NCBI RefSeq assembly: GCF_003014695.1
Contig: NZ_PYAS01000001.1
Span: forward strand, 1-64,000
Source of the DNA: Dyadobacter jiangsuensis
GTDB taxonomy: Bacteria > Bacteroidota > Bacteroidia > Cytophagales > Spirosomataceae
Length of the DNA stretch: 64,000 nt
Reading direction: 5' to 3'
The notes beneath the pieces are model-generated. The model was given only the letters and a program-made list of their open reading frames with translations. It ran no database searches and was not told the origin of the DNA. The first letter of the stretch is position 1, and every line of letters begins with the position of its first letter. Of the stretch, positions 1 to 64,000 are shown piece by piece. The position numbers and the translations under genes are program-made.

Positions 1-44
1 AACTGCTTCTGCAGCTTTTTTCTGCTACCGGCCGCCAGATAATT

Positions 45-82
45 AGGTGGTCAATTTGCCACGGAATCAGGTGGTCAACTTC
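45..82. mobile_element. Terminal repeats of an IS21-like insertion sequence (element lies mostly outside the window)
   Basis: Two copies of AGGTGGTCAA(T/C)TT(G/C) occur at 45-58 and 69-82, exactly 24 bp apart. Repeated GGTGGTCA(A/G)TTT blocks are what I remember of the ends of IS21-family elements in Bacteroidota (recollection, not a database match). The element body would lie to the left of base 1. The exact right boundary cannot be fixed because no target duplication is visible. The repeats run straight into the reading frame of a TlpA-like gene, so the insertion probably removed that gene's 5' end. Confidence 0.55.
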
Positions 83-955
83 TCCGAAATACCCAAGCCG
101 GATACGATTTCGGTTGTCAGCCAAGGCGCATTGAGCGAGGCCGTCGTTACCGGAGGTCAGGCTAACAAGGATTTCAGCGAGCTTGCGATGATGCTGCGAC
201 CTGCCATTCAGCAGCTTTCAAACATCTACAAGGCTTATGGCGACGCCAAAAAGGCCTTGCCTGACGATGCCGACAAGAAGGAATTCGAAACCAAATGGCA
301 GAAGCAGATAGAAGCCGCGCGGACGGGCCGGGCCGATGTGTACCGTGAATTTATACGGAAAATGCCGGCCAGCATCGTCAGTATCGGGGCTGTGAAGTCC
401 GCCGGTGGCTTTACGCCGGATGTGAACGAGTTGATAAGCCTGTTTGCGAGTCTGGATAAATCGGTTCAAGACAGTCGCGCGGGCGTGTACTACAAGGAAG
501 AGCTTGCCAAGCTGTCGAGAACGAGCATTGGTGCGGTGGCACCGCAATTCGTTCAGGCAGATACGGCCGGAAGGCCGGTGTCGCTGAATGATTTCCGGGG
601 CAAGTATCTTTTCGTCGACTTTTGGGCGAGTTGGTGCGGGCCATGCCGCGCGGAGCATCCCGGTTTGGTGAAGGTGTTCGATCAATACAAGGACCGTAAT
701 TTTACCATTCTCGGGATTTCGCTCGACCAGTCGAAGAACAGAGAGGCGTGGCTCAAAGCGATCAGGGCGGATAAGCTGGCCTGGACGCAGTTGTCGGATC
801 TGAAAGGCTGGTCCAACAATGTATCGACCCTCTACAACGTCGAAGCGATCCCTAAAAACTTCCTCATTAGCCCCGACGGCAAGATACTCGCCACGGACCT
901 GAAACCTGATGCCTTGGAAGCCTATTTAGCCAAGCTGTTTCCGAATCCCCGATAG
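47..955 (+). pseudogene. TlpA/ResA-type thiol-disulfide oxidoreductase, 5'-truncated by an insertion sequence
   Basis: The open frame gives 302 residues with a C-terminal thioredoxin fold. The redox motif WCGPC is at residues 196-200, preceded by the FVDFWASW strand, and a cis-proline stretch (EAIPKNFLI) follows near residue 275. The family works in the periplasm or at the outer side of the membrane, reducing or oxidising protein thiols. Bacteroidota members with this layout usually start with a signal peptide and a DUF4369-like domain and are nearer 370-480 residues. Here there is no signal peptide, and the first 10-15 codons are read through the insertion-sequence repeats (GTG at 47, in-frame stop TAG at 44). 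Without its leader the product would stay in the cytoplasm, so I call it a broken gene. Translation from a GTG inside the element is possible but would not restore export. Confidence 0.7.
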
Positions 956-1089
956 GTAAATAGTTAGTTACGAATAGGGCAAAACCTCTAAAATCCGCTT
1001 TTGCTCTGATAACGGATACTATGTTAAGTGAGAAAACACAGAACAAGTGCTTGACAGCCGATCGGTAAGAGTTCTTTGGATAGTGTCTT

Positions 1090-1596
1090 TTATTGCAATA
1101 GGTTGTTGCTCATGATCACTTTTTTCAAGTGTTCTCCCCAAAATGGCACGTCACCAAAGCTGTCAATACAACCTTGAATAGAGTTTAGTTGTTCTAAAGG
1201 TGGTAATATATGATCAATAAAGTCTGTTCTAAGCTCATTTATAAAGGCACCTAAATCTGTTTCCTCGTTTACGGTATAGCCGGTTTTGTTCCTAAATTCA
1301 TGTATCGACCTATTTGGGAATAGGTAATATCCCTCTCTTAGATAAACTGTTAAGTCATGATATGCTGGCCTTTTCTTGCCTGAATCTTTCATTGTGACTT
1401 TCAATGCGATGCCAATGTTGAAACAGAAATCGACGCTGTCCTTATTGTTCCAAGAGAAGTTTTGTAGGTTAATTAGTGTAAAGAAGTCTCCCTTGTCTTG
1501 CCACCAGGTCTGTCCGCTAGTCTGGTAGTTAAAGTTCTTCAAAATGGGCTTTAAGAAGGTATTTATAAACTGTATCTGTTTTTCTTTGGCGGTCAT
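1090..1596 (-). CDS. DUF4304 domain-containing protein
   Basis: 168 residues. The N-terminal part (KEKQIQFINTFLKPILKNFNY...), the WWQDKGDFFTLINLQNFSWN segment and the overall length fit the DUF4304 family, small cytoplasmic proteins of unknown function found singly in many genomes. No catalytic motif, signal peptide or membrane segment is visible. The gene is noticeably A+T richer than the genes from 3 kb on and has no co-directional partner, which suits an acquired islet. The function is unknown. Some DUF4304 genes sit in polymorphic-toxin immunity neighbourhoods, but nothing here shows a toxin. Confidence 0.75.
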   Translation of the reverse strand: MTAKEKQIQFINTFLKPILKNFNYQTSGQTWWQDKGDFFTLINLQNFSWNNKDSVDFCFNIGIALKVTMKDSGKKRPAYHDLTVYLREGYYLFPNRSIHEFRNKTGYTVNEETDLGAFINELRTDFIDHILPPLEQLNSIQGCIDSFGDVPFWGEHLKKVIMSNNLLQ

Positions 1597-1903
1597 AGAG
1601 AGCTTTAAGTATTTTAATGTAATATACTTAAAGCCACTGCATACCTTTCTCTATGGACTCGGTTTTTTGCGAGGCTACCTGTAAAATGCTGACGGCCGCG
1701 ACGCCTGCCTTCGGCTAGACTGTCTTTTGCTAAGTTCGCAAATGCCCTTCTGCTGGACGGCGCAGAAGAAGGAGTCGCCATGGCGACCGGACTGAAAAAT
1801 GTGAGGGACTTTTTCAAACACAAGAAAAGCGAGCGGTAGGCTATCAGGCCATCTCACTCATATGTTCACCACTACTAACCATCAGATAAATTATATTTAC
1901 CTT
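1597..1903. other. Intergenic stretch with a G+C-rich patch, no convincing gene
   Basis: Between two A+T-rich genes lies a G+C-rich patch at about 1670-1855. On the plus strand an open stretch without a start ends at the TAG near 1839 and would read ...AKFANALLLDGAEEGVAMATG... The minus strand also has two short overlapping open frames. None has a plausible start site, so I do not annotate a protein. The patch may be a leftover of a larger gene or a dispersed repeat element. Confidence 0.35.
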
Positions 1904-1937
1904 ATTCAAACTTGGGCAACATTCAAACTTGGGCAAC
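1904..1937 (+). repeat. 17-bp perfect tandem duplication ending at a start codon
   Basis: ATTCAAACTTGGGCAAC occurs at 1904-1920 and again at 1921-1937 with no spacer. The second copy ends directly before the ATG at 1938 of the lipoprotein gene. It duplicates the whole translation-initiation leader. It looks like a recent slippage event. Confidence 0.9.
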
Positions 1938-2543
1938 ATGCGGATATATTACTACGTAATACTCTTATTCCTTTTTCTTTTTAATTGTAAATCAGACAAT
2001 ATTGACAAAAATAGTAAGACTGAGTTATTGAAAGACGGTTCAATAAGCTTAGGAAGTAAGCATTGGCAGTATGCTTCACATAAATGGGGAGAATATGGAA
2101 AGCCCTCAGAGTCAAAAGATTTTATCGGAAATATTTCGCATGAATACTTTTCATCAGGTCCAACCTCATTGATGATTAGTAGGTTACAGGTTACAGAGAA
2201 GGACAGAAATGCCTATTGGTATCAGAATATTGCTAATCCGTCCATACCGAAAGGTTCGAATCTAGTCCTAAGAGTGAAAATAAAAACTGAAAACGTCGAG
2301 GGTGATGGCGTGTCAATCTATATGCATGGAATGTTCGACAATGACAAAGCTGAAAATTATTTTTTATCTACAGAGGGAAAGCAAAGAATTGATGGTACGT
2401 CTGATTTCAACACTTACGAGTTAAGGTTTGATAACTATCTTGACCAACATAAACCGACAGAAAATTTGCAAATTGGATTACTTGTGTCAGGCGTAACCAA
2501 AGGAGTTGTGTATTTTGACGACGTATCATTGTGCGTCGAATAG
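1938..2543 (+). CDS. Small lipoprotein with a carbohydrate-binding-like jelly-roll domain
   Basis: Starting at ATG 1938 the product is 201 residues (an upstream TTG at 1929 would add three residues but lies inside the tandem repeat). It begins with a lipoprotein signal: MRIYYY, a hydrophobic run, then LFNC with Cys17 as the lipidation site. The mature part has alternating strands and ends in GVVYFDDVSLCVE. That ending is typical of CBM-like beta-sandwich modules in which a final FDDV(S/T)L strand closes the sandwich. The likely role is an envelope-anchored binding protein; the ligand is unknown. The gene is A+T rich like its neighbour DUF4304. I cannot assign a named family. Confidence 0.6.
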   Translation: MRIYYYVILLFLFLFNCKSDNIDKNSKTELLKDGSISLGSKHWQYASHKWGEYGKPSESKDFIGNISHEYFSSGPTSLMISRLQVTEKDRNAYWYQNIANPSIPKGSNLVLRVKIKTENVEGDGVSIYMHGMFDNDKAENYFLSTEGKQRIDGTSDFNTYELRFDNYLDQHKPTENLQIGLLVSGVTKGVVYFDDVSLCVE

Positions 2544-3051
2544 CACCGACTGTGAATTATTTGTTCGTAGAATTTCTAGATACTTTTGACATCCTTATAC
2601 TTGTCAGATGGATCCATATTATAGGCAACTCGGTACTCCGTTCTTTGCCTAGGAATTACTTAACATAATGTAATTTATGGGTATTGCCCTGAAGTAGCCT
2701 GCTATTAATTTGTAAGTATATGTATTACAGTTTTTGTGAATTAAGTCCAAAGCCGATTTCGTTAAGCGCTAGCCAAGCCGAGCCGGTAGCTTGCAATGCA
2801 TACATGCCAGGCGGAGAGTGAATAGCTGGCGAGCGCCAAAACGGCCAGGGTGAACAGGGGTGCTTTCATACATAGCTAAGTAATCGGTATAGGCCCGCAA
2901 TGATGATCATAGCCGTCGAATGTTGCACTGGCCCGGAAATTAACTGGATGGCACATACTTATCCTTTATTGTAACATTTGTATTAGCTCGTTTCCGGGCT
3001 GTCAGCCTATTTTCGTGACCCGTTTTTGATCCGCTTTAAAAAAAACATGTC
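2544..3051. other. 508-bp intergenic region
   Basis: The first part is A+T rich. The second part carries only a short minus-strand frame that starts like a secreted protein (annotated separately). Near 2960-2985 there is TTGTAACATTTG, which resembles but does not match the TAnnTTTG promoter element for the hydrolase gene at 3052. Nothing else is recognised. Confidence 0.4.
2762..2869 (-). pseudogene. Orphan signal-peptide-like mini-ORF (gene remnant or small secreted peptide)
   Basis: ATG at 2869 opens a 35-codon frame, MKAPLFTLAVLALASYSLSA..., which stops at 2762. The first 20 residues have the shape of a Sec signal peptide (Lys, hydrophobic core, Ala/Ser end). The rest is short and has no recognisable domain. 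The likeliest reading is the surviving 5' end of a deleted exported-protein gene; a genuine small peptide is the alternative. It is below usual gene-calling length. Confidence 0.3.
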
Positions 3052-3900
3052 ATGGAAAAACTTACAATCACAGCGTCCGATGGCTATCAGCTCAGCGCAT
3101 TGTACGCCTCACCCGATCAGAAAAGCAGAGGATCCATTGTGATCAGCTCCGCTACCGGTGTCAAGAAAGAATTTTACATCCATTTTGCAGGTTTCCTCGT
3201 AGGGCAGGGCTACCATGTGCTGCTGTTCGATTACCGTGGCATCGGCGGTTCGGCACCTGCCGACCTGCGCACGATGGACGCCTACATGCACGAATGGGGC
3301 ACCAAGGATATGAATGCCGTGGTGGATTACCTGGTGCATGAGAAAGGTTTGAAGGAAATTATCTGGCTGGGGCACAGCGTAGGCGCGCAGCTCGTAGGGT
3401 TTGTGGACCATGCCGAGCACATTGCCAAAGTTGTGTCGGTCAATTCCGCGCTGGGTTACTGGCGGTATTTCCCGCTGCCGTGGCGTTGGCTGATCTGGGC
3501 GCTATGGTATTTTGTAGGACCGTTGATGGTGAAATTTTACGGCTATGGCGTGATGAACAAAATAGGGTGGGGCGAAAACCTGCCGCGCAATATGCTGCTG
3601 GAATGGCGCACCTGGTGCCTCAACCGCTCATACTTCCGCGGGAGCCTGACGCAGCTGCTCGATACCGGTCAGTTTGTGCACTTTACCAGGCCCATTACCG
3701 CCGTGTACATGAGCGACGATTTTATTGCCAACGACAAAACCGTCCCGCTCATGATGGGGTTCTTCCCGAATTCACCGCACCAGATACTCAAACTTTCCGT
3801 TCGTGAACATACGCGGGGTAAGGTGGGGCACACGGGGATTTTCCGGAAGAAGTACCGCGAAGAACTCTGGCCGGTACTAATGGCCATTATCGAGCAATAA
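3052..3900 (+). CDS. Alpha/beta hydrolase (serine aminopeptidase S33/COG4757-like)
   Basis: 282 residues with the alpha/beta hydrolase pattern. The nucleophile elbow GHSVG has Ser109. An oxyanion-type FDYRGIGGS loop is at 59-67. A late acid is in YMSDDF, and the catalytic histidine probably lies in the C-terminal KVGHTGIF segment. There is no signal peptide, so it is a cytoplasmic or membrane-associated esterase/lipase/thioesterase-like enzyme. A hydrophobic stretch (WRWLIWALWYFVGPLM) in the cap region could contact lipid. The substrate cannot be read from sequence. It is monocistronic, with a strong hairpin terminator 34 bp downstream. Confidence 0.8.
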   Translation: MEKLTITASDGYQLSALYASPDQKSRGSIVISSATGVKKEFYIHFAGFLVGQGYHVLLFDYRGIGGSAPADLRTMDAYMHEWGTKDMNAVVDYLVHEKGLKEIIWLGHSVGAQLVGFVDHAEHIAKVVSVNSALGYWRYFPLPWRWLIWALWYFVGPLMVKFYGYGVMNKIGWGENLPRNMLLEWRTWCLNRSYFRGSLTQLLDTGQFVHFTRPITAVYMSDDFIANDKTVPLMMGFFPNSPHQILKLSVREHTRGKVGHTGIFRKKYREELWPVLMAIIEQ

Positions 3901-3933
3901 CAAGGGTTTTCGGGGGCTATTATACGTCAAATG

Positions 3934-3970
3934 AAAAAGGACAATGTGCATACAATGCATTGTCCTTTTT
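3934..3970 (+). terminator. Rho-independent-type terminator
   Basis: A perfect 13-bp stem, AAAAAGGACAATG paired with CATTGTCCTTTTT, encloses an 11-nt loop. With A-tracts and T-tracts on both sides it can work in both directions, serving the hydrolase gene (plus) and the DUF4394 gene block (minus) that converge here. Confidence 0.85.
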
Positions 3971-4085
3971 CGTGGTGTATAGTGGCCTTTCCTACGTTAT
4001 GTAATTATTGGTATGTCAAAACTGCAAAAGCCGCTGACATACGTCGCGGCCATGCAATTGAACGTGTTACGATTAGGTAGGTTTA

Positions 4086-5684
4086 TTATGGAATGTTGTT
4101 GTATAAATATCGCCCCAATGCGAATGCACGGACATCATAAGGCAGTTCAGAAACGTCCCTGATAATGATTCCGTCGTCAAGAAGGATCTCATAAATCCGC
4201 GTTTTCCCGTTTACCTTGAAGGCACCGTAACCCAGCTCAGCCATGCCGCCGATGTCAAAGCCGTTGAATTTGTCGAACGCGAGATCCAGCTGGCCTACTA
4301 AATTTAGCTCATTGTATACAGTGTCCAGTTTGAACAAGTTGCGTGACTGGCTGTCGATCCCGTAAAGCGTCGAAGCGGTCTGCCGTGGCAAGTTGGATTG
4401 GTTGTTGCTGTATGCCAGGCCGTCCAGTCCCTGCATTCTTCCGTTGTAAATGAATGCATTTTGAGACTGGAAATCCGATATGTCCGGACGGGCATAAAAC
4501 CGTTGAAAAATGCCTGTTACCACATGCGCGCGCTGGCTGAATGGCTCGATATCAAAGCCGAATGCACCAGTAGCTGCGAGATTTAGCTTTACAGGTAAAT
4601 CTCTGGCGAAGACCGCTTTGCCAGTTGCAGGATCGAGCCGGTAGATTTTGCTGTCGCTTGCCAAGGCATAAAACGTAGACTGATCGACCGAAAAATCCAT
4701 TCCGAGAATGCTGTCGCCCGGTGTCAATCCGGTGATGTTTTTGGCCGAAATCAGCTTCGCCGGGTCGCGCTCCACGCGGTCGAGCGGGTTAAATGCAAGC
4801 AGCTTACCTGTGCTACTTACTGCATACGCTACTGTCGTTGGGACCGCAATGCCGATAATGTTTCCAGCAGGAGCGTCGCTGATCTTTTGCAGCTTGCCCG
4901 AAGCCAAATGCACATAATCGATTTCCCACCGGTCGCCCCGGCGGACAGAAGCGATCCCATATTCAGGGGACCGGCTGGTCCTGGGAGAAATGTCAAAGCC
5001 GCCTACCTCAGAGATATCTGCATCCAGTCCTCCCACGGTTTCCACTTGCCCCGCATCAACGCCCATGTAGCGCAAGAGCTGGTCCGCGACGGGGTCAATG
5101 CCGTAGAGCGTTGTTTCCAAGGCGCCCGAATAATTGTTTGAATAGGCAATGGCATGAACGTTTGGTGTAGCCCGTCCGCGTACTGGATTTGAACGGTTAT
5201 CCAGTGACCCGGTGTGCGGGTCCAGGCTCAGATTCTCCCCTTTGTCGGTCACCAGTCGCGGACGGTCGGTTACCGGGTTGAAATCGAAACCGAAGGTATT
5301 GGCCGAAAAGTCGGCTTCTACTTCCGTTTTTACATTCACAACCGTGGGTTTCCCATTTGTATTCAAATCCAGATTGACGGCATAGAATGTGCCTGATCGG
5401 CCCAAAGCGTAGAGCTGCCCGGTAGCGGGTCGAAAGTCGATTGCGATAATTTTTTCGTCGGAATCCCTGGTTACCACACGCAATATCCGCGAGGAGGCGA
5501 GCGGACGAGCCACGTCAATTTCGTAGATTAGGTTATCGTCAGTGAGCGCGTAAAAAATCCTTTCGTCGAGGGAACGGGGAAACTGGCCGGGATCGACCGG
5601 ACCTTCGTGATCCTGGCAGGAGTTTATCAGGATGGCGACCAAGAAAGCGGCCGCGATGCGAATGCAGTGCATGGATATACGCAT
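4086..5684 (-). CDS. DUF4394 domain-containing lipoprotein (paralogue A)
   Basis: 532 residues. The start MRISMHCIR leads into a hydrophobic run and the lipobox INSC (Cys23), so the protein is a lipoprotein. The mature part holds two DUF4394-like units, roughly residues 45-285 and 285-530. Each opens with a strand of the type FYALTDDNLIYEID and contains repeated (L/I)YALxxxxxIYRLDxxTG motifs and the sequence GFDISPRTS / GFDFNPVTD. Such repeats are expected to fold as beta-propellers. The function is unknown; binding or scaffolding at the envelope is likely. It is 21 bp behind paralogue B and probably co-transcribed with it. The two are alike over their whole length, a clear tandem duplication. 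Confidence 0.8.
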   Translation of the reverse strand: MRISMHCIRIAAAFLVAILINSCQDHEGPVDPGQFPRSLDERIFYALTDDNLIYEIDVARPLASSRILRVVTRDSDEKIIAIDFRPATGQLYALGRSGTFYAVNLDLNTNGKPTVVNVKTEVEADFSANTFGFDFNPVTDRPRLVTDKGENLSLDPHTGSLDNRSNPVRGRATPNVHAIAYSNNYSGALETTLYGIDPVADQLLRYMGVDAGQVETVGGLDADISEVGGFDISPRTSRSPEYGIASVRRGDRWEIDYVHLASGKLQKISDAPAGNIIGIAVPTTVAYAVSSTGKLLAFNPLDRVERDPAKLISAKNITGLTPGDSILGMDFSVDQSTFYALASDSKIYRLDPATGKAVFARDLPVKLNLAATGAFGFDIEPFSQRAHVVTGIFQRFYARPDISDFQSQNAFIYNGRMQGLDGLAYSNNQSNLPRQTASTLYGIDSQSRNLFKLDTVYNELNLVGQLDLAFDKFNGFDIGGMAELGYGAFKVNGKTRIYEILLDDGIIIRDVSELPYDVRAFALGRYLYNNIP

Positions 5685-5705
5685 GGCTTGAATGTGCTCT
5701 TGGAT

Positions 5706-7298
5706 TTAAATTTCAGTGATTGTATTTAAATATGCTCCCAACGTAAGGCCAACGATTTTGTAGGGGATGGTGGTAACGGGATCGCCGACGCCGGTTTCAA
5801 GGCTCATGCGCCACAGGGTGGTTTTGCCCTGGTCGGTCAGTAATGCAAAACCGAATTCGTCGGGTGTACCGCCTATGTCGAAGCCGTTGTATTTATCAAA
5901 ACCGGTGGAAAGGTCGGCGACTTCTTTACATTCCTTTCGGCCGAACCGCTCATACAACTTCTTCGTTTCGCCGTCGATCGCGAATAGTTTGGCAGAGCCT
6001 TCGGGAGCGCCTACCTGGCTGTTGCCGAAGGCGATGCCGCTCGGCCCGAAAGGTTGGTCGCCGGCGGTCAGCGCCCCGAATTCGGATACCTGACCGGTAT
6101 TGATATCTACCTTGAATGCATGTTTAGTGGTGTTGGCGACCAAGAGCTTGTTGTCTACCGGGTCAAAATCGAGTGCGAACGCGGGATCGTTGGTGAGTTC
6201 CAGCGGCATCGACAATGTAGACTTCTCAGTTGCCGCGCCGGTCACTTGATTGATGCGGTAAATTTTGCTATTGCTTGCCAATGCATACAGTTTAGGTGTT
6301 ACTTCAACGGAAAAATCCAGGCCGAGCAGTTTCACGTTTGCGGGCAAGCCGGTTATGGTTTTATCTACGATCAAACCGGGCGCTTTGTCTGCTCCGTAGG
6401 TTGGATTGAAGGCAATCAGATGGTTGTCTGCCGTGAGTGCATAAGCTACCGGTGTTGGTACCGCAATGCCGATAAACTTGTCTCCGTCCGGCAAGTTGCC
6501 CAGTTTGCGTAATTTACCATTGCCAAGGTCGAGCACATCCAGTTCCCACCGCCCGTCTACCTGCACTGCGGCAAAGCCATACTCTTTGTATTTGCTGGTA
6601 CGTGGCGAAATATCGAAACCGCCTGCGGAAGTGATGTCTTTTCCCAGGTCGAGCGAGGTCTCGACGGTGTTAACCTGCTCGCTATTGAAGCGCACCAGTT
6701 TGTCATGGGTAGGGTCCAGACCGTAAAGTGCTGCGCTTTTAGCCCCGGAATAATTGCTCCCGAAAGCGATTTCTTCCACGTACGACAACTGGTCACCCGC
6801 CGGTCGTGCGCTGCCTTCGACAATTTTGAAAGTCTCGGATTCGTACCTAAAAACTGCGCCGAACGCAATTAAACGGATTTCATCTGTAACGGGGTCGAAA
6901 TCAAACGGTAAATAAGGAAGTGCCGCCGGCTTTTCGGCTGGTTGTTGCGCGGGGTTTACCGGGTTCGGGCGGCTGATCCGGTTTGTATTTACGTTTACTG
7001 CGTAAAGCGTCCCGTAGTCTGTTAATGCATTAAGCTGCCCGGTAGCAGGCCGGAAGTCGATGGAGATGACTTTTTCCTTTGGGTATTGGGTTTCAATTTT
7101 AATGACCTGCCTTGGCTGTGAGGGGTTGCTGGCATCGAGCTCGTAGAGCAGGTTATTTTCTGCTAGTGCAAAAATTATCCCTTCCGGCGGGCCCGGTACT
7201 TCTACCGGGTCACCACCAGAGGGCGCGTGGTCTTCACATGAATAAATCGGTAGGGCCAGTGCAGCTAGCCCGAGCAACAGCTTGTTAAAAATTTTCAT
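5706..7298 (-). CDS. DUF4394 domain-containing lipoprotein (paralogue B)
   Basis: I choose ATG at 7298, giving 530 residues starting MKIFNKLLLG with lipobox IYSC (Cys21). The longer frame from 7367 would put 23 odd residues before the signal, and its start lies upstream of the likely promoter (-7 box at 7353-7360). The architecture equals paralogue A: two DUF4394 units with (L/I)YALTADNHLIAFNP / LYALASNSKIYRIN repeats. The first gene of a two-gene unit, it follows the hybrid regulator gene on the same strand but seems to have its own promoter. The function is unknown; an extracytoplasmic propeller-like binding protein is inferred. Confidence 0.8.
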   Translation of the reverse strand: MKIFNKLLLGLAALALPIYSCEDHAPSGGDPVEVPGPPEGIIFALAENNLLYELDASNPSQPRQVIKIETQYPKEKVISIDFRPATGQLNALTDYGTLYAVNVNTNRISRPNPVNPAQQPAEKPAALPYLPFDFDPVTDEIRLIAFGAVFRYESETFKIVEGSARPAGDQLSYVEEIAFGSNYSGAKSAALYGLDPTHDKLVRFNSEQVNTVETSLDLGKDITSAGGFDISPRTSKYKEYGFAAVQVDGRWELDVLDLGNGKLRKLGNLPDGDKFIGIAVPTPVAYALTADNHLIAFNPTYGADKAPGLIVDKTITGLPANVKLLGLDFSVEVTPKLYALASNSKIYRINQVTGAATEKSTLSMPLELTNDPAFALDFDPVDNKLLVANTTKHAFKVDINTGQVSEFGALTAGDQPFGPSGIAFGNSQVGAPEGSAKLFAIDGETKKLYERFGRKECKEVADLSTGFDKYNGFDIGGTPDEFGFALLTDQGKTTLWRMSLETGVGDPVTTIPYKIVGLTLGAYLNTITEI

Positions 7299-7352
7299 GG
7301 TTAATTGGATTGTGTGAACTACCCAGCCCTTAGTGGACTGCGGATTGCGGCA

Positions 7353-7360
7353 CAAAACTA
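7353..7360 (-). promoter_or_regulatory. Bacteroidota-type -7 promoter box for the DUF4394 genes
   Basis: Read on the minus strand this is TAGTTTTG, which matches the TAnnTTTG consensus, about 55 bp before the ATG at 7298. A TTG at 7385-7387 could be the -33 element, though at slightly long spacing. Just upstream is TGTTGCAA (7390-7397), a half-site also seen in front of the regulator gene at 10361-10376. Confidence 0.45.
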
Positions 7361-7423
7361 TTTCCATGAGCTTGGGCTGGATACCAATAATGTTGCAATC
7401 AAGAATAGATTAGTTGCTTAATG

Positions 7424-10255
7424 TCACGAATTGGCGTATTCACGCGGTGAAACGCCGAATTTTACTCGAAATTTTTTGGCGAAGTACGACTGTTCTCTGA
7501 AACCGACGGAGTAGCTGATCTGGGTGAGCGTATCGGCTCGTGAACGGATCAGTACCGCGGCACGTTGAAGGCGAATGTCATTGATCAGATCAACAGGCGT
7601 GGTATCCAGCAGCGCTTTCACCTTGCGGAACAATTGGGTTCTGCTCAGGCACATTTCAGCTGCCAGTTGTTCTACCCCGAATACCGGATCAGCCAGGCGC
7701 TCGCTAATGGTTTGCCGCAGGCGTGCCAAGAACTTGTCGTCTATGGATGGAATCGTGTCTGCGGGAGGCGGCGTGACAAGTTCTGTCTGAAATTTTTGGG
7801 CCAGGCGCTTACGTTGGCTTATCATATTCAACACGCGCACCCGCAGTTCATCAGTGGAAAATGGTTTTGAAAGGTAGTCGTCCGCGCCTGTAAGAAGCCC
7901 TTTCATGCGCGACTCACCGTCTGACCGGGCCGTCAATAGCAGCACCGGAATATGGCATGTCACCTCCTGCTGCCGAATGCACTCGGTTAACTGTATACCG
8001 TCTATTCCTGGCATCATCACATCTGAAATAATCACGTCCGGTACTCGTTCAGTTGCGATTTGTAAGCCTGTCTCGCCATTTTCAGCAGTGAGCACTTTGT
8101 ATCGGTTTGCAAACGCACGAGCGATGAACTGGCGCAGTTCCCGGTTATCTTCTACGACCAGAATCGTAGCGTCTGTTGCGATGGGGCCTATTATTTCATC
8201 CGGTAGAATGGCTTCGTCGTGCATTTGGCCAGCCGCTAAAAAATGAGGTACCGGCTCGGAAGCAAAACGTGCAAATGTCAGTTTACTGACTTCCAAGGGT
8301 AATTGAACCGTGAGCGTGGTACCTTCATGCTCGCGGCTTTGCACGTTGATAACTCCCCGGTACAGCTTCACGATTTCATTGACAAGCGCCAGGCCAAGCC
8401 CCGTGCCGGGCTGCCCGTCGCTGGTAATGTGCTGTGATTGAAAGAATGGCGAGAAGACATGTGGCAGGTCTTTTTCCGGGATACCGGACCCGGTATCGCT
8501 CACCACCACTTCAAGATCCCCTTGTTCAGCCATGACCTGGACCGATAGCCGCACCGAATCCCCTGATGAGGTAAATTTGAATGCATTTCCCAGCAGATTG
8601 GTTAATATTTTTTCAAGCTTGTCCTGATCAAATGCGAACATTCCCTCCGGCACATTGATGGTTGTTTGAAAGTCGATTTTCCTGGCTTCGGCCAGCGATT
8701 CGAAGGAGGCAACAAATACCCGTAACCATTGCCCAAGCTCTCCCATGGACACTACGATCTCCATTTTGCCCGCCTCAAATTTGGAGAGGTCAAGTAGTTG
8801 ATTTACAAGTTCGAGTAATCTGTTCGCATTTCGTTTGATTAAATTCAGGTTGATCTGCCCGGAGGCCCCTACTTCTTGGGTAAGTTCTTCCAATGGCGCA
8901 GCTATCAGCGAAAGCGGTGTGCGAAACTCGTGAGAGATATTGGCGAAGAATCGAGATTTCATCAGGTCCATCTCTTCCATTTCAGCAATCAAGGTCTTTT
9001 GAATCGTCATCACCTGGCGCGCTTTCTTGTTTCGCGACTGTTGCAGCAGATATATGGCTGTTGCGGCTAATAGCAGGAATGACGAGCCGATTATCCAGAA
9101 GTTTTTCGAGGCAGTCTCAAACCGCTTTTCCTGTTTTAATAACTGAATCTGTTGCTCGCGCTTTTCGGATTGATATTTCTCTTCCAGCCGGGCCATTTCT
9201 TTCGTCCGCTCATCGTTCATGAGGTAGTTTCGCACCGCATAATATTTTTGGATATACTCGCTGGCTTTTTTATAGTTGTATTGGCGGAGGCTAAGATCCA
9301 CTAACTTCATGTAGGTCCGCTGCGAGGTAATGCGGATGCCCATCTGGTCAGACATTTTCAATGATTGCAGCAGCAGCGTCTCGCTTTCGGCAAGCTTACC
9401 CTGCAGCATGTATACCTTTCCCAGATTAGCCAGTGCATTCGTCTCGCCGTTCTTGTTTCCACTTATGCGTGCACTTTCCAACGCCTGCGTAAAATACCGG
9501 CTGGCATTGGCCAGGTCGGGCGGATCACCACTCATATACACTTCCCCTATGTTAGAAAGGATCAGCGCCATATAAAACGACATTCCTACCTCCTGCGCTA
9601 TTTTCAAGCTTTCGAGATAGTATTTCAGCGCACCGGGTCGATCTTTCTGCCGGATACGCATTCCACCTTCGCCGTTCAATGTTTTAGCGAGTAGTACCTG
9701 GTTGCCGGTTTCACGCGCGCGCATTTCTGCCTTACGATAAAAGTTGCCTGCTTTTGTAAAATCCTCCTGATCCAGGTAAGTGAGGCCCATTACCCGGTAG
9801 CTTTCGCCCGTGAGTTCACGAAAGCCATTCCGCTCGGCGATAGACTCAGCCCGTAGTGCGCACGCAATGGCGAGCTCCGCTTCGTTGGCCAGGCTGTGAA
9901 TAAGCGCCAATTGGTTATGCGCACGTGCCTCACCGTAGGCATATCCGCGTTTGGCGGCCAGCATAATAGCATCTCGCGCATAGGCAGATGACTCGGTTTG
10001 ATTCACACCGAAGTAGTAATGACTCAGTTTTAGGTAGATGTTCACACGTACCGAATCCTGTCCGCGATGCCTGGAAAGCACCCTTAGCAGGCTGTCGGGC
10101 CGTTGATTTTGGGCGTAAGAAGGTGATGTATTTAACAATCCTGCAATTACCAGCATGATTGCGATATGGTTCTTCACTAAATAGTCTGCCTGTAATGCAT
10201 GACGAACGAGCCTGTCGATGTTAAGGCGATGGAAAGTTGAGCGATATACGTTCAT
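7424..10255 (-). CDS. TPR-containing hybrid two-component regulator (histidine kinase + receiver + AraC HTH)
   Basis: The ATG at 10255 is preferred over a TTG at 10297; numbers below follow the longer 957-residue frame. Order: signal/anchor ending in SYAQ (about 47-63), tetratricopeptide-like repeats (about 80-350), coiled coil, membrane helix (401-420), HisKA with ANISHEFRTP and His456, HATPase with NAFKF, DTGSGIP and GTGLGL, receiver with phospho-acceptor Asp759 and Lys811, then an AraC-type helix-turn-helix at the C-terminus. The single protein senses a periplasmic signal through its TPR part and binds DNA through AraC. TPR-type sensors differ from the usual YYY/Reg_prop sugar sensors. Direct repeats lie upstream (10342-10376). 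The likely target is the downstream DUF4394 pair (inferred from adjacency). Confidence 0.88.
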   Translation of the reverse strand: MNVYRSTFHRLNIDRLVRHALQADYLVKNHIAIMLVIAGLLNTSPSYAQNQRPDSLLRVLSRHRGQDSVRVNIYLKLSHYYFGVNQTESSAYARDAIMLAAKRGYAYGEARAHNQLALIHSLANEAELAIACALRAESIAERNGFRELTGESYRVMGLTYLDQEDFTKAGNFYRKAEMRARETGNQVLLAKTLNGEGGMRIRQKDRPGALKYYLESLKIAQEVGMSFYMALILSNIGEVYMSGDPPDLANASRYFTQALESARISGNKNGETNALANLGKVYMLQGKLAESETLLLQSLKMSDQMGIRITSQRTYMKLVDLSLRQYNYKKASEYIQKYYAVRNYLMNDERTKEMARLEEKYQSEKREQQIQLLKQEKRFETASKNFWIIGSSFLLLAATAIYLLQQSRNKKARQVMTIQKTLIAEMEEMDLMKSRFFANISHEFRTPLSLIAAPLEELTQEVGASGQINLNLIKRNANRLLELVNQLLDLSKFEAGKMEIVVSMGELGQWLRVFVASFESLAEARKIDFQTTINVPEGMFAFDQDKLEKILTNLLGNAFKFTSSGDSVRLSVQVMAEQGDLEVVVSDTGSGIPEKDLPHVFSPFFQSQHITSDGQPGTGLGLALVNEIVKLYRGVINVQSREHEGTTLTVQLPLEVSKLTFARFASEPVPHFLAAGQMHDEAILPDEIIGPIATDATILVVEDNRELRQFIARAFANRYKVLTAENGETGLQIATERVPDVIISDVMMPGIDGIQLTECIRQQEVTCHIPVLLLTARSDGESRMKGLLTGADDYLSKPFSTDELRVRVLNMISQRKRLAQKFQTELVTPPPADTIPSIDDKFLARLRQTISERLADPVFGVEQLAAEMCLSRTQLFRKVKALLDTTPVDLINDIRLQRAAVLIRSRADTLTQISYSVGFREQSYFAKKFRVKFGVSPREYANS

Positions 10256-10341
10256 TGAAACCGTATGTGGTACTGGGGCAGGTTGCCTACTGCTCAAAGT
10301 ACATCAAATACGAGCTTTTACTTTCTTAATGTATTGATATA

Positions 10342-10376
10342 CAACATTTGTTTCCTTTGATGCAACATTTGTTGCA
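10342..10376 (-). promoter_or_regulatory. Direct repeats upstream of the hybrid regulator gene
   Basis: CAACATTTGTT occurs at 10342-10352 and 10363-10373, 21 bp apart (two helical turns). The second copy is part of a perfect inverted repeat, TGCAAC-ATTT-GTTGCA, at 10361-10376. Tandem sites in helical phase are what AraC-type regulators usually bind, so autoregulation is plausible. Confidence 0.45.
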
Positions 10377-10428
10377 TTACCCGCACTTATGAGATGGCTT
10401 GTTATTGTGAACGAAGTACAGTACACAA

Positions 10429-11073
10429 TTGACAGCTTTTAGAGGTCTCTTCCGATTATACACTTTATTAAGCCTTTCATACTTTTTATTGATCTCGTGG
10501 CTATCCAGAAGGCTAGTTTCAGCCATGTTTTTAACCCCTGTTATCACAAATGAATGGCTTAGATGTCTTGATTTTAATTTTACTGGTAATCGCTACCGCT
10601 TATTCAACACACCGTTCAGATCGGGCGAATAAGATACTTGCAATATCAATACTGTTCCCACTCTAATTGCGCCTTCCGGCGATTATGCCGTTGGAACCCA
10701 AATTTTTCGCTGGGTAGATTCAACCAGAGCTGAACAAATAACCAAAGACACTTCTGACCTAAGAAATGTTATAGTTCAGGCCTGGTATCCGGCCGGGGGG
10801 AAGACAGGCGGTACGCATGCACCTTACCTGGATGGCTTACATAGGCTACCACCAAATGTGAGTGTCCTACCAAGCTTCTTAATGGATCACTACGATCAAA
10901 TTAATACCTATGGCATATTGAATGCAACAGTGGCTAAGGCGAGCAAAGGATGGCCTGTCATTCTTTTTCTACCAGGCTATGGAGCAGCACGAGCCTTCTA
11001 TACCAGCTTTGCCGCCGTTCCGCCTAAGGTTTGCTTAGCAACCAACCATAGCTTAAATCTATTAAGTGCCTGA
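10429..11073 (+). pseudogene. Broken PAF-acetylhydrolase-like membrane esterase
   Basis: The frame from 10429 encodes a hydrophobic N-terminus (LFRLYTLLSLSYFLLISWLS), stops at TAA 10630-10632, and continues in the same frame to 11073. The second part reads APSGDYAVGTQIFRWVDSTR, then NVIVQAWYPA and VILFLPGYGAARAFYTSF. That is the start of the platelet-activating-factor acetylhydrolase/alpha-beta hydrolase fold, just before the nucleophile region. After YTSF the sequence becomes unrelated, so the Ser, Asp and His part is gone. The gene thus has both an in-frame nonsense codon and a 3' truncation. It is certainly non-functional if this reading is right. Confidence 0.6.
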
Positions 11074-11280
11074 TTGATAGAGCAAATTTTTGATTCTTAG
11101 TCTGGCCAGTAACGCTAAACGCGATTATTGTCCAAAATATGTTGATCAATTGATTGAACATTGAGCCATAAGGAAAGAGATGCCAAAATCTTCTCGAGCT
11201 GATAACATAAAATAGTTGAGAGCTCTCCCAAATGTAATGAACATTCTTACGCCAAGTTTGTCAGATCAAATGCAACCCTG
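11074..11280. other. Intergenic sequence after the esterase remnant, nothing recognised
   Basis: Rather A+T rich. It probably contains the foreign DNA that joined the esterase remnant; no inverted repeats or frame were found that would identify an element. Confidence 0.3.
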
Positions 11281-11589
11281 TTATGGCGGGACCAGTAGGT
11301 ACCTACTAGGTTGGTTGTGGAAGTACGAAGGTTCAAAACAAATGTAGCCGCCGTTACACAGGTCTTTGAGAACCCTGGAATATGTCGAGCTGCTGTTAAT
11401 TTTTGCTCCTTTCATCAGCGACCGGCTATAAATTGCTAGGTGGCCGGGGTTTCCAGAGGAAATCGTTTCCTTCCATATCGTCAGGTAAAGCGCAATGTGA
11501 GACGGGCCGATTTTCGGGTCTTTTTGTATCCGCGTAAAGAAAGCGGTTAGGCATTCGAGAGCGGAGCTTTGGGAATCAGAATGGATCAT
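11281..11589 (-). CDS. Small winged-helix-like protein of the type found on Bacteroidota mobile elements
   Basis: 102 residues, MIHSDSQSSALECLTAFF..., with IALYLTIWKETISSGNPGHLAIYSRSLMKGAKINSSSTYSRVLKDLCNGGYICFEPS. The pattern (a first helix, a helix ending in AKI, SSTYSRVLKDL as recognition helix, then a GYIxFEPS wing) fits a winged helix. I remember similar proteins near conjugative-element excision genes in this phylum. No transfer or integrase gene is present here, so it would be a leftover. The function is not known. Confidence 0.5.
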   Translation of the reverse strand: MIHSDSQSSALECLTAFFTRIQKDPKIGPSHIALYLTIWKETISSGNPGHLAIYSRSLMKGAKINSSSTYSRVLKDLCNGGYICFEPSYFHNQPSRYLLVPP

Positions 11590-12267
11590 ACCTTCAAGCT
11601 GCGTTTCTTGCTGTTACCTTTACTTTTCTCTTCCTCACCTGGCGATTACTTATTGGCTTGCTGATTGTTCTTTTTCTCAGATAGCCCTACACTTTTGTGC
11701 ATCTCGTCAGCGCGTGACTTGAAGAATTCGGAGCCAATGACCACCTCAATTCGGGATTCAAGGACAGTCTATTTCGGGAGAAAGTAATAAGGATAAATGG
11801 ATGATTAATAGATTCTTCACCTGCGTAAGTAGTAATCTATCGATGGTCAATCTGATACGGAATGATGGTCATCGACACCGAATTCTCCAGCCAAACAAGT
11901 GATCCACGGCCTTACACTAAATACTCGTATTATTTCTTTGCGTTCATTGTGAATTACGCCGCGATTCCCCGTCCAATACCCTCGGCGGAGATACCAGATC
12001 ATTTGTCCGTAAGGGGCTCCGCGATTTTGAAGCATAAAGCCGTCAGTTTTGTATGTTTATACAGGAGCTTCGCTGAATCATCATGACGTAATATACCGTG
12101 AATGCACAAAGGTCTCAGTCACTCTGACTTCTGGGAGGGAGTTTCGTGAGCGGAACATATGCAATTTTAACATTCGGGAAAGCTATCACTGACAACATAA
12201 CTTTCTGTAAATTTGAATCTTTTTTAGACTAAAATCTCCGGTCGGCCCGGGCAATAAGCTGCATATT
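11590..12267. other. 678-bp region without an intact gene
   Basis: On the minus strand, between the stop TAA at 11646-11648 and a stop at 11769-11771, there is an open stretch with the protein-like sequence RIEVVIGSEFFKSRADEMHKSV. It has no start and is probably the tail of a deleted gene. The rest, 11770-12200, is A+T rich with only random short frames. A promoter element for the next gene is at 12208-12215. Confidence 0.35.
12208..12215 (+). promoter_or_regulatory. Bacteroidota -7 promoter box
   Basis: TAAATTTG matches TAnnTTTG and lies 52 bp before the TTG start at 12268. No good -33 TTG was found at the expected distance. Confidence 0.4.
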
Positions 12268-13065
12268 TTGAACACAGGCTCAACGGAAAAGCATTCTGTC
12301 ATTCATTATTTTAACGGAACACCCGGGGACTTTCCGCTTCCTGAAAAGTTTACTTTTCCGTTTCACTATCAGCCGCACGCGATCAGCCTCCTGGCGGTTG
12401 AAAAGCTGCAATCGCATTTGGAAGTACAACAAAACTGGGTCCATAATTTTGGTCTGTCGGCGAGTGACGAAGCCGTTATCGGCAAGATGTTCGGTGTACT
12501 GGTGGTACTGACCCGGGACGACAGGATTGGTTACCTGGCTGCTTTTTCGGGTAAACTGGCAGGTCGCAATCACCACGATGGGTTTGTGCCGCCGATCTTC
12601 GACGGATTGGCAGACGGTGCGTTTCTCAACGCAGGAATGCATGAACTTTCCAATATCAACGAGCAGATCAGGACATTGCAAACGCGAAAGCCTGAAGGTT
12701 TCGAAGAGGAAATACAATCATTGAAAACAGCGCGAAAAATTCATTCAAACCGCCTTCAAAACGAGATTTACGACCAATACCACTTCTTAAACCAGGCTGG
12801 GGAAGAGAAAAGCCTGCGCGCCATCTTCGAAGGGGCCTCATACAAAAACCCTCCTGCGGGTGCCGGCGAGTGCGCCGCACCCAAAATGCTGCAATATGCC
12901 TTTCGGCACCGCATGAAACCCGTTGCGATGGCTGAGTTCTGGTGGGGCCAGTCCCCAAAATCCGATTTCTGGCAACACCGGCATTTTTATCCGGCCTGTC
13001 GTGAAAAATGTGAACCTATACTTACGCATATGCTTGCCGGAATGGAGCTGGAAGACGCGCCCTGA
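12268..13065 (+). pseudogene. N-terminal accessory domain of an RluA-type pseudouridine synthase, catalytic domain missing
   Basis: 265 residues from a TTG start. The segments RIGYLAAFSGKLAGRNHHDGFVPPIFD, GAGECAAPKMLQYAF and MAEFWWGQSP...HFYPACREKCEPILTHML are those of the N-terminal domain that precedes the RluA catalytic domain in Bacteroidota enzymes. There the domain is followed by a (I/V)YED...NKP stretch and the catalytic HRLD. Here the frame ends just after LTHMLAGMELEDAP, and none of the next 120 bases encodes the missing part in any frame. Full-length relatives are around 550 residues. I therefore read it as a 3'-truncated gene. A stand-alone function cannot be excluded because the frame and promoter are intact. 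Confidence 0.65.
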
Positions 13066-13193
13066 CCAAAGACTCGCGCCATTATACGCAACGCAGGGAA
13101 ATGCGTCGGTTCGCTAGATAGAAGGTTTAGGGCGGTTTGACTTGCAGGAGGGCGACACAAGCACTTACGAATGTCAAGTTTCTTGCCTGGTGA

Positions 13194-13586
13194 TTATCTG
13201 ACAACCGTTGCTTCCAGCTCTACATTGAGCGTTTCGTTCAGGGCAACGACCTGCAAAAGGGTTACCGGCTGCTTCATGCCATGCCTTGCCACGAAATCCT
13301 GGAATATATCAAAGCACTTGTTGATGAACTCATCAGAGGAAGTTGAATAAATAGTTAGCCGGACGATATTACCGCACTCGTAACCTGCCTGACTGATGAC
13401 GGTTTCAAGGTTCTGAATCGCGATGCCAAGCTGGGTGCGCATATCGGCATCGCTGGACGTACCATCCGGGTGAACGGCCGCCTGCCCGGCAACATATAAT
13501 GTGCCCGCGACATCTTTTACTTCCACTGCCTGCACGTAGCTGAGCTGGTCCTGCCATGTCCATGGGTTGATGATTCTCTTTTCCAT
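13194..13586 (-). CDS. RidA/YjgF/YER057c/UK114 family protein, atypical
   Basis: 130 residues of the RidA fold: LYVAGQAAVHPDGT, MRTQLGIAIQNLETVISQAGYECGNIVRLTIYS, and the closing strand NVELEATVV. Canonical RidA hydrolyses reactive enamine/imine intermediates with an arginine in a PAR(S/T) motif and a nearby glutamate. Here the matching segment reads KQPVTLLQVV, so the arginine is absent while Glu (VELE) is kept. It probably belongs to a Rid subfamily with another activity. A good promoter (13611-13638) and a Crp-like palindrome (13663-13680) lie in front, and the Crp-type regulator gene is directly upstream on the same strand. Confidence 0.85.
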   Translation of the reverse strand: MEKRIINPWTWQDQLSYVQAVEVKDVAGTLYVAGQAAVHPDGTSSDADMRTQLGIAIQNLETVISQAGYECGNIVRLTIYSTSSDEFINKCFDIFQDFVARHGMKQPVTLLQVVALNETLNVELEATVVR

Positions 13587-13610
13587 TTTCTTTTGAGTTG
13601 ATTTTCAATA

Positions 13611-13638
13611 CAAAGCTAGGTAAGTTACTGAAAACCAA
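13611..13638 (-). promoter_or_regulatory. Promoter of the RidA-family gene (-33 TTG, -7 TAGCTTTG)
   Basis: On the minus strand the -7 box is TAGCTTTG (13618 to 13611) and the -33 TTG is at 13638-13636, with 17 bp between them. This is close to the Bacteroidota consensus. Transcription should begin near 13605, about 20 bases before the ATG at 13586. Confidence 0.6.
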
Positions 13639-13662
13639 CCCGTGCGCTTTCTCACGTCTTTG

Positions 13663-13680
13663 GTGTGAGGTAGATCACAC
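13663..13680 (-). promoter_or_regulatory. Crp-type operator, perfect palindrome
   Basis: GTGTGA-GGTAGA-TCACAC is a perfect match to the Crp consensus TGTGA-N6-TCACA. Its centre (13671.5) lies about 64-67 bp before the predicted start of the RidA transcript, similar to class I activation spacing. It overlaps the last base of the Crp-like gene next door. Confidence 0.65.
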
Positions 13681-14246
13681 TATTCGCTCAGCCTGCTGAG
13701 TGTCTCCCTGGAAACACCCAGGTAGGCAGCGAGTTGTGTTTTGGGCAGGCGCTGTGCCAGGGACGGATGCTGTGCCAACAGCTGCTCATAACGCTGCTGG
13801 GCGTTGGAAGTCATCATGGAAAGGATACGGCGCTGGGCGGACAAAAAGCCGGCCATTACTTTTTCCAGAAAGAAGTGCTCGATTTTGGGCAGGCCCGCCC
13901 GGAGTGCGGTGAAATCATCGAGTGACAAGCAAAGAGCCTGGGTATCTTCCAGGCAGACCATCGAAAATGAGGCCCTGGTTTTGGTGTAGTAGGCCTGAAA
14001 ATCATTGTCCCACCAGTCCTGCATGGCGAATGCAAGAATATACTCTTTATCCGTGTCGGGATCTGTATACACCAGTTTTGTCAGGCCGAATAGCAGGAAA
14101 TAGTTATAAGGCACCAGCTCGCCTTGCTGGACCATAAACTGGTGCTTTTTGAATTTTTTGAAACTGAAATGCTTTTCAACAAACGCGAATTCCTCGTCTG
14201 TAAGGGGCATGATCTTCTCGATATGTTCCCGCAGCGTGCTGTACAT
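13680..14246 (-). CDS. Crp/Fnr family transcriptional regulator
   Basis: 188 residues. The N-terminal cyclic-nucleotide-binding-like beta-roll spans about 20-110, with FMVQQGELVPYNYFLLFGLTKLVY. A long dimer helix follows, then a C-terminal helix-turn-helix (LPKTQLAAYLGVSRETLSRL). The recognition helix SRETLSRL keeps the Arg-Glu-x-x-x-Arg pattern of Crp (SRETVGRI), which reads TGTGA. That fits the perfect TGTGA-N6-TCACA site just downstream. The effector cannot be told: the arginine-rich cAMP pocket motif is not obvious. The protein ends two residues after the HTH, a little short. RidA is its likely target. Confidence 0.85.
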   Translation of the reverse strand: MYSTLREHIEKIMPLTDEEFAFVEKHFSFKKFKKHQFMVQQGELVPYNYFLLFGLTKLVYTDPDTDKEYILAFAMQDWWDNDFQAYYTKTRASFSMVCLEDTQALCLSLDDFTALRAGLPKIEHFFLEKVMAGFLSAQRRILSMMTSNAQQRYEQLLAQHPSLAQRLPKTQLAAYLGVSRETLSRLSE

Positions 14247-14277
14247 AGGTGTCTGGGATTTTGGCTGAATCTGTAAG

Positions 14278-14631
14278 TTATACGCCGATGATCTTCTTGC
14301 GGTGCTCCATACCCCAATCGGTCAGATTGTTGATGATGGTTTTTAGTGTAAGGCCGTGCTCGGTCAGCTCGTACTCCACTGTTACGGGGTGCGTGTCGAG
14401 TACCGTTCGCTTCACCAGTTGATTGATTTCCAGTTCCTTCAATTCCTTGCTGAGCATCCTGTTGGAAATGCCGTCGACATCATTGAGAATGTCCGAAAAC
14501 CTCCTTTTGTTGTAATAGCAAATAGAGGAAATAATCGAAATCTTCCATTTGCCGCTGAGCACGTCCATCGAATCCTGGACGGCCATCATTTTCTTTTTGT
14601 GTTTATCGATCTGGTGGGGCTCGCACTGCAT
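14278..14631 (-). CDS. HxlR family transcriptional regulator
   Basis: 117 residues with the HxlR winged helix: DVLSGKWKISIISSICYYNKRRFSDILNDVDGISNRMLSKELKELEINQLVKRTV, then VTVEYELTEHGLTLKTIINNLTDWG. Only one Cys near the N-terminus (MQCEPHQ) could serve as a redox switch, as in related quinone or aldehyde sensors. It is divergent from the SDR gene, 105 bp apart. A perfect 11-bp inverted repeat lies in the gap (14658-14692). The likely role is control of the SDR gene and of itself. Confidence 0.88.
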   Translation of the reverse strand: MQCEPHQIDKHKKKMMAVQDSMDVLSGKWKISIISSICYYNKRRFSDILNDVDGISNRMLSKELKELEINQLVKRTVLDTHPVTVEYELTEHGLTLKTIINNLTDWGMEHRKKIIGV

Positions 14632-14657
14632 ATGTTACCTTGTTACCTGGATGTTAC

Positions 14658-14692
14658 TGTTACTTTTCAGTACGAAGTTACGAAAAGTAACA
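14658..14692. promoter_or_regulatory. Inverted repeat, candidate HxlR operator
   Basis: TGTTACTTTTC (14658-14668) and GAAAAGTAACA (14682-14692) are perfect inverted copies around a 13-nt spacer, in the gap between the divergent HxlR and SDR genes. Additional GTTAC half-sites lie at 14636-14657. The right arm ends 9 bp before the -7 box of the SDR gene. Confidence 0.6.
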
Positions 14693-14701
14693 GATCCGTC
14701 C

Positions 14702-14709
14702 TAGCTTTG
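14702..14709 (+). promoter_or_regulatory. -7 promoter box of the SDR gene
   Basis: TAGCTTTG matches TAnnTTTG and lies 28 bp before the GTG start at 14737. No TTG is found at the -33 position; the inverted repeat sits there instead, as expected if a regulator helps or blocks the polymerase. Confidence 0.45.
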
Positions 14710-14736
14710 TATTCCAAACTAAAATGGATTAACAAA

Positions 14737-15507
14737 GTGAACAAATTAGCAAATAAAGTAGCCGTTGTTACCGGCGGCAATAGTGGTATCGGGTTTGGTA
14801 TCGCCCAGGCTTTTAAAAATGAAGGCGCGAAAGGCGCTATTACAGGCCGAAACCAGGTTACATTGAATCATTCTGTTCAATCATTGGGGGAGGGGTTTAT
14901 AAGTATCCAGGGTGATGTCACCAATCAGGATGATCTGGAAAGGATATTTCAACAAACCGCCGAAGCATTCGGGAAAATAGACGTGCTGGTAGTAAATGCA
15001 GGCGGCGTGGTGGACGGTATTCCGATGGGCTCCATTAGCGATGTGACCGAGCAGGCTTACGATCGCTACATGGACTTGAACCTGAAAAGCGCCTATTTCA
15101 CCGTGCAAAAGTCGCTTCCATATCTGAACGACGGCGCATCGGTCATCCTGATTGGGTCTAGCGCCGCCCACCGGGCTGCGCCTGGCATGGCAATTTACAG
15201 CGCGGCCAAAGCGGCGGTCATTTCGCTTGCCAAGGGTCTTTCGCTGGATTTGCTGGCCAGAAACATCCGCGTTAACACGCTCTCACCCGGTTCGATCGAT
15301 ACGCCTGTTTTTGGAAAGCTGGTGCCCGAAGAGCATTTGGCGCAGGTAAAGCAAACCTGGATCGACATGATCCCGGTGGGTAAGCAGGGGCTTCCGTCTG
15401 ATATCGGAAAGGCCGCCGTGTTCCTGGCCTCCGATGATTCGGCCTTTATTGTCGGAACAGAAATCCTCTCGGATGGCGGGATGACCAATATTAGCCTGAT
15501 GAAGTGA
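14737..15507 (+). CDS. Short-chain dehydrogenase/reductase (SDR) family oxidoreductase
   Basis: I start at GTG 14737 (NKLANKVAVVTGG...), giving 256 residues. The open frame continues upstream to 14356, but that part is antisense to the HxlR gene. Classical SDR features: cofactor motif GGNSGIG, NAGG, catalytic Ser in IGSSAAH, catalytic YSAAK, and the C-terminal SDGGMT. The GRN after the second strand suggests NADP(H) preference. It reduces a carbonyl or oxidises an alcohol; the substrate is unknown. The HxlR neighbour and shared gap suggest induction by a reactive carbonyl, quinone or similar stress. A strong terminator follows at 15543-15580. Confidence 0.87.
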   Translation: MNKLANKVAVVTGGNSGIGFGIAQAFKNEGAKGAITGRNQVTLNHSVQSLGEGFISIQGDVTNQDDLERIFQQTAEAFGKIDVLVVNAGGVVDGIPMGSISDVTEQAYDRYMDLNLKSAYFTVQKSLPYLNDGASVILIGSSAAHRAAPGMAIYSAAKAAVISLAKGLSLDLLARNIRVNTLSPGSIDTPVFGKLVPEEHLAQVKQTWIDMIPVGKQGLPSDIGKAAVFLASDDSAFIVGTEILSDGGMTNISLMK

Positions 15508-15542
15508 TTTTTGATCGGCAGCTGTATACGGAGCAGTGATAT

Positions 15543-15580
15543 TAAATGGCCCGGGGTTTAATGGTAACCCGGGCCATTTA
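15543..15580. terminator. Bidirectional hairpin terminator
   Basis: TAAATGGCCCGGG (15543-15555) pairs perfectly with CCCGGGCCATTTA (15568-15580) around a 12-nt loop. It lies between the SDR gene (plus) and the HxlR remnant (minus). Confidence 0.8.
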
Positions 15581-15582
15581 AA

Positions 15583-15696
15583 TTAAAGAGCCTTATGCTT
15601 ATCTCCCCAGATTTCCAGTTGTTTAATAATCGGTTTGAGATCATAGCCAATTGGGGTCAGCTCATACTCCACACGAGGGGGGATTTCTGCGTACAC
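15583..15696 (-). pseudogene. C-terminal remnant of a second HxlR family regulator
   Basis: Read on the minus strand toward the TAA at 15583, the sequence VYAEIPPRVEYELTPIGYDLKPIIKQLEIWGDKHKAL is the wing and last helix of an HxlR protein. It matches the intact HxlR at 14278 in layout (VEYELTEHG...). The whole helix-turn-helix part is gone. The remnant stops abruptly at about 15696, where the oxidoreductase remnant starts on the other strand. Confidence 0.75.
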
Positions 15697-16129
15697 CGTC
15701 CATCAGTTGTACGAAGCTTATCCCGACCATAAACTGGACGTTGCGGCAGAGCAGAAACTGATCGAAGTTCACGACAAAATTGTATTCCAGTTCCCATTTT
15801 ACTGGTTCAGTTGCCCGCCACTTTTCAAACAATGGCTGGATGAAGTGATGACTTACGGCTGGGCGTACGGCAGCCGGAGCGGGTACAGGATGGCGGGTAA
15901 GAAAATTGCGCTGGCCATTTCTTTGGGGATCGATGAGGACGAGTACCTGCCCTCGGCAAAGTATAAGTATACGTTGGAAGAACTGACAAGGCCTTTTGAG
16001 CTCAGTTTCCAGTACGTCAGAGCCGACTACCGGCCATTTTTTGCGTATTACGGGATTGAGCGCAATTCTTCGGACGAATGGATACAGTAAAGTATTCCAA
16101 AGTATCTTGACTTTCTGGATTCATTGTAA
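15697..16129 (+). pseudogene. NAD(P)H oxidoreductase (flavodoxin-like, KefF/MdaB type), 5' truncated with a nonsense codon
   Basis: The frame begins mid-protein with VHQLYEAYPDHKLDVAAEQ, then IVFQFPFYWFSCPPLFKQWLDEV and GWAYGS. These are the FMN-binding and dimer motifs of the KefF/NQO-type family, which reduce quinones or similar acceptors. About 35 N-terminal residues (TLIIVAHP-type strand) are missing. The frame stops at TAA 16088-16090 after SSDEWIQ. It then continues in the same frame as SIPKYLDFLDSL to a second TAA at 16127-16129, which is the expected natural end. So the gene has lost its start and promoter and carries a nonsense codon. Confidence 0.75.
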
Positions 16130-16347
16130 AACGTAATAAACTTCGGGCGCTCTATGCCTCGGGCGGAAACCAGTTACGGAGCCAGGGCGGGACCTATGAC
16201 TATGAAGGGCAGAAGCAAATCGCGCACCCGCGTGACGGTTTCATATGGGATCACGCCATGCGGGCCGGTGTGAACTACCGGAGTTACAAAGATATCGACC
16301 GTTTTACGGTTGGCTTGATGTTTCAGCTTACTTTTGGACATGAATGA
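16130..16347 (+). pseudogene. C-terminal remnant of an outer-membrane beta-barrel protein
   Basis: A frame without start reads NKLRALYASGGNQLRSQGGTYDYEGQKQIAHPRDGFIWDHAMRAGVNYRS, then a final strand ending in VGLMFQLTFGHE at TGA 16345-16347. Alternating hydrophobic residues and a terminal aromatic strand are typical of the last strands of a barrel. It begins directly after the oxidoreductase remnant, so it was joined by deletion. I cannot name the family. Confidence 0.4.
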
Positions 16348-16459
16348 AACGATCACGATTCCTGGTGACTACCTGGGAGAGGTTCAAGAGTTTGCTTTGA
16401 AGATTGTGGCGCTCGGCCACACTTACCAATTACATATGCTGGTTGAAGGGAAAACTTAG
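16340..16459 (+). CDS. Small ORF, hypothetical
   Basis: ATG at 16340 overlaps the stop of the barrel remnant and opens 39 codons, MNETITIPGDYLGEVQEFALKI..., to TAG 16457-16459. The sequence looks protein-like (mixed charged and hydrophobic residues, one amphipathic helix), but there is no recognisable domain and no good promoter. It could be chance. Confidence 0.25.
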   Translation: MNETITIPGDYLGEVQEFALKIVALGHTYQLHMLVEGKT

Positions 16460-16516
16460 ATTACCTCTCTATTTGGAAACCGGGCCCCTTTTTCAAATCC
16501 ATTTATTAGAACCGTT

Positions 16517-16960
16517 ATGTTTTTTGACTCAGAAAATCATGTTGTAAAGCTATGTGCTAAGGGAATCGAACTTGAGGGTGAACCCGAGAAAGCGAGTTAT
16601 TACTACCGAAAGGCGTGGGATGCTGCAGTGAATAATGAAGAGCGATTCATCGCTGCCCATTACGTGGCCCGGATCCAGGACACAATTTTCGAAAAGGTTA
16701 AGTGGGATCAAATTGCTTTGAATGAGGCGTTGACTATTGACAAAGAGTATGTTAAAGCAGCATTTCCGTCGCTGTATTTGAACCTGGGAAAGTGCTATGA
16801 AGACATGGCAGACTTCAAAATGGCCATGGAATACTATGAGCAAGGCTTAACGTTCAGCAATTACCTAAATGATGACGGATACAGCAAGATGATAAAAGCC
16901 GGGCTTGAAGCTGGTGTGCAACGAGCAAGATCTAAGATGGAAGTTGGACGAAATCAATAG
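16517..16960 (+). CDS. Tetratricopeptide-repeat-like protein
   Basis: 147 residues, all helical. Repeats are seen in ASYYYRKAWDAAVNNEERFIAAHYVARI and SLYLNLGKCYEDMADFKMAMEYYEQGL, the second a near-ideal TPR. There is no signal peptide, so it is cytoplasmic. Proteins of this type in Bacteroidota occur as short stand-alone genes; TPRs bind partner proteins, and no enzyme activity is visible. Its 3' end runs into a fused LytTR remnant in another frame, so the last few residues (KMEVGRNQ) may not be native. Confidence 0.65.
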   Translation: MFFDSENHVVKLCAKGIELEGEPEKASYYYRKAWDAAVNNEERFIAAHYVARIQDTIFEKVKWDQIALNEALTIDKEYVKAAFPSLYLNLGKCYEDMADFKMAMEYYEQGLTFSNYLNDDGYSKMIKAGLEAGVQRARSKMEVGRNQ

Positions 16961-17270
16961 GGCGCTTGACGATAAAAACCGGGTTACCTCAAAACATTCG
17001 AACATTGAAAGTGAAATAAAGCCAGACGAATACATCTTTGTCAAAACCGGCTATGACTGGGTGCGTATTGACCTCCATTTGTTGCTTTACATTGAGGACC
17101 GGGAACATTATTTGTATCTAGGAAGTGCAAATCTTAAAATATACTGTAAAAGGTCGACCAGGGTAGCTGAAACTCCTGTCCGCATGAAAATGACAAAATT
17201 TAATAGATATAAATTGCCAAAAAGTGGAATTATAAAATTCTTTTCTACCTTTACGGGCACGTGCCCGTAA
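16943..17270 (+). pseudogene. LytTR response-regulator remnant
   Basis: From about 16943 the frame reads DEINRALDDKNRV, a linker-like helix, then EIKPDEYIFVKTGYDWVRIDLHLLLYIEDREHYLYL and KIYCKRS. That is the first half of a LytTR DNA-binding domain (EYIFVK...ILYIE is its hallmark). After CKRS the sequence turns into unrelated A+T-rich code and stops at TAA 17268-17270. The receiver domain on the left and the second half of the DNA-binding domain (with the FIRVHRS strand) are both missing. The frame is offset from the TPR gene it overlaps. Confidence 0.6.
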
Positions 17271-17271
17271 T
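17252..17271. promoter_or_regulatory. 20-bp perfect palindrome upstream of the Nramp-like operon
   Basis: TTACGGGCACGTGCCCGTAA is a perfect palindrome 44-68 bp before the possible starts of the transporter gene. It could be an operator or a terminator stem with no loop. It is followed by a near-promoter sequence (TAATTTG). A related GC-rich block, CGGGCACGCGCACG, lies before SusC at 22286-22299. Confidence 0.5.
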
Positions 17272-17315
17272 TTGCCCGGCAGCGCAAAATTCAATCCAAC
17301 ACAAACCCTTTTACC

Positions 17316-18548
17316 TTGGAAAACTTCAAAGAAAAATTTATGAAATGGCTCAGAACGCTGGGGCCGGGGATGATCACCGCGGCGCTCGTGTTCGGGCCCA
17401 GCAAGCTCACTATTACTTCCAAACTCGGCGCGGTGTACGGCTACTCGCTATTGTGGATTGTAGTTGTTGCGATTTTCTTCATGGGCGTATTCACGGCCAT
17501 GTCTACACGCATCGGCGTGGCTACGAACCAGTCGTTGCTGGCTTCCGTGAAGCAGAAATGGGGCAAGCCGGCATCGGTCGCGATGGGTATCGGGGTATTC
17601 CTGGTTACGACCTCATTCCAGGCGGGCAATTCGGTGGGCGTGGGCATTGCGGTAGGGGAGTTGTTCCATACTTCGCCGGTGCCCTGGATTATCGGGCTCA
17701 ATGCGTTCGGGATCAGTCTGTTGTTTTTTCGGAGCTTTTATAAAGTGCTGGAAAGTGTGATGGTCATCCTGATTTTTGTGAAACTGTTCTCGTTCGCGAC
17801 CACATTCTTCTGGGCCAATCCCGATCCGGTAGAAATAGCGAAAGGCTTCACCACACCCACGATTCCCGAAGGTTCGACGGGCCTGATCATTGCCTTTATC
17901 GCCTCCTGCTTTTCGATCGTCGGCGCGTCGTACCAGTCCTACCTTATTCAGGAGCGTATCCGAATCAACCCCGAATTGCGCGGCACGAAGAACGACAGCA
18001 CCACGGGCATTATCCTGCTCGGCGGCATGTGCAGCATTGTGATCATCTGTGCGGCGGCGGTGCTGCATCCGAAAGGCATTGCCGTGAACTCGGCAACCGA
18101 TATGGCCAAGGCGCTGGAACCGATTTTCGGCAGCAATGCATCCACTTTATTTCTGATCGGACTCTTCGGTGCGGCATTCTCGTCGCTGATCGGCAATGCG
18201 TCGGTAGGCGGCACTTTGCTGGGCGATGCGCTGGGTCTTGGAAGTAATTTTAGTTCAAAATCAGTGCGTTACCTGGTGGCGCTGGTGATGGTGATCGGCG
18301 CGACGATCGCGATCCGGTTTGGCAAGTTGCCGCTCGAACTGATCGTCTTCGCACAGAGCGTCACGATTTTTGTGGTTCCATTTATCGGGACCGCATTGTA
18401 TATGGTGGGCAACGACCGCAAGATCATGGGTGATAAGGTCAACAGCCCGCTTGTGAAAGTGGTGGCGGGGATCGGGCTGATCATCGTGTTCAGCCTGGCT
18501 ATCATTAACAGTAAAGAATTATTTTTCAACAATCCGCTTTTTAAATAG
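17316..18548 (+). CDS. Nramp-superfamily transporter lacking the canonical metal-binding motifs
   Basis: 410 residues by TTG 17316, or 402 by the in-frame ATG 17340 (MKWLRTLGPG), which is at least as likely. About 11 membrane helices. The GPG at 16-18 and the overall layout are Nramp-like. Yet the helix-1 metal motif DPGN is replaced by GPSK (27-30), and the helix-6 MPHN-type motif is replaced by a QSYL stretch after GA at 203-204. Manganese or iron transport by the known mechanism is therefore unlikely. It is the first gene of an operon with an NAD epimerase 2 bp behind, then a DHDPS-family aldolase and a sugar dehydrogenase. I infer that it may move an organic or other substrate of this pathway. 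Confidence 0.75.
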   Translation: MENFKEKFMKWLRTLGPGMITAALVFGPSKLTITSKLGAVYGYSLLWIVVVAIFFMGVFTAMSTRIGVATNQSLLASVKQKWGKPASVAMGIGVFLVTTSFQAGNSVGVGIAVGELFHTSPVPWIIGLNAFGISLLFFRSFYKVLESVMVILIFVKLFSFATTFFWANPDPVEIAKGFTTPTIPEGSTGLIIAFIASCFSIVGASYQSYLIQERIRINPELRGTKNDSTTGIILLGGMCSIVIICAAAVLHPKGIAVNSATDMAKALEPIFGSNASTLFLIGLFGAAFSSLIGNASVGGTLLGDALGLGSNFSSKSVRYLVALVMVIGATIAIRFGKLPLELIVFAQSVTIFVVPFIGTALYMVGNDRKIMGDKVNSPLVKVVAGIGLIIVFSLAIINSKELFFNNPLFK

Positions 18549-18550
18549 AA

Positions 18551-19567
18551 ATGAACGGTAGTAAATCTTTTGAGGAACAATGGCTTAGCCCGTCCGAGGC
18601 GTTGGTCGAGGATATGAAGCGTATCGAAGGCGACATTATGATCCTCGGTGCGGGTGGGAAAATCGGCCCGAGCATAGCGCGGCTCACCATGCAGGCCATC
18701 GAACGGGCCGGTCTGGATAAGCGCGTGATCGCCGTGTCGCGATTCAGCGAACCAGGGCTGGTGGAAGAACTGAATGCGGAAGGCATTGAAACCATCGTTG
18801 CGAACATTCTCGACGATTCACAATTGCAGGACCTGCCGGAGGTTGAAAACGTGCTCTACCTGGCCGGACAGAAATTTGGGACGTCCAACAATGAGCCCTA
18901 CACCTGGGCGATGAACACCTACCTGCCGGGACGTGTGGCGGAGAAGTTCCGCAAATCGCGCATTGTGGTGTATTCGACGGGCAACGTGTACCCATTCACG
19001 CCCGTGGGCTCGGGCGGGGCCACGGAGGAAATGCGCACCGACCCGGTAGGGGAATATGGGCAGTCGTGTCTTGGGCGCGAGCGGATGTTCCAGTACTTTT
19101 CATCGGTTTACGGCACACCGATCCTGCTTTACCGGCTGAACTACGCGATCGATTTCAAATACGGCGTGCTGCTGGAAGTGGCCAAGTCGGTGCTGAACGG
19201 CAAGCCGCTGGATGTGACGATGGGGCATGTGAACGTGATCTGGCAGGGAGATGCCAATGAAATGGCGATCCGCTCGCTGCTGCATTGCGACTCGCCTTCG
19301 AAGACCCTGAACATTACCGGCCCAGAGACGGTCTCACTACGCTGGCTGGCCGGGGAGTTCGGACGTATATTCAACATCGAACCGCAGTTTACCGGCGAGG
19401 AGCAGGCTACCGCGCTTTTAAGCAATGCGGCCGAATCGTTCCGATTGTTCGGCTATCCGCGCACGACTTTGAAGCAAATGATCGGCATTACCGCGCAATG
19501 GCTGCTCGAAGGCGGCAAGACGATCAATAAGCCGACGCATTTCCAGGAGCGGAAGGGGCAGTTTTAA
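18551..19567 (+). CDS. NAD-dependent epimerase/dehydratase family protein
   Basis: 338 residues. Rossmann motif GAGGKIG at 33-39, then LYLAGQKFG, VVYSTGNVYPF and LNITGPETVSLRWLAGEFG in the C-terminal part, all typical of extended SDRs. The active-site tyrosine motif reads EYGQSCLGRE: Tyr169 is kept but the usual lysine of YxxxK is Cys173. This would change the catalytic acid-base system; either a different residue takes over or the activity is unusual. The start is 2 bp after the transporter gene, so the two are translated together. It probably oxidises or epimerises a sugar or sugar acid in the pathway. Confidence 0.82.
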   Translation: MNGSKSFEEQWLSPSEALVEDMKRIEGDIMILGAGGKIGPSIARLTMQAIERAGLDKRVIAVSRFSEPGLVEELNAEGIETIVANILDDSQLQDLPEVENVLYLAGQKFGTSNNEPYTWAMNTYLPGRVAEKFRKSRIVVYSTGNVYPFTPVGSGGATEEMRTDPVGEYGQSCLGRERMFQYFSSVYGTPILLYRLNYAIDFKYGVLLEVAKSVLNGKPLDVTMGHVNVIWQGDANEMAIRSLLHCDSPSKTLNITGPETVSLRWLAGEFGRIFNIEPQFTGEEQATALLSNAAESFRLFGYPRTTLKQMIGITAQWLLEGGKTINKPTHFQERKGQF

Positions 19568-19569
19568 TC

Positions 19570-19660
19570 GGGGAAGAAGGGGAGGATGGAGGAAAGGGAG
19601 GAAAGGGAAGAAAGGGAGGATGGAGGAAAGGGAGGAGGGGAGTTTGGGGGGAAGTAGTTG
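19570..19660 (+). repeat. Polypurine tract with an internal 23-bp repeat
   Basis: Almost pure A/G sequence fills the gap between the epimerase and aldolase genes. A 23-base block starting GGGAGGATGGAGGAAAGG occurs at 19580-19602 and again at 19614-19636. Repeated AAAGGGAGG units lie between. It could form triplex or G-quadruplex structures in DNA or RNA. It is the only long gap (120 bp) inside the first four genes of the operon. Confidence 0.8.
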
Positions 19661-19687
19661 TTGTTTAATGTTGTTAATGAATAGGTT

Positions 19688-20749
19688 ATGTTGAGAGAAG
19701 ATATCAAAAGGCTGCTTTTTGAAGGGACGGTGATACCGGCGCATCCGCTGGCGTTGACGCACGAATTGCAGCTCGACGAGCAGAAGCAGCGCGGATTGAC
19801 GCGCTATTATATGGCCAGCGGGGCCGGTGGCGTGGCGGTTGGTGTGCATACCACGCAGTTTGAGATCCGCGATCCCGAGGTGAATTTGTTTGAAAAAGTG
19901 CTGGCAATAGCGGCAGATGAAGTCGATAAGGCGGCATTGAAACGCCCGTTTATCAAAGTAGCCGGCATTTGCGGACTGACGGTGCAGGCTTTGAAGGAGG
20001 CTGAAATCGCCGTGAACCTGGGCTATAACCTGGGGCTTGTCAGCATGGCGGCATTCAAAACGCAGCCGGAATCCGAGATTATTGAGCACGTTAAAAAGGT
20101 TGCCGAGGTGATTCCCGTATTTGGGTTTTACTTGCAGGCGGCCATCGGCGGGCGCGTTTACAGCTACGAGTTCTGGCAGCAGTTTGCCGAGATTCCCAAT
20201 GTGTACGCCATTAAAGTGGCCGCATTCAACCGCTACCAGACCCTGGATGTTGTTCGGGCGGTGGCGCATTCGGGCCGTCGCGATGAAATTGCCCTTTACA
20301 CGGGCAACGACGACAATATCGTAGCCGACCTTTTGACGCCCTATCGTTTTGAAATAGAAGGAAAAACAATCGAAAAGCGTTTTGTGGGTGGCTTGCTCGG
20401 GCATTGGGCGGTTTGGACGGAAAAGGCCGTGGAATTGCTCGTGACAGTAAAACAGACGCTCACCACCGATTATGCCGATGCGGCTTCGATGCTCGCCACG
20501 AATATTGCCGTTACGGACATGAACGCCGCGATTTTCGATCCGGCCAATGCGTTTCACGGCTGCATTACCGGCGTGCACGAGGTACTGCGCCGCCAGGGCC
20601 TGATGGACGGCATCTGGACGCTGAACCCCAAAGAAACGCTTTCGCCGGGGCAGTTTGAAGAAATCACGCGTGTGATCGACGCCTATCCGCAACTCGTCGA
20701 CGATACGTTCGTGGCGCGCTTTCTTGAAAATGAAGTAAATGTGATCTGA
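19688..20749 (+). CDS. Dihydrodipicolinate synthase family protein (DHDPS/N-acetylneuraminate lyase superfamily)
   Basis: 353 residues, a little longer than the usual 290-310. The fold motifs are GAGGVAVGVHTTQFEI near residue 45-60, Tyr148 in VFGFYLQ (place of the DHDPS proton-relay tyrosine) and Lys176 in VYAIKVA, the expected Schiff-base lysine. The family makes or cleaves a 2-keto acid by aldol chemistry. In this operon of sugar-oxidising enzymes it is more likely to cleave a 2-keto-3-deoxyaldonate to pyruvate and an aldehyde than to make lysine. Its stop overlaps the ATG of the next gene (TGATG), so the two are coupled. Confidence 0.82.
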   Translation: MLREDIKRLLFEGTVIPAHPLALTHELQLDEQKQRGLTRYYMASGAGGVAVGVHTTQFEIRDPEVNLFEKVLAIAADEVDKAALKRPFIKVAGICGLTVQALKEAEIAVNLGYNLGLVSMAAFKTQPESEIIEHVKKVAEVIPVFGFYLQAAIGGRVYSYEFWQQFAEIPNVYAIKVAAFNRYQTLDVVRAVAHSGRRDEIALYTGNDDNIVADLLTPYRFEIEGKTIEKRFVGGLLGHWAVWTEKAVELLVTVKQTLTTDYADAASMLATNIAVTDMNAAIFDPANAFHGCITGVHEVLRRQGLMDGIWTLNPKETLSPGQFEEITRVIDAYPQLVDDTFVARFLENEVNVI

Positions 20750-22269
20750 TGGATTTCTTCCGTTCCATACCGGTTTGGATAGCTGCCTTTGCGGCGGTAT
20801 TCGTGACAGGCGGTCGCGATGCGACAGCGCCGCAACGTCCCGTTGAACCTGATTCTTTGCCCCTTTCCGTGCACGTGCACGTAGTGGCTTCCGGGCTGAA
20901 TGTACCTTGGGAAATGGTCTGGGGACCGGATAACTGGATCTGGTATACCGAGCAGAGCGGCAGTATCAGCAGGCTCAATCCGAAGACAGGAGAGAAGCAG
21001 CTGCTCGTGAAAATCGACGAGGTGTATCGCCACCGCTCACTAGGCCTGCTGGGAATGGCTTTGCATCCTGATTTTCCTCGGAAACCCTATGTGTATGTGG
21101 ATTACACCTGCAAAAAGGATTCGGCTATTGCAACAAAGCTGGTGCGGTTTACTTACCGCCAGAACCGGCTTGCCGACCCGCTGACGATGCTGGAAATCCC
21201 TGCTCACACCGGCCATAATGGTTCACGGATCGTGATTTCACCTGACCGTAAACTGATGTTCGCTACCGGGGACGCGGTTACCATCACCAACGCCCAAAAT
21301 ACCGGCTCACTGAACGGCAAAGTGCTCAGAATGAATCTGGATGGAAGCGTGCCGGCCGATAACCCGATCAAGGGAAGCCTTGTATGGTCCTGGGGGCACC
21401 GCAACATCCAGGGGCTGGCCTACGGGCGGAACGGCATTCTGTACAGCTCCGAGCACGGCGATGCGGTCGAAGACGAACTGAATATCATCCGTAACGGCCG
21501 GAATTACGGCTGGCCGAAGGTCGAAGGTTTTTGCGATCAGCCCAATGAAAAGGCATTCTGTGACTCGGTGAAAGTAACAGAGCCGGTCAAAGCCTGGACG
21601 CCCACGATCGCCCCTGCGGGAATCGCTGTTTACGAAGGCAGGCTGTTCCCTGAATGGAAAGGCGCGATCCTGCTCACTACTTTGAAGGAAGCCGATTTGC
21701 GGGTGCTGAAAACGGACGCGAAAGGCGAAAGCATTGTGTCGGAAAGTATTCCGCTGGATGCGAGCTATGGCCGTCTGCGTGCGGTGTGCGTGGCTCCCGA
21801 CGGCAGCATTTACGTTTCGACCAGTAACCGCGACTGGAATCCCGGCAGCGGTTTCCCAAAACCGGAGGATGACCGCATCCTGCGCATTACGCGCGGTACA
21901 CAGGCGGACCTGCTCGCCCGCAAAGCGCAAAGCCAGGCCGTGACCGATAACGTATCGAATGGCGCCAGGCTTTATCGCCAGTATTGTGCTTCCTGCCACA
22001 AGCCCGACGGCAAAGGCGTCGCCGGTACTTTTCCGACCCTGCACGGCACGCAGCAGGTGAAAGATAAAGACCAATTTGTACAAATTATGCTGAATGGCCT
22101 TTCGGGGAAGATAACTGTCCAGGGCGAAGAGTTCGATCAGCATATGCCCGCGATGAGCTTTCTGCCCGATGAGTCCATTGCCGAGATCGGGACTTATGTA
22201 CGGCAGTCTTTCAACCAGGACCTCGACCCCGTCAGTGTCAGCGATGTTGCTAAGACGCGAATCAAGTAA
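20749..22269 (+). CDS. PQQ-dependent sugar dehydrogenase (glucose/sorbosone dehydrogenase type) fused to cytochrome c
   Basis: 506 residues with a signal peptide (IPVWIAAFAAVFVTGG). Residues 45-385 are a soluble quinoprotein glucose/sorbosone dehydrogenase propeller with NVPWEMVWGPD, AHTGHNGSRIV, GHRNIQGLAY and EHGDAVEDELNII. Residues 400-490 are a class I cytochrome c with CASCH at 413-417 and a Met ligand (Met466 or Met469). It would oxidise an aldose in the periplasm and pass electrons straight to its own heme and on to the respiratory chain. Its start overlaps the aldolase stop by one base. In context it supplies lactones to the pathway. Confidence 0.88.
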   Translation: MDFFRSIPVWIAAFAAVFVTGGRDATAPQRPVEPDSLPLSVHVHVVASGLNVPWEMVWGPDNWIWYTEQSGSISRLNPKTGEKQLLVKIDEVYRHRSLGLLGMALHPDFPRKPYVYVDYTCKKDSAIATKLVRFTYRQNRLADPLTMLEIPAHTGHNGSRIVISPDRKLMFATGDAVTITNAQNTGSLNGKVLRMNLDGSVPADNPIKGSLVWSWGHRNIQGLAYGRNGILYSSEHGDAVEDELNIIRNGRNYGWPKVEGFCDQPNEKAFCDSVKVTEPVKAWTPTIAPAGIAVYEGRLFPEWKGAILLTTLKEADLRVLKTDAKGESIVSESIPLDASYGRLRAVCVAPDGSIYVSTSNRDWNPGSGFPKPEDDRILRITRGTQADLLARKAQSQAVTDNVSNGARLYRQYCASCHKPDGKGVAGTFPTLHGTQQVKDKDQFVQIMLNGLSGKITVQGEEFDQHMPAMSFLPDESIAEIGTYVRQSFNQDLDPVSVSDVAKTRIK

Positions 22270-22275
22270 TCCATT

Positions 22276-22291
22276 TGCCCGGTTTCGGGCA
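22276..22291 (+). promoter_or_regulatory. Hairpin between the sugar dehydrogenase and SusC genes
   Basis: TGCCCG-GTTT-CGGGCA forms a 6-bp stem with a tetraloop just after the dehydrogenase stop and has no T-run. It may slow 3' decay of the upstream message or separate expression levels rather than terminate. TATATTTA at 22310-22317 is a near-match to a -7 box, so SusC may also have its own promoter. Confidence 0.4.
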
Positions 22292-22335
22292 CGCGCACGT
22301 CACCAATTGTATATTTAGTTAAACCCAAATACCCT

Positions 22336-25300
22336 ATGATCCAAATGAAGTTTTACCTGAAAAGGCCTCTGCTGGCGATGATGCTGATGCTGGCCTTGTG
22401 TATGTCGGGCCGGTTACAGGCCCAGGATGCCGGCAATGTGTCGGGAACGGTAGTGGATAGCGTTGGCAACGCCACTTTACCCGGAGTAAGCGTGGTTATC
22501 AAAGGTACGAGCAAAGGTGTCACTACGGATGTGGATGGCAAATTCCAGATCCAGGCTGCACAAGGCGAAGTACTGACGTTCTCGTTCATCGGCTACAAAA
22601 AAGTCGAGGTGCCGGTGGGCAATCAAACGGTGATTAGGGTGGTGCTGCGGCAGGACAATACCGTTCTGGACGAGCTGGTGGTAGTTGGTTATGGTACGGT
22701 GAAGAAAAGTTCGGTGACTGCATCTGTGGCAAAGGTCGAGAACACCGTCCTTGATCAGATTCCGGTCGGCAGGCCAGAATCGGTACTGGCGGGGCGGCTT
22801 GCGGGGGTGAACGTAACCCAAAACAATACCTCGCCGGGCAGCGCGCCGTTGATCCGTATCCGCGGTGCGAGCTCCATCGACGCGGGTAACGACCCGTTGG
22901 TCGTAATTGACGGTTTTCCCGGTGGGAGCCTCGGCAGCGTGAGTACCAACGACATCGAGTCAATAGAGGTTTTGAAGGACGCTTCTGCGGCGGCCATCTA
23001 CGGTTCACGCGGCGCGGGCGGCGTGATTATCGTTACGACTAAAAAGGGTAAATCGGGTAAGGCTAAATTCAATTTCAATGCATATGCCGGTGTGGCCAAT
23101 GCCAAAGGGCATAAGGACTGGATCACGGGGCAGGAGTATTACGATTACGCGGTACGTTACCAGAACCGCGAGTACAAATGGATTGGCGGCGACACCAGTA
23201 TCCCGGTGTGGGGCGACTCCCGCCGGCCGAATGCCTACCAGGTGAGCGACGTTTTGAAAAACGGTAACAATGTGGTTTGGGAAGACGCAGTCATGCAAAG
23301 CGCTGCCATTCAGAACTACAATTTGTCGGTGGGTGGAGGAAACGACCATGTACGGTATTACGTATCGGGTACGCTGAAAGATGAGAAAGGGACTTTGAAA
23401 AACACCTGGTACAAGAACTACGGCTTGCGTGCAAATGTGGACGTGACCGTCAATTCGGTGGTGAGCCTGGGTTTCATGCTGAACCCGTCATATTCGAAAC
23501 GCCGCTTTGCATCTGCGGACATTAACAACTATGTGAAGTTCCCCAGCTTCGTGGCTGTGCAAAATCCGGACGGTACCTATCCGAACGCGCGTTCGTATTG
23601 GGGCGCGGTGGTGAGCGGGCAGGCCAATCCGATGGCCACGCTGGACGGCAGCTACTATTTCGGTACGACCGTTAACAACCTGGGCGAAGCGTTTATCAAC
23701 CTGAACCTGGCCAAAGGCCTTTCATTCCGGTCTTCGCTGAGCACCAACCTCGCCTCGAACACCACCGATCGCTTCCAGGCCTCCTGGGCGACCAGTACCG
23801 GTCTGAACTCCGGTTCGCAGGCGCTGAGCTCGACTACCAGCATTGCCAATGAGAACGTTTTGAGCTACACCAACACTTTCAAAGGCATTCACAATGTGAG
23901 TGCGATCGCCGGTGCTTCCTACCAGAAATATAATTCGAGCAGCTCCTCGCTGGCGGCGGTGAACGGTTCTTTCAATAATGATATCATCCATACGCTCAAT
24001 AATGCGATCATCAACCCTTCGGCTTCGGCCTCGTCCAGGTCGCAATGGGGATTGATTTCTTATTTCAGCCGGGTGAATTATGGGTTTAAGGACAAATATC
24101 TGCTTTCTGCCTCGATCCGTACCGACGGTAGCTCGCGGTTCGGCCCCGACAACAAATGGGGGTACTTCCCGTCGGCCTCCGTGGCATGGCGCATTTCGCA
24201 GGAGGATTTCATGAAAAATGTCCGCCCCGTAAGCGAGTTGAAACTGCGCGCGAGCTACGGAGCTACCGGTAACTTCAACATCGGCGATTTTGAATACCTC
24301 GGACAAATCGGCGATGTATACTACTCGCCCAACAATACCCTCACCAAAGGCCAGACTCAAATCTCTTACGGTAACAATAGCCTGAGCTGGGAGAAAACCA
24401 AAAGCTACGATTTCGGGCTGGAACTGGGGCTGTTTCGCAACCGGGTGAACCTGGTGCTGGATTATTATGACAAACGCACGAGTGGGCTGCTTTACAATGT
24501 GTCGATCCCATCGGTGACCGGCTTTACCAGCTCGTTATCGAATGTCGGCAGTGTGAGCAACAAAGGTTTTGAAATTGAACTGACCACAAAAAACCTGGTA
24601 GGGGAGTTCAAATGGGAGACTTCATTCAATATGGCCAGGAACGTGAACAAAGTCGAAGACCTGGGTGGCGTACAGGAACGCATTACCACCGATACTTATG
24701 GAATGGGCTGGATTCTGCGTTTGGGGCAGCCGATGTTCTCCTATTATGGCTACAAGATCGTAGGCGTGCTGCAAAATGCGGAGGATGTGAAGAACTCGCC
24801 GGTCCTGGCAGGATCGGTGCCGGGTAACCCCAAGTTCCAGGATGTGAACGGCGACGGCCAGATCACCTCGGCGGATAAAGTGATTTTGGGCAACTTTCAG
24901 CCCAAAGCATATTTCGGTTTGATCAACAACTTCGCTTATAAGGCATTTGACTTGAGCATTGCCATGCAGGCCTCCGTGGGTGCCAAAATGTACAATTTTG
25001 AAAACGAATACTACCAGGGCGCGCTACTGGGAGCGATGCGCCGCTCGCTGGTAGACACGCAGTGGTGGTCGGAAGCCGAGCCGGGCAATGGCAGGGTACC
25101 CGCGAGCTCATTGAGCAAGCTCACTTACCAGTCCTCGTCGGATGCCTACATCGAGGACGCTTCATTCCTGGCCGTCCGCAATATCAACCTCGGTTATACG
25201 GTGCCTTCTACTGTTTCGCAAAAGCTGCGTTTGTCGGGTCTGCGCGTGTATGCCTCGCTCGCGAATCCCTTCATGTTTACCAAAAAAGGTTTTCACGGCT

Positions 25301-25419
25301 ACAATCCGGAGGGTTACACCGGCGGTGAAATTGCCGGAACGGGCAGTAAGCCAGGCTTTAACAACGGAGCGACGCCGATCAACCGTGTGTATACGCTGGG
25401 TCTCAATTTCAACTTTTAA
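22336..25419 (+). CDS. SusC/RagA family TonB-linked outer membrane protein
   Basis: 1027 residues. Signal peptide ending in LQAQD, then the carboxypeptidase-regulatory-like domain (GTVVDSVGNATLPGVSVVIKGTSKGVTTD...), a TonB-box-like stretch, the plug domain (PLVVIDGFPGG, IESIEVLKDASAAAIYGSRGAGGVIIVTTKKG) and a C-terminal barrel ending in LNFNF. It imports oligosaccharides or glycosides across the outer membrane with its lid SusD, whose gene starts 17 bp downstream. It belongs to the plus-strand operon that begins at the Nramp-like gene. The ligand cannot be predicted. Confidence 0.95.
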   Translation: MIQMKFYLKRPLLAMMLMLALCMSGRLQAQDAGNVSGTVVDSVGNATLPGVSVVIKGTSKGVTTDVDGKFQIQAAQGEVLTFSFIGYKKVEVPVGNQTVIRVVLRQDNTVLDELVVVGYGTVKKSSVTASVAKVENTVLDQIPVGRPESVLAGRLAGVNVTQNNTSPGSAPLIRIRGASSIDAGNDPLVVIDGFPGGSLGSVSTNDIESIEVLKDASAAAIYGSRGAGGVIIVTTKKGKSGKAKFNFNAYAGVANAKGHKDWITGQEYYDYAVRYQNREYKWIGGDTSIPVWGDSRRPNAYQVSDVLKNGNNVVWEDAVMQSAAIQNYNLSVGGGNDHVRYYVSGTLKDEKGTLKNTWYKNYGLRANVDVTVNSVVSLGFMLNPSYSKRRFASADINNYVKFPSFVAVQNPDGTYPNARSYWGAVVSGQANPMATLDGSYYFGTTVNNLGEAFINLNLAKGLSFRSSLSTNLASNTTDRFQASWATSTGLNSGSQALSSTTSIANENVLSYTNTFKGIHNVSAIAGASYQKYNSSSSSLAAVNGSFNNDIIHTLNNAIINPSASASSRSQWGLISYFSRVNYGFKDKYLLSASIRTDGSSRFGPDNKWGYFPSASVAWRISQEDFMKNVRPVSELKLRASYGATGNFNIGDFEYLGQIGDVYYSPNNTLTKGQTQISYGNNSLSWEKTKSYDFGLELGLFRNRVNLVLDYYDKRTSGLLYNVSIPSVTGFTSSLSNVGSVSNKGFEIELTTKNLVGEFKWETSFNMARNVNKVEDLGGVQERITTDTYGMGWILRLGQPMFSYYGYKIVGVLQNAEDVKNSPVLAGSVPGNPKFQDVNGDGQITSADKVILGNFQPKAYFGLINNFAYKAFDLSIAMQASVGAKMYNFENEYYQGALLGAMRRSLVDTQWWSEAEPGNGRVPASSLSKLTYQSSSDAYIEDASFLAVRNINLGYTVPSTVSQKLRLSGLRVYASLANPFMFTKKGFHGYNPEGYTGGEIAGTGSKPGFNNGATPINRVYTLGLNFNF

Positions 25420-25436
25420 TGCTTGAAAATCGGAAC

Positions 25437-26897
25437 ATGAAAATCACAAAACATATTAAAACCGGCCTGATGCTGATGACATTGGGCCTGACCAGTTGTG
25501 AAGACAAGCTGCTGAACCTCACACCGGAATCGGTGCTCACGCCGACGAACTTCTATAAAACGGCCAACGATATTAACCAGGCTGTACTGGGCGTGTATAA
25601 CTCGCTGCAAACCCGTCGCCAGACCGACTACCTGCTGATGGAAGTACCGGCGGATAATCTGTATATGTCGGCCAACACCACCATTGCCGGCTCCAACGAC
25701 GTCGACTTCCTGACTGTGAATGCCGACAATGCATTGACAGCCGCATTCTGGAATACGACCTACAATGGTATTTTCCGGGCTAATGCGGTGTTGCTCAATA
25801 TCGACACGCCTACCAACTACGGAGCGGGTTTGAAGGACCAGTACATCGGTGAAGCCAAATTCATGCGGGCACTGTTTTATTTTGACCTCGTGCGGGTTTT
25901 TGGGGGTGTCCCCAAAGTCGTCGATAAAATTTCGATTACCGAAGCGGCCGCATTGCCGAAATCGACCGAGGACGAGATCTACTCGCTGATCATCGAGGAC
26001 CTGACCGACGCGATCGCCAAACTTCCCGCACGGAAGTCCATCGCCACCGGGCGAGCCAGCAAAGGGGCGGCTACCGGTTTACTAGGCAAAGTGTATGTGT
26101 ACCGCCAGGATTGGGCCAACGCGAAAACGCAACTGGAAAAGCTGGTGAACGAACAGGACTACAAACTGGTGAGCGACTTTGCTTCACTCTGGAAGCTCGA
26201 ATCGGAGGACAATGACGAGGTACTTTTTACCGTCAAATACGTGGATGGGACAAACGGGCAAAGCCTGTCGACATCCTACACGCCCAACGGCGGCCTTGTC
26301 GGGATCGCCGACCGCGGCGCGGAGACTTCCCTGCCGTCGTGGAGTCTGATGAAAAAATACGAAACCGGCGACAAGCGTAAAGCGGCCACTGTTCAGGAAT
26401 GGTGGACTTCGCCCGCACAGCCCAACGCCGAGCCGATTTACTACCCGTATGTGAGTAAATACGCCGTCAAGCATTCCTATGGCGCGTCGGGTATCGATAT
26501 CCCCGTGCTGCGGTATGCCGACATTTTGCTGCTGTATTCCGAAGCACTTTTCAAATCGGGCGATAAGGCCAATGCATTGATCCAGCTTAATAAAGTCAGG
26601 GAACGCGCTTTCGGAAATGCAACACATAACTACAAAGGCACCGAGGCCGCCGATTTGATGGACCTTATCCTCAACGAGCGGCAGCTGGAACTCGCCTACG
26701 AGCATGAGCGCTGGTTCGACCTGGTGCGCACCGGCAAGTATCTGACCGTTATGACGCAGGAAGAACGCCTGTACAATTATGCGGCAAAAACACCGGTGGT
26801 AGTGAATCTTGTGCCCAAGGATTTCATGAAAATATACCCGATTCCGCAAGCGCAGATCGACCTGTCGAGCAATTTGAAGCAGAACAACGGATATTAA
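25437..26897 (+). CDS. SusD/RagB family nutrient-binding outer membrane lipoprotein
   Basis: I use ATG 25437 (MKITKHIKTG...), which gives a proper lipoprotein signal, LTSC with Cys21; the frame from 25419 would add six residues. 486 residues with the SusD pattern: DKLLNLTPESVLTPTNFYKTANDINQAVLGVYN, AKFMRALFYFDLVRVFGGVP, and the C-terminal NERQLELAYEHERWFDLVRTGK. It captures the ligand on the surface and hands it to the SusC partner 17 bp upstream. A strong hairpin follows at 26914-26939. Confidence 0.95.
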   Translation: MKITKHIKTGLMLMTLGLTSCEDKLLNLTPESVLTPTNFYKTANDINQAVLGVYNSLQTRRQTDYLLMEVPADNLYMSANTTIAGSNDVDFLTVNADNALTAAFWNTTYNGIFRANAVLLNIDTPTNYGAGLKDQYIGEAKFMRALFYFDLVRVFGGVPKVVDKISITEAAALPKSTEDEIYSLIIEDLTDAIAKLPARKSIATGRASKGAATGLLGKVYVYRQDWANAKTQLEKLVNEQDYKLVSDFASLWKLESEDNDEVLFTVKYVDGTNGQSLSTSYTPNGGLVGIADRGAETSLPSWSLMKKYETGDKRKAATVQEWWTSPAQPNAEPIYYPYVSKYAVKHSYGASGIDIPVLRYADILLLYSEALFKSGDKANALIQLNKVRERAFGNATHNYKGTEAADLMDLILNERQLELAYEHERWFDLVRTGKYLTVMTQEERLYNYAAKTPVVVNLVPKDFMKIYPIPQAQIDLSSNLKQNNGY

Positions 26898-26913
26898 GCA
26901 GTTAATTCGACGT

Positions 26914-26939
26914 CCATAGCCGGCAACAACCGGCTATGG
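26914..26939 (+). terminator. Strong hairpin after SusD
   Basis: CCATAGCCGG-CAACAA-CCGGCTATGG is a perfect 10-bp, GC-rich stem with a 6-nt loop. It lacks a T-tract, so it may be a partial terminator or an mRNA-protecting hairpin between SusD and the next gene. Confidence 0.65.
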
Positions 26940-26998
26940 GCAGTCTCTACCTAAACCCTTATTTTTACAGCCTTCTCATTCATTAACTTCCCGAATCC

Positions 26999-28189
26999 GT
27001 GAAATATCAGCACCTGTTAGCGATTCTCCTGGTCTTTGGCACCGCACTTTACGCAATGGGTCAGCAAGACGATACCAAGGCCTTGCAAAAGGCCATCGAC
27101 CGTGCCGCTCAAAAGGGAACCAACCGCCTGGAAATCCCAGCCGGGCATTACCTGCTCTCGGCCCCGTTGCTGATCCCTTCCAACTTCACGCTCGTCGCCG
27201 ATAAAGGGGCTTATCTGGAATTAAAGAAATCGTCGAACCAGTATTTGCTTCGTAACAAGGACATTGTTAACGGCAACGAGAATATAAAGGTCTTTGGCGG
27301 GAAGTGGAATGGCAACGCCTGGACGCAGACGCGTACGATTCGTGACAAGGTCGACAATTCGGACTTCTGTTTCGGGTTTTTCTTTTATAAAGTCAAAAAC
27401 CTGGAAGTAGGCAAGTTGCAGATTGACAGTACCCGCAGTTGGGGGATTGCCTACATGGAATGCGATAGCGTTTACATCCACGACATCCGCTTTCAGCAAA
27501 ATCCCTTCCGCGACGCCCGGTTCACCAGCGCATTGAATCATAACGGCGACGGCGTGACCGGAGGAGGCAACAATGTGCTCATCGAGAATATTTCGGGTTT
27601 TACTAACGACGACCTGATTGCATTTGCGTCGGGTGGGGCCAGTTTTCAGGGCAAAATGTCGCCGTTTTCAGCCAGAAACTACGAAAATGTTACGGTCCGT
27701 AATATCTTCCCGGAAAGCATTTACGATTCCATTCCGGCATTGAAGGGCGTTGCATTCTACACATTCGGTCGCACACGCGTTTCGAACATCACGATCGACA
27801 ATGTCAAAGGCAACACGGCCGCGGCCTCGGTGTTGTTTTACAGCCTGTTCGATCAGAAAGGCTATTTTTCCAACGTGAGCATTTCCCATGTTGAAGGCAC
27901 CAACGTTTATTCCCGGTCTGAACATCCGGATTTACACGCCTCGTACGCGGCAATTACATTCAAAAACTCGGAAATTGACCGGCTGGTGATCGACGGCGTT
28001 GCCAGACTCGAGAATCGGTATGCCGAACCAACGTTGCGGTTTGACGACCAGATGGACGTACGTGAGCTTCACATCAGCAATGTTTCGACGATTTACGAGG
28101 GGTTGAGCAGCAATGCTTTTATCGATTTCGGGAAAGCGAATATTTCCAAAATCAGGCTGTCGGACATCGAGCTACTAAGCAACCCATAG
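26999..28189 (+). CDS. Secreted right-handed beta-helix protein (pectin-lyase fold, GH28-like)
   Basis: 396 residues from a GTG start (KYQHLLAILLVFGTALYAMGQ signal peptide). The fold is seen in DDTKALQKAIDRAAQKGTNRLEIPAGHYLLS and repeated short strands. The motif order NHNGDGVTGGGNNVLIENISGFTNDDLIAF resembles the GH28 polygalacturonase core (NGDG...NDD). The later G-H and R-K motifs of true GH28 are not clear, so it may be a lyase, an epimerase or a divergent hydrolase. As the last gene behind SusC/SusD it probably acts on the imported or surface polysaccharide. It converges with the GntR gene, 19 bp away. Confidence 0.72.
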   Translation: MKYQHLLAILLVFGTALYAMGQQDDTKALQKAIDRAAQKGTNRLEIPAGHYLLSAPLLIPSNFTLVADKGAYLELKKSSNQYLLRNKDIVNGNENIKVFGGKWNGNAWTQTRTIRDKVDNSDFCFGFFFYKVKNLEVGKLQIDSTRSWGIAYMECDSVYIHDIRFQQNPFRDARFTSALNHNGDGVTGGGNNVLIENISGFTNDDLIAFASGGASFQGKMSPFSARNYENVTVRNIFPESIYDSIPALKGVAFYTFGRTRVSNITIDNVKGNTAAASVLFYSLFDQKGYFSNVSISHVEGTNVYSRSEHPDLHASYAAITFKNSEIDRLVIDGVARLENRYAEPTLRFDDQMDVRELHISNVSTIYEGLSSNAFIDFGKANISKIRLSDIELLSNP

Positions 28190-28208
28190 GAAATCTGCCG
28201 GGCGGTCA

Positions 28209-28835
28209 TTACAAATATACTTCCCCGCGCATCAAGTGCCTGGAAAGTGCTTCGCGCGCCTTTTCCAGGTCTGCATTTCGAATAGCCGCTAAAATTTCCC
28301 GGTGTTCCTGATCGGTCAGCAGGTAGTCGTCCAGGTGGCTTTTGATCTTGCCGAGTTTTTGGTGAAACAAGGGAATGTTACTCGAATGGTAGATACCCGC
28401 GATCTTCTGATTGCCTGATGCCGCGATCAGGGTTTCGTGAAATTTCATGTCCGCTTCCAGGGCGCCACCATAATAGCCCCTTTCCACCATGGCGGTAAAC
28501 TCGTCGCAAATTGTCGAAAGCTCTTGCAGATCCTCCGGGCTGATTTTGACAATCGCAATTTCCAGCGCACCCAGTTCGAGAACCTTGCGCAGTTCCCGGA
28601 TCTCGGTCACGTTCTCTTCCGTGAACGATTTGACGAAATAACCGCCTTTTTCGCCTGGTACCACCAGTTGTTCTCCTAACAATCGGGTGAGGGCTTCTCT
28701 CACCGCTGCCCGGTTGACATCCAGTTTTTTCGCCCATTCATCTTCGCGGAGCCGGGCACCGGCCACAACCTGATTGGACAATATGCGTTTGCGAATTTCA
28801 TTATAAGCCGTAGTGGCTTTCGAAACATCCTTCAT
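28209..28835 (-). CDS. GntR/FadR (FCD) family transcriptional regulator 1
   Basis: 208 residues. N-terminal winged helix: EIRKRILSNQVVAGARLREDEWAKKLDVNRAAVREALTRLLGEQLVVPGEKGGYFVKSF. C-terminal FCD ligand domain with metal-binding candidates: Asp and His in EADMKFHETLI, His in DQEHREIL and His in LSRHLMRG. FCD members usually sense small carboxylic or sugar acids and repress uptake and breakdown genes. It is a close paralogue of regulator 2 at 29882, with the lactonase gene between. Palindromes with a GTATAC core, typical of FadR-type operators, occur at several promoters of the cluster. Confidence 0.92.
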   Translation of the reverse strand: MKDVSKATTAYNEIRKRILSNQVVAGARLREDEWAKKLDVNRAAVREALTRLLGEQLVVPGEKGGYFVKSFTEENVTEIRELRKVLELGALEIAIVKISPEDLQELSTICDEFTAMVERGYYGGALEADMKFHETLIAASGNQKIAGIYHSSNIPLFHQKLGKIKSHLDDYLLTDQEHREILAAIRNADLEKAREALSRHLMRGEVYL

Positions 28836-28895
28836 GTAGTAATTTTTGCTTCAAGGAAGTAAAAACAGCGCTCAAAGCGAGCTATTTTTACGTAT

Positions 28896-29771
28896 TTACC
28901 TGACGAAATAATGGGGCTCATATCCCTGAAATGGAGTGTTTTTGCAAACAAAAAGCGAACCGGCCAGTGGCTGCTGTTGCAGCTCCTTGTCAGTCAGGCC
29001 GATGCTAGCCGAGGTAATGTACAGGTCACGTAAGCCCGCCCCGCCAAATGTGCAGGAGCTTACCTGACTTACCGGTAACGCGATTTGATCAAGGATGGTA
29101 CCGGTCTCGGGGGAGACCCGGATAACTTTGCCGCCACCCCACAAGGCAATCCAGAGCATACCTTCCGTGTCGATCGTCATCCCATCGGGAATGCCGTTTT
29201 GCCGTGGTATTTCCAGGATTGTACGGGAGTTGCAGATTTTGCCTGTGGCCACATCGTAGTCATAGGCAACCACATTTTGGGCCGGCGAATCGATAAAGTA
29301 GAACGTTTGTTGGTCCGGGCTCCATGCGAGCCCGTTGGAGCAGCCGACTCCGGAGATCTTTGCCGATACCGAACCGTCCCTGTCCAGACAGTAGAGTTTA
29401 CCTGCCCCCGGCTCGTTTTGAACCGACATGGTTCCTGCCCAAAAACGTCCGGCAGGATCACATTTGCCATCATTGAAACGGTTACCGGGTAAATGCCGTT
29501 CAGGGTCTGCGAGCGGAACTTGCGTTTTGTCCCGCAGATTGATCAGGAAAAAACCGTTTTGCAGGGCTGCTACCAGCATGCCTGTCTCTTCCAGCGCTAT
29601 TGATCCTGTTTGTTGACCTGTGAAATACTTGGAGTGGCTACCCGAATCAACACAGAGCTGGTGAATATTGCCCTCGGCGACATCAACCCATAACACGCTT
29701 TGACTTGCCACGTCCCATACGGGTCCCTCTCCTAAATGACAGCGGAAACTACCCGCAACTTCCCAATTCAT
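28896..29771 (-). CDS. SMP-30/gluconolactonase/LRE family protein
   Basis: 291 residues forming a six-bladed propeller: HLGEGPVWD with metal ligand Glu15, NRFNDGKCDPAGRFWAGTM, the Asn ligand in CSNGLAWSPD, and the Asp ligand in GIPDGMTID. The family hydrolyses aldono-lactones to aldonic acids with a divalent metal. There is no signal peptide, so it acts in the cytoplasm. It lies between two GntR genes on the same strand. The promoter region contains a TATATTTG -7 box and a GTATGC pseudo-palindrome (29812-29826), so it is probably a member of the GntR regulon. It would provide the second step of an oxidative sugar pathway. Confidence 0.9.
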   Translation of the reverse strand: MNWEVAGSFRCHLGEGPVWDVASQSVLWVDVAEGNIHQLCVDSGSHSKYFTGQQTGSIALEETGMLVAALQNGFFLINLRDKTQVPLADPERHLPGNRFNDGKCDPAGRFWAGTMSVQNEPGAGKLYCLDRDGSVSAKISGVGCSNGLAWSPDQQTFYFIDSPAQNVVAYDYDVATGKICNSRTILEIPRQNGIPDGMTIDTEGMLWIALWGGGKVIRVSPETGTILDQIALPVSQVSSCTFGGAGLRDLYITSASIGLTDKELQQQPLAGSLFVCKNTPFQGYEPHYFVR

Positions 29772-29811
29772 GATCGCCGGGTAGATACTGATCGAAGGTA
29801 AAACTTAAATA

Positions 29812-29826
29812 TTGTATGCAAATATA
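29812..29826 (-). promoter_or_regulatory. Lactonase promoter -7 box overlapped by a GntR-type site
   Basis: On the minus strand the -7 box is TATATTTG (29826 to 29819), matching TAnnTTTG. It overlaps TTGTATGCAA (29812-29821), one base away from the perfect palindrome TTGTATACAA seen elsewhere in the cluster. Binding here would block transcription. Confidence 0.5.
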
Positions 29827-29881
29827 ATCAAATAATGTAAACATAAAAGCTGATATGATGACTTCTGCACTGCTGCAATTA

Positions 29882-30523
29882 CTAATCAACACCTTCCAGC
29901 ACGGCAGCTTCGCCTCTAAGCAGGTGTTTGTTTAATAAAGCTTCGGCTGAATCCAGGTCGTTGGCTTTGATCGCTTCCAGGATTTGCCGGTGCTCTGTAT
30001 CGGTGAGCTCGTAGTCGTCCATGTGTGACTGGGCTTGTCCCAGTTTTTGATGAAAAAGGGGAATGTTACTAACCTGATACAACATTTTTAACTTCTCGTT
30101 TCCGGCACTGGCAATCAGCGTCTCGTGGAATTTGATATCGGCCTCACACGCGCCGCCAAGATACCCGCGCTGTATCATCGTAGAAAAGTCGTCGCAGATT
30201 TCTTCGAGTTTGGTGATCACCTGCGGGTCTCTGTTCTGCAAGATCAGTCTGAGCGCGCCAATTTCGAAAATTTGCCGCATCTGGCGTATTTCCTTGACGT
30301 CCTGAGCAGTGAGCGATTTGACGAAATAGCCGCCTTTCTCCCCGAAAACGATGAGTTCTTCCCCTAAAAGCCGGGTCAGCGCTTCACGGACAGATATCCG
30401 GCTGACTTCCATTTTTTTAGCCCAGGCGTCTTCTTTCAGCCTGCTTCCGGCCGAGAGTTGATTGGAAAGGATTTTTCGCCTCAGTTCAACGTATACCTTG
30501 CTGGCCTGTGAGTCCTGTTTCAT
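29882..30523 (-). CDS. GntR/FadR (FCD) family transcriptional regulator 2
   Basis: 213 residues, plainly paralogous to regulator 1. It shares RRKILSNQLSAGSRLKEDAWAKKMEVSRISVREALTRLLGEELIVFGEKGGYFVKSL and the FCD part EADIKFHETLIASAGNEKL with TDTEHRQIL and LLNKHLLRG. The recognition helices differ slightly (VSRISVREAL against VNRAAVREAL), so the two may read related but not identical sites. The palindrome GTGTATACAAAA lies 2 bp before its ATG, strongly suggesting autoregulation. It is 75 bp behind the symporter gene. Confidence 0.92.
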   Translation of the reverse strand: MKQDSQASKVYVELRRKILSNQLSAGSRLKEDAWAKKMEVSRISVREALTRLLGEELIVFGEKGGYFVKSLTAQDVKEIRQMRQIFEIGALRLILQNRDPQVITKLEEICDDFSTMIQRGYLGGACEADIKFHETLIASAGNEKLKMLYQVSNIPLFHQKLGQAQSHMDDYELTDTEHRQILEAIKANDLDSAEALLNKHLLRGEAAVLEGVD

Positions 30524-30537
30524 TGTGTATACAAAAA
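30524..30537. promoter_or_regulatory. GTATAC palindrome at the start of GntR gene 2
   Basis: TGTGTATACAAAAA contains the perfect core TGTATACA at 30526-30533, directly before the ATG (30523 on the minus strand). It shares the core and A-rich flank with the sites near 44490 and 44690. Confidence 0.6.
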
Positions 30538-30598
30538 GTATTAATTCAAATAAACGAATTTATATAGTTAATACCTATTGGGGAACTGCCCCCATTGG

Positions 30599-32170
30599 TC
30601 AGGCAAAACGAATATAGAAAAACAGTACGGCAGCTGTAATAAGGGCCCACCAGTAAAACGGGTCGCGAATGCCGCGCTGCTGGTCACGTTCTTCCGGCAG
30701 GAGGCGAAGGCTTTCACGGTTCCAGATCAGCCCGGAGAGCTCGGCTTCCGGCTTGGGCTTGGTCATCATACTCACCACCAAGCACAGCAGCATACATATC
30801 CAGAACACGATGCCCGTTCTGTTGAAAAACGGCATTTGCGGGAAGGAGAATTCAATCAGCAGCGACAGTGGGATGGTCAAAATTCCGGCAGTCAATGAAC
30901 CTGCCTGCGTGGTTCGTTTCCAGAAGATTCCCATCAGAAACATGGTTGCGATCCCCGGCGTGAACAATCCATACGCATTCATCAGGTAAATGAAAACCGG
31001 TTTATCGGAATAGTTCATCAACAGTCCCGTACAGAGGATACCCGCCACCACAATGAGCGTTCCGGCGACACGCCCGAAGCGAACGGCCTGCTGGTCGGAG
31101 GCATTTTTTGCGAAATGGGGCAGGTATACATCGACGGTCAAGATCGTCGTGCAGGAATTGATCGCGCCGGACAAATGCGACATGACGGCGGAAATCAGTC
31201 CGGCCATGACCAGCCCCACCAGCCCCGAAGGTAGCAGCTTGGCTACGAGCATCGGGAAAAGCAGGTCGGGGTTATCCAGGTGCGGAATCAGCCGGGGAGC
31301 GACGAGCGCGGGTATGGTAATGATAAGTGGCACCAGGAATTTGAGATAATCCCCGAAAATGACGCCCATCCGCGCATGCCATTCGTTCTTGGCGGCCAGC
31401 ACGCGCTGCACGATAAACTGGTTGGTGGCGCAATAGAAAATACTGATACAGAGCAGGCCGCCGAGGTACATCGTCCAGGGGAAATCAGGGTCGTCCGAAG
31501 GCAGGATAAGCTCCCAGTCCTTGGTGGTTGCCAGCACGGACTCTACGCCCCCGGTAGCATTCAGCGTCGCGATCGTCAGGATAATGCCACCGGCCACGAG
31601 CACGACCAATTGCAGCATTTCCGTCCATATTACCGCCCGTAAGCCTCCCAGAATAGTGTAGAGGCCGGTGAGCAGCGCCAGTAAAATAATGCTGACGATC
31701 ACCGGAATATCCAGCAGCGCGTGGAGCGAAAGCGCCCCTAGGTACAGTACGGCCGCGATCTCCACAAAAACGTAAGTCATTAAAATCAATACCGAATACG
31801 TGCTCCGGGCGGCGGTGCCGAATCTTTTATGCAGAAATTCAGGAATGGTATAAAACCCGTTGCGGATGTAGAAAGGCAGGAAAATCCAGAGCAGCGCATT
31901 GAAGCCGATCAGGATCGCGCCCCATTCCATCGCGATCACGACGAAGCCCCGGTTATAGGCGGCGCCCATCGCACCCACCAGGTGGTGACTGCTGATATTG
32001 GAAGCGATGATGCTCCCGCCGATCATCCACCACGGCAGCTTGTCGCCGGCCAGGAAATAGTCGCGTTTGGTCTGCTTGCCTTTTCGGGAGGCGTACAGGC
32101 CAAGCAGTAGAATACTCAATATGTATAGGCCAAAAATGACGGCATCCGCCAGGGTCAGGTTTATATTCAT
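30599..32170 (-). CDS. Sodium:solute symporter (SSS) family transporter
   Basis: 523 residues with about 14 membrane helices. Family motifs: KRDYFLAGDKLPWWMIGGSIIASNISSHHLVGAMGAAY in the first helices, FYTIPEFLHKRFG, GGLRAVIWTEMLQL, and SHLSGAINSCTTILTVDVY in helix 8. It imports a sugar, sugar acid or other solute with sodium across the inner membrane. It is the last gene of the minus-strand operon starting at SusC 44377. Its ATG overlaps the stop of the upstream hydrolase by four bases. Confidence 0.92.
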   Translation of the reverse strand: MNINLTLADAVIFGLYILSILLLGLYASRKGKQTKRDYFLAGDKLPWWMIGGSIIASNISSHHLVGAMGAAYNRGFVVIAMEWGAILIGFNALLWIFLPFYIRNGFYTIPEFLHKRFGTAARSTYSVLILMTYVFVEIAAVLYLGALSLHALLDIPVIVSIILLALLTGLYTILGGLRAVIWTEMLQLVVLVAGGIILTIATLNATGGVESVLATTKDWELILPSDDPDFPWTMYLGGLLCISIFYCATNQFIVQRVLAAKNEWHARMGVIFGDYLKFLVPLIITIPALVAPRLIPHLDNPDLLFPMLVAKLLPSGLVGLVMAGLISAVMSHLSGAINSCTTILTVDVYLPHFAKNASDQQAVRFGRVAGTLIVVAGILCTGLLMNYSDKPVFIYLMNAYGLFTPGIATMFLMGIFWKRTTQAGSLTAGILTIPLSLLIEFSFPQMPFFNRTGIVFWICMLLCLVVSMMTKPKPEAELSGLIWNRESLRLLPEERDQQRGIRDPFYWWALITAAVLFFYIRFA

Positions 32171-33543
32171 TCTCGGAGGATTCTTTGAGCGATGTCAATG
32201 GTTTTTTCGATGAGCAGTTCCAGGGAAGCCGCTTCGAATGGGGTCTGCCAGACGGCATAGGTGTCTTCGGTGTACAAACTTTCAGGGGGCAGATAGCCCG
32301 CATAACCGTTCACAATGTTGATCACGGCCACTGCTTTTCCATCCAATTCGGCGCGTAGCTGCTGCTGGAAAGCGGAATAGGCCTCGTTGGGTTGGCCGAC
32401 GAGCAGGGAGTCACCCAGGCGCCATATCCATAACGGCATATGGCTGGTGCCGCCGTCGCCAACGGTCTTTCGGATTCCCCTTTTTCGCCATAGCCTTTCC
32501 CGCGTCACGGCGTCGGCGCAGGCGGCCCACTCCGCTTCAATTTCGGCCAGCGAGGGCATTTCTTTGAGGGTGAAAGGGATGTCGGTCAGGGCATATGCGA
32601 CGGTTCCGGGAGGCGTTACCGCGGTTTGGGCCCAGATACCCAGCGGTGCTCCCGATTCCACGGCTCCCTGAAAACTGAGGCCGGTGGCCGCGGGCAGCAT
32701 ATCTTCCAGCGTCGACAGCACGGCATGGCCTAGCTGTCGGCCGTAGCGGTCGGCGACAGCCGTGTCTCCCACATATTGGTCTTTCGGGGAAAGCTCACCC
32801 GACGCGCCTTGCAGAAACAAGGTAGGGGCTCCGGTGGTGGTTTCCACCATTTCACGCATCGCGCCAATGTAGTCGGGCGATATCAGCTTGTTGTCCCAGG
32901 CCAGGGTGGTTGGATGGCACGCGTAGTTGACGATCGTGGCGATAATCTGGTGCTGGGAGTCGGTAATCCTTCCTACCAGCAGCGTATCGTCGGCAGGCTG
33001 GCCGGGGTTCATCGCCACCAGCAGGCGGTCCTTTCCCTGCTCCGGCAAATCGCGGTTGACGGCCAGCGTACATTTTCCGTAGTTCCAGGCCAGCGTAGCG
33101 GTAGTTTCAGCGGTCATCGCCTGGCGAATGGCGGCGATGGATTTGTCACGGACTTCGGCCAAATAGGGTTCGATCAGGTGCCCGCCGGGTTTGCCGGCAT
33201 CCTCGCGGAAAAGGCTCGGGCCGGCATGCGTATGCGACAAACAGAACATCAGGTTTTCGACGGGAAGCCCAGTTTTCGATAATATCCCGTTCCGCAGAAA
33301 CTTTTCGTCATCGGCGCTTTTCCACCACCCCAGGTCCGCCCCGATCAGCACCAGCGGGTCGGCCATTCCGGGCGCCCTGAATGTGATACAGGTCAAGTAC
33401 AGTGGTTTGTGCACGCCTTCGGCGGTTTCGTGCGTGGCGGCACCCCAGTTTTTTGCATAAATACCCGCCGGAGGGGTAATGACTGCCTGCGATACGCCGA
33501 TCAGTCCTGAAAAGGAAGGGTTGGCTACAATAGGGTAGGACAT
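32167..33543 (-). CDS. Neutral/alkaline ceramidase-like hydrolase
   Basis: I take the ATG at 33543 (MSYPIVANPSFSG..., 458 residues) since it lies 8 bp after the SDR stop; the longer frame overlaps the SDR gene. Motifs of the neutral ceramidase N-terminal domain are visible: SQAVITPPAGIY, FCLSHTHAGPSLF, NYACHPTTLAWDN and LFLQGASGELSPKD. The two His motifs bind zinc in ceramidases, which cleave amide bonds. There is no signal peptide, so it is cytoplasmic, unlike secreted ceramidases. Within a sugar-acid operon I infer that it cleaves an amide or ester of an imported sugar derivative. Confidence 0.75.
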   Translation of the reverse strand: MSYPIVANPSFSGLIGVSQAVITPPAGIYAKNWGAATHETAEGVHKPLYLTCITFRAPGMADPLVLIGADLGWWKSADDEKFLRNGILSKTGLPVENLMFCLSHTHAGPSLFREDAGKPGGHLIEPYLAEVRDKSIAAIRQAMTAETTATLAWNYGKCTLAVNRDLPEQGKDRLLVAMNPGQPADDTLLVGRITDSQHQIIATIVNYACHPTTLAWDNKLISPDYIGAMREMVETTTGAPTLFLQGASGELSPKDQYVGDTAVADRYGRQLGHAVLSTLEDMLPAATGLSFQGAVESGAPLGIWAQTAVTPPGTVAYALTDIPFTLKEMPSLAEIEAEWAACADAVTRERLWRKRGIRKTVGDGGTSHMPLWIWRLGDSLLVGQPNEAYSAFQQQLRAELDGKAVAVINIVNGYAGYLPPESLYTEDTYAVWQTPFEAASLELLIEKTIDIAQRILRE

Positions 33544-33551
33544 AGATGTTC

Positions 33552-34319
33552 TCAGGTTAATAGGGAAAGGCCGCCATCCATGAGCAGCGTGCTGCCGGTC
33601 ATGTGGACATTGTCGGGGTGGCACAGGTGCAATACCTGCCTGGCTACTTCACCGGTGGTAATGAGTTTTTTGACAGGTACGCGTTGCCGGGCCTGTTCGG
33701 CGAGTTCCGGTGCGGTTTTCCAGATGGAGGCGCTCAGACCGGCCTCCACGTAGCCGGGAGCGATCTCGTTGACCAGGATCTGGTGCGGCGCCAGCTCTAA
33801 CGCCATGCATTTGCACAGCATCCGCACGCCGGCTTTGGACACCGAGTAGGCGGGCAGGTTAGGATGTACCGCATGGGCTGCCCAGCTGCCCACGAACAGG
33901 ATCCTGCCCGGGATCTGCGCGGCAATCATACGGGACGCTGCGGTGCGGCTCAGGTAGAAAGAGCCGTTGAGGTTAATATCGATCTCGTTCGCCCACTGCT
34001 GGTCGCTCACCGTTTCGATACCCGCTATGGTGACTGTGGCGGCATTGGAAATGACAATCTGCGGGGTACCCAGCGCGTTTTCCACCGCTCCGATCCAACC
34101 GGCCACCTCCTCCGGGCGCGCCACATCCACCTGCCGGTAATGAGCCTGCACGCCTTGCGACGTGATTTCTGCAAGTAACGCTTCGGCTTCCCGGGCAGGT
34201 CTGATATCCCCGATGGCGACCGACGCCCCTTCGGAAGCGAACGCGAGGGCAATGGCCTTGCCGATGTCGCCCAGCCCGCCGCTGATCACGACCACCTGTT
34301 CTTGAAAGATTTTATTCAT
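33552..34319 (-). CDS. SDR family oxidoreductase
   Basis: 255 residues. Cofactor motif GGLGDIGKAIA, acidic GDIRPAREAE after strand 2 (suggests NAD+), SNAAT, catalytic Ser in FVGSWAAH and YSVSK. The C-terminal GSTLLMDGGLSLL closes the fold. A cytoplasmic sugar or sugar-acid dehydrogenase is likely, because it sits between the dehydratase gene and the ceramidase-like gene in a tightly packed operon (gaps of 32 and 8 bp). Confidence 0.88.
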   Translation of the reverse strand: MNKIFQEQVVVISGGLGDIGKAIALAFASEGASVAIGDIRPAREAEALLAEITSQGVQAHYRQVDVARPEEVAGWIGAVENALGTPQIVISNAATVTIAGIETVSDQQWANEIDINLNGSFYLSRTAASRMIAAQIPGRILFVGSWAAHAVHPNLPAYSVSKAGVRMLCKCMALELAPHQILVNEIAPGYVEAGLSASIWKTAPELAEQARQRVPVKKLITTGEVARQVLHLCHPDNVHMTGSTLLMDGGLSLLT

Positions 34320-34351
34320 TGATAGTCTGCTGTTTTGAAGGTGCTGGTCTG

Positions 34352-35530
34352 TTACCAGTCACCTACGCTTCCGTCCTTGTAAAAACTGCGCTGCAATACC
34401 TCTTGCTGGAACGGATGCCTGGCTACTTCCTTTTCGTCGATCTCGATTCCCAGTCCGGGCAATGCGTTCGGTTTTACGATGCGCCCTTTTTGTTCCACCA
34501 CAAATCCTTCCTGTACGACATCCTGCCGCCATTCTACATCGTTGTGAACACTTTCGCAAATGATGTACGAAGGGGCCGAAAATCCAAATTCTATCGAAGC
34601 CGCCGTGCTCACAGGCCCCTGCGGATTGTGCGGCGCGATGGATACCCGATAGGCATCGGCCAGCGCGGCAATCTTGCGGACTTCACTCAATCCCCCGCAA
34701 TGGGTAATGTCCGGCTGGATCACACTTACCGAACGCTTTTCGAGCATATCCCTGAATGCGTGGATGCCCGTTAGCCGCTCGCCGCTGGCGATCGGCGTTT
34801 TGACCGCGCGCTGGATCAGGGCAATATCCTCCATGGTTTCGGGCCAGCATGGCTCCTCGAAAAAGTACAGGCCGTAAGGTTCCAGGGCCTTTGCGAAGAG
34901 CATTCCCATGCGCGGGGAAGGCCGCGCGTGGCAGTCGACCATGATGTCGATCGAATCGCCGACTGCCTCGCGCATGGCGGCTACGCATGCTTCCGCGTAA
35001 TGCACGGGCTGCAAGCCTTCCAAAGGAGCCGTTTCGGGCACTGCCATCGACTTGAAGGCCGTAAATCCGTCCTCGACGGCCTTCTGAGCGAGCTCACCAA
35101 AACGTTTGGCGTCGTCTCGCCGCGTTTCGTAGAAATCTTCCATTTTGCCGCCACCCAGGTGACAATACAGCCTGATGTAATCCCTCACGCGGCCGCCCCA
35201 CAGTTCGTGGCAGGGAACGCCATGTATTTTACCCAGGATATCCCACAAAGCGATATCGATGCCGCTGATGGCCGTGCCCCGCACGACACCGTTACCGTGC
35301 CAGAAGTGCTGGCGGTACATCATTTGCCACAGGTACTCGATCCGGCGGGGATCTTCGCCGATGAGCAGTTGCGACAGGTCTTCGATCGCGCCGACTACCG
35401 AGCGGGTATGCCATTCGAGCGTAGCTTCGCCCCAGCCCCAGAGGCCGGGCTGATCGGTGATGATTTTAACAAATATCCAGTTGCGCATGCGGGCATGGCA
35501 AACTTTGGTTTCAATGGCGGTGATTTTCAT
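34352..35530 (-). CDS. Mandelate racemase/muconate lactonizing (enolase superfamily) dehydratase, galactonate dehydratase-like
   Basis: 392 residues. N-terminal capping domain ([20 protein letters not shown]), then the barrel. Metal ligands appear in [11 protein letters not shown] (Asp), FFEEPCWPE (Glu) and SGERLTG (Glu). The acid-base part is [10 protein letters not shown] (Asp) and [10 protein letters not shown] (His). The layout is that of D-galactonate dehydratase and related aldonate dehydratases, which remove water to give a 2-keto-3-deoxyaldonate. The exact sugar acid is not predictable. It is 19 bp behind the aminotransferase gene and would follow the SMP-30 lactonase in the pathway. 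Confidence 0.87.
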
Positions 35531-35549
35531 CTGAACTATCTATTGTATT

Positions 35550-36902
35550 TTACTGTGCGACAACCCCTTTGAACAAGCTGCTCACCACCTCGCGGGTTTT
35601 GTCGAGGGTGATCTCGATATCCTTTTCGGTGTGGGCGAAGGATATGCTGCCCTGCTTGATCGGCAGCGGGAAGTTGTAAATGCCCTTTTCGATCAATGCG
35701 AGCCGATAGGCTTTGTCGAGCGCAAAATCGTGGTTGTTCAGGATATCGTGCAGGTCCGCCGGTGCGTGATCCATCAGGTAAAGGCAATATGCGGAGCCCT
35801 GGCGAGCGAGGTAATAGGGCTGGTCGGTTTCGGAGAATATGGCGTTCAGCCCGTCTTCGAGCATCGTACCGAGCCTGTTCACATGGCCGTACACGTCATG
35901 CTCGGCAGACGCGAGCTTTTTCAGTGTCGCTATGGCCGCCATGGTCGTCAGCGGAAATGCATTGTAGGTGCCCGCGATCAGCACCCGGTGTTCTTTTTCG
36001 GGGTGAACGAAGTAATCCATGTACTTTTTCTTCCCGGCGATTACACCGAGCGGAAACCCGTTGGCAATGGCTTTCCCGAAAGTGCTCAGATCGGGCGTCA
36101 CGCCGCAAATGCTCTGGTAACCGCCCAGCGCATGGCGGAAGCCGGTTTTGACCTCGTCGAAAATGAGCAGGAAGTTGTGCGCATCGGCCAGTTTTCTCAA
36201 CCCTTCGAGGTAGCCCGGTTTCGGTTTGACGATCCCGATGTTTTGCAGCAGCGGTTCGAGAATGATACAGGCCACCTCATACCGCTTGATGATGTATTCG
36301 ACCGAAGCCAGGTCGTTATAGTTGACGATGTGTACCAGGGATTTATGGACATCCGGGATACCCGCCGACAGCGAGTCGAACGGATATTCGCCTGGGCTTA
36401 CGCGCGGGCCTACGTCGGCGAGGCTGCTGATCACATTGCAGGCCACATCGTTGTGCCAGCCGTTATAGCCGCCCTGCATCACGATCACGTGCTGTTTTTT
36501 GGTCACCGCGCGGGAGATCCGGATCGCATGGTAGGTCGCTTCGGAGCCGGTGGTTGTGATTTGCAGGCTCTCGGCGGTAGGGACGCTTTGGATGAACATT
36601 TCGGCGAAAATGCCTTCCAGGTCTGTCGGTCCGGCGCCCATCAGCACGGCGTCGCGTTCCAGCGTTTCGCGTACGGCGCGGTTAATATCGGGGTCGTTGT
36701 GCCCCAGGAAGGAAGCGGCAAAGCCAGCCTGATAGTCAATGTACTCGTTGCCGTCCACATCCCATACGCGGCTTCCATTTCCTTTGGTAAAACATATATT
36801 CGGGTCCGACTTGCGGTTGAGTGACACAACCCCTCCCGGAATGTAATTTTCATTGTGTTTTAAAATTGCAGATGATTTGCTCAGCGTGCTCATATCCTTC
36901 AC
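35550..36902 (-). CDS. Class III pyridoxal-phosphate aminotransferase (glutamate-1-semialdehyde aminomutase-like)
   Basis: 450 residues. PGGVVSLNRKSDPNICFTKGNGSRVWDVDGNEYIDYQAGFAA, TTGSEATYHAIRISRAVT (phosphate loop), LLIFDEVKTGFR (Asp for the pyridine nitrogen) and STFGKAIANGFPLGVIAGKK (Schiff-base Lys) define class III. It resembles HemL but is longer, and it sits in a catabolic operon, so heme synthesis is unlikely. Transfer or removal of an amino group on an amino sugar or related intermediate is a fair guess. It is 60 bp behind the lyase gene and 19 bp before the dehydratase gene. Confidence 0.85.
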   Translation of the reverse strand: MKDMSTLSKSSAILKHNENYIPGGVVSLNRKSDPNICFTKGNGSRVWDVDGNEYIDYQAGFAASFLGHNDPDINRAVRETLERDAVLMGAGPTDLEGIFAEMFIQSVPTAESLQITTTGSEATYHAIRISRAVTKKQHVIVMQGGYNGWHNDVACNVISSLADVGPRVSPGEYPFDSLSAGIPDVHKSLVHIVNYNDLASVEYIIKRYEVACIILEPLLQNIGIVKPKPGYLEGLRKLADAHNFLLIFDEVKTGFRHALGGYQSICGVTPDLSTFGKAIANGFPLGVIAGKKKYMDYFVHPEKEHRVLIAGTYNAFPLTTMAAIATLKKLASAEHDVYGHVNRLGTMLEDGLNAIFSETDQPYYLARQGSAYCLYLMDHAPADLHDILNNHDFALDKAYRLALIEKGIYNFPLPIKQGSISFAHTEKDIEITLDKTREVVSSLFKGVVAQ

Positions 36903-36962
36903 TTCGGTTAAATTAAAATTGTATTGGTTACTATGACTCTAATGGATTGTTCTTTATTCATT

Positions 36963-39755
36963 TCAGGGCCTGGCGGGAGGTTGCACGTCCTGCGTTTCCC
37001 GGGTCCGTCCGGGCGTCACCTCAAAATGCCCTCCGGCGGAGGTAAAGTAGAGCGTGTTCTCGCCGGGTTTGACGTCGTAGTTCGTGGGCGCAGCGCCATT
37101 TTTTGCCTTGACGGACCAGAAGCCGGGCTGTAATCCGGTGAGTATCAACTGGTAGGTCGTGTCGTTGGGGGCGCTTACCTTGAATGCGGATGCGGCGAAG
37201 TCGGACGAGGCATTCATGCTCACCACACGGTCGGCGAAAGTCAGCAGGTAGCGTCCGTCGCTTTCGGAGAATTGCACCGGCAAAGGCTGGGTGTTATCGG
37301 AAAGTATTTGAAAGACCGTCAGGAAGCGGTCCTGCTTGTTTTTTCCTTTCGGGGAAACCATAATCCGGTGCCCGCTGGCTTCCGGCTTGTCGGACTTGAC
37401 GTCGAATTGCTGCCCGAATGTGCTGTTCGCCTCCTTGCCGCTTTTGATTTCAAGCGTTCGGTCGGCGGGGGCAGGTACGAGCATGCGCACATGTGTTTTT
37501 CCTGTAACACCATTCAGCTGGTTGTGCAGGCCAATTGCAGAGCCGGTCGTGTCCGGCGTATTGATCGTATTAATCTGCCAGTATTTGGTGAAATCGGCAT
37601 TGGAACTCGCGATGTCGTCGGACAGGATGATCACCGCCGGTACATCCTTTCTGTTCAAGTCCAGAAAGCAGAACTCGCGGGTAAAGTGACTGACCTTTCC
37701 GGTATAGGCGGCCGTAAGGTCGGCCTTGAAATAGCTATATGCGGGTTTGACAGCGTCGGGGCCGAAATGCGAGGAAACGACCGAACCGTAATTGTACCAC
37801 GGATCGCTCATCGTTTCCCGGGGCGACAGCGGAAACCGCTGGCTGAACCTCGAACCGCCGTCGTGCTTTTTGGTACGGAACAGCAGCTGTTCGTCCGGGT
37901 CGAGCACGAGCATCGTACTGTGCGAAATGGAGCGCTTGTTAAACTCCATGTCGTAGGGAGGGCCGTAGGATAAGTATAAGCCGATATCGCCCATTTGAAT
38001 GCCTTTGTAGAAAATCTGCATGGCGCCGGCATCGGCATGCTGGTGATTTCCGAAGTTATACCCGCCGCCTTTGATTTCCGCGATTACGTCGTTGCTGCTC
38101 GGGGTGTTGTCCCAGCCTGTGCGGGCAACCATCGAGCCAAGTACTTTTCCGAAATCCTTGGTTTGTGGCAGCTTCGTGAGGTCGTGGTCGGCTTTTAATG
38201 CCGGGTCGTTGACCAACAGGTACAGTACCGGGTTGTCGGGGAGCCCGCCCTGCCTTTCAAATTCGCCTTTAATGAGCGGATTGTTCGAATACGCATAGGA
38301 GAGGAGCATCGTTTGGGGGTGTTTCCAGTATCCGGGTTGCGTCCCTTTGTTCTTGATGCTGAACATGTCGCCATCGCGGAGCATATAACCGTCGGGCAGG
38401 CGCATGTAAAGCCAGTAATCGGGCAGGTTTTTGATATTGTCGTCAAAACTGGTCCGGCCGCTCATGCGGTACAATAGCCACACGCCGTGCATTTCCCAGC
38501 CGAAGCGGTAGGCGCCGTAATCGACGCCCTGGTTGTGTCTGGGCGATTGGTATTCGAATTTGCGCATCGGTACCAGCTGTTCCAGGATACGGTAGGAGGT
38601 GTAGCGGTAGGGTTCCGGGTCTTCGTCGTACACGGCGATGCTCATGGCGAGCAGATCGCGGCTCAGCTGGGCCTCGTTGCCATGGCCGTTCAGCAGCGAT
38701 TCGTCGAATGGAGGCCAGCCGATTTCCATTTCGATGGCCAGTTTATGCATCTGGTCGAAAAGCTCCTTTTTTGATGTGGCATCGAGTAAATCGTAGCACC
38801 AGTCGTACACGAGCGCGGCGGTGTAAATAGCCCTGCCGACTTCACGGGTAATATCCCCGTAGGTGATGTTGCCGAATTCCAGCACCGACAGGTAGTTGCG
38901 CATCAGCGTCACCGCTTCCGAACCTACTTTTTTATCCCCCGTCATGAGGTAATAAAATGCCTTGGTCTCGGCCGCTTTCTCGACGTCTTCCCGGTGAAAA
39001 ATCTCGTGGTCAGGCTGGAAGTCGAACCGGAACGGCGCCAGTGCGGCCGCTTTTACCTTCTCCCATTCCGGCTTGTTTTCCCCCAGGGTGAGCCGCCCGC
39101 GCACGACGGGCAAAGATTCGTGGTTAACCCAAAGGCGTGGCCGGCTGGCAGGTGGCGTGATGCCCGGTGTGTAGTTCCTGACGGCTTCGGGAACCGCAGG
39201 GGGGATAAACTCTTTGAACTCGACGACCGCTAGCTGGATTCCGGACGGAAGCCAGAGTTTTAGCTCCTGATGCTGGCCGGTGAAATGGAATTTCCCGGCT
39301 ACCTGGGCAGCGCCGTGGTACGAATCGAAAACAATCCGGCGCGTTACCCGCTGGTGGTCGATCTGAATGCCGATATGCGATGTTTTGCCGGTTGGTTGCC
39401 CGGTTTCGATCGCGTAGGTACGCAGGTAGTACAGGCCCGCGTGCGGCAGTTTTACCTTAAAAATCACGTCCGGTTTCCCCACCGAATCGGCGGCGGATCT
39501 GGGACCGGCACTTTTTCGGGCAAGCCATGTTTTCGACCTCGCATCCCCGGCCGTACGGACGATTTTTGTCGTCGCCTTATTGATTTGGCCTTCCGACGCA
39601 TTGATTTTCAGGACGATTTCGCCATTGTTGTTGTAATATGACTGAGCGCTTGTCCCAAAGGGGAGCAACCCCCAGAAGAGGATCGTCAGCACCAGCCGTA
39701 TTTTCCGCGGCGTTTTGCCGGTCTTTCGTTTGTTGTTGTGTTGAATTACGTTCAT
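36963..39755 (-). CDS. Heparinase II/III-like secreted polysaccharide lyase
   Basis: 930 residues with a signal peptide ending in TSAQSYY. After a beta-rich N-terminal domain comes the alpha/alpha toroid (MTGDKKVGSEAVTLMRNYL, VYDWCYDLLDATSKKELFDQM, NGHGNEAQLSRDLLAMSIA). The heparinase II/III-like domain follows with GGYNFGNHQHADAGAMQIFYKG, whose histidines and the nearby tyrosine would be catalytic. This family cleaves uronic-acid-containing polysaccharides by beta-elimination in the periplasm or at the surface. The exact polymer is unknown; no sulfatase or unsaturated-uronide hydrolase gene is in the window. Confidence 0.85.
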   Translation of the reverse strand: MNVIQHNNKRKTGKTPRKIRLVLTILFWGLLPFGTSAQSYYNNNGEIVLKINASEGQINKATTKIVRTAGDARSKTWLARKSAGPRSAADSVGKPDVIFKVKLPHAGLYYLRTYAIETGQPTGKTSHIGIQIDHQRVTRRIVFDSYHGAAQVAGKFHFTGQHQELKLWLPSGIQLAVVEFKEFIPPAVPEAVRNYTPGITPPASRPRLWVNHESLPVVRGRLTLGENKPEWEKVKAAALAPFRFDFQPDHEIFHREDVEKAAETKAFYYLMTGDKKVGSEAVTLMRNYLSVLEFGNITYGDITREVGRAIYTAALVYDWCYDLLDATSKKELFDQMHKLAIEMEIGWPPFDESLLNGHGNEAQLSRDLLAMSIAVYDEDPEPYRYTSYRILEQLVPMRKFEYQSPRHNQGVDYGAYRFGWEMHGVWLLYRMSGRTSFDDNIKNLPDYWLYMRLPDGYMLRDGDMFSIKNKGTQPGYWKHPQTMLLSYAYSNNPLIKGEFERQGGLPDNPVLYLLVNDPALKADHDLTKLPQTKDFGKVLGSMVARTGWDNTPSSNDVIAEIKGGGYNFGNHQHADAGAMQIFYKGIQMGDIGLYLSYGPPYDMEFNKRSISHSTMLVLDPDEQLLFRTKKHDGGSRFSQRFPLSPRETMSDPWYNYGSVVSSHFGPDAVKPAYSYFKADLTAAYTGKVSHFTREFCFLDLNRKDVPAVIILSDDIASSNADFTKYWQINTINTPDTTGSAIGLHNQLNGVTGKTHVRMLVPAPADRTLEIKSGKEANSTFGQQFDVKSDKPEASGHRIMVSPKGKNKQDRFLTVFQILSDNTQPLPVQFSESDGRYLLTFADRVVSMNASSDFAASAFKVSAPNDTTYQLILTGLQPGFWSVKAKNGAAPTNYDVKPGENTLYFTSAGGHFEVTPGRTRETQDVQPPARP

Positions 39756-39815
39756 CGCAAAGAGGAAAAGGAAGCCCCGGATTCCAGCGTTTCCGGTCTT
39801 CCTTTTCCGTAAGAT

Positions 39816-41261
39816 TTAATTGGAATACCCCGGATTCTGGCTCACGTTAGGATTGGCTGCAATTTCCAGTTCGGGAATAGGTTGGAGCCTCCTGAAATCG
39901 GTGGTGGTTACCGTCGGATAAATGGCAGCGGCCTTGGCTCCCATGTTTTGCCGGGTGTAGCTGGCATTGGTACGCGTCAGGTCGAAGAAACGCAAGCCTT
40001 CGAATGCGAGCTCCTTCCGCCGTTCGAGCAGGACCGCGTTGATCAACTCGCTGCCTGTCAAGGTATATGCCTTTTGCTCGGGGTCGCGGTTTTGTGCGAG
40101 CATATTCAGGTATTGCAAGGCATTGGTGTTGTCGGCCAGCCTTGCATACGATTCCGCGAGTGTCAGTATCACTTCTGCGTATCGCAGCATCTTGATTTCG
40201 TCGCGATCGGTATTGGCGGTATTCTGGTATTTGTTTACATAATATACCTGATTATTTCCTCGGGTACCGTCCAGAATTAGCTCCCTTCGCATGTCTGTCG
40301 GGCTGTAAATGGCGTAGGTGTCATCGGTCACGAGCAATTCCCCGAGTCCGCCTTTGGCATACATCCAGTCCATTCCCTCTACGCCATTGTTGGCAATGGC
40401 CGAGTTGTTCAGTTCGAACAGCGTTTCGAGCTTGTCGGTGCGCGGCGTGGTGGCGGCCCAGTAGGCGGTGAATACCGCTTTTGTAGCTGAAAGGGTATAA
40501 CCACCATTCTGAACAACTTCCAGTGCTGCGTCCTTCGCTTTCTGATAGTCGCCTTTGTAGAGTTGGGCTCTTGCTTCCAATGCTTTAACCGCGTATTTGG
40601 AGAAGAAATTGGTATTGTTAATATGAATGGTGGGAGTGGCGGCAGGCATCATCGCGAATGCGGTTTGCAGGTCACTCAATATCTGGGCGTAGACCTCCGC
40701 CACCGTGTTTCGTGCCGGCAGGGCCAACGGCCCCGCGATGTCGGTCGAAACCGTCACGACGGGCACACCCGGAGCGGAGGGGTTTACGGTGTGCGGGGTG
40801 GCAAACCAGTTGACCAGGTTGAGGTAGCACAACGCCCGTACGGCATAGGCTTCGCCTTTCAGGTATTTCACGTTGTCATTTTCGGCAATCTCCGAGCCAA
40901 TGATCCGGTTGGCTTGCAAAATGGCATAGTAGGCCTGTTGCCAGAGCATTCTGGTTTCGGCATTTCCGGCGACAAACGTGAAATTGTTATGCGGGATGAG
41001 CCGGTTGGAGTTGGAACTGCTCAGGTAGACGTTGTCGGCCAGCATATCGCCGAAAACGGTGGCGTTCCGGCCGAAAAGGTAGTAACCTTGCAGCACGCGG
41101 TACATGCCTGCGGTGGCCTCCATCATATCTCCGTCGGTTTTGATGGCGTGCTCCACCGAGATGGCCGTAGTAGGGGATTCGTCCAGAAAACTGTCGCTGC
41201 AAGACGTGGCGGTCATGAGCATGGCCAGCGCCAGGGCAGTGTATTTGTTATTGATCTTCAT
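39816..41261 (-). CDS. SusD/RagB family nutrient-binding outer membrane lipoprotein
   Basis: 481 residues. Signal peptide with lipobox ATSC (Cys21), then SDSFLDESPTTAISVEHAIKTDGDMMEATAGMYRVLQGY, KGEAYAVRALCYLNLVNWFATP and the ending LLERRKELAFEGLRFFDLTRTN, which is the SusD signature near the C-terminus. It binds the glycan on the surface for the SusC partner, whose gene ends 11 bp upstream. Sequence relation to the first SusD (25437) is distant, so the two systems probably handle different ligands. Confidence 0.95.
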   Translation of the reverse strand: MKINNKYTALALAMLMTATSCSDSFLDESPTTAISVEHAIKTDGDMMEATAGMYRVLQGYYLFGRNATVFGDMLADNVYLSSSNSNRLIPHNNFTFVAGNAETRMLWQQAYYAILQANRIIGSEIAENDNVKYLKGEAYAVRALCYLNLVNWFATPHTVNPSAPGVPVVTVSTDIAGPLALPARNTVAEVYAQILSDLQTAFAMMPAATPTIHINNTNFFSKYAVKALEARAQLYKGDYQKAKDAALEVVQNGGYTLSATKAVFTAYWAATTPRTDKLETLFELNNSAIANNGVEGMDWMYAKGGLGELLVTDDTYAIYSPTDMRRELILDGTRGNNQVYYVNKYQNTANTDRDEIKMLRYAEVILTLAESYARLADNTNALQYLNMLAQNRDPEQKAYTLTGSELINAVLLERRKELAFEGLRFFDLTRTNASYTRQNMGAKAAAIYPTVTTTDFRRLQPIPELEIAANPNVSQNPGYSN

Positions 41262-41272
41262 GTCAGTAAGGA

Positions 41273-44200
41273 TTATAGTCCGATGTTCACGCCAACTGTG
41301 TAGGTTCTGTATTGCAGCATATCCTGCGAGTCGAATCCTGAAAACCCAACCTCCGGATCAAATGGTAAACGTTTGTCAAATGTTTTGGTAAACAGGTTGG
41401 TGGCTCTTCCATAGAGATGCAGCTTGCTCACTTTCAGATTTTTGAAGATCCCCAGGTTCTTGAAGTCGTATCCCACCATCAGGTTGCGGAAACGGATGTG
41501 GTCGCCTTTGTAAATGCGGTAGGTGCTCACGGAGTTGTCGGTCGTAGTCGACATTTTAGGCACGTCGGTAACCTGTCCCGGCGTTGTCCAGCGTCTGTCG
41601 TAAACAAACCGGTACTTGTTGTACGTATAATAAGTACCGGAGGTCTGGTAAAGGTCCGAAGCGCCGTAGATCCAGTAGCCGAGGTTGAAGTTGAAATCAA
41701 CGCCGAGGTTGATGCCTTTGTAGGTGAACAGGTTGTTGAATCCGCCCGTGTATTTCGGGTTCGATTGTTTGTTCTGGACAATCAGGCTGGCGTCGGCGAT
41801 ATTGGCTGTCTTTTCCGTTCTTGACTCGTTCGTGTAATACAACGGGCTACCATTGGCCGGATCCACCCCCGCGAACTCGCGCATGTAATAGGTGTAGAAG
41901 CTGTAACCTTCTTTGAGATAATACTGCCCGTTCGTCACCGCGGTACCGGCCGGCAGGCTGGTGATTTTGTTGCGGTTAAGCGAAAGGTTGAAGTTGCTGT
42001 TCCAGGTAAAATCCTTGATTCGGAGCAAATCGCCTCTCAATGTGAATTCCCAACCGTAGTTCAGCATCGAACCGACGTTCTGGCTCACGGCTGTAAAACC
42101 GGTGGTGTAAGAGGTCGGGATGGAGCGGATCAGCCCGTCGATATTGTTGCGGTAGTAATCCACCGTGAGCGAGAACCGGTCGTTGGCCAGGCCGATATCC
42201 ACGCCGGCATCAAACTTTTTGGATGTTTCCCATTTCAATGCAATGTTACCCACGCTGGAATATTGCTGTCCGTTGTATCCTGCATATCCGTATGCGGTGC
42301 TGTAACTTGCCTGCGGTACCCACGCGTAGTTTCCAAGGTTGGCATTGCCCGTGGTTCCGTAGGACGACCTGATTTTCAATGACGACAGCACCCGTTGTTT
42401 CACAAAGAATGCTTCCTCATGCACGTTCCATGTTCCGCCGACGGAGAAGAAATTGGCTTCGCGATTTGCCTTCGGAAAGCGGGAAGAACCATCCCGCCGG
42501 AAAGAACCGCTGATCGCATATTTGTTTCTGAAATTAACCTCTCCGATCGCGTAAAGCGAGGTGAATGCATAGTTGCTGTATTGGCCGTAGGTGCCCAGCG
42601 GCGTGGCCGCGTTGGTAAGTGCGGTCAGGTCTTCGTGCGCGGAAGGGAACCCGCTGCCGTCGGCCGCCAAAAGGTATTCTTTCGATTTCTGGGCTTCATA
42701 GCCTACCGAAGCGCTCACATAGAAGTTGTTGAAACCGGGGATATCGTAGCGGTAGTCAAACTGGTTTCTGGATAGCCAGTTGAAATACCGGGTGTAATAA
42801 TTTTTGCTGCGTCCTTTGAGGGAGGCGCCGTCTCCCATGGTTGCGTTGAGGAACAGCGTTTCTTCCAGTCCGTTGTAATCGACGCTCGTGTAGGTGGAAA
42901 AAGACAGGTTTTTCACAATGTCCCACTTCAACTTCAGGTTGCCGAGCATCTTGGTCGCCGATAGTAGTTTTTTATCCTTTTCCGCGATCCACAGGGGGTT
43001 GTAAATGCCCGGGAAGTTGGTGTTGCCGGGTGTGGTCGTATTAATAGAACCATCCTCGTTATACGCAAGCTGGAATGGGCGCAGCGACCTTGCAGCCCAG
43101 GTAGGGTTACCCGAAAACTGCGAGCTGTAAGGTGTATTCTGGTTTACATTCGAAACGTTGAAACCTGCCGACAGCGCCACTTTGCTATTGATTTTGTGGT
43201 CGATGTTGAGCAACGCAGATATCTTTCTGAAGTCCGAACCGATGGTGGTGGCGTCCTGCGAGAAGTAGCCGAGAGATCCGAAGAACTTGGATTTCTCCGA
43301 TCCACCGTTGACGCTTACATTATATTGGCTCTGTTTGCCGGTACGGGTTACCAGGTCATACCAATTATTGCTTTTGCCGCTGTTAAGGCCATAGCTTTCA
43401 GCCAGGGTCTCGACTTGTGCAGGTGTAAAATTGCTGTTGGTAAGTGTCTCTCTAAACAATTCGGCATATTGGCTTGCATTGAGCGGCATGCCGGCCTTAG
43501 GCGGGTCCATCGCCGCCGAAACGCCTATTTCGGTATCCAGGCGCACTTGCGTCCGGCCCGCACTTCCTCTTTTGGTGGTGATCACGATCACGCCCGTGCT
43601 ACCGCGTGCACCGTACAGTGCGGTGGCGGCCGCATCTTTGAGGACGTCGATGCGCTCGATATCGTTCTGGTTCAGACCGGCCAGGGCGTCGGCCGTGGTG
43701 GTGTTATAGCCCAGCTTCCCGGAGTTGACAATCATTCCGTCTATTACGAACAAGGGGCTGGACGACAGCGAAAGGGAGCCCAGACCGCGAATGCGGACGT
43801 CGACCAACCCGCCGGGTTGCCCGCTGGTGACCGGCGCGGTGAATCCGGCTACTTGCCCCTGCATGGAGCTGATTACGGTAGAGAACGGCTTGTTTTCCAG
43901 TGCTTTGCCGCCCACTGTTCCGGTGGAGCTGGTATTCTCGGCGACATGCGTGACCCGGTAGCCGTTGGTGATCGTAACCGCTTCCAGCGAAACATCCGAC
44001 ACGCTGAGTTTGATGTCGAGCCGCCCGGAACTGGCGATGACCTGCTGCGGCTGGTAGCCGATCATACTGAATACGAGCAGGGCGCCTTCCGATACATTTT
44101 CGAGCTTGTAAGCCCCTTTTTCGTCGGTGATCGTGGCATTGTTGGTGCTCTTAACGCGCACGATAACTCCGGGGATAGGACTGCCGAGGGTGTCGGTAAC

Positions 44201-44377
44201 TGTGCCCCTGATCTCTGCCAGTGCCCATGCACCTGGTTTTGAGCGGGAGCCCGGTCCTGCCGTCGCGTTGGTGAATGGCAGCAATAATAGCAAGCAGATG
44301 ATCAAGGCAAAGAGCTCCCTGGATTTGGACAGCTGCCTGACCGCGGGCGCAAAACTGGGGTAAACCGAATAATTCAT
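41273..44377 (-). CDS. SusC/RagA family TonB-linked outer membrane protein
   Basis: 1034 residues. Long N-terminus with a hydrophobic segment (LFALIICLLLLLPFTNATA), then the carboxypeptidase-regulatory-like domain (IRGTVTDTLGSPIPGVIVRVKSTNNATITDEKGAYKLENV), plug (FVIDGMIVNSG, IERIDVLKDAAATALYGARGSTGVIVITTKRG) and barrel ending in GVNIGL. First gene of the minus-strand operon of eight genes. Its promoter at 44472-44479 is covered by two GntR-type palindromes. The ligand is unknown but is likely the polymer cut by the lyase two genes downstream. Confidence 0.95.
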   Translation of the reverse strand: MNYSVYPSFAPAVRQLSKSRELFALIICLLLLLPFTNATAGPGSRSKPGAWALAEIRGTVTDTLGSPIPGVIVRVKSTNNATITDEKGAYKLENVSEGALLVFSMIGYQPQQVIASSGRLDIKLSVSDVSLEAVTITNGYRVTHVAENTSSTGTVGGKALENKPFSTVISSMQGQVAGFTAPVTSGQPGGLVDVRIRGLGSLSLSSSPLFVIDGMIVNSGKLGYNTTTADALAGLNQNDIERIDVLKDAAATALYGARGSTGVIVITTKRGSAGRTQVRLDTEIGVSAAMDPPKAGMPLNASQYAELFRETLTNSNFTPAQVETLAESYGLNSGKSNNWYDLVTRTGKQSQYNVSVNGGSEKSKFFGSLGYFSQDATTIGSDFRKISALLNIDHKINSKVALSAGFNVSNVNQNTPYSSQFSGNPTWAARSLRPFQLAYNEDGSINTTTPGNTNFPGIYNPLWIAEKDKKLLSATKMLGNLKLKWDIVKNLSFSTYTSVDYNGLEETLFLNATMGDGASLKGRSKNYYTRYFNWLSRNQFDYRYDIPGFNNFYVSASVGYEAQKSKEYLLAADGSGFPSAHEDLTALTNAATPLGTYGQYSNYAFTSLYAIGEVNFRNKYAISGSFRRDGSSRFPKANREANFFSVGGTWNVHEEAFFVKQRVLSSLKIRSSYGTTGNANLGNYAWVPQASYSTAYGYAGYNGQQYSSVGNIALKWETSKKFDAGVDIGLANDRFSLTVDYYRNNIDGLIRSIPTSYTTGFTAVSQNVGSMLNYGWEFTLRGDLLRIKDFTWNSNFNLSLNRNKITSLPAGTAVTNGQYYLKEGYSFYTYYMREFAGVDPANGSPLYYTNESRTEKTANIADASLIVQNKQSNPKYTGGFNNLFTYKGINLGVDFNFNLGYWIYGASDLYQTSGTYYTYNKYRFVYDRRWTTPGQVTDVPKMSTTTDNSVSTYRIYKGDHIRFRNLMVGYDFKNLGIFKNLKVSKLHLYGRATNLFTKTFDKRLPFDPEVGFSGFDSQDMLQYRTYTVGVNIGL

Positions 44378-44456
44378 GCCACCTTGGTTAAATGAGTGAT
44401 TGATTGGACTAGTGATCGGAAATTAACAAGCTTGATGTCAGTGCGTGGCGAAGTCA

Positions 44457-44474
44457 TTGTATTCTTGAATACAA
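44457..44474. promoter_or_regulatory. GntR-type inverted repeat over the SusC transcription start
   Basis: TTGTATTC-TT-GAATACAA is a perfect 8-bp inverted repeat. It overlaps the -7 box and the expected start point of the SusC transcript. The arms share TTGTAT/ATACAA with the other sites. Confidence 0.6.
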
Positions 44475-44479
44475 AACTA
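44472..44479 (-). promoter_or_regulatory. -7 promoter box of the minus-strand SusC operon
   Basis: Minus-strand TAGTTTTG matches TAnnTTTG, about 95 bp before the ATG at 44377. A TTG at 44497-44495 is a possible -33 element at short spacing (15 bp). The box lies between and partly under the two palindromes. Confidence 0.5.
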
Positions 44480-44484
44480 TTGAA

Positions 44485-44500
44485 TTTTTGTATACAAAAA
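44485..44500. promoter_or_regulatory. GntR-type 16-bp palindrome
   Basis: TTTTTGTATACAAAAA is a perfect palindrome with the GTATAC core. It sits between the -7 and -33 parts of the SusC promoter, so a bound repressor would exclude RNA polymerase. Confidence 0.65.
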
Positions 44501-44685
44501 TAAAATTTGCTGTTTTTTGTTTTTGGGCCGCTAAAACCACGGTAAATGTTTGAATATGCACTGTTTTAATTGGCTTCGACCGCGTTTATGGTTGTTTGTT
44601 GCCTGATTTTGTATGGAAGATGTAGGTAGTAGCGATGGTTTTAAATGGCGTTTGTAACCAGTATGTTCGGATTTGCACCTAAATA

Positions 44686-44695
44686 TTGTATACAA
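44686..44695. promoter_or_regulatory. Third GTATAC palindrome
   Basis: TTGTATACAA, followed by AAAC, is the same core as at 44485-44500, 201 bp away. It is 148 bp before the leucine-rich protein gene (plus). It may serve that gene or loop with the SusC sites. Confidence 0.5.
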
Positions 44696-44842
44696 AAACT
44701 CGTGATCTATGCTTCGTGGAGATGGAAGTAGGTATTTGTGAGAGTATCCACCAGACCAATGACCTGCCCCCCAAAAGAGGGATACCCTGGCAAACGCGAA
44801 TTGATTCACTTTGCGACGCTAGGGAAAACCTCCACAAATCAT

Positions 44843-46294
44843 ATGAAAAAAATAGTTCTACTTGTCGTTCTGCTTTTCCTGTTTCTAACCGGTTGGTCGC
44901 AATGTCCGGTTCCTACTAATAATAATGCTATCAGGTTTAACACACAGGCCGAAATTGCTGCTTTTAAAGCGAATTATCCCAGTTGCACGGCAATACCAGG
45001 TGTTCTTGATATTACCGGGTCTGACATTACAGATCTTTCGGGCCTTTCTCAAATTACCAGCGTGGGGAGAGGACTGATCATCAGGGGCACGAGTATTACA
45101 AACCTGAGGGGACTCGATAACATTATCAGTGCAGGAGGCGGGCTGCAAATATCAGGAAATGGATCCCTGACTTCGTTGGCAGGGCTTGGCAATATCGCCG
45201 ATCTGTGGCTTAGATTACAAGATAACAATGCACTGGCCAGCCTTACCGGGATGGAGCATTTCACCACTATCAATTCACTAAGCTTAGACGCCAACCTCGC
45301 GCTTACCAGCCTGACTGCACTTAGTAACCTGACGACAGTCACTGGCGTAATCGACATTGGAGTAACAACTCCTGTTACCAGTCTGGCCGGACTTGAAAAT
45401 CTTACCCATGTAGGCCAAATTTGGTTACAAAACCTGTATGCCCTAACTGATATCAGTGCACTTGGTAACTTAACAACTGTCGATGATTGGTTCTATATTT
45501 ATAATTGTGCATTGGTAACCGACCTTAGTGGTTTGTCAAAGCTGGAAAAGGTCGGAGATTTCATTCTGTTTGGTAATCCGTCCCTGGTTTCTTTAAAGGG
45601 GCTAACAAGCTTGAAAGAAATAACGAACACGGTGACCATTGTTAATAACGGAATGCTGAGTGAATGCGCAATAAAGGCGGTATGTGATTTTATTAGTATG
45701 CCTGATACCCCGGCAAAAATTGAAAACAACCTGGGAGATTGCCTTAGCCTGGATGCAGTTCTGGACGCATGCGTCGCACTGCCTGTTACATTGATAAACT
45801 TTAAGGCTGATGAGGAAGCCGGGCAGGCACATTTATATTGGGAAACAACCGAAGAAATCAACAGCGGATATTTTGAGATTCAGAGGAGTTCCGACGCTCA
45901 AAACTGGCACATTTTAGGGTCGATGCCGGCAAAGGGGAATAGCAGGCAGCTTAACAAATACACGTTCACGGACAAATATCCTGTTCCATCCACCAGTTAT
46001 TACAGACTTCGGTCGGTCGATCTGGATGGATCTTACAGCCTTAGCTCAATAGCTTCGGTTGCAATGACGGAACAAAATCAGACGCTGATATACCCTGTTC
46101 CGGCAGCAGCCGGTGTCTGGATAGAGGGGGGCGGACTCAACAAAAAAGTTGAGCTGATCAACCTTCGGGGCGACATTATGAAGAAGTGGAAAATAACTTC
46201 TGACCGCGATTATCTGGAGATGGGTTCCCTGCGCCAGGGGCTTTATTTAATCCGGGTCGAGGGTGGGGCGGCACAGCGGATAATCAAACAATAA
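44843..46294 (+). CDS. Leucine-rich receptor-L-like surface protein with type IX secretion sorting domain
   Basis: ATG 44843 gives 483 residues starting MKKIVLLVVLLFLFLTGWSQ, a clean signal peptide (the longer frame from 44738 does not fit). Residues about 40-285 hold repeats of the type LxxLxxLxNLTTVxGxIxI, like receptor L-domains. A beta-sandwich module follows (LPVTLINFKADEEAGQAHLYWETTEEINSGYFEIQRSSD...). The last 80 residues are a type A C-terminal sorting domain (LIYPVPAAAGVWIEGGG...GLYLIRVEGGAAQRIIKQ). It is exported by the type IX system and attached to the surface; a binding or adhesion role is likely. Confidence 0.85.
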   Translation: MKKIVLLVVLLFLFLTGWSQCPVPTNNNAIRFNTQAEIAAFKANYPSCTAIPGVLDITGSDITDLSGLSQITSVGRGLIIRGTSITNLRGLDNIISAGGGLQISGNGSLTSLAGLGNIADLWLRLQDNNALASLTGMEHFTTINSLSLDANLALTSLTALSNLTTVTGVIDIGVTTPVTSLAGLENLTHVGQIWLQNLYALTDISALGNLTTVDDWFYIYNCALVTDLSGLSKLEKVGDFILFGNPSLVSLKGLTSLKEITNTVTIVNNGMLSECAIKAVCDFISMPDTPAKIENNLGDCLSLDAVLDACVALPVTLINFKADEEAGQAHLYWETTEEINSGYFEIQRSSDAQNWHILGSMPAKGNSRQLNKYTFTDKYPVPSTSYYRLRSVDLDGSYSLSSIASVAMTEQNQTLIYPVPAAAGVWIEGGGLNKKVELINLRGDIMKKWKITSDRDYLEMGSLRQGLYLIRVEGGAAQRIIKQ

Positions 46295-46571
46295 ATAACT
46301 GAAAGTAAGCATCGTCGGAGCGCTTGCCAGTCCTTTTTCGAGAGGACTACTCTGGCTGTTATTGTACTGCCTGCCATGACGCCTGAAAAGACTTATGATT
46401 TTATAAACTGCCTCTTTCTGCACAGCAATCTGTGGCGCTATTTCGACAAACAATTCGTAATTAATCGTACGATCCGAGGGTCGACTATTTGCTACTTTTC
46501 CGGGTATAAAATTTACCAATAGTGCGAATGACGTTTGATTCGTCATTCCCTTAATCTTTACCTGGATTTTA
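46295..46571. other. Intergenic region between the two type IX-secreted proteins
   Basis: A minus-strand frame from ATG 46546 runs to 46247 (100 residues, MTNQTSFALLVNFIPG...). It holds a possible helix-turn-helix-like stretch (IAPQIAVQKEAVYKIISLFRRHG) but overlaps the end of the upstream gene and has no clear promoter. It could be a decayed regulator gene. I do not call it. Confidence 0.3.
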
Positions 46572-48551
46572 ATGAAGAACCTTTTTACATTCTTTTTCGT
46601 GCTTTTGCTGTCTGCGCTCCATGCGAGCGGCCAATATATTACCATCTGGAAAACGGACAATATTGGTGAAAGTGCTAACAATCAGATCATCATCCCGGCA
46701 ACCGGCACCAATTACAGTGTGGCCTGGGAGGAAGTGGGTAATCCCGCGAACAACGGTGCGACAACGGCATCAGGTCACTATACGCTCACTTTTCCTGCAC
46801 CGGGAATTTACCAGGTAAGTATTTCACCAGGCGGCGGTACGTTCACACAAATTAACTTTGGCGGTGAAAGCGATAGATTCAAACTGATTGAGTTAAAACA
46901 ATGGGGCGATATCGAATGGGAAAGCATGGAAACCGCATATTTATTCTGTAACAAGATGATAATTACGGCAACTGACATCCCGAATCTGCAAAATGTTACC
47001 TCAATGGTGAACACCTTTAGCAATTGCAGCGCTATTACAACAATTCCAGGAATTAACAGCTGGGACGTGAGCTCGGTAACCAATATGCAGGGGTTGTTTT
47101 CCTATACGAGAATGAATGAACCTCTTGAAAATTGGAACGTCGGCAATGTCACGAATATGAACGGGATGTTCTCAAACTCCGATTTTAATCAACCTATTGG
47201 AAACTGGGACGTCAGCAAAGTAACAGATATGTCCAATATGTTCTTAGGAGCACGCAATTTCAATCAGCCAATTGGTTCATGGAATGTGAGCAGTGTGACT
47301 GCAATGCAAGGTATGTTCTCAGAGGCACCATATTTTAATCAGGCATTGGATAACTGGGAGGTAGGACAGGTTACCGACATGCAACATATGTTTAACGGAG
47401 CAGCCGCGTTCAATGGCGCTATCGGTAGCTGGGATGTGGGCAATGTTACGAACATGAGCAGAATGTTCTCCGCCGCAGTTGCGTTCAATCAGCCGATTGG
47501 CTCCTGGAACGTCGGCAAAGTGACTGATATGTCCTTCATGTTCAGAGGGACCGCAGTTTTTAATCAATCCTTGGAAAGCTGGGATGTCAGCAACGTAACG
47601 GCTATGCCCAATATGTTCTATCAGGCGACTTCGTTTAACCAGCCTGTCGACACTTGGAATGTAAGTAATGTCACCGATATGTTTCTGATGTTTGCATTTG
47701 CCAATAGTTTCAACCAACCGGTTAATAATTGGGACGTTAGCAAGGTTACGAACATGGTTTACATGTTTGCCATGGCACCGAATTTTAATCAGCCACTTAA
47801 TAAATGGACATTGGCGTCTACACCGGGGATGATATCCATGTTGTTGGGTACCAAAATGGATTGCGTAAATATGGGACTCACGTTGCAAGGGTGGGCAGCC
47901 AATGTTGCTACGCCCGACAGCATTTTTTTTGGCGCGGAAGGCATCAACTATGGTGTTCAGGCTGCGGCAGCTTTGGAGACTTTAACAAATTCTAAAGGCT
48001 GGACGGTTGCGATTGGTGACGACGTCGAGTGCGAAGCGTTGGAAGTTTCACTCATCCATTTTAATGCGAAAAATGTCGGCGAGGCGGTCAGACTTGACTG
48101 GGCTACTGCTTCGGAAACGGACAACGATTATTTCGAAGTGGAACGTTCGGCAGACGTCAGGACCTGGACGGCAATTGGCCGGATCAAAGGGGCGGGAACC
48201 GTAAGCACCACGCAGAATTACGCTTTGACCGACTCAGATCCCCTCGAAGGTGTTTCGTATTACCGCTTGAAAATCGTTGACTTCAAAGGAAAAGCCGATT
48301 ATTCAATGATCAAACCTATCAATTTACAACCCGGCCTGACCATGAACATTTATCCCAATCCGGCTATCAGCTCGGTGACCATCTCGGGGAAAGCGAAAGG
48401 ATATTTCAAAATATTCAATAGTTCCGGGCGGCAGGTAATGCGAATGAGAATCAATGCTGAGAAAACTACTATTCCGATCAGTGGCCTGCCGGTGGGAACG
48501 TACATTATTGTGTCTGATAATGGTTTGAATTCCAAATTTGTGAAGAATTAG
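46572..48551 (+). CDS. BspA-type (DUF285) surface protein with type IX secretion sorting domain
   Basis: 659 residues with a signal peptide (FTFFFVLLLSALHASGQ). Residues about 158-430 are ten near-identical 25-residue repeats, WDVSxVTxMxxMFxxAxxFNQPIGS, plus one degenerate copy, the DUF285/BspA pattern. Then comes the same beta-sandwich module as in the neighbour (LEVSLIHFNAKNVGEAVRLDWATASETDNDYFEVERSAD). A C-terminal sorting domain (MNIYPNPAISSVTISGKAKG...GTYIIVSDNGLNSKFVKN) ends it. It is a cell-surface protein; BspA relatives bind host or matrix proteins or other cells. Repeats of this regularity may vary in number between strains. Confidence 0.9.
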   Translation: MKNLFTFFFVLLLSALHASGQYITIWKTDNIGESANNQIIIPATGTNYSVAWEEVGNPANNGATTASGHYTLTFPAPGIYQVSISPGGGTFTQINFGGESDRFKLIELKQWGDIEWESMETAYLFCNKMIITATDIPNLQNVTSMVNTFSNCSAITTIPGINSWDVSSVTNMQGLFSYTRMNEPLENWNVGNVTNMNGMFSNSDFNQPIGNWDVSKVTDMSNMFLGARNFNQPIGSWNVSSVTAMQGMFSEAPYFNQALDNWEVGQVTDMQHMFNGAAAFNGAIGSWDVGNVTNMSRMFSAAVAFNQPIGSWNVGKVTDMSFMFRGTAVFNQSLESWDVSNVTAMPNMFYQATSFNQPVDTWNVSNVTDMFLMFAFANSFNQPVNNWDVSKVTNMVYMFAMAPNFNQPLNKWTLASTPGMISMLLGTKMDCVNMGLTLQGWAANVATPDSIFFGAEGINYGVQAAAALETLTNSKGWTVAIGDDVECEALEVSLIHFNAKNVGEAVRLDWATASETDNDYFEVERSADVRTWTAIGRIKGAGTVSTTQNYALTDSDPLEGVSYYRLKIVDFKGKADYSMIKPINLQPGLTMNIYPNPAISSVTISGKAKGYFKIFNSSGRQVMRMRINAEKTTIPISGLPVGTYIIVSDNGLNSKFVKN

Positions 48552-48565
48552 ACGTGAGTGACTAA

Positions 48566-49261
48566 TCAGTCCACGACTTGCGAATCGCTCTTTCTAATGC
48601 TCTTAAAAAGCAGGTCCGTTAAAAAACTTACAACAAACGCACGATCATCCCCGGTTGTATTGTCGGTAAGTCTTGGCAGGTAGCTGCAAAAAAACTGCTG
48701 GTAATGAGCAGTCTCGATCAGTGTGCTGCTTAGTGACCTCGGATAAGGGTAAGCGGGGTTGTATTCAGTGATGACCTGAGCGATTGTGGCACAAAGATCC
48801 TTGTAGGGTTTAAAGACCTCTGATTTGTTGATTTCCCCAACCTCCTTGACCAGGTATACCTTGCTGCTTTCACTGATAATGATTTGGTTCAGGAATTTTA
48901 CATTATAATTCAATGCTCCCGCGCTCTGAGGCAATTCCTGCGTGAGCAGCTCGATAATTACATGCAGTTTTTGCCCAGGGGCCGCGACGTTCTGCAATTT
49001 GAACATTACGAGGAATTCCATATAGCTCCAATACCAGTTCAGGATGTAGAGCAACAGCCGGTGTTTGTTTTCGAAATAGCGGTAAACGGTTGCTTCGGTA
49101 GTGTTCACCTGCAATGCCAACTTCTTAAATGTAAAGTGCTCGAAGCCAAGCTCGTAAATGAGTTCAATGGCCGCCTTAATGAGCTGTTTGCCCACCTCGC
49201 TGCTCTCCGGGTCTTTTAAGTAGACCTTCTCATTCAAATGAAAACTAACATGAAATTCCAT
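48566..49261 (-). CDS. TetR/AcrR family transcriptional regulator
   Basis: 231 residues. The N-terminal helix-turn-helix is KQLIKAAIELIYELGFEHFTFKKLALQVNTTEATVYRYFENKHRLLLYIL, textbook TetR. The C-terminal ligand domain is specific and unrecognised. It is divergent from the secretion operon starting at 49409. The 147-bp gap holds CTGTC-ATG-GACAG (49298-49310), a probable operator. It likely represses the transporter operon until a ligand binds. Confidence 0.9.
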   Translation of the reverse strand: MEFHVSFHLNEKVYLKDPESSEVGKQLIKAAIELIYELGFEHFTFKKLALQVNTTEATVYRYFENKHRLLLYILNWYWSYMEFLVMFKLQNVAAPGQKLHVIIELLTQELPQSAGALNYNVKFLNQIIISESSKVYLVKEVGEINKSEVFKPYKDLCATIAQVITEYNPAYPYPRSLSSTLIETAHYQQFFCSYLPRLTDNTTGDDRAFVVSFLTDLLFKSIRKSDSQVVD

Positions 49262-49297
49262 ACAACCATCGATTATTGCACTAAAATAGTAAAATGT

Positions 49298-49310
49298 CTG
49301 TCATGGACAG
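49298..49310. promoter_or_regulatory. Candidate TetR operator
   Basis: CTGTC-ATG-GACAG is a short perfect inverted repeat in the gap between the TetR gene and the ABC operon, 37 bp from the TetR start codon. Confidence 0.45.
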
Positions 49311-49378
49311 TAAATATATCGGAATAAAAATTTCACTTTATTGCAAGGTAGTAATACTATTATTGATGTAAGCATAGT

Positions 49379-49386
49379 TATATTTG
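49379..49386 (+). promoter_or_regulatory. -7 promoter box of the ABC/HlyD/TolC operon
   Basis: TATATTTG matches TAnnTTTG, 22 bp before the ATG at 49409. No TTG lies at the expected -33 spacing, which suits a regulated promoter. Confidence 0.45.
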
Positions 49387-49408
49387 CGGTGAAACCCAAT
49401 TAAGAACT

Positions 49409-51094
49409 ATGAAAAAGGTAAACCCCTTCAAGCGATTATGGGATTTGATATTGCTTGACCGGTCGGACATCATAGCGGTGTACTTCTACGCAATGCTAAG
49501 CGGCCTGGTCAATTTAAGTCTTCCCCTGGGCATTCAGGCAATCATCGGGTTCGTGTTAGGAGCCTCCATGGTGACCTCCATTTACGTATTGATAACCCTA
49601 GTGGTGACCGGCGTGGTGGTTGTAGGGCTCATGCAAATCAATCAGATGAGGATCATTGAAAAGATCCAGCAGAAAATTTTCACCCGCTACGCCTTCGAGT
49701 TCGCCGATAAAATACCGCGCTTCGACCTGCTCAAAACCGACAAGTTTTATCTCCCCGAGAAAGTCAACCGTTTTTTTGACGTTCTCAATGTTCAAAAAGG
49801 TTTGTCCAAGCTTCTGCTCGATGTCCCTGCGGCAAGTATACAGATCGTCTTCGGCCTCATGCTGCTGGCGCTTTATCACTCCTTCTTCATCGTATTCGGT
49901 CTTACGCTCATCGTCGTCCTTACCATTATTTTCCGTCTGACCGGTACGAAGGGCCTCGACACCAGCCTCGAAGAGAGCGTCCATAAATATAAAACCGTGG
50001 CATGGCTGCAAGAAATGGCGCGGGTTATCAACCCGTTCAAGCTCAGCTACGACACGAATTTCAACCTCACCCGCACGGACGTCCACGTAAACAAATACCT
50101 TAACAGCCGCACGGAACACTTTTCGGTGTTGCTGCTGCAATACAAAACGCTCGTGTTCACGAAGGTGGCCATCACCACCGCCATGCTTGCCGGAGGTGCA
50201 TTCCTTTTGCTGCGCCAGCAGCTGAATATCGGTGAGTTCATTGCGGCTGAAATCGTGGTGCTTGCGGTGATCAATGCGGTAGAGAAGCTGATCGTGAACC
50301 TCGATACTGTTTACGATGTGGTGACCGGCCTCGAAAAGCTGGCGTCCGTGACGGAAAACCTTTCGGAGAAAGACGGTACACTTTCTATCGATTCGGCCGG
50401 CAAGGGTGTGGCTGTTGAGTTGCAGAACTTCTCGTTTTCGTTTCCCGATAACCGGAATGTGTTTTCCGGGATCAATTTGCAGATTCCGGCCGGCAGCCTG
50501 GTGGGTGTTTCTACAATGGGGCGCCTCGGTAAATCAACTTTCCTGAAAATCCTCGCGGGGCATTACCAGGACTTCTCCGGTTCCCTGCTGTTCAACAAAG
50601 TGCCGCTTTGCAATTACAGGCTCGCAGCGCTTCGGATGAAGATGGGCTTGTACCTGAACCAGCGGGAGGTTTTTACCGGTACGGTTTGGGACAACATCAT
50701 CGACGGCAGAAGCCACATTACCTCCGAGGAAATCATCGACCTCGCCGAACAAAGCGGGCTCTCGGGCTTCCTCGACCAACTCCCGCAAGGGTTTCAAACG
50801 CAGGTGGCGCCGCATGGCAAAAACCTTCCCGGACATTATATTAAACGCATTTCACTACTGAGGGCGTTGCTCAACAAGCCCCGGCTGCTGCTGCTTGAAG
50901 ACCCATGGGAGGGGCTGGCAGGGCATGAAATGCAGAAACTTACCCAATACCTGACGAGCAGGCCCAACGACGCGACGGTCATCGTGGCTGGCGGCGACCC
51001 CGCTTTCCTGAAAGCATGCGATTACCAGATTTTGCTCAGTAACGGCACAGCAACTCTAACCGAGAACATCGAAAATGGATCAGGCGAACTATAA
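49409..51094 (+). CDS. ABC transporter, fused membrane and degenerate ATPase domains (type I secretion-like)
   Basis: 561 residues. Membrane domain about 15-310; ATPase domain 335-555. The ATPase motifs are worn. Walker A is TMGRLGKS (369-376; second Gly is Arg). The signature is LPGHYIKR (473-480) instead of LSGGQ. Walker B is LLLLED (493-498; Asp to Glu and catalytic Glu to Asp). The H-loop His is replaced within VIVAGGD (524-530). The Q-loop (YLNQREVF) is kept. There is no N-terminal C39 peptidase. It overlaps the HlyD gene by 20 bp. Export with an unusual or weak ATPase, or a purely structural role, is inferred. Confidence 0.85.
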   Translation: MKKVNPFKRLWDLILLDRSDIIAVYFYAMLSGLVNLSLPLGIQAIIGFVLGASMVTSIYVLITLVVTGVVVVGLMQINQMRIIEKIQQKIFTRYAFEFADKIPRFDLLKTDKFYLPEKVNRFFDVLNVQKGLSKLLLDVPAASIQIVFGLMLLALYHSFFIVFGLTLIVVLTIIFRLTGTKGLDTSLEESVHKYKTVAWLQEMARVINPFKLSYDTNFNLTRTDVHVNKYLNSRTEHFSVLLLQYKTLVFTKVAITTAMLAGGAFLLLRQQLNIGEFIAAEIVVLAVINAVEKLIVNLDTVYDVVTGLEKLASVTENLSEKDGTLSIDSAGKGVAVELQNFSFSFPDNRNVFSGINLQIPAGSLVGVSTMGRLGKSTFLKILAGHYQDFSGSLLFNKVPLCNYRLAALRMKMGLYLNQREVFTGTVWDNIIDGRSHITSEEIIDLAEQSGLSGFLDQLPQGFQTQVAPHGKNLPGHYIKRISLLRALLNKPRLLLLEDPWEGLAGHEMQKLTQYLTSRPNDATVIVAGGDPAFLKACDYQILLSNGTATLTENIENGSGEL

Positions 51095-52403
51095 AATCCC
51101 TCTTAAATCGTTCGACACGATTTACATGCGCGATCACGAAAGCAAGGTCCGCTACTGGTTCTACGGAATCATGCTAATCCTGGTGCTCGGGCTTTTTCTG
51201 CCCTGGACGCAAAATATCAAGGCGCGCGGGTCGATCACGACACTTTACCAGGAGCAGCGCCCCCAGGATATCGTTTCTCCGATCCCGGGGCGTATTGCCA
51301 GGTGGTATGTGAAGGAGGGTGACTTTGTGCAGAAAGGCGATACGATCGCGCAGATTTCGGAGATCAAGGAAGATTATCTCGACCCTAACCTCGTGGGCCG
51401 TACGCAGCAGCAGCTCGATGCGAAAAAGGGCTCTGTCCGGTACTACAAAGGCAAGGCAGCCACGGCCGCCTCGCAGATACAGGCACTGGAAGCATCCAAA
51501 AAACTGAAAATCCAGCAGCTCAAAAATAAACTCGGCCAACTCGACAGCAAACTCGCGGGTGAACAGGCGGAGCTGGAAGCGGTGAATAATGAGTATAACC
51601 TGGCGAAAGACCAGTACGAACGTCAGGAAAAAATGCAGCAGGAAGGGCTTGTGTCCAAAACCCAGCTGCAACAGCGCAATACTGCGTTTCGGAATGCGAT
51701 GGCCAAGCGTGTGACGGCCGAAAACAAGGTAGCGCAGACCAAACAGGAAATTCTGATCACGCAGATCGAGCAGAATGGGGTGGAGCAGGAGTATGCCGAA
51801 AAGATCAGCAAAGCCGAGGGCGACCGGCTGCAAAGCCTGAGCAACATCGCTTCGGGCGAAGGCGAAATGGCGAAACTGGAAAACCAGGTGACCAACTATA
51901 CGATCCGTAATGGGATGTACATTATCACCGCCCCGCAGGACGGGCAGATCGTACAGGCTAACAAGGCCGGTATCGGCGAAATCCTCAAAGACGGCGAGCG
52001 CATTACGGTGATCGTGCCCACGCGCACGCAGTACGCGGTGGAAATGTTCGTCCGCCCGGTGGACTTGCCCCTGATCAGCGTCGGACAAAAAGTGCGATTC
52101 ATGTTCGATGGCTTCCCGGCAATCATTTTCAGCGGTTGGCCGGAAAATAGCTACGGTACCTTTGGGGGTAAAGTGGTTGCTTATGAGCATACGATCAGCA
52201 CCAACGGGCTTTTCAGGGTACTGGTGGCCGAAGATACTACCGACCGCCCATGGCCGCAGCAGCTGAAACTCGGTACCGGGGCGCAGGCCATTGCATTGCT
52301 GAAAGATGTGCCGGTATGGTACGAGCTCTGGCGTAATATCAACGGCTTCCCACCCGACTATTACATGCTGAAAGAGCCGGCTGCAAAAAGTAAAGAAAAA
52401 TGA
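51075..52403 (+). CDS. HlyD family membrane-fusion protein
   Basis: 442 residues. One N-terminal membrane helix (WFYGIMLILVLGLFLPW, about 27-45), a lipoyl/barrel half (IVSPIPGRIARWYVKEGDFVQKGDTIAQI), a long coiled-coil hairpin about 110-270, and the second half (IITAPQDGQIVQANKAGIGEILKDGERITVIVPT). It joins the ABC protein in the inner membrane to the TolC-like channel, making a type I secretion conduit. The ATG lies inside the ABC gene (20-bp overlap), and the gene overlaps TolC by four bases (ATGA). The cargo is not encoded nearby. Confidence 0.92.
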   Translation: MDQANYKIPLKSFDTIYMRDHESKVRYWFYGIMLILVLGLFLPWTQNIKARGSITTLYQEQRPQDIVSPIPGRIARWYVKEGDFVQKGDTIAQISEIKEDYLDPNLVGRTQQQLDAKKGSVRYYKGKAATAASQIQALEASKKLKIQQLKNKLGQLDSKLAGEQAELEAVNNEYNLAKDQYERQEKMQQEGLVSKTQLQQRNTAFRNAMAKRVTAENKVAQTKQEILITQIEQNGVEQEYAEKISKAEGDRLQSLSNIASGEGEMAKLENQVTNYTIRNGMYIITAPQDGQIVQANKAGIGEILKDGERITVIVPTRTQYAVEMFVRPVDLPLISVGQKVRFMFDGFPAIIFSGWPENSYGTFGGKVVAYEHTISTNGLFRVLVAEDTTDRPWPQQLKLGTGAQAIALLKDVPVWYELWRNINGFPPDYYMLKEPAAKSKEK

Positions 52404-53830
52404 AGCGGCAGCCTATGAGAACGATCGTAATTCAGCTGGCCTTGCTGGTGGCAACGGCGCTTTTCGGTTCGGCATCGGCCCAGGATTCGACCCGCACGCT
52501 AAGCGGCGCGCAGGTGCTGGAGTTGGTGCGCAAGTACCACCCGGTGGCCCGGCAGGCGCGCATTCATGTGGATAAGGCCCAGGCCGACCTGCTCGTAGCC
52601 CGAGGCGGCTTCGACCCTGTGCTGGGCGCCTATCTCGCCCGGAAGCGGTTCGGCGGAGTGGAATATTACGACCGCGCGTCGCCCGAAATCGTGATCCCCA
52701 CCTGGTACGGTATCGAAGTGTACAGCGGCATCGATAACTACACCGGCGAGCGCCTCGACCCGACCATGTCCAAAGGGCAATCGTCGTTCATCGGCGCGAG
52801 CATCCCGCTGGGGAAAGACCTGCTGATGGACAAGCGGCGTGCATATTTAAAGCAGGCCCGAATTTTCACTTCCATGGCCGAAACGGAACAGCGGCTTTAC
52901 ATCAACGATTTGCTGATGGATGCCATGGAAGCCTACTGGGGCTGGGTGAGCAGTTATAACCTCTACCAGGTAATGCGGACGGCCGTAGCCATCAATGTGG
53001 AAAGGATGGAGTTCGTGCGGAAGGCATTCGAAAACGGCGAGCGCGCGGCCATCGATACCGTGGAGGCGTTGTCGCAGCTGCAAAGTTTCCAATACCAGGA
53101 GACGCAGTACCGCATGCAGTTCCGGAACGCCGGTCTGGCGCTTTCCAGCTTCCTGTGGACCGAAACCGGGGCTCCCTACAATCTCCCCGAAACCATTTCG
53201 CCACCTGCTGCCTGGGACGACCCGCATATGCTGAAAGACATGGAGCTGGACTTGAATGCCTTGCTGACGATCGTGGAAAATTCACACCCTGCTTTGCGTG
53301 TGTACGACTACAAGCTGCGTGCGCTGGATGTGGAAAAGAAACTGAAATTCCAGGAATTGCTGCCGAAGGCCGACTTTCGCTATAATCACCTGAGCAAAGG
53401 TTACAATGCGTTTTCGGGTATTTCTGAATCGGCGTTCCTGGGGAACAATTACCAATATGGTTTCAAATTCGAAATACCGCTGCGGCTGTCTGCCGGGCGG
53501 GGCGAGTACCGGAAAGCCGGCCTGAAAATCATGGAAACCCGCCTGGACCAGGCCCAAAAGCAGCTCGACTTGCAATTAAAAATAAGGCAGTACCACAATG
53601 AATATGCAATACTGAAAGAGCAGATCGGCCTGCAAACGATGAACTATGCCAACTATCAAAAGCTGCTGGAAGCCGAGCAAACGCGGTTGAACAATGGCGA
53701 AAGCTCGTTGTTTCTCGTCAACAGCCGCGAAAACAAAGTGCTCGAAGCGCAACAAAAACTGATAGAACTGAAAGCCAAGTTTTTCAAAACGGCGTACGCG
53801 GTGCAATGGACGGCGGGCCTGCTTAACTAG
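52400..53830 (+). CDS. TolC family outer membrane channel
   Basis: 476 residues with a signal peptide ending in SASAQD. Helical TolC repeats: VLELVRKYHPVARQARIHVDKAQADLLVARGGFDPVLGAY and LRALDVEKKLKFQELLPKADF in the second half. A C-terminal coiled coil is LLEAEQTRLNNGESSLFLVNSRENKVLEAQQKLIELKAKF. It is the outer-membrane end of the ABC/HlyD conduit, last in the operon, 57 bp from the converging tannase gene. Confidence 0.92.
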   Translation: MKRQPMRTIVIQLALLVATALFGSASAQDSTRTLSGAQVLELVRKYHPVARQARIHVDKAQADLLVARGGFDPVLGAYLARKRFGGVEYYDRASPEIVIPTWYGIEVYSGIDNYTGERLDPTMSKGQSSFIGASIPLGKDLLMDKRRAYLKQARIFTSMAETEQRLYINDLLMDAMEAYWGWVSSYNLYQVMRTAVAINVERMEFVRKAFENGERAAIDTVEALSQLQSFQYQETQYRMQFRNAGLALSSFLWTETGAPYNLPETISPPAAWDDPHMLKDMELDLNALLTIVENSHPALRVYDYKLRALDVEKKLKFQELLPKADFRYNHLSKGYNAFSGISESAFLGNNYQYGFKFEIPLRLSAGRGEYRKAGLKIMETRLDQAQKQLDLQLKIRQYHNEYAILKEQIGLQTMNYANYQKLLEAEQTRLNNGESSLFLVNSRENKVLEAQQKLIELKAKFFKTAYAVQWTAGLLN

Positions 53831-53887
53831 AAATAGCGAAGTGTGAAATTATGCCGTGCACCGCTTCCTGGGTACTGGAAGTTTTGC

Positions 53888-55480
53888 CTATTTCAAATAC
53901 CGCGCAGCCGGCGCCGTTACTTCGGGTATCGGCTGCGCCCGCCCTTCGTAACTTTCAGGGAGTGTTTCGTTGCCGGCTTTATACGCGGGCAGCAGCGGGT
54001 AGGGATACACAGGGCGCTGGAAACGTATACTTTTTTTCGAATCGCCACCTTCATAGGCAGTACCAATGAGCTGCTGCGGGGTAACACCTTTTTCTTTCCA
54101 TTCCATCAATGCCCCGAGCATGTCACCGCCGTCGTTGAGGCCGGGGCCGCCGCTGCAATGACCCATACCCGGGATTAGGTAAAACCGGAAGAAGTCCTGA
54201 GTCTGGGGGATGCCGCCCTGGATGCCGATCACGCGCTCGTAGTAGCTTAGCGCGTCTTGGTAGGGCACAAGCGGATCGGCGGTGCCAGTGTACATCAGTA
54301 ATTTGGACCCCTTGCTTTTGAATGCAGAAAGGTCGGTGCTGTTGGCATTCAGGACGGGGCCAAGCAGGGCGTCGAGCCGGTCCTGGTCCCGATCGAAATC
54401 GAAAGTTTTATAGTCGAAATCTTTGCCGAAGGCCCATTTGTATTGGTAAAACAATGCATTGGGCGCCAGTGCAGGGTTTTGCTGCATATCGATGCCTGCG
54501 GCCACATTTTCACTTCCTACGGGTATAGGTGTGTAAATCCGTTCTCCTGTGGTTGGGTTGACCGGGCCTTGCCGGATTTTTTTCAATGCGGCCAGCTGGG
54601 ACTTGGTGAGACAGGTGCTGTCGTCGGTGCCGTCAGGGCAGATAGGAAGCGTTTCGGGGTCAAAAAGGCAGGCGGCGGGGTTGGTCAGGAAATTGTCTCC
54701 GGGCGCGCCGCCGTCCTTGCCTGCACATGCGCGCAGCACAGCGCGCGTGACGAGGTCGAGTTTTTGTTTGGATAATGTGCTGCCAGGCGCGTCATTGGTG
54801 GCGCGGAGTATCCACACGAAGCCGGTATGTAAATGCGTGCGGTTGTTGGCCGGGGCACCCGCGAGGATGCCGTCGTAATCGTCGGGGTACCGTTGCGATT
54901 CCATCAATGCTTGCTGGCCGCCGGTGGAGCAGCCCGAAAAATAGGCCATTCGGGCGGGCTTGTGGTAATACGCTGCGGTAATGGCCTTGCCGGCTACGGT
55001 CATTTCGTGCGTTGCGCGATGCCCGAAATCGATCCACTTTTCAGGGTGGCCCGTATGTTCGTTGGCGCCGGGCGACGTGCCCATGTCGGTATTAGCCGTG
55101 GCAAAACCTTTTCGCAGGCCCATAGCCAGGGAGCCGTAATTGATATATCCGGCCCCTCCGCCCGTTCCGGTGCCGAGAAATCGCTCGTTCCAGCCCGCTT
55201 CAGGCAGCCACAATTCAATGCGGATATGCGAGTCGGGAGAAGGTTTCAATACGGCGGCGACGCGGCAGAATGCCGGGAGGTCGGTGAGTGGCTGCGCGTT
55301 GCCAGGCGGCGAGAATGTACCGGCAGGCACGCATTCGGCGACGGTGATGGTCGCCTGCGGAATGCGTGCCTTCGCGAGCTGCGCACAAGGGCAGTCGGAT
55401 TTCGGGGGGGACTGGGCGACGGATATGCCCCATTGCAGGCATAATGCAGCAGCTAAGGCGAATGCAGCGTGTTTTATCAT
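53888..55480 (-). CDS. Tannase/feruloyl esterase family protein
   Basis: 530 residues with a signal peptide (FALAAALCLQWGISVAQ). The nucleophile motif is FSGCSTGGQQA with Cys184-Ser185. The acid is in YTGTADPLVPY, and the histidine motif is IPGMGHCSGG. The paired Cys of CS and HC form the disulfide that holds the triad in this family (CS-D-HC). It hydrolyses ester bonds of aromatic acids to sugars or glycans (tannins, feruloyl esters) or of related compounds such as MHET. It is secreted to the periplasm or beyond. Monocistronic, facing the TolC gene. Confidence 0.92.
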   Translation of the reverse strand: MIKHAAFALAAALCLQWGISVAQSPPKSDCPCAQLAKARIPQATITVAECVPAGTFSPPGNAQPLTDLPAFCRVAAVLKPSPDSHIRIELWLPEAGWNERFLGTGTGGGAGYINYGSLAMGLRKGFATANTDMGTSPGANEHTGHPEKWIDFGHRATHEMTVAGKAITAAYYHKPARMAYFSGCSTGGQQALMESQRYPDDYDGILAGAPANNRTHLHTGFVWILRATNDAPGSTLSKQKLDLVTRAVLRACAGKDGGAPGDNFLTNPAACLFDPETLPICPDGTDDSTCLTKSQLAALKKIRQGPVNPTTGERIYTPIPVGSENVAAGIDMQQNPALAPNALFYQYKWAFGKDFDYKTFDFDRDQDRLDALLGPVLNANSTDLSAFKSKGSKLLMYTGTADPLVPYQDALSYYERVIGIQGGIPQTQDFFRFYLIPGMGHCSGGPGLNDGGDMLGALMEWKEKGVTPQQLIGTAYEGGDSKKSIRFQRPVYPYPLLPAYKAGNETLPESYEGRAQPIPEVTAPAARYLK

Positions 55481-55720
55481 TTACCAAAATTTGGTGGCCG
55501 ATGGGATGGCCTATGCATTAAAAGGCTCTTAACGCACTAACTATACTTGCTGCAAATGCCGTTTTGGGGAATTACTATGGTGCCCCATCGCCGGAAACAT
55601 GATCAAGAGAGCGAATCCCGGCAGGAGCTGGGGGAGGGAAATATTAGGCAATCATTTCTTGTAAATTAATATTTTGAGATATTCGGTTACAAAATAGTCG
55701 GACACAAATTTTAAAATAGC

Positions 55721-56605
55721 ATGGCCAGCAGAAATGACCGCCAAATGATGGAGTTGATCCTTCATGTTGCCCGGAGCAATGCCCGGATTCGAGCGGTAAT
55801 ACAGGACGGATCGCGATCAAACCCCTCTGTATCCGGAGATATCTTTCAGGATTTCGATATCATTTACATCGTAAAAAGCGTACGCCCTTTTACCAGGGAT
55901 CACCGTTGGGTGGATGTGTTTGGCGAACGCATGATTATGCAGATGCCCGAAGACATGGAACTGTATCCCCCCGACGAAAGTATGAAAGGGGGCTTTTCAT
56001 ACCTGCTGCAATTTTTGGATGGCAACCGCATTGATCTGACCTTGGTACCGGTGAAGCATTCCAAACGATTTACAGAAGACAGCCTGTGCAAGCTGCTGCT
56101 CGACAAGGACGGCCTGTTCGATGGTAGCCCTCTTCCCCCGGCCAGCGACCGTGATTACCTGGTCGAAGCGCCTACGGCCCGGTCTTTCGCCGATTGCTGT
56201 AACGAATTCTGGTACACCAATTCAGGTTTGGCAAAAGGATTATGGCGTAAGGAGATGATTTTGGTCAAAGAGTTATACCATAGAGTCATTCACGAGGCGC
56301 TTGTGCAAATGACTGAATGGTATATCGAAAGTCGCCACGGTGCGGTAAATGCGGGCAAGTTTGGCAAGTATTTCGAACGCTACCTGGAACCTGAAATCTA
56401 TGCCCAATTTCTGGCCACTTATGTGTCGGCAGATTGGGAAAGTAACTGGCGCTGCGTGTATGCGACGATTGACCTGTTTAGAAAAATGGCCCTGGAAGTG
56501 GCTGAAAAGCATGGATACGAATATCGAATGGACGAGGATTTGAATGTTTCGGCATTTTTGAGGCATGTTGAGCAGTTGCCGGCAGGGGCGACCACGATAT
56601 ACTGA
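55721..56605 (+). CDS. Aminoglycoside 6-adenylyltransferase (ANT(6)/AadK-like)
   Basis: 294 residues. Nucleotidyltransferase motif DGSRSNP with Gly30-Ser31, followed by the metal aspartates Asp44 and Asp46 in FQDFDIIY. Then come RIDLTLVP and CCNEFWYTNSGLAKGLWRKE, which are ANT(6) family features. Such enzymes transfer AMP to the 6-OH of streptomycin. Chromosomal copies in Bacteroidota are common, and a resistance effect cannot be told from sequence. It stands alone, with no mobile element near it. Confidence 0.88.
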   Translation: MASRNDRQMMELILHVARSNARIRAVIQDGSRSNPSVSGDIFQDFDIIYIVKSVRPFTRDHRWVDVFGERMIMQMPEDMELYPPDESMKGGFSYLLQFLDGNRIDLTLVPVKHSKRFTEDSLCKLLLDKDGLFDGSPLPPASDRDYLVEAPTARSFADCCNEFWYTNSGLAKGLWRKEMILVKELYHRVIHEALVQMTEWYIESRHGAVNAGKFGKYFERYLEPEIYAQFLATYVSADWESNWRCVYATIDLFRKMALEVAEKHGYEYRMDEDLNVSAFLRHVEQLPAGATTIY

Positions 56606-56680
56606 GGGGCAGATTAGCTTTGGGTTTAGCAAGCATGGTCAGGCTAATAGATGTAACTACGGGGAGTATCCGGTTTTAGT

Positions 56681-58063
56681 CTAGCGGGTGCCGCCTCCCA
56701 ATGCACGGTAGAGCCTGATCACCGCCAGCCACTGCCGGTGCTGATCGTTTACAGCGTCGAGCTGTGCGGCCAGCAGGCTTTGTTCCGAGGTCAGTACGTC
56801 GGTGTAGTTGGTGGTGGAGCTGAACCTGAGCAGCTTTTTGTTGGCGTCGACGGCCTTTTCAAGCGATGCGAGTTGCCTTACGCGTATGTCGCGTTGCGTG
56901 CCCGCGGTTTCGTACGCATACAGCGCGTCCGAAACTTCGCGGCCCGCTGCCAGCATCGACTTTTCAAGCTCAATAGCCGCTTGTTCCTGCCGTGCCTGGG
57001 CGGTGGCGAGCCGGGCTTTGTTCGCTCCCCGGTTGAAGATCGGCTGCGTGAGGCCGGCGGCCACGTTTCCGAACAGCCCCAGCGATGTGAGCCAGTCCCG
57101 GAAATTGAAACTGGTAAACCCGCTGTTTGCCGTAATCATCAGTGCCGGATAAAAGAAGGTTTTAGCCACATTCGTGTTTTCAAAAGCTTCCCAAAGGGCG
57201 TATTCGGCTTGTTTGACATCCGGCCTGTTTTGCAAAAGCTGCGACGGAATGCCTGTTTCCAGGGGAATATCCAGCTTTTGCTGATCGAGCGTCGTCCGCA
57301 TAACATTGCCGGAAGGCAGGGCAAGCAGCAGGTTCAAGGCATTTTCCGTCTCCCGAATTTGGTTTTTCACCGCCGGGATCGCGATTTCGGCGGCGTAGGC
57401 ATTGGCTTCGCTCTGAGAAATGGCTGCGCCGTTGAGGATGTTCGCATCTTTCAGCATGGTCACTGCTTTGACGTCGGCAAAGCGGTTGTTCCTGGTTTTT
57501 TCAAGAATTGCCAGTTGTTGGTCCAGCACAAGCAATGTGTAATAATTTCCGGCAATGTCGGCGATCAGTTGCGTCTGGATGGCCTTTTGCGCTTGTTCCG
57601 TCCGCAGCAGGCCCGCCAGTGCACCGCGTTTGGCGCTGCGGAGTTTGCCCCAGATGTCGGCTTCCCAAGATGATCCCAGTCCCAGATCGTATTGCGTGGT
57701 GGAGCTGATGATGCCATAACCCTGCGGAAATGCCAGTTTGGATTGTTTTAGCGATAAAGTCCCGCTCAGATCAGGCAGGAAGGCCGATTTACTGAGTTGC
57801 AGAGATGCTTTTGCGGCCACGATATGCTGCATGGCAATGCGGAGATCGGGATTCCGTTCCAGGCCCTGGGCGATCAGTGCGGTTAGCGTGGTATCGGAAA
57901 AAAACTGTTTCCACGAAATACCTGCCATGCTGGTCGTGTCCTGGGAGATTTGTCCCCGGTAGAGGCCCTGTGTATTCAGTTCGGGCCGTTTGTAAGGTTT
58001 GGTCACCTGGCAGGAAGCTGCCAGGATCGTTAAAATGACCGCACCGATATATTTATTTTTCAT
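56681..58063 (-). CDS. RND efflux outer membrane lipoprotein (OprM/NodT family)
   Basis: 460 residues. Lipoprotein signal MKNKYIGAVILTILAASC with Cys18. TolC-type repeats: AHIV... in LRIAMQHIVAAKASLQLSKSAFLPDLSGTLSLKQS and LGLGSSWEADIWGKLRSAKRGALAGLLRTEQAQK, then QEQAAIELEKSMLAAGREVSDALYAYETAG. It forms the outer-membrane exit channel of the tripartite pump. Third in the operon, 7 bp behind the RND gene. Confidence 0.93.
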   Translation of the reverse strand: MKNKYIGAVILTILAASCQVTKPYKRPELNTQGLYRGQISQDTTSMAGISWKQFFSDTTLTALIAQGLERNPDLRIAMQHIVAAKASLQLSKSAFLPDLSGTLSLKQSKLAFPQGYGIISSTTQYDLGLGSSWEADIWGKLRSAKRGALAGLLRTEQAQKAIQTQLIADIAGNYYTLLVLDQQLAILEKTRNNRFADVKAVTMLKDANILNGAAISQSEANAYAAEIAIPAVKNQIRETENALNLLLALPSGNVMRTTLDQQKLDIPLETGIPSQLLQNRPDVKQAEYALWEAFENTNVAKTFFYPALMITANSGFTSFNFRDWLTSLGLFGNVAAGLTQPIFNRGANKARLATAQARQEQAAIELEKSMLAAGREVSDALYAYETAGTQRDIRVRQLASLEKAVDANKKLLRFSSTTNYTDVLTSEQSLLAAQLDAVNDQHRQWLAVIRLYRALGGGTR

Positions 58064-58070
58064 GGATACA

Positions 58071-61000
58071 TTAATAGATAAGTTGTTCTTCTTCCGCGGG
58101 TTTTCTGACGCTGCCGCTCACTTTTTCGTGCAGTGTCTGAAACAGCACGAAGAGCACGGGAATGATGAATACCCCAAAAAGCGTCCCGATCAGCATACCG
58201 CCGACCGCAGCCGTACCGATGGACCGGTTGCTCAATGCGCCTGCTCCCGTGGCAAGCATCAAAGGCAACAGCCCGAAAACGAATGCGAAAGAGGTCATCA
58301 GGATCGGTCTTAACCGGGTTACGGCACCTGCGACCGCCGAGCGAACGATGCTTTCGCCGCTGAGGCGGTGCATCAACGCAAACTCGACGATCAGGATCGC
58401 GTTTTTGGCTAACAGGCCAATGAGCATAATGAGGCTGATTTGCAGGAAGATATTGTTGTCGAGACCGAAAATTCGCGCGAAAAGGAAGGCTCCGGCCAAT
58501 CCCACAGGCAGCGAAAGCAGCACCGAAAACGGCAGGATGTAGCTTTTGTACTGGGCACTGAGCAAGAAGTAAATGAATACCAGGCTGAGCAGGAAAATGA
58601 GCAGCGTCTGGTTGCCGCTTGAAATTTCTTCGAGGCTCAATCCCGAAAATTCATAGGCATAGCCCTGCGGTAATGTTTTCGCAGCCACCTCGCGGATGGC
58701 CCTGATCGCGTCGCCGGAGCTATAACCTGGTTTGGGAGCCCCATTCACTGCGGCGGCTGTAAACAGGTTGAACCGGTTGATAAACTCGGGGCCGTACACT
58801 TTTTTCAAAGTCACAAACTCGGAGATCGGCGCCATGGTACCGTGCTCATTGCGCACGAAAATCTTGTTGATCGCGTCCGTTCCCGAACGCTGCCCCGCCT
58901 CGGCCTGTATCATGACCTTGTACTGCTTGCCGAACCGGTTGAAATCCGAAGCGTAAATCCCGCCGAAATAGCCTTGCAATGTGCTCAATACGGCATTAAC
59001 CGGGATGCCTGCTTCCATGCATTTGGCCACGTTTACCTGCACCTCGTACTGAGGGAAGTTGGTGTTATAGGATGTAGCCGCGTACAGCACCTCGGGGCGC
59101 TGGTTGAGCTCGCCCATAAATTGGCCGATCACGCGATCAAATGCCTGGTAACTGCCGCCGGTTTTGTCCTGCAACTGGAATTCGAAACCGTCGTTGTTTC
59201 CAAATCCCTGCAAGGTGGGAGCGGCGAAGAAGATGATACTGGCATCCCTGATGCCGGCTGTTTTGGCAAACAGGGTACCTACAATGCTCTTGATATCCTG
59301 TCCCTTCTGCGTTCGCTGGCTCCATGGTTTGAGGCGGATGAAAATGGCGGCATACGAGCTGCCGACCCCGCTCATCAGGTCCATTCCCGCCAGCCGAGAT
59401 ACCAGCTCGATTTCCGGGATCGTCCGGGCAATGCTGTCGATCTGGTTAGCGATGACCTCGGTCCGTTCCAGTGACGTGGCGGGGGCCAGAATGACGTTTC
59501 CATAGATCGAGCCGCTGTCTTCGTTGGGCACAAACCCGGTAGGTGTAGTACTGATCAGGAACCAAAGCAATGCGCTGAATGCGGCAATTCCCCCGACTGC
59601 GATCCACTTTTTATGGATCAGCAAGCGGACCGATCGCTTGTACCGCCCGGTCATAGCCTCGAAAGAGGCATTGAAACCGCGGTAAAAACGTGGCAGGAAA
59701 CCATTGCCGGCCTGGTGCGCATCGCTGTGCGGTTTCAGGAGCAGGGCGCACAATGCCGGGCTGAGTGTGAGCGCATTGATGGCCGATATGACAATCGCCA
59801 CGGCGAGTGTCAGCCCGAATTGCTTGTAGAATATCCCCACGGAGCCCGTTACGAATGTGACCGGCACAAATACGGCCGCCATAATGAGCGTAATGGAGAC
59901 AATGGCCGTACTGATTTCACTCATGGCGTCGATCGTCGCCTTTTTGGCCGAGCGGTAACGGTGGTCAAGCTTAGCGTGCACGGCTTCTACCACTACAATG
60001 GCGTCATCTACCACGATCCCGATTGCGAGTACCAGCGCGAAGAGCGTCAGGAGATTGATCGTGAAACCGAATATTTTCAGGAAGAAAAACGTACCGATGA
60101 TTGCGACAGGCACGGCAATGGCCGGGATGAGCGTTGAGCGGAAATCCTGTAAAAAGAGGAAAACGACGATGAAAACCAGCGCAAATGCTTCTGCCAATGT
60201 CCATATCAGCTTGGAAATCGATGCATCCAGAAACTCGTTGGCATTGGAGAATACGCTGTACCGTATACCTTCCGGGAAAGATTTTGAAGCTTCGCCCAGG
60301 ATCCTTTCGCATTCCTGGATGATCTCATGCGCATTGGAGCCTGCCATTTGGGTAATGGCCACGTAGGGCGCCTGCCGCCCCTGCGCGGTGATGGTGCTCG
60401 CGTAGGTGTAAGAGCCCATTTCAAGGCTGGCGACGTCCTTCAAAGTAAGCAGCTGTCCGTTTCCGGTGGATCGAAGGATGATGTTTTCAAATTGCTCCGG
60501 CTTTTCCAGTCGTCCGGTATATTTGAGGGTATACTGGAAAACCTGATTGCTGTTTTCGCCCACTTTTCCTGGTGCGGCTTCGATGTTCTGCTCTGCAAGC
60601 GCACGGATAATGTCCTGGGGTACAAGGCCATATACGGCCATCACATCGGGTTTTAGCCAGACCCGCATGCTGTAATCCATGCTGCCGTATACCTGCGCGG
60701 AACCAATGCCGGGAATACGTTTGATCTGCGGCATGACATTGATTTTAAGGTAATTGTCCAGGAATTTCTGGTCGTACTTTCCGTCCTGGCTGTACAACAG
60801 GAAACTGAATACCTCGCTGTTGAGTCGCTTGCTTGTCGTGATTCCCACTTTGATTACTTCGGCGGGGAGCAGACTGGTAGCCTTCGTAATGCGGTTTTGC
60901 ACATTGATCGCCGCCATATCGGGGTCGGTTCCCTGCTTGAAATTAATGGTGATGGTGGCGCTGCCGTCGTTGCTGGCTTTGGAAGTCATGTAGGTCATGT

Positions 61001-61220
61001 TCTCCACGCCGTTGAGTTCTTCTTCCAATGGCGTAATCACTGTTTTCATCACTACGGCGGCGCTCGCGCCCTGGTAGGTGGTATTCACCTCTACGGCCGG
61101 CGGCGCAATGTCGGGATATTGCGATATGGGCAGTGAAAACAGCCCCAGCAGGCCCAGGATGACGATCATAATCGATATAACTGTCGACAGGACCGGGTTT
61201 TCGATAAATTTATTCAACAT
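58071..61220 (-). CDS. RND multidrug efflux permease (HAE-1/AcrB family)
   Basis: ATG at 61220 (MLNKFIENPVLSTVISI...) gives 1049 residues, the AcrB length; the longer frame runs into the adaptor gene. Twelve membrane helices in two halves. The proton-relay aspartates are in helix 4 (AIGIVVDDAIVVVEAV), and the helix-10 lysine is in IGLLAKNAILIVEFA. Porter-domain motifs are NRFGKQYKVMIQAE and GYAYEFSGLSLEE. It exports lipophilic or amphiphilic compounds with proton antiport. The ATG overlaps the adaptor's end by 11 bp, so the two are coupled. Confidence 0.93.
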   Translation of the reverse strand: MLNKFIENPVLSTVISIMIVILGLLGLFSLPISQYPDIAPPAVEVNTTYQGASAAVVMKTVITPLEEELNGVENMTYMTSKASNDGSATITINFKQGTDPDMAAINVQNRITKATSLLPAEVIKVGITTSKRLNSEVFSFLLYSQDGKYDQKFLDNYLKINVMPQIKRIPGIGSAQVYGSMDYSMRVWLKPDVMAVYGLVPQDIIRALAEQNIEAAPGKVGENSNQVFQYTLKYTGRLEKPEQFENIILRSTGNGQLLTLKDVASLEMGSYTYASTITAQGRQAPYVAITQMAGSNAHEIIQECERILGEASKSFPEGIRYSVFSNANEFLDASISKLIWTLAEAFALVFIVVFLFLQDFRSTLIPAIAVPVAIIGTFFFLKIFGFTINLLTLFALVLAIGIVVDDAIVVVEAVHAKLDHRYRSAKKATIDAMSEISTAIVSITLIMAAVFVPVTFVTGSVGIFYKQFGLTLAVAIVISAINALTLSPALCALLLKPHSDAHQAGNGFLPRFYRGFNASFEAMTGRYKRSVRLLIHKKWIAVGGIAAFSALLWFLISTTPTGFVPNEDSGSIYGNVILAPATSLERTEVIANQIDSIARTIPEIELVSRLAGMDLMSGVGSSYAAIFIRLKPWSQRTQKGQDIKSIVGTLFAKTAGIRDASIIFFAAPTLQGFGNNDGFEFQLQDKTGGSYQAFDRVIGQFMGELNQRPEVLYAATSYNTNFPQYEVQVNVAKCMEAGIPVNAVLSTLQGYFGGIYASDFNRFGKQYKVMIQAEAGQRSGTDAINKIFVRNEHGTMAPISEFVTLKKVYGPEFINRFNLFTAAAVNGAPKPGYSSGDAIRAIREVAAKTLPQGYAYEFSGLSLEEISSGNQTLLIFLLSLVFIYFLLSAQYKSYILPFSVLLSLPVGLAGAFLFARIFGLDNNIFLQISLIMLIGLLAKNAILIVEFALMHRLSGESIVRSAVAGAVTRLRPILMTSFAFVFGLLPLMLATGAGALSNRSIGTAAVGGMLIGTLFGVFIIPVLFVLFQTLHEKVSGSVRKPAEEEQLIY

Positions 61221-62358
61221 GGTAAGTAATGTTTGTTTCCATCGGTCTGATCCGCATGCCGTCTTTAAGTGTAGGGAGTCCTTCCGTGACCACCTTCTCG
61301 CCACCTGTGAGTCCTTTGCCTACCACGTAACGGCCGTCGGGTGTTGTACTTTGTATTTGAATTTCAATGCTTTGTATTGTTCCGTCCTTTTTTACGGTAT
61401 ATACAAAAGTCTTTTCCTGTAATTCAAATGTCGCCTTTGCCGGTATTAGAATGGCTTCTTTCAGTTGGGTAGGAATGCGGACGAGCCCGCTGGCGCCGGT
61501 GCGGAGCAACCGCGCGGGGTTTTGGAACGACGCCCGGACGGGAATGGAACCGGTGCTGGTATTGATGAGCCCGCCCACCGATTCGATCTGGCCTTTCAGC
61601 GGATATTCCCGTTTATTGGCGAGGATCAGCTGCACCGGCGGAATGGATTTCAGCTTTGTACCGAGCTTCGAACCATCATGGTTATACGTAAAGTCGAGAT
61701 ACTGCTTTTCGTCCCAGGAGAAATAGGCGATCATTTCCCCGATGTCGGAGACGGTCGTTAGCGCCTGGGGCGATGTACTGCTCACCAGGCTTCCCGTTTT
61801 GTAGGGTATGAGTCCGATGACGCCGTCGACGGGGCTGGTAATGCGCGTATAACCCACATTGTTTTTCGCATTTGCCAGGCTGGCCCTGGTCTGGGCCAGC
61901 GCAGCTTCCCGTGCATGCAGTGTATATTCGGCTGATTTTAATTCATAGCTGCTGATAATGCCTTCTTTTTCAAGCGGTCGCGTTTTTTCGACCTGCATGC
62001 GGGCCAGGTTCACTTCCGCTTCGGCGCTCTTGATCGCCGCGGTAGCTGTTTTTACTTCCTGCTCGTATTGCGGGGCATGAATGGAGAACAACAGCTGCCC
62101 TTTACGGACGACGGCACCCTCTTCGATGTATATTTTATCAATGAAACCATCGACTTTCGGCCGTATTTCGATGTTTTGCCTGCCTTCCAGCCGGGCGGGG
62201 TAGTCGATATGCAACACCGCGCTTTCAGGGCGGATCGTGATAACCGGATACTCCTGTGGTTTTTCGGTTGCTACGGCCTGGGTGGGATTGGTATTGCAGG
62301 ATGAGAGAATGATCGGCACGGCGATGAATATGGCCGTCCGGAACAGGATCTTCTTCAT
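61210..62358 (-). CDS. RND efflux periplasmic adaptor (lipoprotein)
   Basis: 382 residues. Lipoprotein signal MKKILFRTAIFIAVPIILSSC with Cys21. Lipoyl halves VDGFIDKIYIEEGAVVRKGQLLFSI and RITSPVDGVIGLIPYKTGSLV, separated by an alpha hairpin, then the beta-barrel and membrane-proximal parts. First gene of the adaptor-permease-channel operon. It is divergent from the SufR-like gene, with a 203-bp gap that probably holds operators for it. Confidence 0.93.
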   Translation of the reverse strand: MKKILFRTAIFIAVPIILSSCNTNPTQAVATEKPQEYPVITIRPESAVLHIDYPARLEGRQNIEIRPKVDGFIDKIYIEEGAVVRKGQLLFSIHAPQYEQEVKTATAAIKSAEAEVNLARMQVEKTRPLEKEGIISSYELKSAEYTLHAREAALAQTRASLANAKNNVGYTRITSPVDGVIGLIPYKTGSLVSSTSPQALTTVSDIGEMIAYFSWDEKQYLDFTYNHDGSKLGTKLKSIPPVQLILANKREYPLKGQIESVGGLINTSTGSIPVRASFQNPARLLRTGASGLVRIPTQLKEAILIPAKATFELQEKTFVYTVKKDGTIQSIEIQIQSTTPDGRYVVGKGLTGGEKVVTEGLPTLKDGMRIRPMETNITYHVE

Positions 62359-62500
62359 GGTATGATGTTAATTTGAGCGTAGTTTTCCTGTGCACCGTTT
62401 GATGAAACGGATCAGTAGGAATGATTAAATTGCCTTGCTAATGGATAACCGGCAATTTAGGAGGAACAGATTGGGCAGCGAAGTGTCATGGCTCGGACAG

Positions 62501-62530
62501 TTTGTTTTCGTGACAAAAGTACTATCTTTG
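62501..62530 (+). promoter_or_regulatory. Promoter of the SufR-like regulator gene
   Basis: TTTG (62501-62504), 18 bp, then TATCTTTG (62523-62530), a strong match to the Bacteroidota -33/-7 consensus. Transcription would start near 62537, about 25 bases before the ATG. Confidence 0.6.
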
Positions 62531-62562
62531 TTTATTAAACCAAATAAATACTTTGTTTATTA
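62526..62562 (+). repeat. Direct repeats CTTTGTTTATTA around the promoter
   Basis: CTTTGTTTATTA is found at 62526-62537 and 62551-62562, 25 bp apart. Between them, TTTATT and AATAAA form a small inverted pair. The first copy is part of the -7 box and the second runs into the ATG, so binding of a regulator here would cover the promoter. Confidence 0.6.
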
Positions 62563-63191
62563 TGAAAAATACCGCTTCCGGCTCTGATAGAGTGATTTGG
62601 ATGCTTAAAACGGCCGGTCCGCAGCCTTTGACGGCCATCGCGGCTGAATTGAACATCACCACGGAAGGTGCGCGGTTCCAGCTTCTGAAGCTGGCGGGAG
62701 AGGGGCTTGTGCAATCCTCGACGGTGTCGAAGGGACGGGGGCGCCCGCAGCAGATCTGGGCATTGACGAAAGAAGGAGAGGGGCGTTTTCCGGATGCGCA
62801 CGCGGAGCTTACCGTAAAACTGATCAGTACCATCCGTGAAACCCTAGGGCAGGACGCATTGAACGCGGTGATCGAGGCGAACAGCCAGAACGGCCTGCGT
62901 AAATACATAAGCGAAACAGGCGGGGCCACCGATCTCGAAGACCGCATTGCCCGGTTAGCCGGTATCCGCGACCAGGAGGGTTATATGGTTGAATATGTGA
63001 AAGATGAGGAAGGTTACCTGCTCATCGAAAACCATTGCCCGATCTGTGCGGCCGCGACTGCCTGCCAGGATTTTTGCCGTTACGAATTGAAAACGTTCCA
63101 GACGGTGCTGGGCGACGGTGTGGACATCAAACGCGTGGACCACATACTGGCGGGCGCGCGCCGCTGCGCATACCGCATCAGCGAGAAGTAA
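62562..63191 (+). CDS. SufR-like winged-helix regulator with a C-terminal cysteine cluster
   Basis: 209 residues from ATG 62562 (a TTG at 62553 lies inside the repeat). The N-terminal winged helix is VIWMLKTAGPQPLTAIAAELNITTEGARFQLLKLAGEGLV, then VSKGRGRPQQIWALT. The C-terminal part has Cys159, Cys162, Cys168, Cys172 and Cys202 in HCPICAAATACQDFC and ARRCAYRI. The 159-172 spacing equals the C-x12-C of cyanobacterial SufR, an iron-sulfur-cluster repressor, though not all of its cysteines match. A metal- or cluster-sensing repressor is likely. Divergence from the RND operon suggests that it controls efflux. Confidence 0.8.
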   Translation: MKNTASGSDRVIWMLKTAGPQPLTAIAAELNITTEGARFQLLKLAGEGLVQSSTVSKGRGRPQQIWALTKEGEGRFPDAHAELTVKLISTIRETLGQDALNAVIEANSQNGLRKYISETGGATDLEDRIARLAGIRDQEGYMVEYVKDEEGYLLIENHCPICAAATACQDFCRYELKTFQTVLGDGVDIKRVDHILAGARRCAYRISEK

Positions 63192-63329
63192 CCGGAGAGC
63201 TTCCCATGGCACTCCCCGCGGCCTGATATGTGCGAAAGTATGTCTGGTAAGGTGTATATTCTTTAAACTTACTGTGATACAATAAATTGAGACTATATTT
63301 ATGAAAGAAGAAATCAGTCTGTAACCAGT

Positions 63330-64000
63330 ATGTCCGCCAGTGCATCTAACAGCAGTCCCATTAACACGCCCGTAGTGTTGTCCTACTTTTCCCAAAGCGG
63401 GGATCCGAACGATCCTTACCTGGATTTTTTACAGGACGAGTACCGCGCCATCACCGATTCGTGGGAGAAGTATCAGCAAACAGCTTCACCAAAAAGCATT
63501 AATGTGTTGTATCCGGCGCGTGGCGCCGCGGATGTAAAGCAGATCGACGACGATATCCGGGCATTCAAGCACCGGATCATTCTTTTTCATTTCAGCGGAC
63601 ACGCCGGTTCGCAGCTGTTGCTTTTCAAAGATGGTTCGGCTCATGCCAAAGGACTCGCCGGGTTGCTCGGTGAAGCACAAAACCTGAAAGTCGTCTTTCT
63701 GAACGGCTGCGCGACCCACGATCAGGTTAACCTCCTGTTTGAGAAGAACGTGAAGGCTGTGATCGCTACCCGTGGAAAGGTCAATGACGGGGTTGCCAGG
63801 GACTTCTCGGAAACCTTTTATGAGGCCGCCTCTTCAACCGATTACACGATCCGCGAAGCGTTTGAACACGCAGTCAATACCATGATCAAGGACGGACGCA
63901 TTGCACCGGAAACTTCGACGGCATTGATCAGCTGGCGCGGCATTGCCAAAGACAGCAGCGACGAGAAGGACCGGTGGGAGTTGTTTGTCAAAGAAGGCTT
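63330..64000 (+). CDS. CHAT-domain (caspase-like) protease, 5' part; continues beyond the window
   Basis: ATG 63330 opens a frame that runs to the window edge (223 complete codons). The CHAT fold is seen in PVVLSYFSQSG...LDFLQDEYRAI, then the catalytic His91 in FHFSGHAGSQ and Cys127 in VVFLNGCATHDQV, followed by VKAVIATRGKVNDGVARDFSETFYEAA. CHAT proteases are caspase-like peptidases. In bacteria they are often parts of defence or programmed-death systems and can be activated by attached sensor domains (known for the family). The effector or sensor domains of this protein are not visible yet. Confidence 0.85.
   Translation, partial: MSASASNSSPINTPVVLSYFSQSGDPNDPYLDFLQDEYRAITDSWEKYQQTASPKSINVLYPARGAADVKQIDDDIRAFKHRIILFHFSGHAGSQLLLFKDGSAHAKGLAGLLGEAQNLKVVFLNGCATHDQVNLLFEKNVKAVIATRGKVNDGVARDFSETFYEAASSTDYTIREAFEHAVNTMIKDGRIAPETSTALISWRGIAKDSSDEKDRWELFVKEG

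Follow-up and report, generated by a model that had tools for sequence, protein, structure and literature searches.

Among the closest described counterparts of the transporter discussed here are PxpT of C. glutamicum and YcsG of B. subtilis, Nramp-family proteins of 5-oxoprolinase operons (PMC13274462, PMC10448178). In the literature, the Nramp-related outgroup is called 'orphan' or regarded as linking the metal carriers of the LeuT fold with the non-metal ones. A report from 2026 ties the Nramp-related PxpT to an organic substrate. YcsG of B. subtilis has been reported as a Mn2+ importer (PMC10448178), a report that speaks against an organic-solute reading of the protein described below. The NRMT clade, with the motif DxxG - TxxA/T, is reported to transport Mg2+ (PMC8806188). 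An Nramp within a sugar-acid cluster is already in print, labelled as a metal carrier: the figure legend of the Alteromonas lyase/KdgF/DehR cluster names 'Nramp, metal-ion transporter' (PMC6431674).

The window, i.e. the whole stretch of 64,000 nucleotides of Dyadobacter jiangsuensis DNA analysed here, contains two operons facing each other. A preliminary description had listed the enzyme and transporter families of a non-phosphorylative sugar oxidation route in this DNA, and profile matches to Pfam and NCBIfam place all of them within 17316-36902. The cluster continues beyond 36902 to 44377, adding a heparinase-II-like lyase and a second SusCD pair. Scans of the window for tRNA and Rfam features gave none at the thresholds applied. 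The genes are:

17316..18548, + strand, Nramp-related inner-membrane transporter without metal-site motifs (PF01566, 2.5e-68; motif alignments)
18551..19567, + strand, Epim, extended-SDR/epimerase-like protein (NAD motif kept, Lys of YxxxK absent)
19688..20749, + strand, DHDPS/NAL-superfamily class I aldolase candidate (invariant Lys176; no NCBIfam model for its subfamily)
20749..22269, + strand, GSDH (PQQ-type sugar dehydrogenase family) fused to cytochrome c (PF07995, 6.4e-80; PF13442, 2.4e-9)
22336..25419, + strand, SusC-like TonB-dependent transporter 1
25419..26897, + strand, SusD-like lipoprotein 1
26999..28189, + strand, GH28/pectate-lyase-like beta-helix protein (PF12708, 3.9e-11; PF00295, 1.6e-7)
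28209..28835, - strand, GntR/FCD regulator 1
28896..29771, - strand, SMP-30/gluconolactonase-family lactonase (PF08450, 1.3e-84)
29882..30523, - strand, GntR/FCD regulator 2 (L021 and L024 have homologues close to the Nramp triad as well)
30599..32170, - strand, SSF sodium:solute symporter (PF00474, 3.4e-68)
32167..33624, - strand, Cerd, ceramidase-superfamily hydrolase (true start probably near 33543)
33552..34319, - strand, classical SDR with intact YxxxK
34352..35530, - strand, DgoD, acid-sugar dehydratase, D-galactonate-dehydratase-like (enolase superfamily)
35550..36902, - strand, AT3, class-III GSAM-like PLP aminotransferase
36963..39755, - strand, heparinase-II-like (PL21-type) lyase (4e-100 to a solved heparinase II; His/Glu/Tyr/His aligned)
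39816..41261, - strand, SusD-like lipoprotein 2
41273..44377, - strand, SusC-like TonB-dependent transporter 2

The window resembles the De Ley-Doudoroff and oxidative uronate routes in its dehydrogenase, lactonase, enolase-superfamily dehydratase and DHDPS-superfamily aldolase, but adds an aminotransferase, a ceramidase-like hydrolase and an SDR-like protein without the lysine. The two SusC/SusD pairs, the lyase and the GH28-like gene give the region the character of a polysaccharide utilization locus (PUL). The lyase aligns with heparinase II (2fuq) at 4e-100 over the GHxxE, Tyr and NHQHxD regions, which presumably carry the catalytic His/Tyr/His residues of PL21 enzymes, and can be assigned to PL21. 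SusCD and a lyase are likewise shared with the heparin/heparan PULs; unlike these, the window yielded neither a sulfatase nor a GH88 family in Pfam scans of 37 ORFs. Among the other core-2 loci (those with the AT3, DgoD, SDR, Cerd and SSF genes), the DNA examined shows the window-type lyase only in A37T11 and the near-identical G566, and GH28 only in G566 and D. diqingensis.

In all 17 loci found through Cerd (16 genomes), the AT3, DgoD, SDR and SSF genes surround it in the same order; Cerd itself is present in these loci by construction, as is Nramp in the triad loci (Nramp-Epim-DHDPS), which were found through Nramp. The two collections overlap (by coordinates, for instance, L015 is apparently G487 and L014 apparently G467), and G033 contributes two of the 17 loci, at opposite contig ends (L080 and L081), so that the counts refer to loci and not to independent events. 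The dehydratase exceeds the NCBIfam cut-off for galactonate dehydratase (NF010624, 332.4 versus 311) and has D199, E225, E251, H201 and the H301-D274 pair invariant in 18 rows; we take these, by the roles and spacing in E. coli DgoD, to be three metal ligands, a histidine near the first ligand and a dyad, and the enzyme is a D-galactonate-dehydratase-like candidate. AT3 is a class-III PLP aminotransferase with K277, presumably the PLP-binding lysine, within an invariant FGKA (18 rows). Cerd scores 26.7 bits, below the Pfam Ceramidase_alk gathering score of 32.1. Its His motifs are invariant in 19 rows, and the position of the nucleophilic serine is S or A in core-2 homologues; the zinc-binding histidines and this serine are features of the P. 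aeruginosa neutral ceramidase. By both the score and the Zn His/Ser set Cerd falls outside the neutral ceramidases, and a ceramidase function was rejected for it. Most homologues match from about residue 21-30, which probably puts the true start of Cerd near 33543.

Part of the set is also found outside Bacteroidota. An alphaproteobacterial genome found through AT3 has SSF, Cerd (43%) and AT3 (51%) adjacent, with GSDH adjoining AT3 and an enolase-superfamily gene nearby. A search with the aminotransferase through 289 genomes from the same class as a Bradyrhizobium genome gave one match at E<=1e-90, and core 2 is thus rare in that class. Two further settings favour a substrate with an amine and an acyl group. 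In Nitratireductor and Devosia, genes for distant homologues of Cerd (26-28%) are flanked by NagA-like/NagB-like/SIS genes on one side and sugar-ABC genes on the other, and a Mesorhizobium AT3 homologue (48.5%) has IlvD/Edd dehydratase, SDR, sugar-ABC and amidohydrolase genes as neighbours. The recurrence of AT3, Cerd and SSF, also in the alphaproteobacterium, suggests an N-acylated amino-sugar or amino-sugar-acid substrate.

In the facing operon, Epim lacks the catalytic SDR lysine in all 29 rows aligned. Its partner has the TIM-barrel fold of DHDPS/NAL class I aldolases, with K176, which we take to be the Schiff-base lysine, invariant at the level of at least 97% in a 29-row alignment and strictly so in the 20-row alignment A1. 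This aldolase matched no NCBIfam family at E<=0.01, and thus none of the named KDG/KDGal aldolase or KDA/KDGlucarate dehydratase subfamilies; its identification as a named KDG-type aldolase was therefore dropped. Nramp is followed by Epim and DHDPS in all 19 sampled relatives of at least 46% identity with enough DNA, and Epim follows Nramp in 27/27 further short loci, the genomes of which are partly shared with those 19. In six of the 19 triad loci DHDPS has an enolase-superfamily gene downstream of it (identified by Pfam in one), which links the triad to acid sugars. More distant Nramp relatives, L007 (33%) and L008 (28%), had no Epim or DHDPS match within 20 kb (L046 and L047), and the other 20 query proteins were unmatched in all 17 distant PF01566 loci (L027-L043, 5.6-21 kb). 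The pair also occurs without Nramp, namely in 9/9 plasmid records opened of the 20 with a DHDPS-like match, seven of them with another transporter (sugar ABC, other ABC, TTT or MFS) beside it; gene neighbours in plasmid and haloarchaeal records were taken from the record annotation.

The Nramp-related protein belongs to PF01566 and scores 90.4 on the NCBIfam model 'Nramp family divalent metal transporter' (cut-off 50), but has neither set of canonical SLC11 ligands, with GPSK (residues 27-30) replacing DPGN in TM1 and SIV (200-202) replacing MPH in TM6 in the motif alignment. The NRMT motif is absent as well (GPSK / FSIV). Both metal motifs are gone across the whole clade, whereas a canonical copy with DPGN and MPH (L001), 26% identical to the window protein, is retained in the same genome. 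Haloarchaeal members and one rhizobial member share this clade in the tree (support 100/98), and all six of their records opened have heparinase II/III, Gfo/Idh or DHDPS genes adjoining or near; the rhizobial Nramp, however, has a DHDPS neighbour from a different subfamily (window protein unmatched at 1e-15). The canonical copy is placed with the GPGT group (93/90, not starred) by way of a long branch; L039, L113 and L007 also have long branches, and the tree does not settle the relationships of the canonical, GPGT and GPGS proteins. Of 29 plasmid records matched by Nramp at E<=1e-20, 15 were opened; among these, the GPGT group directly precedes HyuA/HyuB genes in eight of nine; the exception, a Pseudoalteromonas protein, has neither an oxoprolinase nor a sugar neighbour in its record. 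In G130 a GPGT-group Nramp precedes PxpABC-type genes. The window protein is like PxpT and YcsG in being a PF01566 member encoded with organic-substrate enzymes (PMC13274462, PMC10448178), but differs in having sugar and aldolase neighbours. No HyuAB/PxpABC family, and hence no co-operonic oxoprolinase, occurs among the Pfam matches of the cluster genes, and the GPSK/GPGS clade stands apart from the GPGT group, which represented the PxpT/YcsG sequences in the comparison.

It is clear that the two operons can be joined. In D. diqingensis (L024 with L141) they form a single co-oriented run, Nramp-Epim-DHDPS-GSDH-GntR-SusC-SusD-GH28-AT3-DgoD-SDR-Cerd-SSF-SMP30, and in bacterium A37T11 (L026) the modules are fused in another order, AT3-DgoD-SDR-Cerd-SSF-Nramp-Epim-DHDPS-GSDH. 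In the L019 genome the SMP-30 gene (57%) comes after the DHDPS gene, and no SMP-30 was found in the DNA examined of its core-2 locus (L142); in L021, from a genome without Cerd, a homologue of GntR regulator 2 (73%) lies near the Nramp triad. Nramp is present in 14 of the 17 Cerd-positive genomes sampled, and of these 14 only the window genome has the two genes adjacent. They are on different contigs in nine, a count that may hide adjacency across a gap where a contig ends close to a gene (for example in G507 and G415), and on one contig, 0.7 to 4.8 Mb apart, in three; in G566, a window-like arrangement is compatible across contig ends. Co-occurrence is strong over 200 Spirosomaceae genomes (13/15 versus 25/185, p 5e-9) but not within Dyadobacter (7/7 versus 18/27 Cerd-negative genomes with the Nramp gene, p 0.15), and shared descent may therefore explain it. 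The joined arrangements support in part the route split over two operons of the preliminary description; a strict single unit is rejected, as in 12/14 sampled genomes with both genes these are on different contigs or separated by 0.7 Mb or more. Linked but separable modules, between which SMP-30 and GntR genes move, are the best reading of the two operons.

We give about even credence to the region being one PUL-like catabolic locus of two modules for an acidic glycan or glycoside that probably contains an N-acylated amino sugar. From the observed gene families, checked active-site motifs, gene order and joined modules we infer its chemistry, substrate included, as follows. The SusCD pairs and the heparinase-II-like lyase would bring oligosaccharides into the periplasm, where GSDH-cytochrome c would oxidize free sugar to the lactone, and the SSF symporter and the Nramp-related protein would carry products across the inner membrane. 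In the cytoplasm, the ceramidase-like hydrolase would remove the acyl group and the class-III aminotransferase the amine, the SDR and SMP-30 would complete oxidation and open the lactone, and the galactonate-dehydratase-like enzyme would form a 2-keto-3-deoxy acid, which the DHDPS-fold aldolase with its SDR-like partner would cleave to pyruvate and an aldehyde. The two GntR regulators may sense an intermediate. Having no metal site, the Nramp-related protein may carry a sugar acid or an organic solute of that kind; Lys30, which occupies the position of the metal-binding Asn, is a candidate carboxylate anchor. Most likely, by analogy with PxpT and 5-oxoproline, it imports an organic compound of the pathway. 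More broadly, and with a confidence neither above nor below one half, we propose that the large GPGS/GPSK orphan branch (Bacteroidota, haloarchaea, one rhizobium) comprises sugar-acid or carbohydrate importers rather than metal importers and the GPGT branch importers of 5-oxoproline/hydantoin-like lactams, and that the SDR-like and DHDPS-like pair next to the GPSK branch could form the centre of a sugar-acid pathway that has gone unrecognised in five or more phyla; in the window, the amino-sugar module (aminotransferase, ceramidase-like deacylase, galactonate-type dehydratase) would feed it.

It appears unlikely that D-galactose/D-galactonate or a uronate is simply degraded by an ordinary De Ley-Doudoroff-type route, with aminotransferase, hydrolase and Nramp as accessories. 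The dehydratase, above the galactonate dehydratase cut-off and with the residue spacing of E. coli DgoD, would fit it, and the GSDH, lactonase and aldolase classes are all encoded; however, AT3 accompanies Cerd and the dehydratase in every Cerd-found locus, the SSF-Cerd-AT3 group turns up again in a second phylum, and the aldolase has no match among the NCBIfam families. A plain galacturonate, galactonate, fucose or arabinose route does not explain the aminotransferase, the ceramidase-like hydrolase or Nramp. The preliminary description is partly supported: the DNA encodes the enzyme classes of a non-phosphorylative route, and those active-site residues that were checked are conserved, but the route cannot be called complete with an aldolase outside the NCBIfam families, and the three genes set aside there as misfits are none, the first two travelling with the dehydratase and Nramp with the aldolase. 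It is similarly improbable that two unrelated catabolic operons became neighbours by chance in this strain. Their separation in most genomes with both and one SusCD pair per operon speak for such a coincidence; against it stand the two other genomes with differently joined modules, the occurrence of SMP-30 and GntR genes with either module, and GSDH adjoining AT3 also in the alphaproteobacterium.

We likewise doubt that the Nramp-related protein is still a Mn2+/Mg2+ importer, providing cofactor for the dehydratase, SMP-30 and the ceramidase-like hydrolase. PF01566 and the NCBIfam model call it so, YcsG, another Nramp-related protein, is reported to raise cell Mn2+ (PMC10448178), the NRMT clade is reported to move Mg2+ with altered motifs (PMC8806188), and the Alteromonas protein in an alginate cluster bears a metal-ion label in the figure (PMC6431674). 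A plain metal importer nevertheless ranks lower than an organic-solute carrier, given the clade-wide loss of both motifs beside a canonical copy in the same genome and the tie to one aldolase/SDR pair that elsewhere has ABC, TTT or MFS importers alongside. Nramp-related proteins without metal motifs are named divalent metal transporters by default, as the score of the window protein illustrates. With a clade so firmly tied to genes of sugar catabolism, in archaea as well as bacteria, a concrete and testable class of organic substrates is at hand; if organic-substrate transport holds, many annotations would be corrected, with a bearing on the origin of metal transport in this fold.

Literature searches returned no paper combining three of ceramidase, galactonate dehydratase, aminotransferase and SMP-30, and none combining Nramp with hydantoinase; a single paper was listed for the Nramp family with the DHDPS family or Gfo/Idh/MocA, and this system was not among the matches listed for ceramidase, PUL and sugar-acid. 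The AT3/Cerd/DgoD core and the lysine-less SDR/aldolase pair point to sugar-acid chemistry without a description among the papers that these searches listed. In the window and in L018, longer antisense ORFs overlie the DHDPS gene and hide it in ORF calls; both masked genes are present, as detected by tblastn and, for the window copy, by its conservation.

The most interesting part of the cluster is an Nramp protein without the canonical metal-site motifs, which is tied to a sugar-acid-type aldolase pair, Epim (SDR/epimerase-like) and DHDPS (aldolase candidate); the preliminary description had set this Nramp aside as a misfit. The gene families observed there for a non-phosphorylative sugar oxidation route were confirmed, and the family list proved correct for the window, with members on both strands; the window belongs to contig C1 of an 8.27-Mb Dyadobacter genome. 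The families named for the cluster hold; its limits do not, since it runs further, to 44377:

17316-18548, + strand, Nramp
18551-19567, + strand, Epim, SDR-like
19688-20749, + strand, DHDPS-like
20749-22269, + strand, GSDH (PQQ-type sugar dehydrogenase family)-cytochrome c
run ending at 28189, + strand, SusC, SusD and GH28-like, after GSDH-cytochrome c
44377 down to 28209, - strand, SusC, SusD, heparinase-II-like lyase, AT3 (class-III aminotransferase), DgoD (galactonate-dehydratase-like), SDR, Cerd (ceramidase-like hydrolase), SSF symporter, GntR, SMP-30, GntR

The + operon is tightly spaced, with two bases between Nramp and Epim and a one-base overlap of DHDPS and GSDH. Antisense to the conserved DHDPS-like gene lies a 424-codon open frame (window 19418-20692, - strand), so that an automatic ORF caller may choose the wrong strand there. 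The Cerd ORF as listed (window 32167-33624) begins with GTG and overlaps SDR by 73 bases; its homologues suggest a start near 33543.

The canonical Nramp copy of the same genome (L001) carries DPGN in TM1 and MPH in TM6, whereas the window Nramp has GPSK at residues 27-30 and SIV at 200-202. These motifs persist with small changes in relatives down to 58% identity, and more remote relatives have GPGS or GPGN together with a TM6 of the FSI/VSI type. A clade of this motif type comprises 20 rows with support of 100/98 and has two long branches flagged inside. The 16 closest Nramp loci are all from Dyadobacter (78-100% identity), which assigns the window to this genus.

The Nramp-Epim-DHDPS triad was found in all 19 loci with at least 46% identity and enough DNA (L010-L026, L044 and L045; L009, whose DNA ends inside Epim, was left out), and Epim adjoins Nramp in all 27 further short loci. 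A LacI-type gene lies upstream of the triad in 13 of the 19; downstream, an enolase-superfamily gene occurs in six and the window's GSDH family in seven. Nramp-free examples of the pair come from Bacillota, Planctomycetota, Actinomycetota and Pseudomonadota. In such records Epim and DHDPS are adjacent or one gene apart (9/9 examined), and transporter genes (sugar ABC, other ABC, TTT or MFS) are located near the pair in 7/9. The simplest reading is that Nramp takes the place of importer here, bringing in the substrate of the pathway.

Beside the distant Nramp relatives of L046 (33%) and L047 (28%) the pair is absent; Gfo/Idh genes surround the former and PxpABC-type genes stand beside the latter. 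L046 also encodes another PF01566 protein, longer at 575 aa (L046:11837-13564), two genes away from the GPGS Nramp; Gfo/Idh genes surround both. The 17 distant PF01566 loci (L027-L043) gave no match to the other 20 query proteins. All six plasmid records examined with a GPGS/GPGN Nramp place it beside or close to genes of the Gfo/Idh, heparinase II/III or DHDPS families, and two of them (Halomontanus and Natrononativus) have a Cerd homologue at most 14 kb away. In the GPGT group, HyuA/HyuB follow Nramp directly on the 3' side in 8/9 records examined, the exception being Pseudoalteromonas. Haloarchaeal GPGT-type Nramp genes occur in CopG-Nramp-HyuA-HyuB operons (L117, L118, L129-L131, L133, L135 and L136), mostly with a racemase-like or isomerase gene adjoining; these proteins perhaps take up oxoproline or hydantoins.

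Passages in the literature bear on both sides of an organic substrate. An Nramp outgroup has been described as possibly bridging, in evolution, metal carriers and those that transport non-metal substrates (PMC4072509), an outgroup has been labelled 'orphan' (PMC10606218), Nramp-related proteins have been described as paraphyletic and as missing DPGN/MPH (PMC12873925), and DxxG-TxxA/T is given as the NRMT motif (PMC8806188). Growth on 5-oxoproline requires PxpT, an Nramp family member (PMC13274462); however, Mn2+ import has been reported for YcsG (PMC10448178), which is the main counter-evidence to the organic-substrate reading. In PMC6431674, the legend for an Alteromonas cluster that also contains polysaccharide lyase, KdgF and DehR labels one gene 'Nramp, metal-ion transporter'; the linkage of Nramp to sugar-acid clusters had thus already been drawn, with no claim of sugar transport in the passages concerned. 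Among the matches listed in our literature search, no title proposed sugar or hydantoin transport by Nramp.

The core of the - strand operon was collected by Cerd match as 17 loci from 16 genomes (L066-L082), and the order AT3-DgoD-SDR-Cerd-SSF is kept in every one. Five (L068, L069, L070, L072 and L074) have PhyH-family oxygenase and sugar-transporter genes between SDR and Cerd (identified by Pfam on one pair, L069). SMP-30 is likewise present in 13 of the 17, and a Gfo/Idh-cluster gene (Pfam on one member), with a twin-arginine-like start as judged by eye, precedes AT3 in 14. In a genome found by AT3, from the class of a Bradyrhizobium genome, SSF, Cerd (43%) and AT3 (51%) are adjacent, followed by GSDH (28%), with a gene of the enolase superfamily (36% over 285 residues) nearby. 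Distant Cerd homologues keep company with NagA-like, NagB-like, SIS and sugar-ABC genes, and one AT3 homologue with genes of the IlvD/Edd dehydratase, SDR, sugar-ABC and amidohydrolase types. Taken together, the gene order and these neighbourhoods suggest that an acyl group and an amine are removed before or during sugar-acid dehydration.

Both operons had been proposed to form one possibly complete route, an interpretation that is supported in part. In D. diqingensis (overlapping loci L024 and L141) the order Nramp-Epim-DHDPS-GSDH-GntR-SusC-SusD-GH28-AT3-DgoD-SDR-Cerd-SSF-SMP30 runs in a single orientation, and bacterium A37T11 has AT3-DgoD-SDR-Cerd-SSF-Nramp-Epim-DHDPS-GSDH. Genome G882 has SMP-30 (57%) after the DHDPS gene (L019), and none was found in the DNA around its AT3-SSF core (L142). 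A GntR2 homologue lies within the joined L024 cluster (71%) and another near the triad in L021 (73%), whose genome lacks Cerd. Since the second-best SMP-30 match in the window's genome is partial, at 31%, the SMP-30 and GntR homologues found with either module are not random paralogues. Nramp is present in 14 of the 17 Cerd-positive genomes, and among these 14 sampled genomes the two are adjacent only in the window; placement in G566 is compatible with adjacency across contig ends, nine have them on different contigs and three have them 0.7, 2.2 and 4.8 Mb apart on one contig. G882 (L019) likewise has them on separate contigs. No Nramp was found within about 9 kb either side of Cerd in L066-L082. 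Among 200 Spirosomaceae genomes Nramp occurs in 13/15 Cerd-positive versus 25/185 others (p 5e-9, uncorrected for kinship), and within Dyadobacter in 7/7 versus 18/27 (p 0.15). On this reading there are two modules that have been joined repeatedly and most likely form parts of related routes.

Elsewhere in the window, an aminoglycoside/streptomycin adenylyltransferase-like gene (55721-56605, + strand; PF04439, 2.1e-102) is flanked by a tannase/feruloyl esterase family gene (53888-55480, - strand; 4.3e-95) and an RND efflux set. A DUF285 repeat protein with a Por secretion tail (46572-48551, + strand; 9e-113) adjoins an LRR-like protein (44738-46294), and two DUF4394 proteins in tandem (4086-7367, - strand) lie beside a hybrid two-component regulator (7424-10297).
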